Below are positions 1 to 64,000 of a stretch of DNA of 64,000 nt, piece after piece. The first letter of the stretch is position 1. Every line of letters begins with the position of its first letter. The notes under the pieces were generated by a model. That model had not been told where the DNA came from. It made no database searches and was given only the letters and a program-made list of their open reading frames with translations. The translations under genes were made by a program, and so were the position numbers. Origin of the DNA: Motacilla alba alba (Eukaryota; Chordata; Aves; Passeriformes; Motacillidae); contig NC_052019.1 of the NCBI RefSeq assembly GCF_015832195.1, positions 620,001-684,000 on the forward strand, given 5' to 3'.

Positions 1-520
1 CCTGCTGGAGAGGGGCTCCAGAAACACCCAGACCTGCTGGAGAGGGGATTCCCAAAAACACCCAGACCTGCTGGAGAGGGGCTCTCCATGGGAAGAGTTC
101 CAGAAACATCCAAACCTGCTGGAGAGGGGATTCCCAAAAACACCCAAACCTGCTGGAGAGGGGATTCCAAACACACCCAAACCTGCTGGAGAGGGGATTC
201 CCAAAAACACCCAAACCTGCTGGAGAGGGGATTCCAAACACACCCAAACCTGCTGGAGAGGGGATTCCCAAAAACACCCAGACCTGCTGGAGAGGGGATT
301 CCCAAAAACACCCAGACCTGCTGGAGAGGGGATTCCCAAAAACACCCAGACCTGCTGGAGAGGGGCTCCAGAAACACCCAGACCTGCTGGAGAGGGGCTC
401 CAAACACATCCAAATCTTCTGGAGAGGGGCTCTCCATAGGAAGGGTTCCAGAAACACCCAAACCTGCTGGAGAGGGGCTCCAGAAACACCCAGACCTGCT
501 GGGTTCCCCATAGGCAGGAC
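1..520. repeat. Minisatellite, 32-34 bp unit
   Basis: About 14 imperfect copies of a unit built on CCTGCTGGAGAGGGG followed by a variable linker (ATTCCCAAAAACACCCA or CTCCAGAAACACCCA). The array probably continues beyond the left edge. It lies downstream of the ALMS1 3' end. The open frame through it (88-513) is a product of the repeat and not a gene. Confidence 0.9.
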
Positions 521-884
521 CCCAAAAACCCCCACAGGGTGCCCCCACAGAGGAGGGTCAGGACTGATTCCCTCGGGATGGAATTCACAGCACAAAGGAA
601 GAACGAGTGGAAATGGTCATAAAGGAAGAAATGGAAGGAGTTCGGAAGGGGAAAAAAGCCTGTCATTTTGAAATAAAGCACATTTCAATGCAAAAGGTGG
701 GTTTTTACACCTCTTTTCCTTCTTTTCCATCTCATCCAGGTTTCCCAGCTGCAGGTCAGCCTGTGGACACACATCTATCCTACACAGCAATCCCTGGGAG
801 TGCTGCTGATCAAAGGACAATTCTGAATAACTGAAAACACAAATCTGCTCCGATGGTGTTGAAAAAAAACAGTCCTGCCCTGTT
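521..884. other. Intergenic, nothing recognised
   Basis: Unique-looking sequence between two tandem arrays. I see no exon, RNA gene or transposon signature here. Confidence 0.5.
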
Positions 885-1060
885 TCCCCCTCCAGAGCTC
901 TGCAGAATTTACCCTGATTCCTGCCCTGATTCCCCTTCCAGAGCTCTGCAGAATTTACCCTGATTCCTGCCCTGATTCCCCCTCCAGAGCTCTGCAGAAT
1001 TTACCCTGATTCCTGCCCTGTTTCCCCTTCCAGAGCTCTGCAGAATTTACCCTCAAGTCT
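885..1060. repeat. Tandem repeat, 46 bp x 4
   Basis: CCAGAGCTCTGCAGAATTTA recurs at about 892, 938, 984 and 1030, giving a regular 46-bp period with few differences between copies. Confidence 0.9.
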
Positions 1061-1244
1061 CTGTGCACAGCAGATTTGGAGGGGATGACTCCACTCTGGA
1101 GCCAGCACAAGACAAGCACCATTTCCTGCGTGTTTGGAAAGCAGCTTGGCGTGCTGGAAGCGTGGCTGCAAATGTCAGCAGCCTCCTTCCCTGAGCTGCA
1201 AACACCCGGAGCTCTGCATGCACAGGAGCTGTGCCCACCCGAGG

Positions 1245-1450
1245 GCAGGGAACAGGGCAGGGGAGCATCCCCAGAGACATCAGGCCAGGATGGGTGGGAA
1301 CACCCCCAGCACCAGCTCTGGGGGGAATCCATCACCCAAGGGCTTGTCCAGCCCTGGAACAGGGCAGGGGAGCATCCCATGGAGACATCAGGCCAGGATG
1401 GGTGGGAACACCCCCAGCAGCAGCATCACCCAAGGGTTTGTCCAGCCCTG
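1245..1450. repeat. Two-copy tandem duplication, about 115 bp
   Basis: The segment containing GAGACATCAGGCCAGGATGG and GGTGGGAACACCCCCAGCA occurs twice, starting near 1255 and 1370, each time after AACAGGGCAGGGGAGCATCC. Confidence 0.8.
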
Positions 1451-2055
1451 GAGTCCCCATCCTGGGAGGCATTTCACAGCCCTGTGCATGTGGCACTTGG
1501 GGACACGGCTCAGGGGGGCCCTGGCAGTGCTGGGGGAACGCTGGGCTGGATGTCAGAGGGATTTTGGAGCAGCAAGGCCCTCCAGCTCCCTTCATCTCCT
1601 CACTGGAAGCTTAAAGGCACAAACGAGCAGCTGAGGGGCCTGGAGCGAGCTCCAAGTGAGGCACGCTGGGGCTCCAGCAGCCCCCAGGGAACAAATCTGT
1701 GCTGTGTGTCTCAGGAGCCGCCAGAGAGCTCAGCCCCAGCACGCTCAGCACCCTTTGCTTCACACAAAGCTCATTTCCAGCCACAGCACGAAATTCCAGA
1801 GGCAAGGCAGCAATTCCATCCCGCCTGATCCCAAGGCAGTGGAAGGAGCAAAGCGCAGCTCAGGGCCGGGCTGGGCAGGGCAGGGGGTGGCACTGCACGG
1901 GCTGCGAGCTCCCTCCACCCCAAAGCAGGCTGATGCTGGGACAAACAGGTGACACTGCCTTTGGGGAGGTGGGAAGGTCTGAGGAGAGGAGCCGCAGTCT
2001 GAGCTGGTTTATCCCAGCCATGGGAAGTTAATCTGCACTTTAACTTCCATTTCTG
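1451..2055. other. Intergenic, nothing recognised
   Basis: GC-rich sequence with overlapping short open frames on both strands. None of them shows a recognisable domain or splice structure. Confidence 0.4.
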
Positions 2056-2059
2056 GGAC

Positions 2060-2480
2060 CTGACCAGATCAGGGAATCCTGGAATGGGTTGGGTGGGAAG
2101 GGACCTTAAATCCCACCCAGTGCCACCAATCCATGGCAGGGACACTCCCACTGTCCCAGGCTGCTCCAGCCCCAGTGTCCAGCCTGGCCTTGGGCACTGC
2201 CAGGGATCCAGGGGCAGCCACAGCTGCTCTGGGAATCCCAGCCCAGCCCCTGCCCACCCTCCCAGCCAGCAATTCCTTGCCCAGATCCCAGCCCAATCTC
2301 CCCTTTCCCAGTGGCAGCCATTCCCTGGCTCCTGTCCCTCTGTCCCTTGTCCCCAGTCCCTCTCAGCTCTCCTGGAGCCCCTGCAGGGTCTCTCCAGAAC
2401 CTTCCACCCCAGCGGTGCCCAGCCCTCCCAGGAGTGGGTGTTCCCTCCCAGCTGTTTCTGAGCTGAGCTGCCACAAACAT
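2060..2480 (-). mobile_element. CR1 LINE 3' fragment
   Basis: On the plus strand this reads GAATGGGTTGGGTGGGAAGG followed by CCACCCAGTGCCACC, CATGGCAGGGACACTCCCAC and TGTCCCTCTGTCCCTTGTCC. That is the reverse complement of the 3' part of an avian CR1 element, so the element points to the minus strand. It is 5'-truncated, as CR1 copies usually are. The same sequence recurs at many other places in this window. Confidence 0.75.
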
Positions 2481-2784
2481 CTGAGGCAGGGAACATAGGA
2501 AGCCACAGCTCACACCCACTCTGTTTTCCTCAGATGTCTTTTCCTGTTTATCCATCCCATGAACTGCTCAGTGATGATCAGATGAAACTGAGACTCGAGC
2601 ACTTCATAAACCTCTCCCTGCCCTGCACCTTTCAGTGATGCTGGCCCAGGGCACAGCCAGGGACCCTGGCAGGACAAGCCATCCGAAACAGGGGATTCTC
2701 CCAGGAAAGGCCTGGAAGCTCCCAGCACCACAGAAGTGTCTCTGCTCAGCCCCTCCCGGTCCCTACACAAACACAGCTGCAGCA

Positions 2785-3160
2785 GTTATCCCAACTCAGC
2801 TGTTTTATTGAAGTACAAAACATAACAAGTTAATTCTCTACATTGAGACAAGAATTTAAAAAATAATTAAAAATCCTCATTAAAACCCATTGAAAATATA
2901 TATATAAAACTGCTATTCCAATCAGGGAGTTATAAATATATTATGAACCAAGTTTTTCCAGACTCTGTTTCCTCTGCAAGTGCCCAACACCACTATAAAA
3001 CCCCAGTATTTATTTAAAACCCTGACACTCCCCCCCGTCCCCGATTCTTACGTGGGGCAGATCAGTGAGCACAGAAGTGACCCAAGAGCACCATCGGGGC
3101 TGCAGAAGTGTTTACTGCCTGCTCCTGTGCAGCTGCTGCGTGTGCTCAGCCCGGCTGGGG
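2785..3160 (-). other. ALMS1: ALMS1 3' untranslated region
   Basis: This is the sequence between the ALMS1 stop codon (3161-3163) and the first good poly(A) signal (2804-2809, minus strand). It is AT-richer than the coding exons, and a run of TATATATATA lies near 2900. The exact cleavage site is not visible; about 15-25 nt past the signal is assumed. Confidence 0.65.
2804..2809 (-). terminator. ALMS1: Poly(A) signal AATAAA for ALMS1
   Basis: TTTATT on the plus strand is AATAAA on the minus strand, about 350 nt past the ALMS1 stop codon. It is the first canonical hexamer after the stop, so it is the likely polyadenylation signal. Confidence 0.65.
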
Positions 3161-3205
3161 TCAGCTCCAGGACACCTTCTTCCCCAGGACACGGCTGGTG
3201 ATCTT
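3161..3205 (-). CDS. ALMS1: ALMS1 exon 18 (terminal coding exon)
   Basis: The last 14 codons and the stop (residues 2895-2908). The peptide is KITSRVLGKKVSWS and ends in TGA at 3161-3163. Human ALMS1 ends RVTNQLLGRKVPWD, the same length and pattern, so this is the end of the ALMS motif and matches human exon 23. The acceptor is CTTTCCCCTCAG directly before AAG ATC ACC (phase 0). The intron side is unusual: this acceptor and the first 9 nt of the exon are repeated several times in the array at 3206-3870. Confidence 0.93.
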   Translation of the reverse strand, partial: KITSRVLGKKVSWS

Positions 3206-3870
3206 CTGAGGGGAAAGCAGAGGGACACGGGTGAGCTCAGGGCTTTGGAGATGCTGAGCACAGGTTCTCTGCACAGAAGGGCTTTGGAACCCCAGAGGTG
3301 ATCTTCTGAGGGGAAAGCAGAGGGACACAGGTGAGCTCAGGGCTCTGGAAACTGGAAATGCTGAGCACAGGTTCTCTGCACAGATGGCTGTGGAACCCCA
3401 GAGGTGATCTTCTGAGGGAAAAGCAGAGGGACACGGGTGAGTTCAGGGCTCTGGAGATGCTGAGCACAGGTTCTCTGCACAGAAGGGCTTTGGAACCCCA
3501 GAGGTGATCTGAGGGAAAAGCAGAGGGACACGGGGCAGTTCAGGGCTCTGGAAACTGGAGATGCTGAGCACAGGTTCTCTGCACAGAAGGGCTCTGGAAA
3601 TGCTGAGCACAGGTTCTCTGCACAGAAGGGCTCTGGAAATGCTGAGCACAGGTTCTCTGCACAGAAGGGCTCTGGAACCCCAGAGGTGATCTTCTGAGGG
3701 GAAAGCAGAGGGGCACAGGTGAGCTCAGGGCTCTGGAGATGCTGAGCACAGGTTCTCTGCACAGAAGGGCTCTGGAGATGCTGAGCACAGGTTCTCTGCA
3801 CAGAAGGGCTTTGGAACCCCAGAGGTGATCTGAGGGAAAAGCAGAGGGGCACGGGGCAGTTGAGTGCTTT
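3206..3870 (-). repeat. Minisatellite carrying copies of the exon 18 acceptor
   Basis: Units of about 100 bp with internal sub-duplications. Each unit holds, in minus-strand sense, a pyrimidine tract CTCTGCTTTCCC(C)TCAG. In three copies AAGATCACC, the start of exon 18, follows (acceptor positions near 3305, 3411 and 3693). In two more, AAG is deleted and CAG is followed by ATCACC. The rest of the unit reads GAACCTGTGCTCAGCAT in minus sense. The array starts at the splice junction itself. Confidence 0.88.
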
Positions 3871-4604
3871 GGAAATGAGAAACGCTGAGCACAGCATTGG
3901 TATGGAATCCCGGAGGGGGACAGGCCATGACCTGCTGCTCCCTCCAGCGGCTCTCTCCAACTCACCGGCATCACATGCTCGCTCCCCCTTGTGGAAAAGC
4001 CTCGGAAATGGAACGGGTCTGGGTCCATAAACTCAGAAAATGCATTTCTGCTTCACTGGGGCTGAAAGCTGTGATTGCTGCTGCCATCAGATCAGAGTCT
4101 GCTCCCGCTACAGAGTGCAAAATTCCAGGGCACTCCCCGTCCCCTGATCTAACTGGGATGATTTTATGCTCTATTTGAAATTAAAAGTACAAAAGCAAAG
4201 GGCTGCTGGGACAGAACAGCAGCCCAGATCCACGTGCACCCCGTGATAAAAATAACTTTGCTATCTTCATAAAGAGAAGTATTGAACAATTTCAGAGATC
4301 AAGAATGTCTGTGCACTCCAGCCCAGGGATTTTTACGGCTCCAGTTCTAGGTGGGCTCAGGATCATCCCCACTCAGTGCCAAGAAAACTTCTAATTTTTC
4401 TCTTTTCCCCTCAGTGAGCTGCCCCAAAGTGTCACAGCAATGCCTTGATGCCAGCCCCGACAGCCCCTCACCTGCCAGGGCCCTGCAGGGATATCTGCAC
4501 TCTGCTTTACAAAAGGGAAGAGGATTTTGTTCATATATATTCACTATTCTGGGGTCTTATTTTGAGTCAAATAAGCTCAGCTGCCTCCCATGCCTCAGCC
4601 TGGA
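3871..4604. other. Intron, nothing recognised
   Basis: Unique-looking part of the last ALMS1 intron. No exon-like conserved frame or transposon signature was seen. Confidence 0.5.
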
Positions 4605-4720
4605 CACTGAGATGGTCCCTCATCCCTGGCAGTGTCCCAGGCCAGGCTGGACCCTGGGGCTGGAGCACCTGGGGCAGTGGGAGGTGTCCCACTGGGATGG
4701 ATTCATTCATTCACTGCCAG
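4605..4720 (+). mobile_element. CR1 LINE fragment
   Basis: CATCCCTGGCAGTGTCCCAG, GCCAGGCTGGACCCTGGGGC and GGGCAGTGGGAGGTGTCCC match the CR1 3' region in its sense direction. It is a short, worn copy. Confidence 0.6.
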
Positions 4721-4959
4721 GCCACAGGAGAGCTCCTCTTCTGGCTCTGACAATGGTTTGTTGTCTTGTTTTGTTTTTTTGTACTATTGCATTCGTATTT
4801 TTAATTCCCATAGTAAAGAACTGTTATTGCCAGTCCCTTACCTTTGCCTGAGAGCCCCTGAATCTCAAAATTACAGCAATTCAGAGGGAGGGGGGTTGCA
4901 TTTTCCCTTTCAGGGGAGGCTCCTGCCTCCCTCAGCAGATATTTCTCTTTTCAAACAGA

Positions 4960-5375
4960 GACCCCCCTCAGCAGACCCTGGCTGTTCAGAGAGCCCCTCA
5001 GCAGACCCTGGCTGTTCAGAGCCCCTCAGCAGAGCCCTGGCTGTTCAGAGAGCCCCTCAGCAGAGCCCTGGCTGTTCAGAGCCCCTCAGCAGAGCCCTGG
5101 CTGTTCAGAGAGCCCCTCAGCACATCCCTGGCTGTTCAGAGAGCCCCTCAGCAGACCCTGGCTGTTCAGAGCCCCTCAGCAGACCCTGGCTGTTCAGAGC
5201 CCCTCAGCAGACCCTGGCTGTTCAGAGAGCCCCTCAGCAGAGCCCTGGCTGTCAGAGACCCCCCCCCCTCAGCAGAGCCCTGGCTGTCAGAGAGCCCCTC
5301 AGCAGATATTTCTCTTTTCAGAGAGCCCCTCAGCAGAGCCCTGGCTGTCAGAGACCCCCCCCTCAGCAGGTCCCT
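4960..5375. repeat. Minisatellite, about 30 bp unit
   Basis: About 13 copies of CCCCTCAGCAGA(GC)CCTGGCTGTTCAGAGAG with small length changes. Some right-hand units have GTCAGAGACCCCCC in place of GTTCAGAG. Two separated units carry ATATTTCTCTTTTCA, at about 4940 and 5305. Confidence 0.88.
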
Positions 5376-5689
5376 GTGTCTGGGACTCCCTGAGGGAACC
5401 CGGGGCTCCAGAGAGGAGGGGGTGTCACACACAGGTAAAACCTTATTAACAAACCCTTCTAAAATCAGGCCCCGTTACTGTGAGATGAGAATTACAATAG
5501 TGACAATCAGCTAGCGAAACAACCTGGTTTTGTGAGAAGGCAGCTCACACCTGTGGGGAGGAAAGCTCCACCCCTGAGAAACACTGGCTCCCCAGGAGAC
5601 AGAGTGTGAACACAGGAGGAACAGAAAGGTGTGATGGACACGGGCAGCAGGCATTGCCAGTGCCTTCTGGTAACCATATCAGTACCATA

Positions 5690-6065
5690 AAACTTATATG
5701 TATATAACATATATAATATAGTATATGATTACATAAACAGAAATATATATCAGAAATATATATCAGAAATATATTTTATATATTATATTTTTACTATATA
5801 TTTATATTTATGTAAATTTATGTCAAAATATATATACCATATATAATGTATAATGTATAATGTATAATGTATAATATATAATATATTTATATTATATATT
5901 ATAAAAATATATAATGTAATATATAATATTAATATATTATATATAATGTATATAGAACATAAATTTTATTATATACAAAGATTATATCTTATATTATTTT
6001 AATTATATATGAAGATATATATAGAATATATATTTAATTTTTATATATATATATATATAATGAAT
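5690..6065. repeat. AT-rich low-complexity tract
   Basis: About 370 bp of almost pure A/T with TATATA, TATAATG and (TA)n runs, set in otherwise GC-rich sequence. It is likely unstable DNA with no coding content. Confidence 0.85.
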
Positions 6066-6124
6066 TATGAGCTATGTGAACAGAGATTTGGCTATCCTGC
6101 ATGAAGAGCAGGTGTCTTTGTCCA

Positions 6125-6384
6125 TCTCCATTGTGATCAGGGGCACTCCCAGGCTTGCAGGGCTGAGCCCAGAGGGACCAGGGGCACTCCCAGTTTTATA
6201 GGGCTGAGCCCAGAGGGATCAGGGGCACTCCCAGGCTTGCAGAGCTGAGCCCAGAGGGTGCTGCACTCCCAGTTTTATAGGGCTGAGCCCAGAGGGTGCT
6301 GCACTCACAGTTTTATAGGGCTGAGCCCAGAGGGTGCTGCACTCACAGTTTTATAGGGCTGAGCCCAGAGGGTGCTGCACTCAC
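6125..6384 (-). repeat. Minisatellite carrying copies of the exon 17 donor
   Basis: The units nearest the exon are 38 bp and read GGGCTGAGCCCAGAGGGTGC then TGCACTCACAGTTTTATA on the plus strand. In minus sense each gives AAAACT then GTGAGTGCAGC, the same bases as the real exon 17 end and donor at 6385/6384. Two further intact GTGAGTG donors lie at about 6305 and 6343. More distant copies have CCCAG in place of CACAG and have lost the GT. Confidence 0.85.
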
Positions 6385-6484
6385 AGTTTTGTAGAGCTGA
6401 GCCCTCAGGCGGTAGGAGCTGTACTCCAGCCTCCTCTGCTCCTCCTCCCTCTTCCTCCTCACCTCGGGGAGCTGCTCGTACATC
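6385..6484 (-). CDS. ALMS1: ALMS1 exon 17, ALMS motif
   Basis: Residues 2861-2894, counterpart of human exon 22. The minus-strand frame reads MYEQLPEVRRKREEEQ and then SSYRLRAQLYKT. Human has IYEQLPEVQKKREEEK and SYRLRAQLYKK, so this is one of the best conserved parts of the protein and lies within the C-terminal ALMS motif, which in human takes part in centrosome targeting. The acceptor is CTCTCCCATTAG before G ATG, and the first base completes an AGG codon begun in exon 16. The donor is ACT then GTGAGT. The length is 100 nt (1 + 33 codons). Confidence 0.95.
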
Positions 6485-7120
6485 CTAATGGGAGAGGAAA
6501 GGCAAAACCAGCCCTGTGAAACTGCCTGACACTGAATCCCACAGCTGCTCTACACAAGGAGAGCTATTACAAAAGAAAAGCCCTGTAAAACATGGTTTAG
6601 GCCCTGCTACTTTAGCTGAACCAGTAGCTAGCTTGTAAGTCCTTATGAGAAAAAAACTGTGAGAATCAAGTTTGAATAACAACTTATTCTTGTAAAGAAA
6701 AAAGTAATAACAAAAGATCTGTCCTATGAGAATCTACAAAGAAAAAACACAAGCACCTGAAGAAAAGAAGCATTAACACATACACACACAAGCACCTTCT
6801 AACCAACAGACTGAGTGTTAAGGTTACTAACCAATTCGTCAAACACAATGTCTTTAAAAACTGCATAGATATGAGCTTTATTCATGTACATTTATTTATA
6901 TGCATTATATTATTTATTATATTTATATTTATATATTTGCTTTATTTATTTAACGTGAGCTTTATTCTTCCTGCATGGAGAAACTGAATCCCATCTGCTT
7001 TACTGCAACACACCCCCTCTGCTCTATCCCACATCCCTAAGGGCTGCTGGCCAAGCACATCCCTGACAAACGTGGTTGCAGTTTGCTGCTGTCCCACTGT
7101 GGAACCCCCAGCAGCACTGA
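6485..7120. other. Intron, nothing recognised
   Basis: ALMS1 intron with AT-rich runs at about 6880-6955 (TTATTTATA-type). No exon or transposon was identified. Confidence 0.5.
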
Positions 7121-7124
7121 GCCT

Positions 7125-7705
7125 GGGAATTCCTGCCCCTGGAATGGCTCTGCTGCCCCTGGAATGCCTCTCCTGCCCCTGCAACGCATCTCCTGCCCCT
7201 GGAATGCCCCTCCTGCCCCTGGAATGCCTCTCCTGCCCCTGCAACGCATCTCCTGCCCCTGGAATGCCCCTCCTGCCCCTGGAATGCCCCTCCTGCCCCT
7301 GGAACACTTCTCCTGCCCCTGGAACACTTCTCCTGCCCCTGGAATGGCTCTTCCACCCCTGGAATGGCTCTCCTGCCCCTGGAACTCCTCTCCTGCCCCT
7401 CGAATGTCCCTCCTGCCCCTGGAACCCCCCTCCTGCCCTGGAATACCTCTCCTGCCCCTGGAACGCCTTTCCTGTCCCTGGAATGGCTCTCCTGACCCTG
7501 CAATGCCTCTGCTACCTTGGAATGGCTCTGCTACTCCTGGAATGGCTCTGCTACCTTGGAATGGCTCTGCTACCCTTGGAATGCCTCTGCTACCTTGGAA
7601 TGGCTCTGCTACCTTGGAATGGCTCTGCTACCCTTGGAATGGCTCTGCTACTCCTGGAATGGCTCTGCTACTCCTGCAATGGCTCTGCTACTCCTGGAAC
7701 ACCTC
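7125..7705. repeat. Minisatellite, 18-20 bp unit
   Basis: About 29 copies of CTGCCCCTGGAATGCCTCTC. There are two sub-families: a left one with CCTGCCCCTGGAA and a right one from about 7500 with GCTACCTTGGAATGGCTCT. The change of family part-way suggests separate rounds of expansion. Confidence 0.9.
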
Positions 7706-7944
7706 TCCCAGCCCAGCACCTCCCCAGAGCAGCACCTGTAGCTCTGTCCTGCCGTGGTGACCCAGCTGGAGCTCAGTGTCCCCAGTGTCCCCAGGACACC
7801 CCCATGGCCCTGCAGCCAAGGCAGGAGCTCAGCACAGCAATCAGCTCGCTGAAGCTTTTCGGGCATTTCCAAAATCCCAGTGCTTCCAGCAGTGCTGCCC
7901 TGCTCTGTCTTCCCCCGTGCTGATGCATCCCCAAGTTTTCCTTC

Positions 7945-8040
7945 AGTCCTGGAATGGTTTGGGCTGGAAGGACCTGCAAGCCCATCCAGTGCCACCCCTG
8001 CCAGGGGCAGGGACACCTTCCCCTGGCACCCTAAGAGTAC
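7945..8040 (-). mobile_element. CR1 LINE 3' end fragment
   Basis: TGGAATGGTTTGGGCTGGAA, then CCATCCAGTGCCACCCCTGC and GGCAGGGACACCTTCCCC, is the reverse complement of the CR1 3' terminus. Only about 95 bp are kept. Confidence 0.75.
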
Positions 8041-8898
8041 TCTGAAGTGCTAAAAATCATTAAAATGTATCATGAAAATCGTTGAAGTCATTAAAAATCG
8101 CCAAGGGTTTGTTTTATACACTGTGCATTGCAGCAGGAGTTTGGTGGAATCCCAGAGAAACCGAGGCTGGCAGAAACCTCTGGAGGCCACCGAGCTCCTG
8201 CTCCACGCAGGGTTAATCCCAAGGCTGCACCAGGCTGCTCAGGCCTCATCCCACCAGCCTGGGATCATTTCCAAGGCTCTGCCACCTCTGCTGGTCCTGG
8301 CCCAGCCCTTCCCATGCCGTTCACAGCAAAGCTCAGCTGCAGGGAGCTCCCAGTTCTTCCTGTCCCTCCCCAGCCCCCCGTGCAGCACGGCCGCCCCGAG
8401 GGCCAGTGCATGGCAGTGTGCTGGGTGCTGCAGAGATGAACTCCTGCAGGCAGAAAGGACACAAACCCTACCCTCAGGTGCTTCTTCCAAGGGTGAGAGC
8501 CTCTGCATTCCCCTGGGGTGATTATTTCTGTGGAAAGCCTCTTGCTGTGGGGGAATGCTGCCTGGCTGCTGCCCCAGTTACCCACTTTGGTGATTTGTGA
8601 GCTTCCTCAGATGCCCCAGTGTCCCCCAGCCCAGCCCCTCTCACGTGGGACCCAGTTTGCTGAGGATGGCTGACACTGCAGCAGAATCCTCAGCTTTAGC
8701 TACAGAAATGATTTTCCAAAGTGATCTTGTTTCTTGGAACTTCTAAGTAGGACATTTCTCCCTCTGATAAGGCACCTGCATTTTTCACTGCAAAAGCTGA
8801 ATTATTTGCACACCCAGTTCCTTTACTGCAGACAGGATTCAAAGCTTTTCCCTACCCAGCACACCGATCCACCCGAAATAAAATTCCCTGAACTTTAC
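8041..8898. other. Intron, nothing recognised
   Basis: GC-moderate ALMS1 intron sequence with overlapping short frames and no convincing exon. Confidence 0.45.
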
Positions 8899-8962
8899 CT
8901 TTTAGATCTTTGAAGCATTTCATGCTTGGGAATTGCTCTTCTTTTTTCTCTCATCAGGAAAC
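8899..8962 (-). CDS. ALMS1: ALMS1 exon 16, ALMS motif
   Basis: A 64-nt exon (residues 2840-2861), counterpart of human exon 21. Minus-strand translation gives FLMREKRRAIPKHEMLQRSK. Human has FLAIQKNKPISKKEMIQRSK, which aligns without gaps. The acceptor is TTTTCCATTCAG before GT TTC, and the first two bases complete a GGT codon begun in exon 15. The donor is TCTAAAAG then GTAAAG, which leaves AG to be completed by exon 17. The exon is too short to stand out as an open frame. It was found by the conserved EMLQRSK block and the phases of its neighbours. Confidence 0.93.
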
Positions 8963-9189
8963 CTGAATGGAAAATTTTGAGATAAAGGAACGATGAACGA
9001 GCTTGTTACAGCAAAAATGCGAGTCCTTCGTAAGTTTTACAGAAGTTCTTACAAAAAACTCTGTAAGATCTTACAGACAACAGGGTTAAATAACTGCAAT
9101 GGCTTTAGGAGAAATAAATAAATAAATGCATCCTGAAGCATAATGTGGAGTTCATGACACCAAGGGATTCAAGGCAGAGCATGAAGTAC

Positions 9190-9478
9190 CTCGGCTGGAC
9201 ACCAGGTGATTTGCAGTCCTGCAGTCCTTCCTCCTCCCTGCAGGCTGCAACAGCTGCTGGGGTGGCAGCAGCTGCTCCCTCTGCGGTGGCAGCAGCCTGT
9301 CCCCGTGGGGTGGCAGCAGCCTGTCCCCGTGGGGTGGCAGCAGCCTGTCCCCGTGGGGTGGCAGCAGCCTGTCCCTCTGGGACGCGTGCAGCCTCCTCTC
9401 GTCGCGGAGCAGCCGCAGGTGCCGCAGGCGCTGCCCCGAGCGCGAGATGAAATCGGGGCGGTGCAGGGCCAGGGCCTC
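9190..9478 (-). CDS. ALMS1: ALMS1 exon 15, start of the ALMS motif, with an in-frame repeat
   Basis: Residues 2744-2840, counterpart of human exon 20. It opens with EALALHRPDFISRSGQRLRH; human has ESLQFHRPDFISRSGERIKR. The acceptor is TTTGTGTCCCCGCAG before GAG (phase 0). The donor is CCGAG then GTACTT, phase 1, which fits exon 16. After the conserved QRDRLL the exon carries about four copies of an 8-residue unit (DRLLPPHG) encoded by a 24-bp tandem repeat, then REQLLPPQQLLQPAG. This makes the exon 96 codons, against about 60 in human, so the ALMS motif is interrupted by a GC-rich insertion. GTACTT is a weak donor, and the exact 3' end should be checked with RNA. Confidence 0.9.
9289..9375. 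repeat. 24-bp in-frame tandem repeat within exon 15
   Basis: Plus-strand unit GTGGCAGCAGCCTGTCCCCG followed by TGGG, about 3.5-4 near-identical copies. In the coding sense it reads DRLLPPHG. The period is a multiple of three, so copy-number change keeps the frame. Confidence 0.9.
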
Positions 9479-9947
9479 CTGCGGGGACACAAACAGACCC
9501 TGCCAGGCCAAGCTGGGGCTGGCAGCTGCAGGGGAGACCCAGAACACCCACCACGAACCCCAGAGCATGGAAAAAATCCCCTCATGATATTGGGTGCAAT
9601 ATAAAACTCCTGTCCTTAAAGCTGGCTGGGTGCTCGGAGGCCAGCAGCCTCTGAGCCTCTGGCTTACCAACGTGGAAATAAACTGGCCAGAAAGCAAAAA
9701 ACCCCCAAAATAATAAAAAAGAATAATAAAAACTCATTTTGATCTCGTACTATGTACACCTCAGTAGTGTTTCTGCGTGGAAACAAGCGTGGTGGGACGT
9801 TCTGTCACCTGCATCCCCCTGGCTCCTGAAGCCAAGGGTTTAATCCCAAGTCAAATACTGAGGAAATAACTTAAATATTCTGGGGAAAGCCTTCCAGGAC
9901 GTGCCCCTGCGGAGGCCCCAGCAGTGCCTGGGGCAGGGTGGCCTCAC
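9479..9947. other. Short intron, nothing recognised
   Basis: ALMS1 intron between exons 14 and 15. There are A-rich runs near 9700-9730 and no other signal. Confidence 0.5.
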
Positions 9948-10186
9948 CTGCAGCGTGAGCTTGCCCAGGGGCTGCCCCAGCCCCCTGCCAGCCCCCGTGG
10001 GTGTCACTGCTCCCTGGCCCAGGCCGGGCTGCTCCTCCCAGTTCTTCTCCCGCAGGGGCTCTCTCCAAGGCTTCGTGCTGCTCCAGGGCTCAAACCAGGC
10101 TGGCCCAGGGCCGGGACTGGCACTGCACTGGTTCTCTTTCCTCGACTCACATTCCAAGTCCTCTGCTGGGACGAGCCACGGCGTCC
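9948..10186 (-). CDS. ALMS1: ALMS1 exon 14
   Basis: Residues 2664-2743, counterpart of human exon 19. Translation gives [19 protein letters not shown], then [20 protein letters not shown] and a tail ending GKLTLQ. Human has [38 protein letters not shown] and a tail ending RATLQ, so both blocks and the exon end match. The acceptor CTCTTTCCACAG before GG completes a glycine codon started in exon 13. The donor is CTGCAG then GTGAGG in phase 0. The block just precedes the ALMS motif. Its acceptor tract is copied in the array at 10187-10760. Confidence 0.94.
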
Positions 10187-10760
10187 CTGTGGAAAGAGCA
10201 CAGAAGGGAAAGAAGGCTTGAGGCCATTCCTGTGCCTGGTGTCCATCCCGATCCATGGTCCTGCATTCCACAGAAGGGAAAGAAGGCTTGAGGCCATTCC
10301 TGTGCCTGGTGTCCATCCCGACCCATGGTCCTGCATTCCATAGAAGGGAAAGAAGGCTTGAGGCCATTCCTGTGCCTGGTGTCCATCCCGATCCATGGTC
10401 CTGCATTCCACAGAAGGGAAAGAAGGTTTGAGGCCATTCCTGTGCCTGGTGTCCATCCCGATCCATGGTCCTGCATTCCACAGAAGGGAAAGAAGGCTTG
10501 AGGCCATTCCTGTGCCTGGTGTCCATCCCGACCCATGGTCCTGCATTCCATAGAAGGGAAAGAAGGTTTGAGGCCATTCCTGTGCCTGGTGTCCATCCCG
10601 ATCCATGGTCCTGCATTCCACAGAAGGGAAAGAAGGCTTGAGGCCATTCCTGTGCCTGGTGTCCATCCCGACCCATGGTCCTGCATTCCATAGAAGGGAA
10701 AGAAGGTTTGAGGCCATTCCTGTGCCTGGTGTCCATCCCGATCCATGGTCCTGCATTCCT
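10187..10760 (-). repeat. Minisatellite, 70 bp x 8, next to the exon 14 acceptor
   Basis: CAGAAGGGAAAGAAGG recurs every 70 bp from about 10201 to 10691, and the copies are nearly identical. In minus sense each unit contains CTTCTTTCCCTTCTGT, the same pyrimidine tract that precedes the real exon 14 acceptor, and then GGAATGCAG. So each unit carries a pyrimidine tract followed by an AG. Confidence 0.93.
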
Positions 10761-10929
10761 GCAGGAATCACAGAGCCCGAGGGGACAACAAAGAGCTGGG
10801 AGGGGACACAGCCAGGAGAGGTGATGCCAGCTGACCCAAGGGCATCCCACATCATGGTCAGGAGACAGAGCTGAGGGAAGAGGAGGGGGAGCACTTGGAA
10901 TGATGGTGCTTTGACCTCCCAAGTCACAT

Positions 10930-11310
10930 CGGGCACCATGAGCTCTCCTGGGGATGGGAAGGTGGGCAGGGGCTCTCCAGGGTCCCTGCAGTGCCCACAG
11001 GGGGTTCCAAGGAGGCTGCAGAGGGACCTGGGACAAGGGGAAACGCTCTGAAGCTGAAGGAGGGCGGGCTTACACCAGATATGGGGAAGGAATTGTTGTT
11101 CCCTGGGAGGTGTGAGGCCCTGGCACAGGGGCTGGGCTGGAATTCCCAGAGCAGCTGTGGCTGCCCCTGGATCCCTGGCAGTGCCCCAGGCCAGGCTGGA
11201 CACTGGGGCTGGAGCACCTGGGGCAGTGGGAGGTGTCCCTGCCATGGCAGGGTGGCACAGGGTGGGATTAAGGTCCCTTCCCACTCAACGCACTCCAGGA
11301 TTCTCCAAGT
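10930..11310 (+). mobile_element. CR1 LINE 3' fragment
   Basis: Sense-direction CR1 3' region: CAGAGGGACCTGGGACAAGG, GGCTGCCCCTGGATCCCTGG, CAGTGGGAGGTGTCCCTGCC and GGGATTAAGGTCCCTTCCC, ending with CTCCAGGATTC, a worn form of the CR1 3' tail. Confidence 0.78.
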
Positions 11311-13078
11311 GGAGAATGAATTCCTTGTCTGGCTGTGCTCAGGGGGCTTTTCCTTTCCCTGCTAGCCTGTCTCTATCCCAACCCAGTGGTTTCCCCACTC
11401 TCCCATCCCATCCTGTCCCACATCCCTCAGCAGGGAAGGACCAGGGGTGACAGCACAGCAGTGCCCAGGTTTGCAGCTGAACCCAGCAGTGCCAGCACTG
11501 CAGCAACCCCTCACTGCAGCTGAATTCCAGGGGCATTTCTGTAGGAAACACCGTGGGCAGGTTCAGGAGAATTCCTTCCCCAGCAAGCCTTTATCACATA
11601 CCGCTTTTGAAAAGCCCAGAACTGTTCATTTTCCAGGTTTCTCTCCACGGAAAGAACAGTTATTTACCAGCAATCACACATTTTTAAGGAGCCTTTCTGC
11701 TGGCCTAAGCCCTGTGACTCTTCATCCATGTTTTGGAAGATCAAATGCTTTCCATCTCCCAAATGCTCAACGTGTCTCCAGGAATTCAGTTACTCACAGT
11801 TTACACACACAATGATGTGAATACATCAGCTGGGGTTCTGAGCAGATATTCTGAATTTCCTAAATTAAACTCTTATGAGAGAGAGTGATCAGTCCCCACA
11901 ACAACAACAGTGATGAGTAAGGGAAATATTTTTAAACATTTAATTGTGACGTTGTGAAGAGTGGCAGGAATTTAAGCGACAAAAAAAAAAAAAAAAAAAG
12001 AAAATGTCAGGAGACTCCACCAGCAGCCTAAAATTGCAACTCTCAAAAACAGTTGAGTTCTTCCCAGTTTTCACCCAAGTACTCTGGAAAAATCTTCTGG
12101 GAAGCCTCAGGGCATGAGACATTGAGGACAAATTGGTGACCAGCACTGAGAGTTTAACAGAACCTTTTGTACCTCAGAAGTTCTTGTTAAGCACCTACAC
12201 GATTGCCACCTCTCCACCTTGTTTATTCCTCCCCAGTGACTGCATTTCCTGCTGCAACAGCCACGGCTGACCCTGCCAGCAGGAGCCAGCGCTGCAGTGC
12301 CCTGGCAGGGTTTTGGCTGAGCTCTCGGGGACCCCAGCAGGAGGAGGCTGCGGCAGGGCCAGCTCTGTGAGCCCGTGAGCGAGCAGGGCAGGGCAGGGCA
12401 GAGCAATGCCCTGCAGAGATGCCCCGCAGGCTCGGGGCTTTCCTCCCAGCTCAGGGTGAGGAAGGAGGCTCCCCCAGGTGCTCTGCAGCTCTGTGTCCAC
12501 TGCTCCAGTTCTGTCCTGCCCACTGGCCCGCTGCCTTTCCCTACCCCATTACCTGACATGCTCATGTTCTAGAGAGTTCTCCTTCACCGCTGCCCCATGG
12601 GCTAACCCTGCCCATCCACCCTGGCATCCCCTCTTGTGTGGAGCCCTCTGAATCCTCCCTGCAGGGACATCCCCAGGGGCTGCCTTGGAAGAACACACCA
12701 CGGAGACTCCCCCCTGGGCTGATGGAGAGGACTCAGCCCGTGGTGCTGTGCAGCACTGCTGCCAGTCCACACCAGACTGCCTCCCCACGGGCCACCGACA
12801 CTGCCCACCCCAGCTGTGCACGCCTCATCCTCCCCACAGCTGCCTCTGCCCGCCCCTGTGCCCCCAGCTCACTGACCCCATCATGAACCCGTGCAGAGCC
12901 ACGGTTCTGTCTTTGTCCCTGATCCTTCGGCATGCTCTGGAATAACCCCTCGCTGGAATACATCACGCAGAGACCCTTCCTGTGCTTCCTGTGCTGAGCT
13001 GTCCGTGGTGTGTGTGTGTGTGTGCATGGACTGGAAATGGCTCTTCTGGGGGCCTTACTCCGAGTGGCTTCTGAAGGA
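11311..13078. other. Intron, nothing recognised
   Basis: Long stretch of ALMS1 intron. It holds an A-run of about 19 at 11981-12000, a (GGGCA)n patch at 12385-12400 and a short (TG)n at 13006-13024. No exon-like conserved frame was seen. Confidence 0.45.
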
Positions 13079-13079
13079 G

Positions 13080-13260
13080 ACACCCCAAAGAAGGCTGCAG
13101 CATTTCCATTTCTACCTCAAAGAAGGTAGAACACCTTCTTTGAACACCAAACACCCCAAAGAAGGCTGCAGCATTTCCATTTCTACCTCAAAGAAGGTAG
13201 AACACCTTCTTTGAACACCAAACACCCCAAAGAAGGCTGCAGCATTTCCATTTCTACCAC
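13080..13260. repeat. Tandem repeat, 70 bp, 2.5 copies
   Basis: ACCCCAAAGAAGGCTGCAGC followed by ATTTCCATTTCTACC recurs at about 13082, 13153 and 13223. Within the unit AAAGAAGGTAGAACACCTTC can fold on itself. Confidence 0.88.
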
Positions 13261-13463
13261 CCCGCAGCACTGTCAGTCCCTTCCTAATGTACTGCCCCTG
13301 AGCCCTCAGACCACTGGATCCCTGATGCTCTCCTCCACCCCCCTTCTCCCTGTATTTATACCCTGGACCCTCCTTTGTGGTGTCTCTGGCCCCTGCACCC
13401 CTTCAGCATTGTGTGAAATGAAATAAAGCACACTGGACTCCATGCCTGGCCCCTCCCAGTGTG

Positions 13464-13958
13464 TGTTGAGACACGAGGTTAGGAATCACCTTAGGTTAGG
13501 AACCCATTCCAGATCTAGGTCAAGTGTGCTGCTCTGAATTGTTTAGTCTGTAGAATCTGTTCATTTGCTGTGCTTGTGAAAAACCTGTGCCCACTAAAGC
13601 CTGCAGCTCACAAAACTGCCTCAAACAAGGTGAAAAGAATGTGAACTTCCAAGCTAGAAGAAAATAAGAGGAGCCCCTTGGACCTTAAAACAAGAAGCAA
13701 ACCAAAACTAAAGCTACAGGGGATGGATGGACAACCAGAGAGCTCTCTGCACAAGAACTGATCAGAGCTAACTGTGATAAATAAATATGCATAAACCTAC
13801 TGCAAAACTCAATGCATAGCAACAGGTTAAGGGACAAAGAAGAAGTTTAGACCCTCAAGAGCACACATCCTCAGAAATCATTCCCCTTGTACCAGTGCTG
13901 GAATAAACACAGCACTTCCCAACTCTAATTAGCTGAAGAGTCGTCTGTCCATCCATCA
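13464..13958 (+). mobile_element. Candidate solo LTR of an endogenous retrovirus
   Basis: A 495-bp segment starts TGTTGAGACACGAGG and ends GTCCATCCATCA, so it has TG...CA ends. It is flanked by GTGTG on both sides (13459-13463 and 13959-13963), a possible 5-bp target-site duplication. It holds a TATA-like ATAAATAAATATG near 13778 and an AATAAA near 13903, about 55 bp from the 3' end, as expected for U3-R-U5 in plus orientation. No internal retroviral genes are present. GTGTG is low-complexity, so the duplication alone is weak evidence. Confidence 0.55.
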
Positions 13959-14019
13959 GTGTGTGTGCTGAGCTCCGGGGCTCCTGCCCCTTGGCACAGC
14001 GTGCTCTCGGGGCAGGGTG

Positions 14020-14612
14020 TGCCCACCACCACCACCACCACCACCACGGAGCGTGACACAGCCCTGGCTGTCCCCAGCCCTGTCCGGGTGTCCCCAGCCC
14101 TGCCCCAGGTGTCCCCAGCCCTGTCCGGGTGTCCCCAGCTCTTCCCCAGGCGTTCCCAGCCCTGCCCAGGTGTCCCTAGCCCTGCCCAGGTGTCCCCAGC
14201 CTTGTCCCAGGTGTCCCTAGCCCTGCCCAGGTGTCCCCAGCCCTGTCCTGGATGTCCCTAGCCCTGCCCAGGTGTCCCCAGCCCTTCCCCAGCTGTCCCT
14301 GGCCCTTCCCAGGTGTCCCCAGCCCTGCCCAGGTGTCCCCAGCCCTGCCCTGGCTGTCCTCAGCCCTGCCCAGATGTCCCTGGCCCCTCCCCAGGTGTCC
14401 CCAGCCCTGCCCCTGGTGTCCCCAACCCTGCCCCAGGTGTCCCCGGCCCTTCCCCAGGTGTCCCCAGCCCTGTCCCGGGTGTCCCCAGCCCTGTCCCGGG
14501 TGTCCCTAGCCCTGTCCCAGGTGTCCCCAGCCCTGCTCCGGCTGTCCCCGGCCCTTCCCCAGGTGTCCCCAGCCCTTCCCCAGGTGTCCCCAGCCCTGCC
14601 CCGGGTGCTGAC
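14020..14612. repeat. (CAC)n and 20-bp minisatellite ending at the exon 13 donor
   Basis: (CAC)n at about 14026-14047, then from about 14070 some 27 copies of CCCTGCCCAGGTGTCCCCAG with changes such as CTGTCCGGG or CTTCCCCAG. The last unit stops within about 10 bp of the exon 13 donor (GTCAGC at 14612). Confidence 0.9.
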
Positions 14613-14813
14613 CTGGCTGGAGGTGCAGCCTGCCCCTCCTGGTCCGTGTGTCCGTCAGGAGCCTGCCCGGCTGTGCCCGGGGCTGCTGCCAGGCTCCCCC
14701 CTGGCCCTGGCCCGGGGGCTGCCACAGCTGCTGGCTGCTCCTGGGCGTGGGGAAGGTCACCCCAACGTCCCGGGTGTTCTTCTTGGTGGCGCTGCTGACG
14801 ATCTCCAGGTCCC
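14613..14813 (-). CDS. ALMS1: ALMS1 exon 13
   Basis: Residues 2597-2664, counterpart of human exon 18. Translation begins [20 protein letters not shown] and continues [11 protein letters not shown]; human has GNLEIVNGAKKHTRDVGITF and PTPSSSE. The remaining two thirds ([19 protein letters not shown] and on to RLHLQP) is low-complexity and not conserved. The acceptor is CTTCCGTTCCAG before GG, completing a glycine codon from exon 12. The donor is CAGCCAG then GTCAGC, phase 1. The length is 201 nt. Confidence 0.93.
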
Positions 14814-15650
14814 CTGGAACGGAAGCCAGGCAGGGACACCTCAGCCCCATGTGCCAGGGCAGGGAACGGCCCCACTCCAGCTCAGAGGGAAGAAGCACGT
14901 GCTTCCCCCGGCTCCAACAGTCCAAACCTTTCACATTCCTATTTTACAGTTTCCAGTGGCTCGGGATTGTTACAGCTTGATAATCTGAGGGAAATTAAAA
15001 CCAAATACCCCAAGGAAAATATACGTTTATCTGGGGGTGGGAATTCAACTGGAATTAACTCTGCCCTATGAAAATCCTTCCCTGATTCAATCCGCTTGCA
15101 CACAAGCAGGAATAAATAAATAATTGCTGTATCTGATGAATAAACCAAGGCCATTACTCAATGTGATGATGGGGAGTTGGCGTGGAAATGAAAGCAATGA
15201 AGAAACTGCTAATTGCCACCAGAAAAAACCCAACTGCAGAACTGCACCAGGCCAGGAGCAGCTCGGGACTGAAATAGAATTTAACACCCAAAATATTCCC
15301 AGGAAGAACACGGAACACTGCAGTTGCCTTCTGAAATAGCATATGCCTACAAAAGCCATTCTGGGAGGAACAGATGTCTTTTGGAAAAAACAACAGATAA
15401 AAAAAGGCAGCTCACCTTTGCCATCGAAATGGGGCAGAAGCTGAGGTTCATACATTTACGAGTGAGAAAACTGGTTTTTAAAGCAGCCCAAGAACGGCAG
15501 CTAAAAGCTCACGTTCACTGAACACATCACCCCGCCCTGACAGCATCTGGAGGGTGCTGCTGTGCAGACCCATCACCAGGAACGGCCAGGCTGGAGAGCA
15601 GGCTGCAAGGGCAGGAGCAGCCCAGGGAGGTGTGCAGCTCAGGGCCTCAC
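14814..15650. other. Intron, nothing recognised
   Basis: ALMS1 intron of ordinary composition between exons 12 and 13. No repeat or exon signal was identified. Confidence 0.5.
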
Positions 15651-15765
15651 CTGCCTGGATCCCTTTGCTCAGCATCCGCGTCCGTCGCTTGTGGCTCAGG
15701 GCAGGGCTGGGCCCCCAGGAGCTGCTGCTGGCACCGGTGGAATCCGAGGAGAAGGGCACGGTGCC
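15651..15765 (-). CDS. ALMS1: ALMS1 exon 12
   Basis: Residues 2559-2597, counterpart of human exon 17. Translation reads GTVPFSSDSTGASSSSWGPS and then ALSHKRRTRMLSKGIQAG. The human exon has SSDSISSSASSFLSS and ends MLNKGIQAG, so the serine-rich start and the KGIQAG end match. The acceptor is CTGTTTCTGCAG (phase 0). The donor is GGCAG then GTGAGG (phase 1). Confidence 0.93.
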
Positions 15766-16989
15766 CTGCAGAAACAGGCAAGGGATCAGCAACTCCTGAA
15801 ATCCCAACCCAGCAGCAAACAGGATTTTAACAGAACGAAGCCATTGCTTTTGCCTCGCTGTACCTTGGTTCTGCTGTTAATGCTGAGCCCAGGCTGGTCT
15901 GTGCCCCTGCTCGCACAGAACCCAGCCCTGGCTCCAGCCCGTGCACTTCCAGCAGCCTGGCTTGGTACGTTATTGAAAATATTTACATTATTTACGTTAT
16001 AAAAACACATTATTTCTGTGGGAAGAGCTTGCTGGCACCAGAGTCAGGACAGCACTGGGCATCCTCCAAGCCACCTGGGGCTGTTCAGCTGTAGGCAGAG
16101 CTCAGAGCCCCTTGCAGGCCTGAGGGGGCTCCAGGAGAGCTGCAGAGGGACTGGGGACAAGGGACAGGAGCCAGGGAATAGCTCCCATGCCAGAGGACAG
16201 GGCTGGATGGGAGATTGGGAATTGTTCCCTGGGAGGGTGGGCAGGCAAAACCCTTTAGAAGCAGGGGAAGCTCCCTCACCCTGTGAGGGAGAGTTCTCCA
16301 GGTGGGAGAAATTCAACTCCATAAATCCCAGAAATAGGAGGGACATGGAAGGAGCAGGGCTGAGGGGAGTGTCACACCTTCATTCACACCAAGCCAGGTG
16401 TGAAAGCTGCAGGGCTGGGCACAGCTTGCAGATCACACCTTGATTTCCATTAACAAAGCCATTAGGAGCAGGGAGGCTGTCCCCAGCCTTGGCTCGGGGG
16501 CTTTGTTAACACCAGGGACCCGGCAGCGCCTCCAGGCTCCCAGCACACCCCGGCAGTGCCTGCAGCTCCCCGAGCTCCGGGTGTGATTACAGATCTGCAA
16601 TCAGAACCTGCAGAAGGTGAGCTGGCAGGAACCCCCAGCACCAGCCAGCACGGAAATGCAGAGGCCTCCTCTTCATTCCCTTTAGTGCAGCTCTATCACC
16701 CCAAACAAACCCAGTACTAGAAGGAGGCCCTTTTGGCTCTCCTAAACCTGCTTTTCCTTCATTTCCTGTGACTATCCCAGCTCCAGGAGAGGCGCTGCAT
16801 GGATACGGATTTCCTTTCAGATAATGGAGCATGTGAACATCTGAACTGTGAACGTGTGAACCTGAACCATGTGCCTGGCAAAAACCGGGGAGAAACACCC
16901 CAAAATATCCCCTTGCCCTGCACCTGCTGCCCTGCACAGCAGCAGCCACGCAGCCTGGGCAGGGCAGGAACGCTGCTGCTGGCATGGGA
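15766..16989. other. Intron with a worn CR1 fragment
   Basis: At about 16105-16250 the plus strand carries CTCCAGGAGAGCTGCAGAGG, GACAAGGGACAGGAGCCAGG and GGAATTGTTCCCTGGGAGGG, which is CR1 3' sequence in sense direction, degraded. The rest shows nothing recognised. Confidence 0.55.
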
Positions 16990-17395
16990 GCATTCCCTGC
17001 TCTGCACCTGCAGCTCTGCACCTGCAGCTCTGCACCTGCAGCCCCATGCAGCTCTGCACCTGCAGCTCTGCACCTGCAGCCCCATGCAGCTCTGCACCTG
17101 CAGCTCTGCACCTGCAGCTCTGCACCTGCAGCCACATGCACCTCTGCACCTGCAGCCACATGCACCTGCAGCCTCATGCAGCTCTGCACCTGCACCTCTG
17201 CACCTGTAGCCTCATGCAGCCCTGCACCTGCAGCTCTGCACCTGCAGCCTCATGCAGCCCCACACCTGCAGCTCTGCACCTGCAGCCACATGCAGCTCTG
17301 CACCTGCAGCTCTGCACCTGTAGCCTCATGCAGCCCTGCACCTGCAGCCCCATGCAGCTCTGCACCTGCAGCCACCTGCAGCTGCAAGGAAAGCC
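16990..17395. repeat. Minisatellite, 14-15 bp unit with 28-30 bp higher order
   Basis: About 27 copies of CTCTGCACCTGCAG, mixed with CCCCATGCAG, CCACATGCAG and CCTCATGCAG variants in an irregular order. CTGCAG occurs throughout. Confidence 0.9.
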
Positions 17396-18604
17396 CCCAG
17401 GGATGGCCCTGTTGCTGCACAGAGCTGGCAGCAGGGCTGGCAATGGGCTCCCAAGCTGAGCTCCAAAGGCAGCATTCCCACGAGGACTGGGGCAGGGGTC
17501 TCTCTGGGAGCTGGGCTCCTGCTCGGAACCAGACATTTGCACTAGGAATACAAATGTATCTTGGCTTTTCTGCAGCTAAACAGCACAGAAGTGACCAAAA
17601 TCGGAATTTTCAATTAAATTTGCAATTTTGCCTTCCATCTTCTCTCACTCCTTATTTGAGGGGGGTCGCATGTGTCTTCAGACAGATTTTTTAAAAAGAA
17701 TATTTCACCAGCAGATAAAAAATGTGAGTTTCTAAAGGCATGGGGGTTCAATGAGCCTTTAAAGGGTTTATTCCCCATTGCATTAATTCCATTTGTCATC
17801 TCACAGGTGATTTAACAGGTTAAAAAATCAGATTTGGGTTTAAGGTTCAATAGACCCTGAAAAATTCATCTTGTGAATGGAACGTGGAATAAAATCATCA
17901 TCTGAATTCTACAGCCGTGCCAGAAATGCTGGATCCTAATGCTGGTGCTCTGGTTAATAGCCCTAACATTACAAAGTTCAGGACAGCTTTATTTTACCTT
18001 CAAATAAATGTTATGAATAAATATATTAAATAAAATATTATATTTCACCTTCAAAAAGATTGTTTCTCCCCCAGATTTAGTTATTTTCATTATTTTTCAT
18101 TATTTCATCATTCACTGGCTTATTTGACAAACAGACTAGGAGTTGTTTCTATAAAATAAAACAGCTAATTTAAATTAAATCTGGTAGTAATGATGCCTGT
18201 TCCACTTTCATCTGGAATTACCAAAAAATGAAAGTAGTAATTCAATATTCCTCACTTGTCCTGTGCTTTTCAGCATTCCTGTGTATCTCAGGACCCCCAA
18301 ACTCTGTGATTCCTCACTGAAATCACCAAATCCAGGCTGAGCCCCTCACTGGGAACATTTCCATTGCTCCTGCCAAGGGCAGCAGCCGAATTCACCTGAA
18401 GGAGCTCACCTGAACAGCTGCACCGCAGAGCTCTCACCTGGAATTCTCTTCAAGGAAAAACCTCACCAGCAGCCAGACAAAACAATTCACTAATTCTCAC
18501 AGCCCAGCAGCAGGGAAACTCCAGTAACTGCGTGGATCCCTGCCCGGGACGTCCTGGCTGGAACTTCCATCAGATTTACAACCTCACGCTGGGCACTGCC
18601 CGAG
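17396..18604. other. Intron, AT-richer, nothing recognised
   Basis: Part of the ALMS1 intron between exons 11 and 12. From about 17560 to 18270 it is clearly AT-richer than its surroundings, without a clean repeat. No exon was identified. Confidence 0.45.
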
Positions 18605-19215
18605 CCAGAGCTCCAGGATCTGTGCCAAGGATCAGGGACAGAGGGATCTGCTCCCAAGGACTGGGGACAGCCGGATCTGTTCCATGGATTTGGGACAGAG
18701 GGATCTGTCCCCAAGGATCAGGGACAGCAGGATCTGTTCCATGGATCGGGGACAGAGGGATCTGTTCCCAAGGATCAGGGACAGAGGGATCTGTTCCATG
18801 GATCAGAGACACCGGGATCTGTTCCCATGGATCGGGGACAGAGGGATCTGTTCCCATGGACTGGGGACAGCGGGATCTGCTCCCAAGGATCAGGGACAGC
18901 AGGATCTGTTCCCAAGGATCTGGGACAGCAGGATCTGCTCCATGGATCAGGGACAGCAGGATCTGTTCCATGGATCAGCGACAGCAGGATCTGTTCCCAA
19001 GGATCGGGGACAGAGGGATCTGTTCCCAAGGATCTGGGACAGCAGGATCTGCTCCATGGATCAGGGACAGCAGGATCTGTTCCCAAGGATCGGGGACAGA
19101 GGGATCTGTTCCCAAGGATCTGGGACAGCAGGATCTGCTCCATGGATCAGCGACAGCAGGATCTGTTCCCAAGGATCAGGGACAGAGGGATCTGTTCCCA
19201 AGGGAATGGAGACAG
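18605..19215. repeat. Minisatellite, 28-30 bp unit
   Basis: About 21 copies of GGATCAGGGACAGAGGGATC followed by TGTTCCCAA, alternating between CAGAGGGATCTG and CAGCAGGATCTG types and between TTCCCAAGG and TTCCATGG. The alternation suggests duplication of blocks of several units. Confidence 0.92.
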
Positions 19216-19441
19216 GGAAGGCAAGCCCAGGTGGTGTTTGCCAGCCTGAGCTGCTGCCCTGGCTCCTGCAGACTCAGACCTTGGATGGGGCTGCCTCCAT
19301 GGAAGGCAGAAGCCTCCCCTACAACCAGTGACTCCCAGAGAATCCCAGTGAGTCCCAGTGACTCCCAGAGATTCCCAGCTCACAGGGCCAGCAGCAGTGG
19401 GGGTTCCCGTGGGGCTGGGGCTGGGCTCGGGGAGCTCTTAC

Positions 19442-20601
19442 CTGGCTCTGCTGGCCCTTCCCGAGGCTCTGGGCAGCCCCCTGGGCACATCCTGCAGCCC
19501 CTGCTCCTCCACTCTGCTCGTGCCACTCCTCGGAGCGCCTCTTCTGCTGGCTGATGGCACGGTAGAGCCGGGCCAGCCTCGGGGACAGCTCTGGGGACAG
19601 CTGTGGGGCCAGCTCTGGGGCTGGGCTCAGGGTGTCAGTGCTTGGGGCCAGCTCCAGCCTGTGCTGCCCGAAGGCCCGCAGCAGCCTGGCCGTGTCGATG
19701 GTGGACAGGGACAGGGAGCTGCTGTCCCCGGAGGCAGGGGAGGTGTCCAGCCCTGTCCCCGTGTCCCACGCTGAGGTGCTGCAGGTGCTGCAGCTGCTGG
19801 GCTCTCCGCTCAGCCTGCTCTCCGAGGAGCTGTCACTCGGCATCCCCAGGTGCTGCTGCTCCTCCAGGATCCTGCCCAGGTGCTGGATCACCTTCTGCCC
19901 GGGCCTGGCTGCCCCGAGCTGCCCCGGGCTGCTGCTGCCACGGCTCCCACGCGGCCTCTGTCCCGCTCGCGCTCCGCTCGGCTCCGTGCCGCTCCCAGAC
20001 CTGGCTCTTCCTGCCAGCCCCGCTTCTGGCTGCTCCCTTCCCTGCACTTCCTCCTCAGGAACCTTCTCCCCAGCTGCTGCGGGTGCCAGGGCGTGCCGGA
20101 TGGGGTTCTGCAGGAGCCTGGCCAGCCGGTCCAGGCGCTCCACGAGGGACAGCTGGCCGTTCCTCCTGAGCTGCTGCTGCGCGCCCTGGCGCTGCAGGAA
20201 CCTCAGCCACAGCTCGTCCAGGCCGCCCCTGCCGTGGCCTCTCTGCCGTGGCGCCTTCCCCACGCCGTCCTCCAGGTGAGCTGCGGGATCCGTGCCAGCA
20301 GCTGCGTGGTGCAGCTGCCCCGTGCCAGCTGCCCCGTGCCCGAGGGACGCCCTGGCGCTCGGCTCCTCGCTCCTGCTGTCATCAGCCTCTGCACGGAGGG
20401 CAAAGAACTGTCCCCCTGTCCCCCGGGGGGCACGGGGACCCCGCTGGGGCCAGGGGGCAGCCCCCGAGGAGGGGGCAGGGTGCCCAGCTCCTGCCCTGGA
20501 GAGCCCCCTGGGATGGGGGCAGCAGCTCTGCCCGGCGGGCATGGCGCGGGGCTCAGGGACACCACGGGAGGGCTCTACACGCTGGCAGCCATCGGGGAGC
20601 T
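19442..20601 (-). CDS. ALMS1: ALMS1 exon 11 (large, human exon 16 counterpart)
   Basis: Residues 2172-2558, 1160 nt. The first ~110 codons are not recognisably conserved. Then LDELWLRFLQRQ, LSLVERLDRLARLLQNPIRH, STIDTARLLRAFGQHRLEL and LARLYRAISQQKRRSEEW match human LNELWNKYRERQ, LSLVDRLDRLAKILQNPITH, STIDTARLIQAFGHERV and IKLYSSITNQQRRYLE in the same order. A serine-rich segment (SDSSSESRLSGEPSS) and a short repeat of LSPELSP type lie between them. The acceptor is GTGTCTTGCAG before AG; the donor is AGCCAG then GTAAGA (phase 0). With exon 10 directly upstream the junction codon is GAG. The human exons 13-15 that would lie before it have no visible counterpart. Confidence 0.93.
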
Positions 20602-20884
20602 CTGCAAGACACAAAACACCTCAATGTCTCGCTGCTCTGCTTGAAGAGCAGGACTTTCACCCTAAAACTCCCAAAACACCGCAAAGGATTAAAAGCAGGA
20701 TCACCGAGCTCATTCCCGAACGCAGTGAACTTGGAGATGAGGTTTGAGCATTATTAAAATCACATAAACAAATGTTTTCTATCTTTTGCAACATGGAATC
20801 AGAGAGAATATTCCATCCAAGTGAAGCTGGAGAGGAATCTAATTCCACCTCAGGGAACTGCCCTGACCAACACTGAACTGAGCC

Positions 20885-21015
20885 TTTATTTAGTCATGGA
20901 AGGAACCCAAAGGCCACCCAGTGCCATGGGCAGGGACACCTCCCACTGTCCCAGGGTGCCCCCAGTCCCATCCAGCCTGGCCCTGGACACTCCAGGGATG
21001 GGGATGGCCATCCAT
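20885..21015 (-). mobile_element. CR1 LINE 3' fragment
   Basis: CCACCCAGTGCCATGGGCAG, GGACACCTCCCACTGTCCCA and CCAGCCTGGCCCTGGACACT are the reverse complement of CR1 3' sequence. Confidence 0.7.
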
Positions 21016-22150
21016 GAGACACACGCAGCACGAGCCAGCACCGCTCTCCAAAGCGGCTCTGAAGTGATTTTTAGTACAATGTAAAAACTAGCCAGTGTAA
21101 AATGTGCCTTGTGTTTCTTGTGGAAAGGCCTGGGTGGCTGGGTCTCCTTCCTTCCCAGCACGGGCTGTGGTGGGACACAGAGATCACCAATGCTGCAGCC
21201 AGGCCCAGCCTCACTGACTCTGCAAGCGCAGGAATTTTTCTTCCCATACAAGGGCAATGTTTATAAACTTGTGTAAGAGGCTTCCTCCACATCCTCCTGA
21301 CAAATGAGATCAGGCTTGGGAATGCCAGGCAGAACTCTGCTATTCCTGGCTTTTTAGAAAGTTACCAAGAAATGGAAGGAATGTAAACAGGCAAAAAATA
21401 AAAATAAGTTTGTATAGAGAAACTTTTTTTTTTTAAAAAGATACATAACTTGCATAATTTTAAGCTCTAGACAAGCTCTGTGGGTAGAGGTAATCTTTTA
21501 TTAGATCATCTAAAAATATGGTTGAAGAAGTCAGGGAAGATTTAAGACATACAAGTCTTTCTTCTGAAAGCTTCTTTAAAGTTCCAGCTGCACTGGCTGC
21601 CTTCACAAAATACACTTTCTCCTCACAATTCTTTTCTTACCTGGGCCTTTAGACCATCACAGCAATAAAAAAATGTTAGGAGATAATTTTATCTTAACAC
21701 TTTTGTTCCCCTCTGATTTTTATCCAGGTTATTGATGTTGCAGCCTTACATAATCATTGACATTTTCCTGTGCAAATAAAAATTGTCTTCTGGAAACACC
21801 AAAATCTCTCCACTCGGAGAGGAAAAGCTTCGAAGAAAAAAACCCAACCTCAAGTGAAAAATGAAAATAATCAGCTGGAAACCCTATCAACACATCAGGA
21901 CAACTTCCTGACAGGACCCCTCAGGACAGCAGCTGCTGCAGGAGAGATGCAGGCACCCATGTGCAAAACCCAGCATCAGCACCCTCAGTCAGTGTTTGAG
22001 ATGAACAAAGCGTGCACGAGGAGCATCTCAGCTGCTGCCACCAGAGCCAGTGAGGCAGCCAGGGCTGGGCTCAGCCTGACCCCCCTGGGGCAGCATCCTC
22101 AGCAGACAGAGCCTGGAGTGCACAGCCTGACCTTCCTCCCAGGGCAGCTC
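21016..22150. other. Intron, nothing recognised
   Basis: Mostly AT-moderate intron. A 54-codon open stretch on the minus strand (about 21465-21635) has no homology I know and no fitting splice sites, so I do not call it an exon. Confidence 0.45.
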
Positions 22151-22154
22151 CACA

Positions 22155-22300
22155 GCCGGGCAGGGACAGGGATGGGCAGGGCAGGGACAGAGACAGGACA
22201 GGGACAGGGATGGGCAGGGCAGGGACAGAGACAGGACAGGGACAGGGATGGGCAGGGCAGGGACAGGACAGGGCAGGGACAGGGCAGGGCAGCAGCACAC
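22155..22300. repeat. Simple tandem repeat, GGGACAGGGATGGGCAGGGC
   Basis: Two to three copies of a 51-bp block made of GGGCAGGGACAGAGACAGGA and CAGGGACAGGGAT, breaking down into GGGCAGGGACA repeats. It is purine-rich and G-rich on the plus strand. Confidence 0.8.
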
Positions 22301-22419
22301 TGAGCTGCAGCTGCAGGACACGCAGGGCACAGAGGAACCTGATGTGACATCACAGGACAGTGGAGTGTCCCTGGGCAGGGACAGCCCCAGCCCCGGCCCC
22401 AGCCCAGCTCACACAACTC

Positions 22420-22770
22420 ACAGAATGAGCAGAGACCTTCAGGATCATCGAGTCCAGCCCAGCCCCAGCACCCCAACTGCACCCTGGCACCCAGAGCCAC
22501 ACCCAGGCTGTGTTAAACACCCCCAGGGATGGGGACTGCACCACCTCCCCGGGCAGCCACTCCAGAACTTTATCACCCTTCTGGAAAACACTTTTCCCTG
22601 CTCTCCAGCCTGTATTTCCCTTGGGGCAGCTCGAGGCTGTGTGCTCTGGCTGTGTCAGTGCCTGGAGACAGAGCCCAGCCCAGCTGAGCACAGGCACCTT
22701 TCAGGAGCTGGGAGAGCGATGAGGGCAGCCCTGAGTCTCCTCTTCTCCAGGCTGAGCACCCCCAGCTCCC
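22420..22770 (-). mobile_element. CR1 LINE 3' fragment (second subtype)
   Basis: Reverse complement of a CR1 3' region: ATCATCGAGTCCAGCCCAGC, then CACCTCCCCGGGCAGCCACT, TCTCCTCTTCTCCAGGCTGA and GCACCCCCAGCTCCCT. About 350 bp are kept, longer than most copies here. It runs straight into the tandem array at 22771. Confidence 0.78.
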
Positions 22771-23100
22771 TCCGTGGCTCCTCTCAGGGTTTGTGTCCCC
22801 AGCTCCCTCAGGGCTCCTCTCAGGGTTTGTGTTCCCAGCTCCCTCAGGGGCTCCTCTCAGGGTTTGTGTCCCCAGCTCCCTCCGTGGCTCCTCTCAGGGT
22901 TTGTGTTCAGCTCCCTCAGTGGCTCCTCTCAGGGTTTGTGTCCCCAGCTCCCTCAGTGGCTCCTCTCAGGGTTTGTGTCCCCAGCTCCCTCAGTGGCTCC
23001 TCTCAGGGTTTGTGTCCCCAGCTCCCTCAGTGGCTCCTCTCAGGGTTTGTGTCCCAGCTCCCTCAGTGGATCCTCTCAGGGTTTGTGTTCCCAGCCCCTC
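22771..23100. repeat. Minisatellite, 37 bp unit, seeded in CR1
   Basis: About nine copies of CAGCTCCCTCAGTGGCTCCT followed by CTCAGGGTTTGTGTCCC. The first unit begins within the CR1 sequence CCCAGCTCCCTC, so the array is an expansion of the CR1 5' truncation end. Confidence 0.9.
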
Positions 23101-23324
23101 CCCAGCCTCGCTGTCCCCTCTGGATGGGCTCAAACATCTCAAAGTCCTTCCCAGCCTGCGGGGCCAGCACTGGACACAGCCCTGGAGGTGTGCCCTCAGC
23201 ATGCCCAGGGCAGGGGCACAGTGACCTCCCTGCTCAGGGAATCCCAGCTGGCTGCAGCCACAGGGAATTCCTGACAATCCCTGGAGACGTGGGAATGCCA
23301 GCAAATATTGATGGCCAAGTTTTC

Positions 23325-23470
23325 CATGGAATCCTGGGATGGGTTGGGGGGACCTGAAATTCCACCCAGTGCCACCCCTGCCATGGCAGGGACACTGTCC
23401 CAGGGTGCTCCCAGCCCTGTGCAGCCTGGCCTGGGACACTCCAGGGATGCAGAGTCCAGAGCCTGCCAGG
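23325..23470 (-). mobile_element. CR1 LINE 3' end fragment
   Basis: GGAATCCTGGGATGGGTTGG, CACCCAGTGCCACCCCTGCC and GCCTGGCCTGGGACACTCC are the reverse complement of the CR1 3' terminus. Confidence 0.72.
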
Positions 23471-23662
23471 GAAACCTGGATTTTATCAGTCAGGGAGAAG
23501 CAGAAAGACAGGAAAGGAAAACGGAGTCGAATCCAGCATTTTCTGGCAGACGCCGATGTCACCGGAACCACGGATCCTGAAACGTCAGATCTTTTGCTCT
23601 GACTTCCTTCCCATGTATGAACACACAGAAACAATTACAAATTCAATCCACATTCCGATTAC

Positions 23663-23827
23663 CTGAAGACTGTTCCAGTGGTGTCCCGCGCTCCTGAGCC
23701 CAGGCCAGCTTCGGGCTGTGACCACGGGCTGTCCCTCTGTGCTGGGCAGCTGCCCTGGCTGCCGGGGGCTCATGCCCCACAGCCAGCCCCGGGGCCAGGA
23801 GCCCTGGAGCAGCAGCGTCCTCGGAGC
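23663..23827 (-). CDS. ALMS1: ALMS1 exon 10
   Basis: Residues 2117-2172, counterpart of human exon 12. Translation starts GSEDAAAPGLLAPGLAVGHE; human has GSNDAIAPDFPAQVLGTRDD, alignable without gaps over this stretch. The rest (PPAARAAAQHRGTARGHSPK and on to TPLEQSS) is not conserved. The acceptor is CTCTCTGTGCAG before GC, completing a glycine codon from exon 9. The donor is TCTTCAG then GTAATC, phase 1, which fits exon 11. At 165 nt the exon is phase-symmetric. Confidence 0.85.
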
Positions 23828-23904
23828 CTGCACAGAGAGAGCAGTGAGGCAACAGCAGACAGGGAAAGCAGACCCAGAAAATCCACAATGAACCAGCAAT
23901 CGGG

Positions 23905-24050
23905 AGCCCTGGCAGTGCCCAGGCAGGCTGGACAGGGCGTGGAGCAGCCTGGGACAGTGGCAGCTGTGCCTGCCGTGGCAGGGTGGATTGGGATGGTCTC
24001 TAAGGTCCTTCCAACCAAAGCATTCCACGACTCCGTGATCCTAGCCCTGC
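23905..24050 (+). mobile_element. CR1 LINE 3' end fragment
   Basis: GAGCAGCCTGGGACAGTGGC, TGCCGTGGCAGGGTGGATTG and AAGGTCCTTCCAACCAAAGC, ending CATTCCACGACTCCGTGATC, which is the CR1 3' tail in plus orientation. Confidence 0.78.
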
Positions 24051-24776
24051 CTCAAGGTTAGAAACCCAGAACTGTCCCCACCAATTTCTCCTCCCTGCCA
24101 ACGCCACCTGGTCACATCCCATGGATTTCCTGCACTCAGCTCCCTCAGCTGCTCCCCCTGAGCTGAGCCCTGAGGGCAGCAGGGACTGGGAAAAACAAAA
24201 CGTATTTTTCCATCCTGCTGTACATTTTCCTAGAACCTTGTGCTGCTTCATTTGCATAGTGAATTTTTATATATGGCATCATCATCATTTCTGCAAAACA
24301 ACAGATTTGCATCACATTTGTTTCTCTCATTTTGGACACGTTTCCCCAGATAAACTTGGAAAAGGTCAAGAGCAGGGACACCTAAACCATGCCCAGCACA
24401 CTTTGTGGCTGTAGTCACTGATTTGGCACTTCTGGCACTGTTGGATCAGCCTGATCCCTTGCTCACCACTGCTGGAATTCAGGAACTGGACATCTCTAAC
24501 GTGAGTTTTGTCTACAGACCAAACTCTGCATATTAAAAAGCTCTGAGTGAAACCAACCTGCAAATAAAACCTGTGATAACCTGTAATAAAAACCCGTGAA
24601 AACCTGTAATAAACCCAGTGCTCCATTCTCTGCAGGAAAAGTGGCAGAGATCTGCAAGGATCCCAAGTGAGCAGTAACTCCCAGAGGAAAGCAAGGGATG
24701 CTCAGGCTGTAAACACTGAGCTCTGCTCCTTTTCACTGCCAGGCTGGGGCAAGAACCCCCTTCCACCCCAGAAAGG
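24051..24776. other. Intron, nothing recognised
   Basis: ALMS1 intron between exons 9 and 10. A short imperfect repeat of AACCTGTAATAAAA and AACCTGTGATAAC lies at about 24555-24615. Confidence 0.5.
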
Positions 24777-25228
24777 AGAGCAGAGCCTGCAGGCAGGAGC
24801 TGCCCACGTGCTCATGGATAACTCAGCAAGGAACAGCCAGCCAGGCTGGCCAGAGGTGCAGCACCTGAGAGCAGAGCCTGCAGGCAGGAGCTGCCCACGT
24901 GCTCATGGATAACTCGGCACAGAGCAGCCAGCCAGGCTGGCCAGAGGTGCAGCACCTGAGAGCAGAGCCTGCAGGCAGGAGCTGCCCACGTGCTCATGGA
25001 TAACTCGGCACAGAACAGCCAGCCAGGCTGGCCAGAGGTGCAGCAGGGCAGAGCAGAGCCTGCAGGCAGGAGCTGCCCACGTGCTCATGGATAACTCGGC
25101 ACAGAGCAGCCAGCCAGGCTGGCCAGAGGTGCAGCAGGGCAGAGCAGAGCCTGCAGGCAGGAGCTGCCCATGTGCTCACGGATAACTCGGCACAGAGCAG
25201 CCAGCCAGGCTGGCCAGAGGTGCAGTAC
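24777..25228 (-). repeat. Minisatellite, 91 bp, carrying copies of the exon 9 donor
   Basis: Five copies of a 91-bp unit with GCCTGCAGGCAGGAGCTGCC, CACGTGCTCATGGATAACTC and CAGCCAGCCAGGCTGGCCAG. In minus sense the real donor reads CGCTCAG then GTACTGCACCTCTGGCC. Two copies, near 24866 and 24957, keep TCTCAG then GTGCTGCACCTCTGGCC. Two others read GCCCTGCTGCACC and have lost the site. Confidence 0.9.
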
Positions 25229-25354
25229 CTGAGCGGGAGCTGGCTGGGCTGGCCTCGGGCTCCCCTGGGCACACGCTGGCTCCTGCTGTCTGGAGAGGCA
25301 CATAATACATGCCAGAGCTTCCCAGGGGCTTGTAGGGCAGCAGCAGGGGCTGGG
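25229..25354 (-). CDS. ALMS1: ALMS1 exon 9
   Basis: Residues 2075-2117, counterpart of human exon 11. Translation reads QPLLLPYKPLGSSGMYYVPL; human has QPLLLPYKPSGSTKMYYVPQ. The rest is QTAGASVCPGEPEASPASSR. The acceptor is TTGTCCCCCCAG before CC, which completes an alanine codon if exon 8 ends in phase 1. The donor is CGCTCAG then GTACTG, phase 1. At 126 nt the exon is phase-symmetric. Confidence 0.94.
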
Positions 25355-26151
25355 CTGGGGGGACAAGGCAGACAGTGAGCAGCAGCCAGGCTGGAAACCC
25401 CTCATGCAGCAGGGCAGGGCCTGGGCAGGCTGCTCGGGGTGCTCCTGCTGCTAAATTAGCAACATGGATTGCTATTCATTAGCTAAATTAAATTAATTGA
25501 GTTGTCTAATCCCCACCCACAGGTAGAAGGTTACCTGGAAAAACAGCTTCATCTATTGGATATTAAAATTGTGATCAGGGTGGCAAACAGTGACTTACAG
25601 AAACACCTCCTGTACCCGCAGAGCTCCCAGCTGATCCCAGCTTGAGGGAATCACTTAAAGCAGCAGGGATTTGTCCCTCAAGTCAATAAAAGCAACAACA
25701 GAGCCCCAAACACCACTGGGGTGGGGAACCCTGTGAACATCCACATCCCCCTCTGACGGGTACCCCAAACCCTGCAGTTTTCTGTTTTATTCTATTAAAA
25801 GCAGCAATGTGCAGATTCCCCTCTGTTTTTTGGTGTTCTCTTGACTAGAGAGTAAATCAGTAATCAGATCCAGCTCTCACTGAACTCCAAGTGAATCAAA
25901 TCAAACCATCTACACACAAACAGCAGAAAATATTCTCCAACCACACTCAGGCACAAAGGATTCAGTTCTAGAGAAACCTGAACTGAACCCCAACTGTTTC
26001 CACACAAACCCCTCCTGACAGGCCTGAAAAGCCCAAGTTTAAGGCTTGGGGTCCCCCCCCACATGAGCAACTTAAAATATCCCAAATATCTCAAGGATGT
26101 TATTTCCACAAAAAAGCTGGCTTGGTTTTGGGCTTTCACATTTATCAGTAC
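25355..26151. other. Intron, nothing recognised
   Basis: Short ALMS1 intron of ordinary composition between exons 8 and 9. Confidence 0.5.
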
Positions 26152-28465
26152 CTTGACCTTCAAGTGCACAGGCAGGAATTTGCTCACCAGGCTGCCTCGG
26201 GAAGGGGGGAATCTCCTTGTGGGATGGAGCTGCAATGCCAGGAGCTTCAGGGGCGCTGGGGAGCGACGGCTGCTGGGCAGCACTGCCCCCCTCCCGGGGA
26301 TCAACGCAGACTTCTGCTGAGAAGGTGGCTTTTGTAGGGCTTTCCGTGGTGATCTGGGTGGCAGCATCGCAGGTCCTTCTGCCAGGGTTTGCAGCAGGGG
26401 CAGAGCTGGGGATGCCCTGTGCGAGCTCCTGCCTGGGGGAAAGCACCTGGCTGCGATCTGCTGGGGCCACTGGCTCAGCTGAGCTGGGAATACCCTCAGC
26501 GGGAGGGGATTTAGGAACACCTTCCACTGAATCTTCTGAAGCTGCTCGTAAAGTCACGGCCTGAGCCTTCCCTGGAGGTTTGTCCCACACCTTGATCCCG
26601 CTCCCAGCGCTGCTGGCACTGGGGTGACCGACCCTGGAGGAGAGGGTGATGTGCACACAGCTCAGGAATCTCCTCACTGGCGCTGAGGGAGCCTCAGGCG
26701 CGGTGGACAAAGCCCCATCTGCAGGTGAAGGGCGAGCAGGACCCATCTGCTCCCTCACGGCCTCTTCTGGAACCAGAGGCGGCTCCTCAGGGCCTTTCCT
26801 CCCCTCTGCCAACACCTCACCAGGGCCCTTCAGCAATCCCCTCCGTGCAGCTGCACCTGGGCCCTGGGGGCTCTCCCGGAGCTGGGTGTGCCCAGGTGGG
26901 ATCTCCTGCTGCTGGGGTGGGCTCAGAGCGGGGGGCTCAATGGATGGCTTCATTTCCTGGCTGAGCCCTGGTGGGATCTCCTGCTGCTGCTCAATGGATG
27001 GCTTCCTTTCCTGGCTGAGCCCCGGTGGGATCTCCTGCTGCTGCTCAATGGATGGCTTCCTTTCCTGGCTGAGCCCCGGTGGGATCTCCTGCTGCTGCTC
27101 CATGGATGGCTTCCTTTCCTGGCTGAGCCCTGGTGGGATCTCCTGCTGCTGCTCAATGGATGGCTCCGTTTCCTGGCTGAGCCCTGGTGGGATCTCCTGC
27201 TGCTGCTCCATGGATGGCTCTGTTTCCTGGCTGAGCCCCCTGGCCCTGGCAGCCTGCGTGTGCTCCTCAGCCCCAGCTGCAGGCAGGAGCAGGGGCTGCT
27301 TGGCGCTCCGGGTCTGGCTCTCCCCAGCGTGGATGCTCCCGGGCTGCTGAGCTGTCTCCTGAGGAGCTGCAGCCCTGGCAGCAGGGGCAGGAGGAGCCTC
27401 AGCAGCACCCCCAGTGCCAGCCAGCCTGGGGCAGGGGGGACAGCCCTGTCTGACAGCTCTGTGCCAGGGCTCTGTGCCCAGCCTGTCCTCCCCAGGCAGG
27501 ATCCTGGCCAGCCCGGGGCTGCGTGCCCGGCTCTGGGAGCACGGGGTGATGGAGGTGCTCGGCTTGCCCGGCATCCCCCAGCCCTGCCCCAGCTCCAGGG
27601 CTGGCAGGGACAGCTCCCCGTGGGCACGGGGGGCAGCTGCAGGGCTCCCTGCACAGGGGTCCCGTGCCAGAGGGGCACGGAGCTCTGCCACAGCACTGGG
27701 GTGCCCCACGGCCGGGTGCTGGCTGTGCCCGTGCAGCTCAGCAGCACTGCAGGGCTTCAGCTGCACATCCTGCAGCTCAGCAGTGTTCCAGGGCTTCAGC
27801 TGCACATCCTGCAGCTCAGCAGTGTTCCAGGGCTTCAGCTGCACATCCTGCAGCTCAGCAGTGTTCCAGGGCTTCAGCTGCACATCCTGCAGGGCAGCAG
27901 CACCCCAAGGTTTCAGCTGCAGCTCAGCAGTGTTGCAAGGTTTCAGCTGCACATCCTGCAGGGCAGCAGTGTTCCAGGGCTTCAGCTGTACGTCCTGCAG
28001 CTCAGCAGTGTTCCAGGGCTTCAGCTGCACATCCTGCAGCTCAGCAGTGTTCCAGGGCTTCAGCTGCACATCCTGCAGGGCAGCAGTGTTCCAGGGCTTC
28101 AGCTGCACATCCTGCAGGGCAGCAGCACTGCAGGGCTTCAGCTGCACATCCTGCAGGGCAGCAGTGTTCCAGGGCTTCAGCTGCACATCCTGCAGCTCAG
28201 CAGCACTGCAGGGCTTCAGCTGCACGTCCTGCAGGTCAGCAGTGTTCCAGGGCTTCAGCTGCATGTCCTGCAGCAGGGAGCAATCCCAGGGATCAGCTCT
28301 AGGGAACGGTGCTGCTGGTGGGGAGCTGGGCTGGAGGAGCTCCCGAGTCCTGGAGAGCTGTCCATGCCTGTCCCTGGGACACCTGGCAGCCTGGGCACCC
28401 TCCAGGTCCTGCTCCTGCTTCCCCAGGTACTCAGAAGCTGCATCCAAGCCACAGAGCCAGGGATC
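26152..28465 (-). CDS. ALMS1: ALMS1 exon 8 (largest exon, human exon 10 counterpart)
   Basis: Residues 1304-2075, 2314 nt. It starts DPWLCGLDAASEYLGKQEQD; human has DPWLSELVEPAFVPPKEVDF at the same place. Near the end FLSCVHITLSSR and ATQITTESPTKATFSAEV match human ALSCVHITLCPK and VTQITTESPEKTLFSSEI. Between these lie two expanded tandem repeats: about 14 copies of 13 residues (LQDVQLKPWNTAE) at residues ~1367-1545, and six copies of 18 residues (GLSQERKPSMEQQQEIPP) at residues ~1710-1820. The acceptor is CTGTTTTTCAG (phase 0). Two donors are possible six bases apart, after 26158 (GTCAAG) or after 26152 (GTACTG). Both leave phase 1 and differ by two codons; the second is used here. The long plus-strand open frames over this exon are antisense shadows. 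Confidence 0.93.
26930..27240. repeat. ALMS1: 54-bp in-frame repeat in ALMS1 exon 8
   Basis: Six copies, the first degenerate, of an 18-codon unit. On the plus strand each contains TGGGATCTCCTGCTGCTGCT and a TTTCCTGGCTGAGCCC block. The coding sense is GLSQE(R/T)(K/E)PS(M/I)EQQQEIPP. One copy is split by PPALSPP. Copies differ mainly at two codons. Confidence 0.92.
27738..28275. repeat. ALMS1: 39-bp in-frame repeat in ALMS1 exon 8
   Basis: About 14 copies of a 13-codon unit, coding LQDVQLKPWNTAE with W-N-T or C-S/N-A/T variants. On the plus strand it shows as AGGGCTTCAGCTGCACATCC followed by TGCAGCTCAGCAGTGTTCC. One copy is shortened (LQLKPWGAAA). The period keeps the frame. Confidence 0.93.
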
Positions 28466-28779
28466 CTGAAAAACAGAGCACAGCTCAGAGGTCACGTGGA
28501 GAACATCCCACCCTGGCCAAACCTGGATGGGAAAAGCCAAAGATGAGAGCTGTCACCAGCCAAGAGTTTGTCACCAGCAAGGGAGGGCACCCAGCTGGTA
28601 AGGAGTTAATTAAACTTTACCCTTTTCAAGGCCAAGCCACCATTTGCCAGGGCCAGCGCTGCCCCCAGGCCCCAGGAGGGGCTGCCCTGGAGCACAGCGA
28701 GAGCAGCACTCCCCTGAGCTGAGCTCTCCTCACCTCATCTGCCCCGACTGAACACAGTCCCCCAGAGCTGCTCCCAGGG

Positions 28780-28945
28780 GGAGATTGGGCTGGGATCCTG
28801 GCAAGGAATTCCCGGCTGGGAGGGTGGGCAGGGGCTGGGCTGGGATTCCCAGGGAATCCCTGGATCCCTGGCAGTGCCCAGGCCGGGCTGGGCACTGGAG
28901 CAGCCTGGGGCAGTGCAGGTGTCCCTGCCGTGGCAGCCTGCACCC
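28780..28945 (+). mobile_element. CR1 LINE 3' fragment
   Basis: GAGATTGGGCTGGGATCCTG, GGAATTCCCGGCTGGGAGGG, TGGATCCCTGGCAGTGCCCA and CAGTGCAGGTGTCCCTGCCG are CR1 3' sequence in sense direction. It lacks the final tail. Confidence 0.75.
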
Positions 28946-29109
28946 CCGTGCCAGGAGCAGCAGCTCTCCCAGCACTGCCCTTCAGCTCTGTTCCCAGTCT
29001 GGGGCAGGGCTGGGGAACGGGGCAAGGGACAGACACAGACACGATTCCATAGGGATCCAACCCTCCCTCCCCCTGTCCCCGTGTGTGGGGGCTTCAGGCC
29101 ACCCCCCTC

Positions 29110-29340
29110 CTGTGCACAGAACTTCTGCAGTACCAGAGGACGATCAGAAAGGATCTGAGGAAAAATCTCTGCCTGGCAAGGGTCAGCAGGCATTGAACAG
29201 GGGTCGCCATCCCTGGACTGCACAAGGATGTGTGGATGAGGCACGTGAGGGTGCTTTGGTGCTGAAAGGTGGCGCTGGTTTGTGGTTGGACTCAGTGATC
29301 TTGGAAATCTTTTCCAACTGAATGATTCCATGATTCCAAC
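29110..29340 (+). mobile_element. CR1-like 3' end (different subtype)
   Basis: TTGGACTCAGTGATCTTGGA, AATCTTTTCCAACTGAATGA and TTCCATGATTCC form the typical CR1 3' end with its ATGATTCC tail repeat. The upstream 150 bp (GAGGCACGTGAGGGTGCTTT) differ from the other fragments in this window. Confidence 0.65.
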
Positions 29341-30284
29341 CACCAGCATAAATGTACTCATTCAAGTGTAACCCAAAATTCCAACACTTCCACTGAAGAG
29401 AGTAAATCTGAGATAAATGTGCTGCCATGGAGATGAGCCAGATAAGCTGAACTAGAGGAAAAAGACACAAAAATCTAGGTTATATTTACTTTTTCCTACT
29501 GATTGGGCCAACTGTGGGAGCAGCGGAGTGTATGGCAGTCATGAAGCACCACGGGCCCCTGGGTGATTATATCCCCATCAACCACTGGGAATTTGGCAAC
29601 AAAAAGCAGTGGGAAACATTTTTAGTGTAAAACAAACACATAAACAAGTATTTCACAACAGCTTTCCCAGCCTTTCTCCACCCCAGATGTCCTGACAGCA
29701 GCAACTACTCCAGCAGGGCCTGGAGCACTATCCCACTTTCCTATTCCTTTCTGGACTTTAAGGCAACAAACGGGATTATTTGGCACTTCCTGCAGCCAGG
29801 AGGGCCCGTGGAAGGGCACAGGGACGGGGAGCAGAGCTGTGCCAGCACAGGGATGATCCCAAGGCCTCTCCTCCCTGCACCACGTGCCAGTTCAACGGCC
29901 TGAGGTAATCCAGAGCAACTCCCACCAGCGAGAGCAGGCACAGGAGCTGTGACAAACTCATCTTCCCAAGCCTTTCACATGTTTTATTGTGCCTGTTATG
30001 TGTCATCCTTCCAAAAATGCTCCCTGTGCCATATGATCCACAGGAGCCTGCAGAGCAAATTTAGAGCTACAACTCCGTGAACTTCCTGGAGAAGTGAGAA
30101 AGCTCAAGGAGTGGAAAAGTACAGCAGGGAGCGGAGGAAAACACTGCACCAAGGGGGAAGGAACTCACAGGGAGGGGAACAGGGGGCACTGGCACCCTGA
30201 AATACAGGTGGGGGGATCAGGTCCTCGATTTGGGAGGAAAATCCTCAGGCTGAAGGTGCTGGAGTTGTGTTTACATCCAACAGC
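29341..30284. other. Intron, nothing recognised
   Basis: Part of the 4.5 kb ALMS1 intron between exons 7 and 8. Ordinary sequence without exon or repeat signal. Confidence 0.45.
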
Positions 30285-30690
30285 AGCTCCAGACCTGCCA
30301 TGGCAGGGACACCTCCCACTGCCCCAGGCTGCTCCACTGTCCAGCCTGGCCTGGGACACTGCCAGGGATCCAGGGATTCTCTGGGAATCCCAGCCAGCAA
30401 TTCCTTGCCAAGATCCCAGCCCAATCTCTCCTTTCCCAGTGGCAGCCATTCCCTGGCTCCTGTCCCTCTGTCCCTTGTCCCCAGTCCCTCTGCAGCTCTC
30501 CTGGAGCCCCTGCAGGCCCTGCCAGGGGCTCTGAGCTCTGCCTGGAGCCTTCCCTTCTCCAGGGGAGCATTCCCAGCTCTCCAGCCTGTCCATGTTGAAT
30601 ATTCCAGGGGTTTTGAGCCCTCCAGAGCACTCGAGCTGTGTTTGCAGCCCCTTGCTGTGCCCCCCCAGGCCCCTCCTGAACCCTCTGCTC
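30285..30690 (-). mobile_element. CR1 LINE 3' fragment
   Basis: CATGGCAGGGACACCTCCCA, CCAGCCTGGCCTGGGACACT, GGCAGCCATTCCCTGGCTCC and TGTCCCTCTGTCCCTTGTCC, the reverse complement of CR1, closely like the copy at 2060-2480. Confidence 0.78.
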
Positions 30691-30782
30691 TGCCAGATGT
30701 GGGAAGTCCACGGGAAAGATGGAAACTCTTCCCAAGCAAAACATCCCAGAGAACTCCCCCAGTGTCCTGCTCCTTCCCCTGC

Positions 30783-30906
30783 CAAACAAGGAAATGCCAG
30801 GAAAGTCCAGTGGCACCTGAATTCCTGGAGCTGTCACCTCTGAGAGGGAGAGGCAGAGCCTGAACATTCCCCAGGAACATCCCCAAGCTGCCCCAGGCAC
30901 TGCCCC
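30783..30906. repeat. Dispersed direct repeat, copy 1
   Basis: About 124 bp, from AAACAAGGAAATGCCA to CCAGGCACTGCCCCA, about 96% identical to 33537-33661 in the same orientation. Some further similarity extends to the left (CAGTGTCCTGCTCC). The source is unknown; it may be a transposon fragment or an intron-to-intron duplication. Confidence 0.85.
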
Positions 30907-31499
30907 AGCAGCTGTGTGCTCCAGCTGGAGGAACATTTGTCCTTCTCAGTCTTTAAAGTTTAGGAGAAGGAAAATGTCTCTTCCTAATCTTGGTTCTGTT
31001 CTTTTTGACTCCATAGCTTGCACCCTGGTTGTACACAACAGCTCCCGTTGCATCTACAGGAGCACATTTTGCCTGGCTGTGGTTTTTTCAGTGCAATACT
31101 TTTGAACAATCTGTATTTTTCAGTGACAGTGTTTGTCTTGGAGGGAAAAGTACATTTATCTTAAGAACAATAAAAAAAACCCAGTGACCTTCACTCTGCA
31201 AATCCAAACCCTTTTTTATCTCAAATTAAAAACATTGCAGTGCAAAAGTATTTTCAAGATCAAAGCACGAGGTGCTGTGGTTGAACTAAAGCAATTTCTC
31301 AGGAGCTTGGTTTGCAAAATTATGGTGAATTTCTTCTTACTCTAAATGGGGATAAAACAATCCCCAGCTGACACCGAGTGACAGAAAGGTAAAATCCTTG
31401 CTCCACACTGCAGAGTTCCTTCCAGGGGCAAAACTGTGACCAAACAAAATCTAAAACCTGGGGGGGGAAAATCTGTGATGCCTCTGGTTTTGTGTTTGT

Positions 31500-31915
31500 G
31501 TTTTGTTTCTGTTTTTTTTAAAAAAATAAGAACTTTAAGAAATGTGAATTTCTAAAATATTAAATATTATTTATAATACTATTATATTATATTATATTAA
31601 TTATATTATATTAATTATATTATATTATATTATATTAATTATATTATATTATGTTATATTATATTAATTATATTATGGTATGTTATATTATATTAATTAT
31701 ATTATGGTATGTTATATTATATTAATTATATTATGGTATGTTATATTATATTATATTATATTATATTATATTATATTATATTATATTATATTATATTTAT
31801 TATATTTTATTACATTTATATTATATTATATAAAACTCTATATGTTATTAAAATATATTATAGTATATTTATAATTTATTTATATACTGATTATTAATAA
31901 AAGTCACTTTATTTT
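31500..31915. repeat. AT-rich tract, (TATAT)n/(ATTAT)n
   Basis: About 350 bp of A/T with long TATATTATAT runs and three copies of a ~29-bp unit containing ATTATGGTATGTTATATTAT. The tract can form cruciforms and has no coding content. Confidence 0.9.
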
Positions 31916-32546
31916 CCCCAGCTGCCCAGAGGCTCCACCAGTCTGGGAATGCCTGGGAAGTTTGGCCTGACAGGTTCTGGGAGCTGCTGTGAGTCCTCCC
32001 AGCACTGCTGAACACAGAGTACTCCTAAAGCACTGATTGTCACTCCTGCTAATGCAGGGCTTTTAATTAAAACAAACAAACCCTGCTGCTCTTCCTGGGA
32101 GGCAGGCAGGCTGCAGGAGAAAACAGGGGAAAAAATCAAGGGAAAAAATAAAGAGGAAGCTCTTCCTAAAGCTCAGGGCACTTGTCTGAACCACCAGTCC
32201 CTAGAAACCTTGCCCTAATCACCCTGGAGACCGGAGCAGTGCCAGAAATGGCCTTTGAAGTGAAAACAAAGATAACACGCTCCTGCCCAGACCAATTCCA
32301 GCCCAGGCAGGCATTTTATAATGAACTAGAGACACTCCAAAGGAGTTGCACCAACCAGGGCAGCTCCAGGGCTCGCTCTCCCAGACAGACAGAGCTGCAG
32401 AGCCTGAACCTCCCAGCCCTGAGCCAGCACAGACACCCCCACACTGCCACAGACGCGTCCCAGCTCCCTGGAGAACACCCTGTGCCCAGCACTCCCTGCT
32501 TTCCCCGGCATCCTCACCTGCAGGAGCCTGGAGCAGCCCCTTCCCT
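31916..32546. other. Intron, nothing recognised
   Basis: Ordinary ALMS1 intron sequence between the AT tract and the CT tract. Confidence 0.45.
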
Positions 32547-32547
32547 T

Positions 32548-32645
32548 CCCTTTTTCCTTTCCTTGAAATTTCCTTTCCTTTCCTTTTTCCTTTCCTTTCC
32601 TTTTTCCTTTCCTTCCCTTCCCTTTCTTTCCCTTTCCCTCCCCTC
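32548..32645. repeat. Pyrimidine tract (TTTCC)n
   Basis: About 100 bp of TTTCCTTTCC and TTCCCTT runs, purine-only on the ALMS1 coding strand. Such mirror-like tracts can form triplex (H-) DNA. Confidence 0.88.
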
Positions 32646-32962
32646 CCCAGCCCAGCTCTGGGGCAGTGCCCCCAGACGCTCCAGAGCTGAGGGTGCTCCC
32701 TGCTCTGCTCCCTGCTCCCCCAGCTCCTGCCACACCAGGAGGACCCTCCCAGGCACCATCAGCACCTCCACCAACATTCTGCACCAGGAATTCCTCCAGC
32801 CAGCCCAGGAGCTTCGGGCGCTTTCCACAGCACCAGCAGCTGTCCCCCCACACCCTCCTCTGGGACACCCTCCTCTGAGTGTCCCCCCACGGCCAAACCA
32901 CCCCAAACTGCCCGGGAAAACCACAACAAACCCTGCACGCCCCCAGCTGGGCTGGGCTGTAC

Positions 32963-33093
32963 CTGGGCTGCCGCAGGTGCCCTGGTCTCTGGGAGCAGCT
33001 CTGCCTTGGCTCCCTCCATCCCGAGCCGGGTCTCTTCACGCCAGTCTGCCCCACGCTCCTGCCACTGGCTGGCCAGTTTCAGCTTCACCCAGG
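32963..33093 (-). CDS. ALMS1: ALMS1 exon 7 (human exon 9 counterpart)
   Basis: Residues 1260-1303. Translation is AWVKLKLASQWQERGADWRE then ETRLGMEGAKAELLPETRAP. The human region has AWNMKFNLAHD, DDRRKVEEIKAELFG, so the exon start and the KAELL block match. The human exon is longer. The acceptor is GTGTTTTTGGCAG before CC, completing an alanine codon from exon 6. The donor is GCCCAG then GTACAG in phase 0, which fits exon 8. Confidence 0.92.
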
Positions 33094-33536
33094 CTGCCAA
33101 AAACACAAGCCAGGAGAGGTTCCCTTTCCCATTTCATGTTTGAGGGCAGTTTTTAACCCCAAGTCAAAGCTGTGCATTTCTGGTTAGCCCAGCTGAGAGA
33201 ACAAGGACCACACCAAATTCCAGAGCTCCTGGAGCGAGCAGGAATACGATGGCAAACGGCTCCCTGGATCATTTATTAGGGGACATGGACCCAAGACTCT
33301 TCCCTGGTTCTGCCATCCTCAGTCTCAGACACAGGTCAGAGCTCACTCACACAATTCCTTCCCACATTCCTGACTTAGCAGCTGTGTGGACAAAATAATT
33401 CCTTACAGTGGTGTCAGGAAAAGGTGATTTTCAAACTGGAAAAGCCCAATTCTACCCAGTTTTATCACAGCACAGAAGACTCCCCACAGTGTCCTGCTCC
33501 CTCCCCTGCCCTCAGAGCTCACACCCTTCCCGTGGC

Positions 33537-33661
33537 AAACAAGGAAATGCCAAGAGAATCCAGTGGCACCTGAATTCCTGGAGCTGTCACCTCTGAAAGG
33601 GAGAGGCAGAGCCTGAACATTCCCCAGGAACATCCCCAAGCTGCCCCAGGCACTGCCCCAG
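33537..33661. repeat. Dispersed direct repeat, copy 2
   Basis: Pairs with 30783-30906; see that entry. It lies in the intron between exons 6 and 7. Confidence 0.85.
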
Positions 33662-33848
33662 ACCCTGCTGGAAGTCAGGAGGTGACTGGGAAGTGTCCCC
33701 AGATGAAACCCTGTCCCGTTAAAGGGTCCCAGTACACTGCACAGTAATCCCCTTCAGGCAGGGAGCAGCCTCAGCCCGTCACTGCCACAACCCCTGACAC
33801 AAACCCACCCGACACAGCCAAACCCCAAAACCCACCAAGAGCATCCTC

Positions 33849-34124
33849 ACCTCGGATCTTGCTCTCCTGCTCCTCAGTCACTCCACAGACCCTGACACAA
33901 ACCCACCCCAAGCCATTCCAAGCCCCCTGAGAGCGCTCTCACCTCGGATCTTGCTCTCCTGCTCCTCGGTCACTCCACAAACCCTGACACAAACCCGTCC
34001 CAGGCCATTCCAAGCCCCCGAGAGCGCTCTCACCTCGGATCTTGCTCTCCTGCTCCTCGGTCGCTCCCAAAGCCCTGACACAAACCCGTCCCAGGCCATT
34101 CCAAGCCCCCGAGAGCGCTCTCAC
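33849..34124 (-). repeat. 91-bp array carrying copies of the exon 6 end and donor
   Basis: Three copies follow the true exon end. In minus sense each has GAGGAGCAGGAGAGCAAGAT, CCGAG and then GTGAGAGCGCTC. The donors are at 34124 (real), 34033, 33942 and 33850. The copied exon part is about 30 nt (EEQESKIR) and the intron part about 60 nt. The leftmost copy has GTGAGGATGC after the site. Confidence 0.95.
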
Positions 34125-35426
34125 CTCGGATCTTGCTCTCCTGCTCCTCGGCGCTCCTCAGGGCGCGGCTGGCGGGGCTCCCGGGGCGGGCGGTGCCCAG
34201 GAGGCTGCGGACGCGGGCAGCCAGGGAGTCTCCGCTGCTGCTGCCGCTGCCCTGCCGGCTGCGGGCAGCCCCGGCCCCGGGCAGGCTGCCCTGCAGGGGC
34301 CCCGGGGCGCTGCCCGGCTGCCGGGAGCGCCCAGGCGGCCCCAGGAGGCTCCTGACGCGGGCACTCAGGGAGTCCCCACTGCTGCTGTCCTCGCTGTCCC
34401 GTGTCCCTGCTGCCCTCCCAGCCTGGCACCAGGAGCCCTGGGAGCCCCCCAGGCCAGCGGGGGCACTGCCCAGGGGCTCCAGGGCAGGAGGATGGCGCAG
34501 CTGCGGGGCTGTGCCAGCGCTCGGGCGGCTGCTGGCACTGCTCAGTGCCAGCTCCCCGCGGGCAGCCAGCTTCCTGACCGTGGTCACGCTGCTGCACCCT
34601 TCTGGCTCCGACCTTCCCGTGGATTTCCCTGGCCTCGTTCCCCTGAGCCCTTCCCTGCGCTGGGAACTGACAGCCAGAGGGTGTCCCCATGCCAGCTGGC
34701 AGCTGTCGGAACCCAGCGGGTGCATGCCCAGCGCCTGGCCCCGCACACCCCTCGGGGTCACGGCCTCATCCCACGACAGTCTCTTCTGCTGCTCGGGGAT
34801 CCAGTCCTGGCCTAACCTGGCATCCTTGGAATCCTCCTCCCCCCCGCCCAGCCGCGGGGGAGACTGCCCAGGCTCCCTGCAGGAGGCTGTGGGGCAAGCA
34901 GGACGGCTCCAGCTGGCAGTGAGACCCTCTGCCTGTGCCAGCAGCTCCCGGAGCTCCTGCAGGGCCCCAGGTCCCATCAGGGACTCCCCTTCCTGGCCCT
35001 GGCTGCTCTCACTTCCCACCCCGGAGCTCAAGGATGTCCTGTCCAATTCCATGTCGCTCCCAAGCCCGGACAAAGCCCCCAGAGCCCATCCCTGCTGGCT
35101 GCTGCCCGAGCTCCTGCACTCGGGGTCAGCAAGGGCACCCTGAGCCTTTGTGCCCCCAGGCTGGGGATCCCTGCCCGAGGAGCAGCTGGGCAGGTCCTGC
35201 TCTGCCCCAGAACATCCAGGGGACCCCTCTGGGGCAGCCCCCTGCAGCTGGGGGCCTGGCACACTGCCCTCGCTGCCTGGGGTGTCCCCAGAGAGCCCCC
35301 GGGGGGACAGCAGCTCCCGGTCCTGCTCCGAGCCAGCCTCGGAGCCCACGGCGAGGGACACGCTCAGAGGGGACACATCCGAGCCAAAGCTGGCCTGGGA
35401 CATCTCAAAGGCTGGCAGCAATGCAC
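34125..35426 (-). CDS. ALMS1: ALMS1 exon 6 (human exon 8 counterpart, without the repeat array)
   Basis: Residues 826-1260, 1302 nt. Conserved points in human order are ELRELLAQAEGL (human EIRTLLMEAENM), GRSEPEGCS (MRSEPEGCS), SSSGDSLAARVRSLLG (SSVDSLAAHVKNLLQ), and ALRSAEEQESKIR (ILRNAEEEESRVR) at the very end. SGDSL.ARVRSLLG is present twice, at residues ~1188 and ~1229. Human exon 8 is about 6.1 kb because of a long array of 47-residue repeats; none of that array is visible here. The acceptor is TCCTTTGCAG before GT, completing a glycine from exon 5. The donor is ATCCGAG then GTGAGA, phase 1. Three extra copies of this donor lie downstream in the intron. Confidence 0.94.
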
Positions 35427-35654
35427 CTGCAAAGGAACAGGACACAAATGAGCATCTGGAGGCTCCAGAACACAGCAAACATCCCTTCCTGTTTGTGTGA
35501 GAAGGCACACAAAGTGAGGGAAGAACTCAAATGCTGGAAAATATTTCAGGTGCTGTCCTTAGGATCAGACCTGAATCAAGATTTCCATGAGAACTGTCTC
35601 CTGAAAGGAACCTCAGGAGTACTTCAGATAAATGCCAGACAAAATACAAACTTA

Positions 35655-35785
35655 TCAGAGAATTAGAGAGTATCTAGAGTTGGATGAGATCATCCATCCA
35701 GCCTCTGGCCCTGCACAATCCCAGCCTGTGCACCTGGGAGCAGTGTCCAAACCCTCCTGGAGCGCTGGCAGGGCTGGGTGTCACA
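35655..35785 (-). mobile_element. CR1-like fragment
   Basis: TAGAGTTGGATGAGATCATC, CATCCAGCCTCTGGCCCTGC and GGAGCAGTGTCCAAACCCTC, then CTGGAGCGCTGGCAGGG, resemble the reverse complement of a CR1 3' region of the type with ATCATCGAGTCC. A short (GAT)n lies at 35804-35824. Confidence 0.55.
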
Positions 35786-36074
35786 AAAGCACACTAATTT
35801 GGGTGATGATGATGATGATGATGACAGGTGGATGGATTTAGCAACAGGTCTGGTCAGTTATAAAAACACTGACAACATTTCATCACACTGAACACACCAA
35901 GAAATGGCAGAATGCAAAAGAAACCAAGAATTATTCCTCTCCCAAGAAGAAAAAGTGTGGTGCCAGTCCTTCAGTCTCAAGATACAAACCATTTCCTTCT
36001 GAAGGATGCATGGAAAAAGAGAAATAAAGGAATAAAGGCCCTGCAGGGCCTGGCAGCTGCCCCGCAGCCACGCT

Positions 36075-37110
36075 GCTGAGCAGGAAGCAGCTCTGCAGGG
36101 GTGAGAACACCCCAGTGCCAGGAGCAGCCTGAGCCCCAGGGCAGCTCTGCAGGGGTGAGAACACCCCAGTGCCAGGAGCACCCTGAGCCCCAGGGCAGCT
36201 CTGCAGGGGTGAGGATGATCCCCAGTGCCAGGAGCCCCAGGGCAGCTCTGCAGGGGTGAGAACACCCCAGTGCCAGGAGCACCCTGAGCCCCAGGGCAGC
36301 TCTGCAGGGGTGAGCACACCCCAGTGCCAGGAGCACCCTGAGCCCCAGGGCAGCTCTGCAGGGCTGAGGATGATCCCCAGTGCCAGGAGCACCCTGAGCC
36401 CCAGGGCAGCTCTGCAGGGGTGAGAACACCCCAGTGCCAGGAGCACCCTGAGCCCCAGGGCAGCTCTGCAGGGGTGAGAACACCCCAGTGCCAGGAGCAC
36501 CCTGAGCCCCAGGGCGGCTCTGCAGGGTGAGGATGATCCCCAGGGCCAGGAGCACCCTGAGCCCCAGGGCAGCTCTGCAGGGCTGAGAACACCCCAGTGC
36601 CAGGAGCACCCTGAGCCCCAGGGCAGCTCTGCAGGGGTGAGCACACCCCAGTGCCAGGAGCACCCTGAGCCCCAGGGCAGCTCTGCAGGGATGAGGATGA
36701 TCCCCAGGGCCAGGAGCACCCTGAGCCCCAGGGCAGCTCTGTGGGGTGAGGATGATCCCCAGTGCCAGGAGCCCCAGGGCAGCTCTGCAGGGGTGAGCAC
36801 ACCCCAGTGCCAGGAGCACCCTGAGCCCCAGGGCAGCTCTGCAGGGGTGAGGATGATCCCCAGGGCCAGGAGCACCCTGAGCCCCAGGGCAGCTCTGCAG
36901 GGGTGAGAACACCCCAGTGCCAGGAGCACCCTGAGCCCCAGGGCAGCTCTGCAGGGTGAGGATGATCCCCAGGGCCAGGAGCACCCTGAGCCCCAGGGCA
37001 GCTCTGCAGGGGTGAGAACACCCCAGGGCCAGGAGCACCCTGAGCCCCAGGGCAGCTCTGCAGGGGTGAGGATGATCCCCAGGGCCAGGAGCACCCTGAG
37101 CCCCAGGGGT
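36075..37110. repeat. Minisatellite, 50-58 bp unit, about 19 copies
   Basis: GCCCCAGGGCAGCTCTGCAG alternates with GGGTGAGAACACCCCAGTGC or GGGTGAGGATGATCCCCAGT, then CAGGAGCACCCTGA. The two sub-types (GAACACC and GGATGATCC) are intermixed, which suggests duplication of multi-unit blocks. The very long minus-strand frames here (three frames at once) come from the absence of stops in the unit. Confidence 0.94.
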
Positions 37111-37259
37111 CTGTGCCCCCCGATGGAGCCCTGGGCGCTGAGGGATTAACCCTTCCTGTGCTGGGAGCCCTGACCCTCAGCAGACACTACATGTGGCCTG
37201 GGGCTACAGAGAGAGCTGCCCAAATCTTATGGTAAAAGGCGGCTCATCAGGGTGCAGCT

Positions 37260-38455
37260 GAAATAAAGGTGTGAAATGTCACAAAGGAGAAAAGTTAGAA
37301 TTGAAAGTTTTAGTAATGTATAGCAAAGTTTTATATAAAATGTAAAAAATATAGTAAAGCTTTAGCAATATATAGTAATTATAGTATTGTGCAGTATTTA
37401 GTATATAGTATTATATTGCATTTAGTCATATATAAAACAAAATAAAAGTTGTAAAACAGTAACTAATCCTTCTTCTTCACCTTCTTCTTCATAAGTTTAA
37501 GTACTATTATGTAATTAAATTTAAAAGTCCATATTACAAGACATGAGTAATTAGTTTAAGTAATAACCTAACCCAGTAATTATTACTTAGCTATTAACTA
37601 ATTATAATTGGTTATCATATATAACAAATATAATTAGTTAAACATATATTATTAGTAATATTAGTTCTATAATAATAGAATACAATAATAATATATTTTA
37701 ATATATATTAATAATATTATATAATAATAGATAACAATTAAAATTAGTTATTAATAATAAACTAACCCAACAACCATTAGTTAGTTATCAACTAATTATA
37801 AATAATTGTAATATATATGACAATTATAATATAATAATATATAACTATATGATTATATAGTCATTTAATATATATGTTATTATACTATATGTTGATATAT
37901 ATGAATACATTATGTATATTGTGTATATTATTATATATAATATCGTATTATATTATAATAATATATAATATATACTATTAATACTATTAGTTGTATTATA
38001 ATATCATATAAAATAATATAATAGGTAAGAATTATAATTAGCTATTAATAATAACTGAATGAAATAATTATTAGTTAATTAACTAATTATAATTATAATT
38101 AGTTATATAATAATGTATAATATATATTATTAATATTAGTTCTATAATAATATAATACAATAATAATATAATATAATACGACGTATTAATAATATTATAC
38201 AATAATAGATAAGAATTATAATTAGTTCTTAATAATAAAGAAATGCAATAATTATTAGTCAGCTATTAACTAATTATAGTTATACTATATAACAATTATA
38301 TAGAATAAAAATATATAACATATATTATTAATAATATTAGATACAATATAATGTGATATAATGTAATGCAATATAATGTAATGTAATGCAATGTACTGTA
38401 ATATAATATAATATAATACCTAACAATAGTAATTAGTTATTAATAATAACCTAGC
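37260..38455. repeat. AT-rich island, about 1.2 kb
   Basis: Almost pure A/T made of TAATAATATA, AATTATAATTAGTTATTA and TATATATAA elements. A diverged higher-order unit (ATTAGTTATTAATAATAA, then AACTAATTATAA) recurs at about 37560, 37740, 38030 and 38220, so it is an old tandem array of roughly 170-290 bp periodicity. It ends about 55 bp before exon 5. Confidence 0.88.
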
Positions 38456-38510
38456 CCAAGCACAAAGACCCCATGCCCCTCCACCCGGCCATCCCCCCGA
38501 GCCCCCATAC

Positions 38511-38682
38511 CCTGAGCCTGGGGGGGCAGCCTGGCCACGGGGGCCGTGTCCATGAGCAGGGGGGGCTGCAGGCTCCTGAGCTGCCAGGGGGAGAACTCCA
38601 GCTCCCGGAGGGGCCCGCGGGGCACGAACGGGGCCAGGATGGTGCCGGGGGACTGCTCGATGCCCAGGTTCCGCAGGTACAC
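38511..38682 (-). CDS. ALMS1: ALMS1 exon 5
   Basis: Residues 769-826, 172 nt. Translation reads VYLRNLGIEQSPGTILAPFV, then PRGPLRELEFSPWQLRSL and on to RLPPQAQG. It looks strongly constrained, and to my recollection resembles a conserved block of vertebrate ALMS1 proteins (NLGI.QSP..IL.PF.PRGPIRE.EFSP), though I could not place it exactly in the human protein. It would correspond to human exon 6 or 7. The acceptor is CTGTTTCCCCAG (phase 0, fits exon 4). The donor is GCTCAGG then GTATGG, phase 1, which fits exon 6. Confidence 0.87.
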
Positions 38683-38689
38683 CTGGGGA

Positions 38690-40375
38690 AACAGAACAGC
38701 CAGAGCTCAGGAACAGCCAGCGCTCAGGAACAGCCAGCGCAGGGCAGGATGGATCAGGAACAGCCAGCGCTCAGGAACAGCCAGCGCTCAGGAACAGCCA
38801 GCATGCAGGGCAGGCATGGATCAGGAACAGCCAGCGCTCAGGAACAGCCAGCGCTCAGGAACAGCCAGCATGCAGGGCAGGCATGGATCAGGAACAGCCA
38901 GCGCTCAGGAACAGCCAGCGCTCAGGAACAGCCAGCATGCAGGGCAGGCATGGATCAGGAACAGCCAGCGCTCAGGGCAGGATGGATCAGGAACAGTCAG
39001 CACAGGGCAGGATGGATCAGGAACAGCCAGCGCTCAGGAACAGCCAGCGCAGGGCAGGATGGATCAGGAACAGCCAGCGCTCAGGAACAGCCAGCGCAGG
39101 GCAGGATGGATCAGGAACAGCCAGCACGCAGGGCAGGATGGATCAGGAACAGCCAGCGCTCAGGGCAGGATGGATCAGGAACAGCCAGCGCGCAGGGCAG
39201 GATGGATCAGGAACAGCCAGCGCAGGGCAGGATGGATCAGGAACAGCCAGCGCTCAGGGCAGGATGGATCAGGAACAGCCAGCGCAGGGCAGGATGGATC
39301 AGGAACAGCCAGCGCGCAGGGCAGGATGGATCAGGAACAGCCAGCACAGGGCAGGATGGATCAGGAACAGCCAGCACTCAGGGCAGGATGGATCAGGAAC
39401 AGCCAGCGCGCAGGAACAGCCAGCGCTCAGGGCAGGTATGGATCAGGAACAGCCAGCGCTCAGGGCAGGCATGGATCAGGAACAGCCAGCGCTCAGGGCA
39501 GGATGGATCAGGAACAGCCAGCGCTCAGGGCAGGATGGATCAGGAACAGCCAGCGCTCAGGAACAGCCAGCGCTCAGGGCAGGTATGGATCAGGAACAGC
39601 CAGCGCTCAGGGCAGGCATGGATCAGGAACAGCCAGCGCTCAGGAACAGCCAGCGCTCAGGGCAGGATGGATCAGGAACAGCCAGCGCTCAGGGCAGGAT
39701 GGATCAGGAACAGCCAGCGCAGGGCAGGATGGATCAGGAACAGCCAGCGCAGGGCAGGATGGATCAGGAACAGCCAGCGCGCAGGGCAGGATGGATCAGG
39801 AACAGCCAGCGCTCAGGAACAGCCAGCGCAGGGCAGGATGGATCAGGAACAGCCAGCGCTCAGGAACAGCCAGCGCAGGGCAGGATGGATCAGGAACAGC
39901 CAGCGCTCAGGAACAGCCAGCGCAGGGCAGGATGGATCAGGAACAGCCAGCACAGGGCAGGATGGATCAGGAACAGCCAGCGCACAGGAACAGCCAGCAC
40001 AGGGCAGGATGGATCAGGAACAGCCAGCGCAGGGCAGGATGGATCAGGAACAGCCAGCGCTCAGGGCAGGATGGATCAGGAACAGCCAGCGCTCAGGGCA
40101 GGATGGATCAGGAACAGCCAGCGCAGGGCAGGATGGATCAGGAACAGCCAGCGCGCAGGGCAGGATGGATCAGGAACAGCCAGCGCTCAGGAACAGCCAG
40201 CGCAGGGCAGGATGGATCAGGAACAGCCAGCACAGGGCAGGATGGATCAGGAACAGCCAGCGCTCAGGGCAGGATGGATCAGGAACAGCCAGCGCTCAGG
40301 GCAGGATGGATCAGGAACAGCCAGCGCTCAGGGCAGGATGGATCAGGAACAGCCAGCGCGCAGGAGAGGCGGATG
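38690..40375 (-). repeat. Minisatellite, 18-33 bp units, about 1.7 kb, starting at the exon 5 acceptor
   Basis: Roughly 50 copies of CAGGAACAGCCAGCGCTCAG plus GGCAGGATGGAT, with an 18-bp short form (CAGGAACAGCCAGCGCT) interspersed. In minus sense the unit contains CTGAGCGCTGGCTGTTCCTG. The real acceptor tract reads CTGAGCTCTGGCTGTTCTGT then TTCCCCAG, so the array grew from that tract. The plus-strand open frame of 655 codons is produced by this array. Confidence 0.94.
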
Positions 40376-40484
40376 CTGAGCTCTCCCAGCCCTCGCTGGG
40401 CACTGCACGAGTAGGCACTGGATTGCTCAGGACAGGCTGAGCTCCAGCCTGGCCTGCTGCAAACTCCATCTCCACACAAACACA

Positions 40485-40620
40485 AACACACCAAGGTTTG
40501 GGTTCAAAACACAAAGCTTTGGGTTCAAAACACCAAGGTTTGGGTTCAAAACACAAAGCTTTGGGTTCAAAACACAAAGCTTTGGGTTCAAAACACCAAG
40601 GTTTGGGTTCAAAGCCTTCT
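40485..40620. repeat. Tandem repeat, 21 bp, 6 copies
   Basis: TTTGGGTTCAAAACACAAAGC and the variant TTTGGGTTCAAAACACCAAGG, in the order GG, GC, GG, GC, GC, GG. Confidence 0.93.
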
Positions 40621-40624
40621 CCCT

Positions 40625-41880
40625 CCCCACTCAGCTGCTGCTCAGGAAACACTGGCAGGCTCAGGAACTCAAGGCAGCAGCATGGGAGCTCCTCATTTTT
40701 TAGGACAAGTTTGGTCAGAGCTTCCAGGCAAATAGTTGGGAGCACTTTTGTCAGAGATGGTTTACACACAGACATTATATGCAGGAAAAAAGCCAAAATT
40801 TTCCTTGACTTCATCACCTGTAGGGCAAATTAATTTCAACTCACCCACACTATGTCCTAAACTAGCCAGGAAAATGAATAAACTCCCTGACACATCACAG
40901 CCAGCTCCATTTCCTAGGATTTTATCACAAACTTCCACATTAACAGCCAGAGAAGTGACCTGATCTCCTCCACCTTCCAGGGATTTATGGGAGCAGCATT
41001 CCTCAGAACCAGGCTGGAGAGTGTGTAATTATAGCCAGGAACAGAAGTCATCCCTCTGTCTCATGAATTTCATTTCGAACACCCTCCCTCCAATATTTAT
41101 ATTTGTTTCACCACGGGTTTGCAGAGACAACAGAGTGAAAAGAGCCTCCAGAGCACATTCCCAAAGACCTGGTGATTATGGAGTCATCTTGTGAGAGGAG
41201 CAGCCTCTTACTCAGAGATAATTACAGGCTTGTCATTACCATAAATCTGCATCTCATTTGCTCCACCACTGCCAGCTACTGATGCCCTGAAGGTGGCTGC
41301 ACAGGGCTCTCCCCTGCCTCCAGCCAGGAGAAACCTGGGTCAGCCACACAGGACAGAGAGGAGGGATGAAGAGGCTCTGAAGGTCCTCCATGAGGAACAC
41401 AGCGAGAATTCAGAACTGAATTCAATTCCTCAGAAACTGGAACAAAGTGAAAAAGCAGAGTGAGAAAATCACAGGAAAAAAAGAAATTTCGTTTCCAAGG
41501 AGCGGTGTTGGGTTTGCTGCTCCTGCAGAGCCGGGGGGTTCAGCTCTCCTCACTCAGCACCTGAGCCTGCACCTCGCGTTTGGACAAGGACAGCCTGATC
41601 TCTGAGAGAGCCACCAGCTCTCCTTCTCTCTCCTCCTGCTCCCCTGGTGCTGGATTAAGCCCTTTCTGACCCAGAGCTGGGGTAACTGGGAGGTGTTTTC
41701 AAAGCTTTTATCCCATTTTCAGTCTCATGTGAAGGGTGAGACAATACAGATGTCATAATTCACACCATCACAATCAAAAGTTAACTATTTCCTAATTCCA
41801 ACACACTGTAAGTGCTTTTGGCCTATCAGCTTTAGCCACACCGTGCTGTAAATGCCTTAAAGCCAACAGTTCAAAATTAC
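40625..41880. other. Intron, nothing recognised
   Basis: Unique-looking ALMS1 intron between exons 4 and 5, without exon or transposon signal. Confidence 0.45.
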
Positions 41881-41885
41881 CCCTC

Positions 41886-42102
41886 GTGGGTGCCACTGCA
41901 GTGCACCTTTCAGTTCTGTTTCTCAGAGTACCCAGTCCTATTTGCAAGGCCTCCTTTGGACCTCGTTTCCAGCTCCCTTTCTCTCCCAGCAGGGTCTGTC
42001 CATTCCCTGGCGTTTCTAAATCAGCATTGCTTGTCTCAGGATTTGCACACTGTGGGAGCCTCCTGGCAGGCTTGGAGGATTCCCTACAAATCCATTTCCC
42101 AC
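41886..42102 (+). repeat. Inverted repeat, copy A (217 bp)
   Basis: From GTGGGTGCCACTGCAGTGCA to CAAATCCATTTCCCAC. It is the reverse complement of 54955-55171 with about five differences in 217 bp. The copies have equal length, and flanking sequence differs. I do not recognise it; a non-autonomous mobile element or a segmental duplication with inversion are the main options. Confidence 0.9.
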
Positions 42103-42324
42103 ACCCTGACACTCACCTACGCCTGGCAAAGACAAGAGGCCTTCCCCATATCCAACCCTGTCTTTGTCCATGTTAAATATTACTAAAAGTTACTTTTCCA
42201 CCTCTATTTGAGATCAGCTGAACCAGTATCACGGATGAAATCCACTGTAGCACAACCCTGTGTAAAACCAGGGCTTGTAGTGATTAGATCCTCTCCTAAA
42301 GGAGCAGTGGGGGGAAATGGAAGA

Positions 42325-42465
42325 GTGAAAAACAAATGGGAAACTCTGAAAAACACATGGGAAACTGAAAAACAAATGGAAAACTCTGAAAAACAAATGG
42401 GAAACTCTGAAAAACAAATGGGAAACTCTGAAAAACAAATGGAAAAAAACATGTAACTGAAAAAA
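42325..42465. repeat. Tandem repeat, 21 bp, near the exon 4 donor
   Basis: About six copies of GAAAAACAAATGGGAAACTCT with one AAACACATGG variant, ending about 50 bp before the exon 4 donor. Confidence 0.93.
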
Positions 42466-42510
42466 AATTACTAACTCTGGAACCAGAGTTTAGATTAGAA
42501 CCAAACTTAC

Positions 42511-44488
42511 CGGGATCCTTTCCTCAATATTCAACTCTTCTTTCTTGGGAGTCTCCAGGGCTGCTCCAGGGGGGACGGGGCTGTCCCCTCCTGCACTGGG
42601 GCAGGGCCTGGGCACCACCAGGGCCCCCTGAGGCTCCTCAGGACCAACAGGGAAATTCAAACTCTCCAAGGAAACGGCTCCAAAGCTGTCCACGATGTCG
42701 TCACCACTGGGAGTACCGAGGCTGAGGGACTGATTTCCCTTCTCCTCAGCTGGGGAGCTCCCATCCTTCTGGAGGAGCTGAGCAGCACTGGACACAAACA
42801 CATCTGGGGCTGAGCTTCGCCTGGTGGTGCTCTGCACGTCCTCGGCACGAGATCCGGGCACCAGCTTTGGTGGGGTGGAGCTGCCAGAGCTTGGCAGAGC
42901 AGGGCTGTGCTCTGTGCCCCTCGCTGCTGGGCTCGCTGCAGGAGGGGCCCTGCTCCTGCTGGAGATGCCCACGGAGCTGTCAGACCGGGACCTGCTCAGA
43001 GGGGCGCCCAGCAGCAGCTGAGCGGCGGGGAAATGCACACTCCCCAGAGAGCCCGTGCCCCTGCAGGCAGGAGCAGCACAGCCCTCGGGCTCTGCAAGGC
43101 TTTTCTGCCCTGCTGAAGCACAGCCTGCAGCCCGGGGAGGTGCACTGCAGGCTTTCCTGGCAGGAGGAGATCCGCCTGGGGCACGGGAGCTGCTGGCAGC
43201 AGGACCCTGCTGGGGCTGGCCCACGTCCCAGGCTCCCACCTTCTCCAGGAAGCCCAGCGAGGGCAAGGACTGCATCCTGCCGGGGCAGGGCCACTCCAGC
43301 TTCAGGGACTCCAAACGCCCACGCGCCTCTTCCACAGCACCCTGGGGAGGGGGCTGCTCCCCTGGCCATCCCGGGGCAGGGGATGGCCCTGGGGCTTCTT
43401 CACTGCAACACGAAGGAGAGGCCTGAAGGTCCGAAGGGATCACCAGGGCTCCACCAGGTCCTTCTGCCTTCCCAGTCCTCTGGAGGAACACCCCTGGCGT
43501 GGACTGGAAGTTGGGATGAGCCAGGTGCAGGGAGAAGGAGCCCTCACCGGCCAGGCTGAAGGAAGGGGAGATCTCTGTGGCTTTGTGTCCCCTCTCTATG
43601 GAGCAGTCAGTCAGCTCATCCCTGCTCCCCGCAGGCTCTGGGGAATGTCCAGGGCACGGGGCAGTGTCCTGGGGCTGCCTGGGTGTGCCAGCAGGGACCA
43701 GCCCCTCTGTGCCCAGCCTCGCCGCTGGCTGCTCCTGCTGCTGCTCCAGGAGAGCTCCCTGCAGCTCCTCAGGAGCAGCCGTGAGCCCCTGGGAGCCCCT
43801 GGGCTGCACCCCAGGCTCCTGCAGCGTTCCTGTGCCCGCCTCAGAAGCTGCTGCACAAAGAGCATCCTGAGCAGCGGAGTCTTTGGCACGGCCTTTCCTC
43901 AGGCCATCAGAGAAGTTATCGGACAAGCCGTGCTCAGGCACCTTCCTTCCCTTCTCCAGCTTCTCCAGGGCTCCTGCTCCACTCCCAGCCCCTTTCCCCT
44001 TTTCCTGCTGCACGCCCCTTTCACTTTTCTCGGAGAATTTGGTCAGTGCGGTTGTGTAGGAGGAGTTTCCTGAGGAGGAGGAGGAGGATTCCTCCTGCCC
44101 TGGGGACTCCTTGTTCCCCTGTGGCAGCTCAGAGCCAGCAGCTGGGCCATCACTGTCCTGGGAGGAGTGACCAGAGCAGCGTCCATCCCTCCCTGCTGTG
44201 CTCCAGGGCTGCTGCAGCCCCTCTGCCAGCCCCTCCTCTGGAGCTGGCTGTGCAGGATCCCCCCTGCCCCGGGGGGCTGGTGCCTCCTGCTCAGGGCCAC
44301 TGTCCCCACTGTCCCCCTGGCTGCCCGGGGGCTCCCCAGGCCGGGGAGCAGCTCCAGGATCCGCCTGTGCCACGGGCTGGGAGGGCTGGCATGGACTGGG
44401 AAGGGCTGGGCTCCGCAGGGATGCGCTGCCATGGACCTGGGGAGGCTCGGAACGCTCCAGGGATGCTCCAGAAACATCCGGGATTCCT
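42511..44488 (-). CDS. ALMS1: ALMS1 exon 4 (human exon 5 counterpart)
   Basis: Residues 109-768, 1978 nt. It starts (R)GIPDVSGASLERSE; human has RGIPDKSEDTEWSSR at the same junction. Most of it is low-complexity S/P/E/G-rich disordered sequence (EESSSSSSGNSSYTTALTKF, GSFSLHLAHPNFQSTPGVFL, VDSFGAVSLESLNFPVGP). The end is KKEELNIEERIP, which reads on to VYLRNLGI of exon 5. The acceptor is CCTTTTCTTGCAG before A, completing an arginine codon begun in exon 3. The donor is ATCCCG then GTAAGT, phase 0. It is open through all 659 codons in this frame. Confidence 0.92.
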
Positions 44489-45444
44489 CTGCAAGAAAAG
44501 GGAATTTCTGATCATTTCTTTAACTCCAACATCTCTGGTTTAAATCAGAGGCAAAAGAACTTCAGTGGCAACTGGGGGTTAGCAATATTCACACAAATAC
44601 CCAAGAATGCATCCCCTAAAGGGGCAAAACCCAAAGGAATGCAAAGAAGTATCAAAAATCGCCTATAAAACAAAGGCTCAAAAATAATATAACAATAATG
44701 TCAATTTCTACTTAGTATGGCAATATTGTTCCACCTGTTTAGGACTGAAACCTTTTTTACTGACAGGCTCTTATTAGTTACATAAATAAATAAAATTAGC
44801 TAGGTAAAATATGCAGCAAGTACTTACACATATCTCAGCTTGCCTGTGATTCTTTAATATAAATCACCTACTTCAGTTCATGATATCAATTATTTTTTAA
44901 AGGATATAAAAGCAGACAGGTCTCAGATAAGCAACAAATTCCTATAAAGTTCTAACACTCATATTGGGGATTGCTTAATTAATAGTTCCTCTATCTTAAA
45001 CATACTATCAACACCTCATAAATATTATTCCATGCAAGCAGAGCAGCTCGGAATGAAGGTGACAAGGCCTTTTACTGAAACAGCTCTGCCTTTATGCATT
45101 TTAACCCCAAATTTGTACTGTAAATTACACATATGGCTCCAGCATTTGTAAACACAACACTGTCCATGTATGTTTTACTCCTGTAAATAAAGAAATCTGG
45201 CCTTTGTCCCCAAAATTTCATGAAGTTCATTCCAGAGTCTTAGAAGGCTCCAGAGATGTTGAAGAGGGTGGAGTTCCTCATTTTCCCATTTTCCCTGGGT
45301 ACCTCAGCATGACAAGCTCAGAGGAGCCTGCTCCTGCTTTTCCCTTGCTCAAACTCTCCTGAAGGCAAACCCAGAGGTGCCTCCTCCCCACAAACCCCAA
45401 AGCCCCATTTCTGAGCCCAGGGGAAAGGAGCAGCCCCATCCCAC
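44489..45444. other. Intron, nothing recognised
   Basis: AT-moderate ALMS1 intron between exons 3 and 4. It is one of few introns here without a tandem repeat. Confidence 0.5.
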
Positions 45445-45547
45445 CTCAGGGGGAGGAAATCCATCTGGGATCCCTGCAGGAACGTCTCAGCCAGGGCTGG
45501 GCTCAGCAGCAGGGGCAGGCAGGGGGAGAATCTGCTCTCCTGGACAT
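45445..45547 (-). CDS. ALMS1: ALMS1 exon 3 (human exon 4 counterpart)
   Basis: Residues 75-109, 103 nt. Translation is DVQESRFSPCLPLLLSPALA, then ETFLQGSQMDFLPLR. Human has VIQDSFASPDLPLLTCLTQD, then a segment ending SELSFAPLR, so the start (V/DVQES), PLL and the end PLR agree. The acceptor is TTCTCTCTCCCAG before AT, completing an aspartate begun in exon 2. The donor is CCCCTGAG then GTGGGA, phase 2, completed by A in exon 4. The exon is too short to be seen by length alone. Confidence 0.92.
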
Positions 45548-45599
45548 CTGGGAGAGAGAAAACACCAACAGGGCACTGAGAGCTGGCAGCAAGCCTCAC

Positions 45600-45960
45600 C
45601 AGTCACAAAGATCCCTGCCCCACAGTCCCAAAGATCCCCAAAAATCCCAACCTCACATCCCCAAATATCCCAGCTGCACAATCCCAAAGATACCAGCCCC
45701 ACAGTCCCAAAGATCCCAGCTTCACGTCCCCAAAGATTCCCAAAGATCCCAACCTCACAGTCCTAAAGATACCCAAAGATCCCAGCCCCACATCCCCAGT
45801 AATCCCAGCCCCACATCCTCAAAGATCCCCAAGGACCCCAGCCCCCCATCCCCAGTGATCCCAGCCCCACATCCCCAAATCCCAGCCCCCCATCCCCAGA
45901 GAGCCCAGCCCCCCATCCCCAAAGACCCCCAAGGACCCCAGCCCCCCATCCCCAGAGACT
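45600..45960. repeat. Irregular tandem repeat, 18-27 bp unit, upstream of exon 3
   Basis: Units of CCCAAAGATCCCAGCCCCAC type, changing gradually to CCCAGCCCCCCATCCCCAGA. The array begins about 50 bp from the exon 3 acceptor. Confidence 0.85.
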
Positions 45961-46164
45961 CCAGCTGCAGGGAAGGGGAGCGGATCCCACCCCAGACCCC
46001 TGCAGCCTCCCCCCTCCAGGACTACACTCAGCTTTCTCAGCCCATCCCAAACCCAGGTCTCCGGGCACTCAGCCTGGCACTGCCATCCCAAAGTTACCCT
46101 AAATCTGCCTCTGTGCCTTGCCCACCCTGCCCAGCCCAGCCAGCACCTCCCTGCTGACTGCCAG

Positions 46165-47280
46165 GGGGGATCCCACAGGGAGCTGATCCCAGCACCCTTC
46201 CCTCTGCAACCCCAGGATCCCACAGGGAACTGATCCCAGCACCCTTCCCTCTGCAACCCCAGGATCCCAGAGGGAACTGATCCCAGCACCTTTCCCTCTG
46301 CAACCCCAGGATCCCAAGGAGATTGGATCCCACAGGATCCCACAGGGACTGGATCCCCAGGATCCCACAGGGAACTGATCCCAGCACCTTTCCCTCTGCA
46401 ACCCCAGGATCCCACAGGGAACTGATCCCAGCACCTTTCCCTCTGCAACCCCAGGATCCCAGAGGGAACTGATCCCAGCACCCTTCCCTCTGCAACCCCA
46501 GGATCCCACAGGGAACTGATCCCAGCACCTTTCCCTCTGCAACCCCAGGATCCCAGAGGGAACTGATCCCAGCACCCTTCCCTCTGCAACCCCAGGATCC
46601 CACAGGGAACTGATCCCAGCACCTTTCCCTCTGCAACCCCAGGATCCCACAGGGAACTGATCCCAGCACCTTTCCCTCTGCAACCCCAGGATCCCAAGGG
46701 GATTGGATCCCACAGGATCCCCCAGGGACTGGATCCCCAGGATCCCACAGGGAACTGATCCCAGCACCTTTCCCTTTACAACCCCAGGATCCCATAGGGA
46801 ACTGATCCCAGCACCCTTCCCTCTGCAATCCCAGGTTCCACAGGGATTGGATCCCAGCACCTGTCCCTCTGCAACCCCACGATCCCAGAGGGATTGGATC
46901 CCCAGGATCCCACAGGGACTGGATCCCACAGGGATATGATCCCACAGGATCCCACAGGGACTGGATCCCCAGGATCCCAGAGGGATTTGATCCCAACACC
47001 CTTCCCTTTGCAACCCTAAGATCCCACAGGGATTGGATCTCCAGGATCCCACAGGGATTCGATCCCACAGGGACTGGATCCCACAGGGATATGATCCCAC
47101 AGGATCCCACAGGGACTGGATCCCCAGGATCCCAGAGGGATTTGATCCCAACACCCTTCCCTTTGCAACCCTAGGATCCCACAGGGATTGGATCTCCAGG
47201 ATCCCACAGGGATTCGATCCCACAGGGACTGGATCCCACAGGGACTGGATCCCACAGGGATTTGGTCCCACAGGTCCTCC
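46165..47280. repeat. Minisatellite, 47-48 bp unit plus 13-17 bp unit
   Basis: Left part: about 12 copies of AGGATCCCACAGGGAACTGA, TCCCAGCACCTTTCCCTCTG, CAACCCC. Right part: shorter GGATCCCACAGGGACTGGAT repeats inserted, with a larger duplicated block of ~140 bp at about 46960-47095 and 47110-47240. Confidence 0.93.
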
Positions 47281-48390
47281 CCTGCTCTGTTTTTCCATAG
47301 ACTGGTTCCAGCCAAGGCTGTGTGCCGTTGTTTTCCTGAGGGATTCAAGTTCAAGTAACCCTCAAACCCAGCAGACAGCGATGATTGCTGCAGCAATTTT
47401 ACTTTCTATCCTGCATTTCTTTGCTCTTTGGGGTACTTAGTGCTTTTCTCCAGTTCATTGCTTACATAAACAAATGGAAATTGTTCATACCACGACAATA
47501 AAACAACTCTAATATGCATGGAATTATCTGTGGGGTTTAGATATAATTGTATGTTTGGGGGGTTTTCTCCTTTTTTAAACCCTGCTAGTGTCTGAGAAGT
47601 GTAAATAACTACAGACGTGTCTGAGGGGTGCAAAACAATACTCCCAGTATGCTAAACAAGCTTTTGTTTTTAAAGGGAAAGAGCTGTTTGTGGTCAAGGG
47701 AGTGACTTCCTAACCCAGAAATGCCATTTATTTCATTTAGGCTCATTAGTTTCCAACCACTCAGACAAGCCACACGAAGAGGAGCACAATCACATCAGAA
47801 AAATGATCATTGCACACAAAAAACTACACTTTCATTCCATCAGCTCCAGCCCGAGGCTTCTCCACCCACACTGCATCACCTGACCAGGGCAGCCAACCAC
47901 AAGGCAACTTGCTAATTAATTTTGAATTTAATACTTCCAATTAACTTTTTTAAAATGACTTTAGAACTCTAGGTAGTGAGATGATAATTAGCCAGATGGA
48001 ATAACCGAATTTACAATACCAAATATGATTAAAATGCTTTTTTGGAAGCTTGGAGAGAGGAAATGAGATGTAGCTCTAAAAACGAGGTGCAAAGAGCTGT
48101 TCCTGAGCAGCGGGACAGCAGGAGGAGCTGCAGAGGGCTCAGAGCAGCCCAGACCCAGCAGTCCAGAGCTGGATGGCAAAATGAATTCTGACACACGAGC
48201 AAGCGTGAGCAAGGAGAGCAGCAAGGGCAGCACAGAGCGAGCAGAGCCGAGGAGGAACGCAGCTCCAAGGACCCAAAACTCAACCCCCAAACTCAAGGAC
48301 CCAACTGTGTTTGTGGCACAGCAGCTGCCAGGGCCCTGCTCCACAACAGCAAACCCCAGAGGGGTCAGGGGGGCAGCCCGTGACGGGAAC
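47281..48390. other. Intron, nothing recognised
   Basis: Unique-looking part of the 7.5 kb ALMS1 intron between exons 2 and 3. Confidence 0.45.
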
Positions 48391-48394
48391 ACTG

Positions 48395-49045
48395 GGACTG
48401 GGGCAGAGAGGATTGGAGCAGGGATGGGACTGGGGCACAGAGGGACTGGGGCAGGGATGGCACTGGGGCAGTGAGGGATTGGGGCAGTGAGGGACTGGGG
48501 CAGAGAGGGACTGGGGCAGGGATGGGATTGGGGCAGGGATGGCACTGGGGCAGGGATGGCACTGGGGCAGGGATGGGATTGGGGCAGTGAGGATTGGAGC
48601 AGGGATGGGACTGGGGCAGGGATGGCACTGGGGCAGAGAGGGACTGGGGCAGGGATGGGACTGGGGCAGGGATGGGACTGGGGCAGGGATGGGACTGGGG
48701 CAGGGATGGGACTGGGGCAGGGATGGGATTGGGGCAGTGAGGGATTGGGGCAGTGAGGATTGGAGCAGGGATGGGACTGGGGCAGGGAGGGACTGGGGCA
48801 GAGATGGGATTGGGCCAGTGAGGGAATTGGGATTGAGGCAGTGATGGGACTGGGACAGGGATGGGATTGGGGGATTTGGGCAGAGATGGGATCGGGGCAG
48901 TGAGGGAATTGGGATTGAGGCAGTGAGGGATCGGGGCAGAGATGGGATTGGGACAGGGATGGGGCTGGGGCAGTGAGGGATTGGGGCAGTGAGGGATCGG
49001 GGCAGTGAGGGATCGGGGCAGTGGTGGGACTGGGGCAGTGGTGGG
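48395..49045. repeat. G-rich minisatellite, 18 bp unit
   Basis: About 36 copies of GACTGGGGCAGGGATGG, with CAGTGAGGGATTGG and CAGAGAGGGACTGG variants. GGGG and GGG runs recur every few bases on the plus strand, fitting G-quadruplex patterns, with the complementary C-rich strand on the ALMS1 sense strand. Confidence 0.92.
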
Positions 49046-50090
49046 GTTTACCCACTCTGAATCCTGATTTAAACCAGGACCAGGAGCCTGAGCCGATTCC
49101 CTGGGATGTCCCTTGCTCCCCTCGAACGCCCAGAGGCAGAGGGGTCTGTTGGGGCTGGCACTGGCAGAGCCTGAGTCACTCCCAGCTCCCAGCAGTCACC
49201 CGGGAGCACACAGCACCTCCAGCACATCTGGCCCCTCAGCACGCTCACTCCAGGAATTTGTGACAGTTGCACTTGGGAATTCTGAGCAGATCAATTTGCA
49301 TACAGAACTGCATTAAGCATGCAAAGCAGTGTTTTTAAGAAACATTAAGCAAGCTGGGATCTGAACTCTCTCAGCTCTGTTAGATGGACTTTTCCCCCTC
49401 CCAAATCTTGTTTTCTGTTTAACGTGGCATTAGTGAACAAATAATATTAATTGCAGTTATCAAATCAGCCTTGTCAGCTCCCGTCATGACACACTTCATG
49501 TGGCAGAACTGCCACCTTATTTTTAGTCATGCAAGAGAGGAGGAAAACAAGCGCTTCTGGTTTCAGCTTAACTTCTCCACTTTGAATGAAAATGTTATTT
49601 TCAAGCTAAACTGAAAAGCAGGAGTGATTAAAGAAAAGATTTTTCCACGCACAAAAAAACTCGGTGTGCTTTGGAAATGAAGAGACAAAGAGGACTAAGG
49701 GAGGGAGCAGAAAATAATTGGGAAAGAAAGCCGTCAAAACCAAATGTTGCTAATCTTTTGTGTACATAGATTAATAAAGTAAATGTGCATCTACAGACAC
49801 ACACAGAGCCCATAAATCACAACATTGGGCTGATAAATGAGTGCTTTCAGGCTCTATGATACCAACAAACACCTAAGTGCCACTCCACTTTTGTTTTAAG
49901 AAACTCAAAGAGTGAAAAAGTGACTGAGCGTTCTCCAGGAGCAGGAAACTCTCACAGCAGCCTCAGGAGCCCTGCAGGGAACTCCAGAAAGCCCAAATTC
50001 CTCCAGAGGAGCTCCAGGGTGAGGCAGCTGTTTGCCAAGCAACAGAAACCGCAGCGCACAGACCCTCAGCACAGGCAGGGAAAGGAGGGC
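49046..50090. other. Intron, nothing recognised
   Basis: AT-moderate, unique-looking ALMS1 intron. Confidence 0.45.
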
Positions 50091-50094
50091 ACGT

Positions 50095-50815
50095 CCGGGA
50101 TGCCCAGGAGGGACCCTGGGACACATCTGGGATGCCCAGGAGGGATCCTGGGGCACATTGGGGATGCCCAGGAGGGACCCTGGGGCACATTGGGGATGCC
50201 CAGGAGGGATCCTGGGGCACATCTGGGATACTCAGGAGGGACCCTGGGGCACATTTGGGATACTCAGGAGGGATCCTGGGGCACATTGGGGATGCCCAGG
50301 AGGGACCCTGGGGCACATTGGGGATGCCCAGGAGGGACCCTGGGGCACATCTGAGATACTCAGGATGGACCCTGGGGCACATTGGGGATGCCCAGGAGGG
50401 ATCCTGGGGCACATTGGGGATGCCCAGGAGGGATCCTGGGGCACATCTGGGATACTCAGGAGGGACCCTGGGGCACATTGGGGATGCCCAGGAGGGACCC
50501 TGGGGCACATCTGGATACTCAGGATGGATCCTGGGACACATCTGGGATACTCAGGATGGATCCTGGGGCACATCTGGATACTCAGGAGGGACCCTGGGGC
50601 ACATTTGGGATACTCAGGATGGATCCTGGGGCACATTTGGGATACTCAGGAGGGACCCTGGGGCACATTGGGGCTGCCCAGGAGGGACCCTGGGGCAATT
50701 TGGGATGCTCAGGAGGGACCCTGGGGCACATTGGGGATGCTCAGGAGGGACCCTGGGGCACATTGGGGATGCCCAGGACAGCTCCTGGGGCACATTGGGG
50801 ATGCCCAGGAGGGCT
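50095..50815. repeat. Minisatellite, 30-31 bp unit, about 23 copies
   Basis: GGGATGCCCAGGAGGGACCC then TGGGGCACATT, with ATACTCAGGA and GATCC variants. The unit has no stop in several frames, so long chance frames appear on both strands. Confidence 0.93.
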
Positions 50816-53052
50816 CAGGTGGCCGTGCCCCGCCAGGGCCAGGCCTGGAGCAGCAGCCTGGGCTGGAAGCAGCAGTGACATCAGTGCTGCTCTCCCTGAG
50901 CTCCTGGGGTCAAACCCGGGATTTTTGCTGCTGTCACTCAGAAGGCCAAAAGCCTCCTCAGTGCAGCTCAGCGAGCAGGCAAAGCTGGCCTGGGACTCGT
51001 TCTCCCAGCCTGCTGACAAGTCTGAATGCCACAGTCGAGCTGCCATTTGGGGGGATAAAAAAGGAAGGCAAAACAAAAACAAAGCCTGGGCTCTGTCAAG
51101 CTGCTCCACAGAGCAGCAGGAGCACTTCAGTACAACTGTCATTGTCACTCCTCCCCTTCTGACACGAAATCCAAGCCCCTTTGAGAGGAGGAGAAGGAGA
51201 AATGAGTATTGCAGCTATGGCTTCCTTCCCCCTCAGCTCTCCTGTACCTGGGAATTCAGAGCACACCCAGAGCCTGCAGCCCATCTCTGGAGAGCAGCAG
51301 ATCAAACAGCACAGAGGCTCCTCACAGCACACTACAGAGCCTCTGCCTGCTCCTTAATGCCAGCTGCACTGCAAACACAAAGCTGGACAAATATCAGGAA
51401 GTTTTCCTTGATTAAATGGCTTCCAGCTCTGCAAATAACAACAGTGGGGAAAAGGGCTGTAAAAGAGCTGAAACACAGGAATCCTGCCCAGAGGATGGGC
51501 AGGGACAAGGCACGGCCAACCCTCCATGTCCTCCCACTTTCTGAGCTCTGTCCTGAACCTCACTCTCCTACCAAAATGGGATTTATTCACTCTCCACCGA
51601 CTCCCTGTGATGCACACACAGCTTTCAACCACCACGCTGCCTGCAGACCCAGCTCTGAGGCAGCCCAGGAGTGCTTTCATTCCATGAGGAGAAAAACCCT
51701 TCAAGAACATCTCCCAGGTGGCTGCAAACGCCCAGCAGGCAGCAGATCCCTGGTGCTGTGAGTGAACCCAGCCTGTGCTGGGCTCCCTCTCCCCTGGCCC
51801 CTCACTACCTGCCCTGGATGGTGCAAAGCAAACCCGTCAGGAGGTGCAAACAGCAACCTTCTGAACCAGGAGGAACCAAAAGCCAGTTTAATCTTTGCAG
51901 TAAGTGTCACAGGAGACACCAGGGACAGCCACCAGGGCGACAGCCACAGTGGCAGGGACTGAGCCTCCGAGGGTTTGGGATGAACCAGGATCCACCCAAG
52001 ATGTCCCTTCTCCTCTTGCAGGCTCCTTCTCCAAGGATGGAGCAAAATCATCTCCAAAACTGATGGAAATGACCAAGAGCGTCCCATTAAAAAAATAAAA
52101 GTCAAACTCATCAACCCCTCAGGAGCTGCTGCGAGGAAATCTCCATGGCAATTTTAACTCCATGCCCTTCCAGTGGTGTTTAACTCCCTAACAAACCCAA
52201 AAAGCAGCTGCACACAGGCAGGCTGGCACAGCAAACAGCTCAACGTGCACCCAGCTGCAAGCACAGAAGGTTTATTTAAAACACCACAACTAGGTTTCGT
52301 GCCTCTCAGTAATTGTGTTTGTACAGGCACCTTCACTGAGCCTCAGGCACACCCTGGCAAGGGGAGCCACCAAGGGAACACCCTCGAGGGCAGGGCACGC
52401 CTGGCTCTGCAGAGGGATCTCTGCACCAGAACCCCTGGGCTCACACACTGCATTCTGTGGCTGGGCCTGACCTGGACGCTCTGGCTCCACCTGGAAATGA
52501 ATGGAAGGAAGCACAAAGGTGGAATGTTAAATGCTGGAGTTTCTCAAGCCTTCTCTGACTGACCTGCTGGGGTGAGAAGGGGCAGTGACCTTGGCCGTGC
52601 TAGCCCTGGAAATCTCAGCAGCAGCAACAGAAACTGCACCCAAACCCGAGGGCAGCAATGAGGATTGAAACCATGGAAGGGCTTGGGTGGAGGGGATTTT
52701 AGACATTTCACAGATATTTCACAGATATTTCACAGGTATTCCATTCCTGCCCCTGCCAGGGACATCTTGCACTGGCCCTGGACACCGCCAGGGTGGAGGC
52801 TGCACTCAGGCTCATGCTGAACTCCACGGGAAAACAAAGCAAAGCTCTGCCTGGCACAAAAGGAACCCGTTCACGTTAGGAGACCCAGGGAAGGCACACA
52901 AACCCTGCAGCTCATCTTGAGCGGGGCTTCGGCAACAGAATCCCCCCAAGCACGCTTCCTAAAGCTCACTTCCCACTGGAAGAAGGCCAAATGCAGGCTG
53001 GGCCTGAGCGAGCAGTAAAACACCCACTGTGCAGCAATCCCTTTGGACATAC
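50816..53052. other. Intron, nothing recognised
   Basis: Over 2 kb of non-repetitive ALMS1 intron next to exon 2. Short frames are present, but none has a conserved ALMS1 block or suitable splice phases. Confidence 0.4.
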
Positions 53053-53218
53053 CCAGGGGTGAGGCAGGGGCTGCAGCTCCAGAAGCTTCTGCTGAGGGCA
53101 GCAGCCCTTCCTCCAGCGTGGGCAGCTCCGACAGCTCCCTCCCGGCACGGCTCAGGCCCAGCTTGGAGTCCCAGGAGCAGCTGCTGCCCAGCTCTGCTGC
53201 CAGCCAGAACCACGGCTC
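53053..53218 (-). CDS. ALMS1: ALMS1 exon 2 (human exon 3 counterpart)
   Basis: Residues 20-75, 166 nt. Translation is EPWFWLAAELGSSCSWDSKL, then GLSRAGRELSELPTLEEGLL and on to APASPL. Human exon 3 has ESWHCLPQEMDSSQTLDTSQ, then EDTEVTDFPSLEEGIL and CSPLL, which aligns along its length. The acceptor is GTGTTTCCTCCCCCAG (phase 0). The donor is CCCCTGG then GTATGT, phase 1. The intron side of the acceptor runs at once into a (CAY)n array. Exon 1 ends in phase 0, so this exon joins it in frame even without a human exon 2 counterpart. Confidence 0.9.
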
Positions 53219-53239
53219 CTGGGGGAGGAAACACTGCTC

Positions 53240-53478
53240 CATCACCACCATCACCATCACCATCATCATCACCATCAACCACCACCATCATCATCATCAC
53301 CATCACCATCATCACCACCATCATCATCACCATCATCACCACCATCATCATCACCATCAACCACCACCATCATCACCATCACCACCATCATCACCACCAT
53401 CACCATCATCATCACCATCACCATCATCATCACCATCATCACCACCATCATCATCACCACCACCATCACCACCACTGT
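53240..53478. repeat. (CAC/CAT)n trinucleotide array next to exon 2
   Basis: About 80 uninterrupted CAC or CAT triplets, with three CAA, starting about 22 bp from the exon 2 acceptor. Several 12-21 bp sub-units recur. On the plus strand it would read as poly-histidine, but nothing supports translation. Confidence 0.95.
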
Positions 53479-53782
53479 GAGACTGAGACAAGCCAGCACT
53501 GATTCTGAAGGGGTTCCTACACAAACCCTCAGCCTGGATGTCACCATGAGATCTTCTGAAAAATCCCTCAGAAAAACAATGCCAACAGTAACTGTCTGCT
53601 GCTGTGACACGCAGCCAGTGCAGCTCTGATTGGAACGGGCTTTTCTTAATAACCACAGCCAAGGGTGTCAGAGCCCTGAGCAGGCACGAGTTTTTGTAAT
53701 TCATTCTTCCCCATTCCTTCCTAGCTTTCTAATGTGTGCTTACTCTATTTCTTTTAGTATAGTTTTAGTATAGCATTCATAA

Positions 53783-53862
53783 TATAATATAATATAATAT
53801 AATATAATATAATATAATATAATATAATATAATATAATATAATATAATATAATATAATATAC
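53783..53862. repeat. Microsatellite (AATAT)n
   Basis: Sixteen uninterrupted copies of a 5-bp AATAT unit. Confidence 0.95.
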
Positions 53863-54069
53863 ACCACAGCTCCCATGGACATTCCAGGGACATCCCACAG
53901 CTCCCTTGGACACCCCAGTGCTCCTGCACTCCTGGGTTCTGCTGCTGCAGCTCCTCCCTCCAGGCAGGGCAGGGAAGTGCTGGCAGCGGGCTGAAAGGGA
54001 TCATGTGCTGGTTAAAAACACAGATTACTGCTCTGTACTTCAGTGTGTGCTCAGCTGCCTCATGGACAA

Positions 54070-54285
54070 TGGAATACATGAAATAAATACATGAAATACA
54101 TAAAATAAATACATGAAATAAATACATGAAATACATGAAATAAATACATGAAATACATAAAATAAATACATGAAATAAATACATGAAATACATGAAATAA
54201 ATACATGAAATAAATAAAATAAATACATGAAATAAATACAAGAAATAAATACAATAAATACATGAAATAAATACATGAAGTGCTC
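54070..54285. repeat. AT-rich tandem repeat, 8/13 bp units
   Basis: CATGAAATAAATA (13 bp) mixed with CATGAAATA and CATAAAATAAATA forms, about 17 copies. Confidence 0.92.
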
Positions 54286-54954
54286 AGGCCATCCCCAGCA
54301 GGAGAGGCTGGGCTCCAGCTCACACCAGGCACTTACACCCCACGCAGATCCCAGAGTGCACTGGAGCAGGCAGGCTCCTTCCCCACTTCAGCCCCCCAAA
54401 CCCGAGCATCACCGTGTGCCCAGCAGCCAATCCCTTCTGGGGGCACACACTTCCCTTTCCCAAATCCATGTAAATGCCAGTTTTGGTGTGAACCCAAAAT
54501 TCAGCACCGTGATCAGCTCCTGGAGTTCATCCGTCTGCTTCACAACCAGGGGCTGCTGGGCCTCCCAGCACTACCTTTTAAATTTATCTTTAATGCTTTT
54601 TTTAATGTTTCTTTTTAAGGTTTATTTATAAGTAATGTTTATTTTTAACTTATTTTAATGTTTATTTATATTTAATATTTATTTTATTTTAAATTTATTT
54701 TAATGTTTATTTATGATTTCATTAAGACAAGATTTTATTTATATTAATGTTTCAAACTATATTTTAAAAGGCATCTTATGCAAATATCTTCAAACCAGCC
54801 CAGGCTGAGTTCTCTATTATAATGTAGCAACATCTGCCATACTTTGAGGGCAGGAGGTGGAATGGGATTCCTGCCTGGAAAAGCAGCTGGAACACCTTCT
54901 CCCCACCAGGAGTGGGAAATGGATTTTTTTCCCATTCAAGAGAGAGGGGGAAAT
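54286..54954. other. Intron with an AT-rich patch
   Basis: Unique-looking sequence, then a T-rich tract at about 54575-54775 with repeated AATGTTTATTTATA-type motifs. No exon was seen. Confidence 0.55.
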
Positions 54955-55171
54955 GTGGGAAATGGATTTGTAGGGAATTCTCCAAGCCTGCCAGGAGGCT
55001 CCCACAGTGTGCAAACCCTGAGACAAGCAATGCTGATTTAGAAACGCCAGGGAATGGACAGACCCTGCTGGGAGAGAAATGGAGCTGGAAACGAGGTTCA
55101 AAGGAGGCCTTGCAAATAGGACTGGGTACTCTGAGAAACAGAACTGAAAGGTGCACTGCCGTGGCACCCAC
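54955..55171 (-). repeat. Inverted repeat, copy B (217 bp)
   Basis: Reverse complement of 41886-42102 at roughly 98% identity. Its left neighbour contains a second partial AGTGGGAAATGGATTT, suggesting a small local duplication at the element edge. Its right end touches the 51-bp array that follows. Confidence 0.9.
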
Positions 55172-55179
55172 AAATTGTT

Positions 55180-55770
55180 TATGGGAGGCTCCAAAATCCC
55201 ATTTCTCTTTGCCCCCAGAACACACACTGCTTATGGGATGCTCCTAAATCCCATTTCTCTCTGCCCCAGGATGCACACTGTTCATGGGATGCTCCAAAAT
55301 CCCGTTTCTCTCTGCCCCAGGATGCACACTGTTTATGGGATGCTCCAAAATCCCATTTCTCTGAGCCCCCAGGATGCACACTGTTCATGGGATGCTCCAA
55401 AATCCCGTTTCTCTCTGCCCCAGGATGCACACTGTTTATGGGATGCTCCAAAATCCCATTTCTCTGAGCCCCCAGGATGCACACTGTTTATGGGATGCTC
55501 CAAAATCCCGTTTCTCTCTGCCCCAGGATGCACACTGTTCATGGGATGCTCCAAAATCCCATTTCTCTCTGTCCCAAGGATGCACACTGCTTATGGGATG
55601 CTCCAAAATCCCATTTCTCTCTGCCCCAGGATGCACACTGTTTATGGGATGCTCCAAAATCCCTTTTCTCTTTGCCCCAAGGATGCACACTGCTTATGGG
55701 ATGCTCCAAAATCCCGTTTCTCTGAGCCCCAGGATGCACACTGCTTAGGGGATGCTCCAAAATCCCCTTT
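55180..55770. repeat. Minisatellite, 51-52 bp unit, 11 copies
   Basis: ATGGGATGCTCCAAAATCCC, then (A/G)TTTCTCTCTGCCCC(A)AGG and ATGCACACTG(T/C)TT. Copies are 90-98% alike. The first unit partly overlaps the end of the inverted repeat element. Confidence 0.95.
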
Positions 55771-56895
55771 CACACTGTGCTGCACCAGCCCAGCTCCAAT
55801 CCCTGCTGCAGAGAGCAGCCCTGAGGAGACAATCCGGGTAGGAAACTGCCCCACGGTGGCACTGGCTGCAGCAGGGCACAGCACCAGGCAGCTGCAAGCA
55901 GGAGGAAGGATTTACCAAACGAGTGTCATCATCTCTCAGGGCTCCCACATAATTTAAATCAATGAAGGAAATTTAACAACGTTTTTCTTCCTGAAATTCA
56001 ATACATTACCCCTCTTTATGTATTTAGCAGCAGAAGCTAAGACAGAAATAAAGCTGAACAGCTACAGCCACCCCCACAGCACACAGTGCCATGAGTTGGA
56101 GAAGCAGCTCTGAACCCGTGCTGCAGTTCATGGACAGAAATATGAACGTTACTGGGTTTTGAACTACTTTCAACATCCAGGCTAGCTCTCCTTATGTTAT
56201 CCTGCCCCACAGGCCCCTGAGAACACCCCGCAACAGAACATGGGAGAAGTAAAAACCCAGGGAGAGAAGGGAAAGAGATCTCCCCAGACAACTGATGGCA
56301 GCCACCCGATCTGCCAGGACATCAGAAACACCCTGTGGTTTCTGCCAGCCCCTGAGAGCAGCCCCAGCCCAGCCCTGCCAGCCCCACAGGAGCCTCCAGG
56401 GCTCCAGGGACTGACCCAGCACTCCTGCTCCAGCCTCACAACCCCTTCTGGGCAGGGATCTTCCCCAATACCCACCCAAAGCTCCCTGGCACTGCCTGGG
56501 GCTGCTCCCCCTGCCCTGGTGACTGTCACATGGAGGGACACTCCAACAGGCTCTGCACTGGGGCACGGCTCATGCCCAAACTGAACGTGGCAGCAGTTTC
56601 ACCTGGGCAAGCTGCTGTGCTGGGCCTCGGGAAGCACAAAAGCAGCTCAGAACTCGCCCAGCTGCTGGTGGAGGTGGGAAGGAATGGTTTGGGTCTGGAG
56701 AGCACTGCTGGCACCCCAGTCTGGCTGAGGACGAGGGACAGCTTCAGTGGTTTGGGTAACAGGGCTAAGGACAGCACAGATCAGAGCTGAACGAACCCTG
56801 CAGCCTGGCCTCGGTGCAGTGAGAGCCCGGGGCCACTGGGAGTCAGCAGCCACTGCGGCAGGGCAGGGCCAGGGACAAACGGGAGCTCACCTGGA
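55771..56895. other. Intron, nothing recognised
   Basis: Unique-looking part of ALMS1 intron 1, where a counterpart of human exon 2 might have been expected. No VWQQIVYQG-like block was found. Confidence 0.45.
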
Positions 56896-56899
56896 ACAC

Positions 56900-57530
56900 C
56901 AGGGATCCAGTGGGAACCAGGGACTGATCCACCTGGAAACACCAGGGATCTGCCTGGGAACCAGGGACTGATCCCCCTGGAACACCAGGGATCCACCTGG
57001 GAACCAGGGACTGATCCCCCTGGAACACCAGGGACTGATCCCCCTGGAACACCAGGGATCCGCCTGGGAACCAGGGACTGATCCACCTGGAACACCAGGG
57101 ACTGATCCACCTGGAAACACCAGGGACTGATCCACCTGGGAACCAGGGACTGATCCACCTGGAACCAGGGACTGATCCACCTGGAACCAGGGACTGATCC
57201 ACCTGGAACACCGGGGATCTGCCTGGGAACCAGGGACTGATCCACCTGGAAACACCAGGGATCCAGCTGGGAACCAGGGACTGATCCACCTGGAACCAGG
57301 GACTGATCCACCTGGAACACCGGGGATCTGCCTGGGAACCAGGAACTGATCCATCTGGAACACCGGGGATCTGCCTGGGAACCAGGGACTGATCCACCTG
57401 GAAACACCAGGGATCTGCCTGGGAACCAGGAACTGATCCACCTGGAAACACCAGGGACCTGCCTGGGAACCAGGGATCCAGCTGAGAACCAGGGATCTGC
57501 CTGGGAACCAGGGATCCAGCTGGAACACCA
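56900..57530. repeat. Minisatellite, 16-36 bp units
   Basis: CAGGGACTGATCCACCTGGA, plus ACACCAGGGATCTGCCTGGG, in variable order, about 27 units. Confidence 0.92.
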
Positions 57531-57744
57531 GGGAAGCAGCTGCTCTGCTGCTGCAGCCTGCAGGTCCCACCCCTGAGCATCTCCAGGACCCTTCCTCTGC
57601 TTTCTCCCAGCCCTGTTGTGGCAAGGAAGCACCACTGCCTCCTCCTCCTCCTCCTCCCAGCCCAGCCTCCTGCCCTCTGTGCCCAACCCTGCCTGCCCCA
57701 GGGCTCCCCCAGGCTCAGGCCACCCTGCTGGCCTGTCCCTTGTC

Positions 57745-58085
57745 CTGGCAGCCCCAAACAGGGAGGATCCAGCCGAGGCCAAGGGGGGAATGTTCCCTTC
57801 CAGAGAGCCCCAAACAGGAGAGAGGATCCAGCCAAGGCCAAGGGGGGAATGTTCCCTCTAGAGAGCCCCAAACAGGAGAGAGGATCCAGCCAAGGCCAAG
57901 GGGGGAATGTTCCCTCTAGAGAGCCCCAAACAGGGAGGATCCAGCCGAGGCCAAGGGGGGAATGTTCCCTCTAGAGAGCCCCAAACAGGGAGGAGCCAGC
58001 CGAGGCCAAGGGGGGAATGTTTCCCTCTAGAGAGCCCCAAACAGGAGAGAGGATCCAGCCGAGGCCAAGGGGGGAATGTTCCCTC
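57745..58085. repeat. Minisatellite, 52-59 bp unit, 6 copies
   Basis: CAAGGGGGGAATGTTCCCTC, TAGAGAGCCCCAAACAGG(AGAGA)GG and ATCCAGCCGAGGC. The unit varies by presence of AGAGA. Confidence 0.94.
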
Positions 58086-58590
58086 CAGCTGCCAGGGCTG
58101 CTCTCATTAACACAGCCTGGAGCAGAGGGGGCACTGCCACCTCCCCTGAGCTCGGGGCCCTGGGCAGAGCTGAAGTGCCAGGATTTCACCCCTCAGTGAG
58201 CAAGGCTCTGCATTTCCCATGGCTGAAGCCCAGGCCTGCTCTGGGGCCGTTCCTCCAGCTGGCCAAGCCCTGTGAATGGCAGCCCTGCAGCCTGGCACTG
58301 TCCCCAGCTGCCACCCACCCCCCAGCACATCCCCTGCTCACAGGGTGGCACAGCACAGCACCAGCCATGGACTGGGCCAGAGCGACAGGGCCAGGGGGGT
58401 TTGGAGCAGCTGGCCAGGCTGCCCTGCCTGGAAAAGACCCCAGCACCTCCTGTCCTGCAGCGACACAAACATGTCCCACTCACCACCACCTTCCAAAGAG
58501 CACTGAGGGGCCTTTTGAGACACCAGCCACCCCGGCAGCCCCAGACACACCTGCTCAGCCCTGTGCACTGGGGTCTGTCCCTGTCCCTGG
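58086..58590. other. Intron, nothing recognised
   Basis: GC-rich part of intron 1 without a convincing exon or transposon. Confidence 0.45.
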
Positions 58591-58594
58591 AGTC

Positions 58595-58945
58595 TGCCCC
58601 TTCCCAGATCTGTCCCTGGGGTCAGTTCCTGTCCAGCTCTGTCCAGTTTATCCCAGCTCTGTCCCTGTCCCTGGGGCCTGTCCAGTTTATCCCAGCTCTG
58701 TCCTTGGGGTCTGTCCAGTTTATCCTAGCTCTGTCCTGGGGCCTGTCCAGTTTATCCCAGCTCTGTCCTTGGGGTCTGTCCCTGTCCAGCTCTGTCCAAT
58801 TTATCCCAGCTCAGTCCCTGGGGTCTGTCCCTGTTCAGCTCTGTCCAGTTTATCCCAGCTCAGTCCCTGGGGTCTGTCCCTGTCCAGCTCTGTCCAGTTT
58901 ATCCCAGCTCAGTCCCTGGGGCCTTCCAGTTTATCCCAGCTCCCT
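58595..58945. repeat. Minisatellite, 33-54 bp unit, about 8 copies
   Basis: CTGTCCAGTTTATCCCAGCT, then CTGTCCCTGGGGTCTGTCC, with and without an extra CCTGTCCAGCT block. Confidence 0.9.
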
Positions 58946-61195
58946 TTCCTTGCCCCAAGCTCCTCTGCAGGCACACAGGGCAGGGAGGAACAGTCCAAAG
59001 CTCTGTAGGGTCACCCCACTCCTGCCCACCTGAAGCTGCATTCCCCTTCCTGTTAACTCTGAACTGATTATTCGGGTTCCATGCAGCAGCTCAGTCGAAG
59101 GGGCCTCCAAAGATCAGCTGGCTCAAGCTCCCGTGGGAAGGGAGCCCAAACCCCAAAGAAAAGCACACAGCAGAGCTACCAGTGCTGCAGCACCCACGGC
59201 TGATAACCAAGCCCAGGAGCTGCCCTCCACCTTCCTGGCTCACTGCAAATCTCATTAGAGCCAGCCAGGGCAGCTCTGCCACCAGACCTGCATTGCTGTC
59301 TGAGCCCCCCGACTGCCTGCTGCCCAAATCCCACCCCCAACAGAACATTGACAGCATTTCTGAGTTACCTCACGGACTGGGGAGCTACCACTGCTTCACA
59401 CGCTCAGCTCTGGACCACTGGAAAAGCACTGGCTGTGCCCTGATTTTTCACTTATGCTTTATTCAAACCACACTTCCAAGAGCTGCCCTTTGCACCCCAC
59501 TGCCCCCAGGTTTTAGGAAAATGCTCGTTCCTGTATCTTTCCCACCACTGAAATAAAAGTACCTCTGTCAGCAGGTACCTTGGTTTGCTCCCCTACCCAT
59601 CTTTACAAAAGAAAAAGCAGAATCTCAAGGAGCTGTGGACATCCTGGCATGCAGCCATCGATTTGCAGCATTTAAGAATGAAAAGCAGAAACCTGATCCT
59701 TCTGGGCCTCATATGTCACACTCAAATTTAGCTAAATGTAGAATCAAAAACTTGGGCAGGGCTTAAACCATCCTCAGCATCAGAAATAAACTGAGAGGAA
59801 AGGGCCAAAGCTGACAAAGCTAGAAACGGTATACACAGTAGGAAGCCTCCTTCTGTGGGTCACAGAATTCCTCCCCGTTACACTCTGAAGCCCAGAACAC
59901 CTTTCAGTTACCATAAACTGGGACATTGCTCCCAGCCTCTCCTCAGTGAGCAAAACCTTGAGGGAAGTGTTGAGCAGAAGTTTTTAAAGCCAATTCGACC
60001 CCCAGTCCCCCGCAAATCCGCGCTGGCTTGAGCCACAAGGTGTGACAAGACACCCCAGAGGCCAGGACAGGTGAGCAGGGCACAGCAGCACAGGTGACCC
60101 CTGGCTGGTGCTGGGCTGGGCACTGCAGCCTGAGACTCCCAAGAGAGGAGGCTCTCTGCAGGGAGCTGAAATCAGCCAGAGTGAACAGAAGGGCACGGCA
60201 GAGGTGCCAGGGCAGCAGAGGCTGCTCCGGCCGCACCTGCAGCCCCTGGGAGCAGCAGCTGAGCTGGGCTCAGCTCCAGCTGGGCCTGCCAGGGCTCAGC
60301 TGGGGTTGTCAGAGCAGCCAGGGGCAACACAAACAGACAGGGGAGCAACGGGCACAGCAGCACCCAAAGTGCACCAGAGCAACTGGCCTGGGCTGAGCAC
60401 AGCCAGGCGACACGAGAAAAGGAGGCGCACTCGCTGTCCCACACCACAGCCCGGGGCCCAGGCGGGCACTGCCTGAACAGCGCTCCCGGGATGGCCCTTC
60501 TGCTCCGAGGCACAGCAGAACCTGCAGCAGCGCAGGACCCAGCCCTGGCCCTCCTGAGAACAGCCAGGGAAGCTCGTGCTGCTGCTGCAGAGGCTGATGG
60601 AAACGGCACCAAGCCTCCACCGAGTGCCACGGCCACCACGGTCAGCCCAGTCATTCCCACGGCTGTTCCCATGCTGCTCCAGCTTTTGTTATTTCTCCTG
60701 CTGAGACTGAGCCTGCACCAGCCCGTCCTTCCTCAGGGAATGTTTCTGGAAGTTGCCAAGGCAGCTACCTCAGGTTTCCACGTGGCTGCTGCTCCTCTCT
60801 CTGAGCCCCTTCCTGGCTCTGGAGCTGTCACACCTCGGGACTGTCCCTCTGAGCACAGGGGACGGTCACCACCAAGGGCCAGAACCACACAAGGGCCTCC
60901 CACCGCTCTCACAGGGTGCCAGCTCAGCAGGACACTGCTTCCTGCACGGCTCTGATGGGACACCACTTCCAGGGTCTCCTCCCAGCCTGCAGCAGGGATC
61001 TGAGCACAGCTGAGTGCACAGAGCTGTGGGAGCCCTGCATGGAGAAAAGGAGGCTCCAGGGAGACCTCCAGCACCTCCCTGTACCTAAAGGGGGCTTTTA
61101 AAAGAGAACAACTTTTTACACTGGCAGATACTGGAAGGACAAGGGGGAACTGTTTTACATAAAAGGCTGGGAGAATTAGGTGAGATATTTGGAAT
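58946..61195. other. Intron, nothing recognised
   Basis: Longest non-repetitive part of intron 1, about 2.2 kb. I looked for a short phase 0-0 exon here and found none I can support. Regulatory elements close to a first exon would be plausible but are not visible. Confidence 0.4.
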
Positions 61196-61199
61196 AAAG

Positions 61200-61390
61200 C
61201 CTTCCCCATCAGGTGGGGATGCCCTGGCACAGCTGTGGCTGCCCCTGCATCCCTGGCAGTGCCCCAGGCCAGGTCAGAGGGGACTTGGAGCAGCCTGGGA
61301 CAGTGGGAGGTGTCGCTGCCATGGCAGGGGTGGCACTGGCTGGGTTTGAAGGTCCCTTCCAGGCAAACCACGCCGTGACTGCATGGGCGC
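61200..61390 (+). mobile_element. CR1 LINE 3' end fragment
   Basis: GGCTGCCCCTGCATCCCTGG, CAGTGCCCCAGGCCAGGTCA, CAGTGGGAGGTGTCGCTGCC and AAGGTCCCTTCCAGGCAAAC, with a worn tail, in plus orientation. Confidence 0.78.
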
Positions 61391-62025
61391 AGCCCCCGTC
61401 CCTGCTGCCCTGCAGGGCAGTGCCTCAGCCAGCTGTCCCCGGGGCAGAGCCAGGCCCGGAGGGACCCGAGCAGCTCATCATTATCAGCCGATAATTGGCA
61501 CAATTACAGAGCACAGCACACTGCCTTCTCCGGGGAGGGCAGGGGCAGGCCGGAGCCAGCGTGACCCGGCTCCCGGGGAGAGAGCAGGGCACCGGGGGAC
61601 ACCGAGACACCGGGGGACACCGAGGGACACGGAGGGACCAGGCCGGGCTCGGGCGCTGCTGGGAGCCGGGAAGGCGCTCGGGCCAGCCGGGTCCCCCTTT
61701 CCGAGGGGGTGAGCCCTTAAGAGCCCTTTCACGGGGCAGGAGGTGACACCGGCCGGCTGTCCCAGCGCCAGCAGGATGGGGACCCAGCGTGAGCGACCCA
61801 GCGTGGCGCACGGACACACGGACACGGGGACACACGGGCACAGGGGCTGACACAGTAGGACATCCACAGTGGGACACGCACATACATATACACACGGGGA
61901 CACACACAGCAGGACACCCACAGTGGGACACGCACATACATATACACACATACACACGGGGACACACGCACACAACCGCTCCGGTCGGTGAGCGGCTGCT
62001 CCCGCCCGCCCGACCCCGTGCTCAC
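61391..62025. other. First part of intron 1, GC-rich, with CACACGGGGACA repeats
   Basis: GC-rich sequence just downstream of exon 1 in gene direction. Between about 61800 and 61975 a 50-58 bp block with GACACGCACATACATATACA and CACGGGGACACAC is duplicated; shorter CACCGGGGGACACCGAG repeats lie at 61590-61640. Confidence 0.6.
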
Positions 62026-62082
62026 CTGAGCCCGCTGTTCCTGCTCCTCCTGCTGCTCCTGCAGCGGCTGGCGGTGCTCCAT
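62026..62082 (-). CDS. ALMS1: ALMS1 exon 1 (start codon)
   Basis: Residues 1-19: MEHRQPLQEQQEEQEQRAQ. The start is chosen because the ATG sits in a near-ideal Kozak context (GCCGCCATGG), is the first in the CpG-rich region, and is followed by a clean donor (GCTCAG then GTGAGC, phase 0) that fits exon 2. Human exon 1 is longer and starts with a run of glutamates. Only the acidic/glutamine-rich character is shared, so the assignment rests on position, strand, promoter features and phase. A longer or alternative first exon is possible. Confidence 0.65.
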
Positions 62083-62480
62083 GGCGGCGGGCCGTGTCGG
62101 TGTGTCCCGTGTGTCGGTGTGTCCCGTGTGTCGGTGTGTCCCGTGTCCGTGTGTCCCGTGTGTCCCCGGCCCGGGTCCCGCTCTCCGCCGGGGCCGCCCG
62201 GTCGCCAGGGACTCGCGCCCGCCCCGCGCGCGCACGCGCCGGGACCGCCCCCTCGCCGCGCCGCCATTGGTCAGCGACGGGGCGGGGCCGGGGCGCGAGC
62301 TCCGCCTCCCGCGCGGCGATTGGCGGGCGGGGAGCGGCGGGGCGGGGCTGCGGGAGCGCGCGCGCGCGGGGGTTTTGGCGGGCAGCGGAAGTGCCCGCAG
62401 GGAGGGGGGCGGGGCCGGCAGTGGCCGTGAGGGGCCGTGAGGGAGCGCGACGGAGCGTGAGGGAGCGCGGGGCCGGAGCG
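62083..62480 (-). promoter_or_regulatory. ALMS1: CpG-island promoter and 5' UTR of ALMS1
   Basis: The GC content is very high, with dense CpG. Two CCAAT boxes in minus orientation lie at 62266-62270 and 62319-62323, about 185 and 240 bp upstream of the ATG. GC boxes (GGGGCGGGG) lie near 62279 and 62338. There is no TATA box. The 5' UTR side (62095-62165) contains a short repeat of GTGTGTCGGTGTGTCCC. A CpG island may fire in both directions, but I see no supported gene on the plus strand to the right. Confidence 0.75.
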
Positions 62481-62639
62481 GGCCGGGCCGGGCCTGCCAG
62501 CGACACGGACACCTTCCGCTGCCTGGGGAGCTCCGCCCAGCCCGGCCAGGTCACTGCCAGGGATCCAGGGTTAGCCACCGCCGGTAACGTGTGCCGGGAA
62601 AGCTGCCCCGTAATGTCCGGTCTAACAGGATCACACCAT

Positions 62640-62935
62640 CGCTGAGGCTGCAAAAGCCCCTCCGCAACATCCAGTCCCAGCTGTGCCCGATCCCCCCTTG
62701 TCACCAGCCCGGAGCTCTGAGTGCCACCTCCCTGGACACCTGCCGGGATGGGCACTCCAAACCTCCCTGGGCAGCCCTGCCAATATCCAGTCACCCCTCC
62801 TGTGAATAAAACCTTCCTGGTGCTTGTCCTCTTGTCCTAACTCTGCCCTCTGGCAGCGAACGCCATTCCCTGTGTCCTGTCCCTTGTCCCAGTCCCTCTC
62901 CAGCTCTCCCGGAGCCCCTCGCTGATGGATGGACA
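62640..62935 (-). mobile_element. CR1 LINE 3' fragment
   Basis: CATCCAGTCCCAGCTGTGCC, CACCTCCCTGGACACCTGCC, CTCCTGTGAATAAAACCTTC and CCTGTCCCTTGTCCCAGTCC are the reverse complement of CR1 3' sequence, worn. Confidence 0.65.
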
Positions 62936-63204
62936 CTGAAATCCCGCTGAAATCCGGCACTTTGAGACAGTCCTGTGTTAGCAGGAGATGAGCTGGGATT
63001 GTCCTACCTGGGAATTCCACTCAACTCACTCCCGAGCTCTCCAGCAGGAGTGGGGGGTCTCTGGTGGTGTCAGGAGCCATTCCCCAGCTGGGTTGAAAGG
63101 ACAGACTCAAAGTTTGGGGAGATGCTCCATAGTCTGGGCAGGTGGAGAAAATGAGATTAACATCCATGGACACCTTTAGATCTGCATGTCAGTCCTGCGT
63201 GGCT

Positions 63205-63640
63205 CCCCGATCCCTGAAATCCTCCTTGGCTCCTGATCCCTGAAATCCTCCATAGCTCCTGATCCCTGAAATCCTCCATGGCTCCCTGATCCATGAAATC
63301 TTCCATAGCTCCTGATCCCTGCCATCCTCCATGGCTCCCTGATCCCTGAAATCCTCCATGGCTCCTTGATCCCTGAAATCCTCCATGGCTCCTTGATCCA
63401 TGAAATCCTCCATGGCTCCCTGATCCATGAAATCCTCCATAGCTCCTGATCCCTGAAATCCTCCATGGCTCCCTGATCCATGAAATCCTCCATGGCTCGT
63501 GATCCCTGAAATCCTCCATAGCTCCTGATCCCTGCCATCCTCCATGGCTCCTTGATCCCTGAAATCCTCCATGGCTCCTTGATCCCTGAAATCCTCCATG
63601 GCTTCCTGATCCATGAAATCCTCCACTCCTCCTGATCCCT
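63205..63640. repeat. Minisatellite, 25-27 bp unit, about 17 copies
   Basis: CCCTGAAATCCTCCATGGCT then CC(T/C)TGAT, with CATAGCTCCTGATC and CCCTGCCATCC variants, in upstream intergenic DNA. Confidence 0.93.
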
Positions 63641-64000
63641 GCCATCCTGCCCGGCTTCCCTCCAGGTGCCCTGAGGAAAGGAGGAGCTGTGCCTTCCCCT
63701 GGCACAGCCGCACCCTGATTCAGGGGGCGGTGTCCCACCATGACGAGGGGCTTGGGGCTGGCTGGTTTTTGGGGTCCCTGCCATCCCAAGCCACGCCATG
63801 ACCCCCTGACTCTGTGATAAGCTCTCCCTGAGGCATTCAGGCATTCACTGGTTAACGCTCCGTGTTTCAGCTGCTGCCAGCAAGGGCAAAGGAGGAATTT
63901 CCCGTTAAAAGCAGGATTTTGAGTTATTTCCAGTGGCTTCTGGCTCCCCTGAAGCTGCAGAGCTGGTGCCAGCTGAGGCTCGGGCACGCAGGTTCCCGTG
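63641..64000. other. Intergenic, nothing recognised
   Basis: Upstream flank of ALMS1 to the end of the window. No neighbouring gene could be supported. Confidence 0.45.

Follow-up and report, generated by a model that had tools for sequence, protein, structure and literature searches.

Tandem arrays at the exon edges, in the introns and in the coding exons of a passerine ALMS1 gene as a probable case of avian sequence stuttering

Why do so many minisatellites of the wagtail ALMS1 gene lie against the ends of its exons? The earlier note on this locus, a window of Motacilla alba alba DNA (by which we mean the whole 64,000-bp stretch analysed), held that the arrays cluster at exon-intron junctions beyond chance instead of filling the middle of introns, and counted R-loops and a tolerance of harmless added splice sites among the possible causes. 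We find that the repeated junctions are there, that the case for clustering depends on how chance is defined, and that an already published process of bird genomes probably accounts for what is seen.

The gene fills 3161..62082 of the minus strand with its coding part complete, comprising 18 exons and 2896 aa in our hand-built model, and its 17 introns, every one of them GT-AG with consistent phases, give 34 junctions. Pfam finds the ALMS motif in the model (PF15309, E=6.5e-34), and together with full-length similarity to bird ALMS1 this makes the gene an ALMS1 orthologue. Among 482 relatives found by protein search, the best 120 of which serve the comparisons below, the closest is P0001, "Alstrom syndrome protein 1 isoform X2 [Motacilla alba alba]", which is 100% identical to the model over residues 2200-2896 in a search with that region. 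In a whole-length alignment the model departs from P0001 at the N-terminus and at one lysine of the exon 17/18 join, where two acceptors are possible (CAG|AAG). The model N-terminus, encoded by exon 1 with the start codon (62026..62082), resembles that of Haemorhous P0002; the wagtail record P0001 has another one. The contig of P0001 is 72,571,817 bp long (72.6 Mb), which is macrochromosome size and not dot-sized. The window has a GC content of about 55% and contains 17 interspersed-like segments, found by self-similarity. An ab initio exon chain built with splice weights was set aside, because it lacked exons 7, 9 and 16-18 and included spurious ones, chiefly in the 5' part; the hand model, which was checked against P0001, took its place.

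Arrays were called with Tandem Repeats Finder (TRF) and filtered by score and period into a wide and a stricter set, both of which were used, the intronic set being defined by a score of at least 80 and a period of at least 7. The 32 intronic arrays, with periods of 17-184 bp, occupy 14,376 of 50,231 intron bp (28.6%) in 12 of the 17 introns, and exonic arrays occupy 1,056 of 8,691 exon bp. As the earlier note had stated, the splice site or its tract lies within repeated DNA at six of the 34 junctions, namely the acceptors of exons 5, 14 and 18 and the donors of exons 6, 9 and 17; TRF distances and copied sites both bear this out. At exon 6 (35426-34125; this and all other exons on the minus strand) a 91-bp unit repeated 3.4 times (33846..34151, minus strand) includes the last 27 bp of the exon and the donor, and all three extra donors are intact, with scores of 5.8-6.1. 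Another 91-bp array, of 5 copies (24776..25233, minus strand), takes in the final 5 bp of exon 9 (25354-25229) together with its donor, and AG|GT is kept in two of the four extra copies. The 38-bp array at exon 17 (6484-6385), with 6.7 copies (6143..6404, minus strand), repeats the last 20 bp of the exon and the donor, which reads GTGAGT in two of the six extra copies and GGGAGT in the other four. An irregular array (3206..3852, minus strand) lies upstream of exon 18 (3205-3161). TRF cut it off at 3352, 146 bp from the junction, but the acceptor copies are plain in the sequence: five extra acceptors among the matches listed (3306, 3412, 3509, 3694 and 3830) score 7.6-8.0 against 7.6 for the real one, and three of them are followed by the first nine exon bases, AAGATCACC. 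We had supposed that acceptors escape copying, since the first AG would always be chosen, but these five strong copies made us abandon that view. In a count that required six exon bases, junction-spanning copies number three at the exon 6 donor, four at the exon 17 donor and three at the exon 18 acceptor, the exon 9 copies, with 5 exon bp, being uncounted for that reason.

The two remaining acceptors are touched only in their tracts. A 32-bp array of 46.6 copies (38694..40364) ends 11 bp from the acceptor of exon 5 (38682-38511), where only a portion of the pyrimidine tract looks like the unit and the AG lies outside the array. Similarly, a 70-bp array of 8 copies (10199..10759, minus strand) ends 12 bp from the acceptor of exon 14 (10186-9948); its unit carries a pyrimidine tract, the acceptor's own AG is outside, and seven copies hold a weak acceptor-like AG (score 2.1-2.3 vs 7.8). 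The four further arrays noted near junctions are also confirmed. A CAT/CACCAT microsatellite (53240-53475), which falls under the period limit and is therefore in neither array set, lies 21 bp upstream of the acceptor of exon 2 (53053..53218). One array (45606..45965) lies 58 bp upstream of exon 3 (45547-45445), another (42326..42446) lies 64 bp downstream of the donor of exon 4 (44488-42511), and a 21-bp array of 26 copies (14069..14607) starts 5 bp after the donor of exon 13 (14813-14613), which is itself outside the array and not repeated.

The repeated edges encode residues common to birds (at exon 6 those that precede AWVK, at exons 17/18 YRL[RK]AQLYK and KIT), so that the exon must be the original from which the intron copies were derived. 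The extra splice sites are not systematically silenced. If used, the extra donors are predicted to bring a stop at residue 1290-1308 for exon 6 and at 2121 for exon 9. The exon 17 donor copies would alter the C-terminus, one ending the protein at 2895 and another meeting no stop in the modelled sequence; the exon 18 acceptor copies would end it at 2903-3000, and with the weak exon 14 copies the protein would either stop at 2735-2876 or reach 2,944 and 3,014 residues. At exons 6 and 9, where use of the extra donors would truncate the protein, full-length protein can be made only if the donor next to the exon prevails, and we infer that it is the one used there. The suggestion that added splice sites do no harm thus does not suit exons 6 and 9. 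The gene also provides natural tests of the choice that the spliceosome makes when several nearly identical sites follow one another.

Arrays are not confined to introns. Exon 8 (28465-26188) contains a 39-bp array of 14 copies (27732..28274) and a 54-bp array of 5.6 copies (26935..27238), and exon 15 (9478-9190) contains a 24-bp array of 5 copies (9257..9413), all on the minus strand and in frame. The units of these three arrays are divisible by 3 and the reading frame stays open, whereas the units of intron arrays follow no such rule of length. Of 13 passerine records, 9 share the exon 15 array, and those of crow, tit, ground-tit and white-eye do not have it. Among 24 records the 54-bp unit of exon 8 was matched in Motacilla alone, although arrays built on a different unit occupy that place in Melospiza and Zonotrichia. 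Repeats in the coding exons of ALMS1 are concentrated in passerine records: by a crude repeat count, 13 records from 13 passerine species have 135-707 tandem residues, and 104 records of other birds have a median of 0, with some tandem residues in 30 of them and a maximum of 255 in a potoo. This comparison uses 117 of the 120 records listed, the best of the 482 relatives; P0012, P0095 and P0120, which are passerine and partial or under other names, were excluded, the 104 were judged non-passerine from their record names, some species being represented by several isoforms, and some of the passerine records are partial.

How far do the arrays at junctions exceed chance? As counted by TRF without exon 18, 3 junctions are contained in an array, 6 have one within 12 bp and 10 within 100 bp; with exon 18, 4 are contained and 7 are within 12 bp. 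When exons are barred to arrays, 0.03, 0.37 and 2.93 junctions, respectively, are expected, and the observed values were reached in 0 of 2,000 placements. If arrays may overlap exons by as many as 30 bases, the expectations are 0.87, 1.19 and 3.62 (P 0.054, 0.0015 and 0.0015), and shuffling within their own introns with the same leeway gives 1.03 within 12 bp (P 0.0002). If arrays may fall anywhere in the gene, the expectations are 7.98, 8.22 and 9.79, and there is no excess. Because expansion inserts copies and hence length, a null of collapsed seeds is fairer, and we therefore collapsed every array to a single unit prior to placement (800 simulations per setting). Under its most permissive setting 1.6-1.9 junctions are expected within 12 bp (P 0.004-0.01 for the 6 observed and 0.001-0.004 for 7 with exon 18), nearness being counted on both sides of the junction in the null and on the intron side only in the observed count. 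For contained junctions 1.2-1.5 are expected vs 3 (P 0.12-0.19; about 0.04 for 4 with exon 18), and for the 100-bp count P is about 0.01 in the wide set and 0.11-0.145 in the stricter one; stricter settings make P smaller for the 12-bp count. The 3-4-fold excess of seeds at exon edges is suggestive, and it comes from one gene and from distance cut-offs picked after the data were seen. What had been put forward as clustering beyond chance is therefore suggested by the seed-level null and disappears when arrays may fall anywhere; the comparison with shuffled positions, carried out for ALMS1 alone, yields an excess or none depending on the null. Coverage by arrays, moreover, falls towards junctions, from about 29% (27-31%) beyond 100 bp to 24.2% at 51-100 bp, 17.6% at 21-50 bp and 13.5% at 1-20 bp. 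Arrays thus lie mostly in intron interiors, as the earlier note had expected of chance placement. Arrays distant from junctions carry splice-like motifs too (acceptors scoring at least 3 in 6 of 25, donors in 2 of 25), so that their presence alone proves nothing.

It would be tempting to see exon-intron junctions as true seeding hotspots of minisatellites, for instance through slippage at CAG-GT or at pyrimidine tracts. The 12-bp counts favor such hotspots in the seed-level null, the 30-exon-base null and the own-intron shuffle alike, and in chicken more than 90% of the source stretches of copied exons lie no further than 1 base from the exon border, in a screen of exon copies only (PMC12954441). 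However, arrays placed anywhere would by themselves lie within 12 bp of 8.2 junctions, neither the contained junctions (except with exon 18 counted) nor the 100-bp count of stricter arrays stands out clearly under the permissive null, arrays cover the smallest share of DNA close to junctions and the cut-offs are post hoc. Junction clustering is therefore unproven and, as a hotspot claim, only a lead, and we think hotspots unlikely. Pure chance, by which arrays that cover over a quarter of a gene with permeable exon edges would hit some junctions, is possible if rather doubtful: the fairer collapsed-seed null leaves its 3-4-fold excess unaccounted for, even though arrays placed anywhere would contain 8 junctions on average, vs 3 observed (4 with exon 18), and arrays do lie inside exons too.

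The proposal that R-loops or G-quadruplexes formed during transcription seed and expand arrays at junctions appears improbable to us. Coding-strand GC skew is positive in only 3 of 7 near arrays and in 13 of 25 far ones, so that the junction arrays show no G-rich bias of the coding strand and the R-loop cause named earlier goes unsupported; among the 32 intronic arrays neither G4 motifs nor GC skew are associated with junctions. The exon 13 array does contain 92 overlapping coding-strand matches to the G4 motif, and G4 is among the mechanisms speculated on in chicken (PMC12954441), but some far arrays also have many matches, the coding strand is free of them in 5 of the 7 near arrays and several arrays are AT-rich. 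Still less credible is an origin of the tandem copies in misassembly: the 64-kb window contains no Ns, individual copies carry substitutions of their own, and the coding arrays are in frame. For two of the three, the exon 15 array and the 39-bp array of exon 8, misassembly is unlikely, as arrays at what appear to be the same exon sites recur in other passerine records.

We consider it probable that the ALMS1 arrays are a case of avian "sequence stuttering", in which duplication and expansion are followed by a filter of selection. Sequence or exon stuttering has been published in chicken, mostly on dot microchromosomes, which hold 190 of the 236 introns of the chicken screen, macrochromosomes holding 36 (PMC12954441, Genome Biol Evol 2026); in the portions of that paper drawn on here, the dot location is a strong association outside its three main features. 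As in chicken, the introns of wagtail ALMS1 abound in local, imperfect tandem repeats whose units measure tens to hundreds of bp, and exon edges with their donor or acceptor are copied into the adjacent intron, here at exons 6, 9, 17 and 18. The junction-borne arrays are thus real and fit published exon stuttering. The second main feature reported, extensive variation of intron length within the species, belongs to the chicken work. Several points tell against the stuttering reading. The wagtail is a songbird whose ALMS1 lies on a 72.6-Mb contig, in a window with interspersed-like segments, whereas the chicken dot euchromatin is described as free of interspersed repeats; arrays lie inside exons 8 and 15, whereas the same passages report repeats not seen crossing into exons, although this too is outside the three main features. 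In addition, 30 of the 104 other-bird records have tandem residues, and an adapted version of the published exon-only BLAST screen passes exon 6 alone, with three matches of 50-54 bits. The other 15 proximal matches are below 30 bits, a score reached by 2 of 19 distal matches; a single exon is found because the other repeated exon parts are just 5-20 bp, and a control with shuffled introns gave no match of at least 20 bp.

Under sequence stuttering, a short stretch of DNA would be duplicated locally in tandem and then expand in copy number, wherever it happened to begin. Most seeds would lie inside introns. A few would span an exon edge and copy it with its splice site into the adjacent intron, as at exons 6, 9, 17 and 18; such a duplication would leave the real exon its own site, and the protein would be kept if the site adjoining that exon is used. 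Others, also few, would fall inside exons, where only units that are a multiple of three (39, 54 and 24 bp) would survive. Selection against coding damage could then account both for the halt of most arrays at the edge of an exon and for the thinner coverage close to junctions. In passerine ALMS1, where the intron arrays presumably arose, the process would have run strongly.

The wagtail repeats belong to a known kind of process and are unusual in involving coding exons and a large chromosome. In the library searched, no other paper from 2019 on was found to use the stuttering term, and none on repeats in avian ALMS1 was listed, the latter as judged by titles and the openings of abstracts. Comparable cases can be found elsewhere. 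Human segmental duplications have internal tandem repeats at exon-intron boundaries, with primate paralogues and transcript evidence (PMC2812944); there as here, minisatellite units of about 30 bp lie at boundaries or in exons and can move or create splice sites, but the window has one ALMS1 copy, known from DNA alone, with no new intron seen. Intron gain by tandem duplication (PMC4974935) likewise involves duplications that carry splice motifs, whereas in ALMS1 existing introns were lengthened and none was added in our model. Leptin, TNF, MRPL52, PCP2 and PET100 are avian genes rich in tandem repeats, very GC-rich and short (PMC6792250). ALMS1 shares with them non-coding parts with many tandem repeats and G4 motifs; unlike them it is long, lies in a window of only about 55% GC and is assembled, those genes being described as missing from chicken assemblies.

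The protein tree of ALMS1 (24 chosen records, 2,070 of 4,844 columns, rooted on emu and ostrich) gives root-to-tip distances of 0.85-1.32 for passerines, 0.25-0.52 for other neognaths and 0.10 for the outgroup, with a passerine stem of 0.49, although annotation errors could lengthen its branches. We tentatively suggest, as a quite possible but not yet probable reading, that passerine ALMS1 is in a dot-chromosome-like regime on a large chromosome, with introns, junctions and coding exons all stuttering and protein branches two to three times those of other neognaths. If this is true, what governs stuttering would be a local property (recombination, GC-biased conversion or replication) rather than the dot chromosome itself, and coding exons could be rewritten by it. 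As an example of exon stuttering ALMS1 would be a strong one away from dot-sized chromosomes, with tandem expansion in coding exons as well, and the gene lets passerines be set against many non-passerine birds. The coding repeats of passerines map to exons 4, 6, 8, 11, 13 and 15 and vary by species; in addition, one maps to exon 1 in Molothrus aeneus, one spans the region of exons 2-4 in Pseudopodoces, and one crosses the exon 11/12 boundary in Parus.

In-frame minisatellites lie within two coding exons of ALMS1 on the minus strand, exon 8 (26188-28465) and exon 15 (9190-9478). Among records drawn from the best 120 of 482 protein relatives, all 13 passerine ALMS1 proteins compared carry tandem residues (135-707 per record), as against a median of 0 in 104 records from other birds. 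The passerine protein also forms a very long branch among 24 bird ALMS1 proteins, with root-to-tip distances of 0.85-1.32 compared with 0.25-0.52 in other neognaths.

Repetition of exon parts is found in other predicted proteins as well, that of Onychostruthus (P0003) repeating part of exon 13 and that of Parus major (P0014) the end of exon 11. These copies are perhaps stuttered exon edges, that is, edges crossed by tandem duplication and copy-number expansion, which have been translated as coding sequence. At the exon 18 acceptor (minus strand, window 3206), the tandem acceptor CAGAAG is present, and several passerine records differ there by one lysine.

At the N-terminus, exon 1 is joined directly to the next exon in five Passerida records. 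The minus strand at ~53865-54007 may hold a decayed relic of the exon 2 that Corvus and non-passerines retain; this candidate gives a weak match to Corvus (18 residues, E=0.02), and an additional similar stretch in a different frame was recognized by eye. The public wagtail record begins with MEQCFLPQ immediately upstream of exon 2 (window 53219-53475), adjoining the CAT microsatellite. In Molothrus aeneus, the protein record contains a stretch of D and G residues close to its N-terminus, which resembles a CAT-type repeat translated as protein.

Self-similarity further delineates interspersed repeat-like segments at 2067-2387, 11078-11303, 30294-30543 and 14 other places, which total 2,688 bp of the window and many of which belong to one family.
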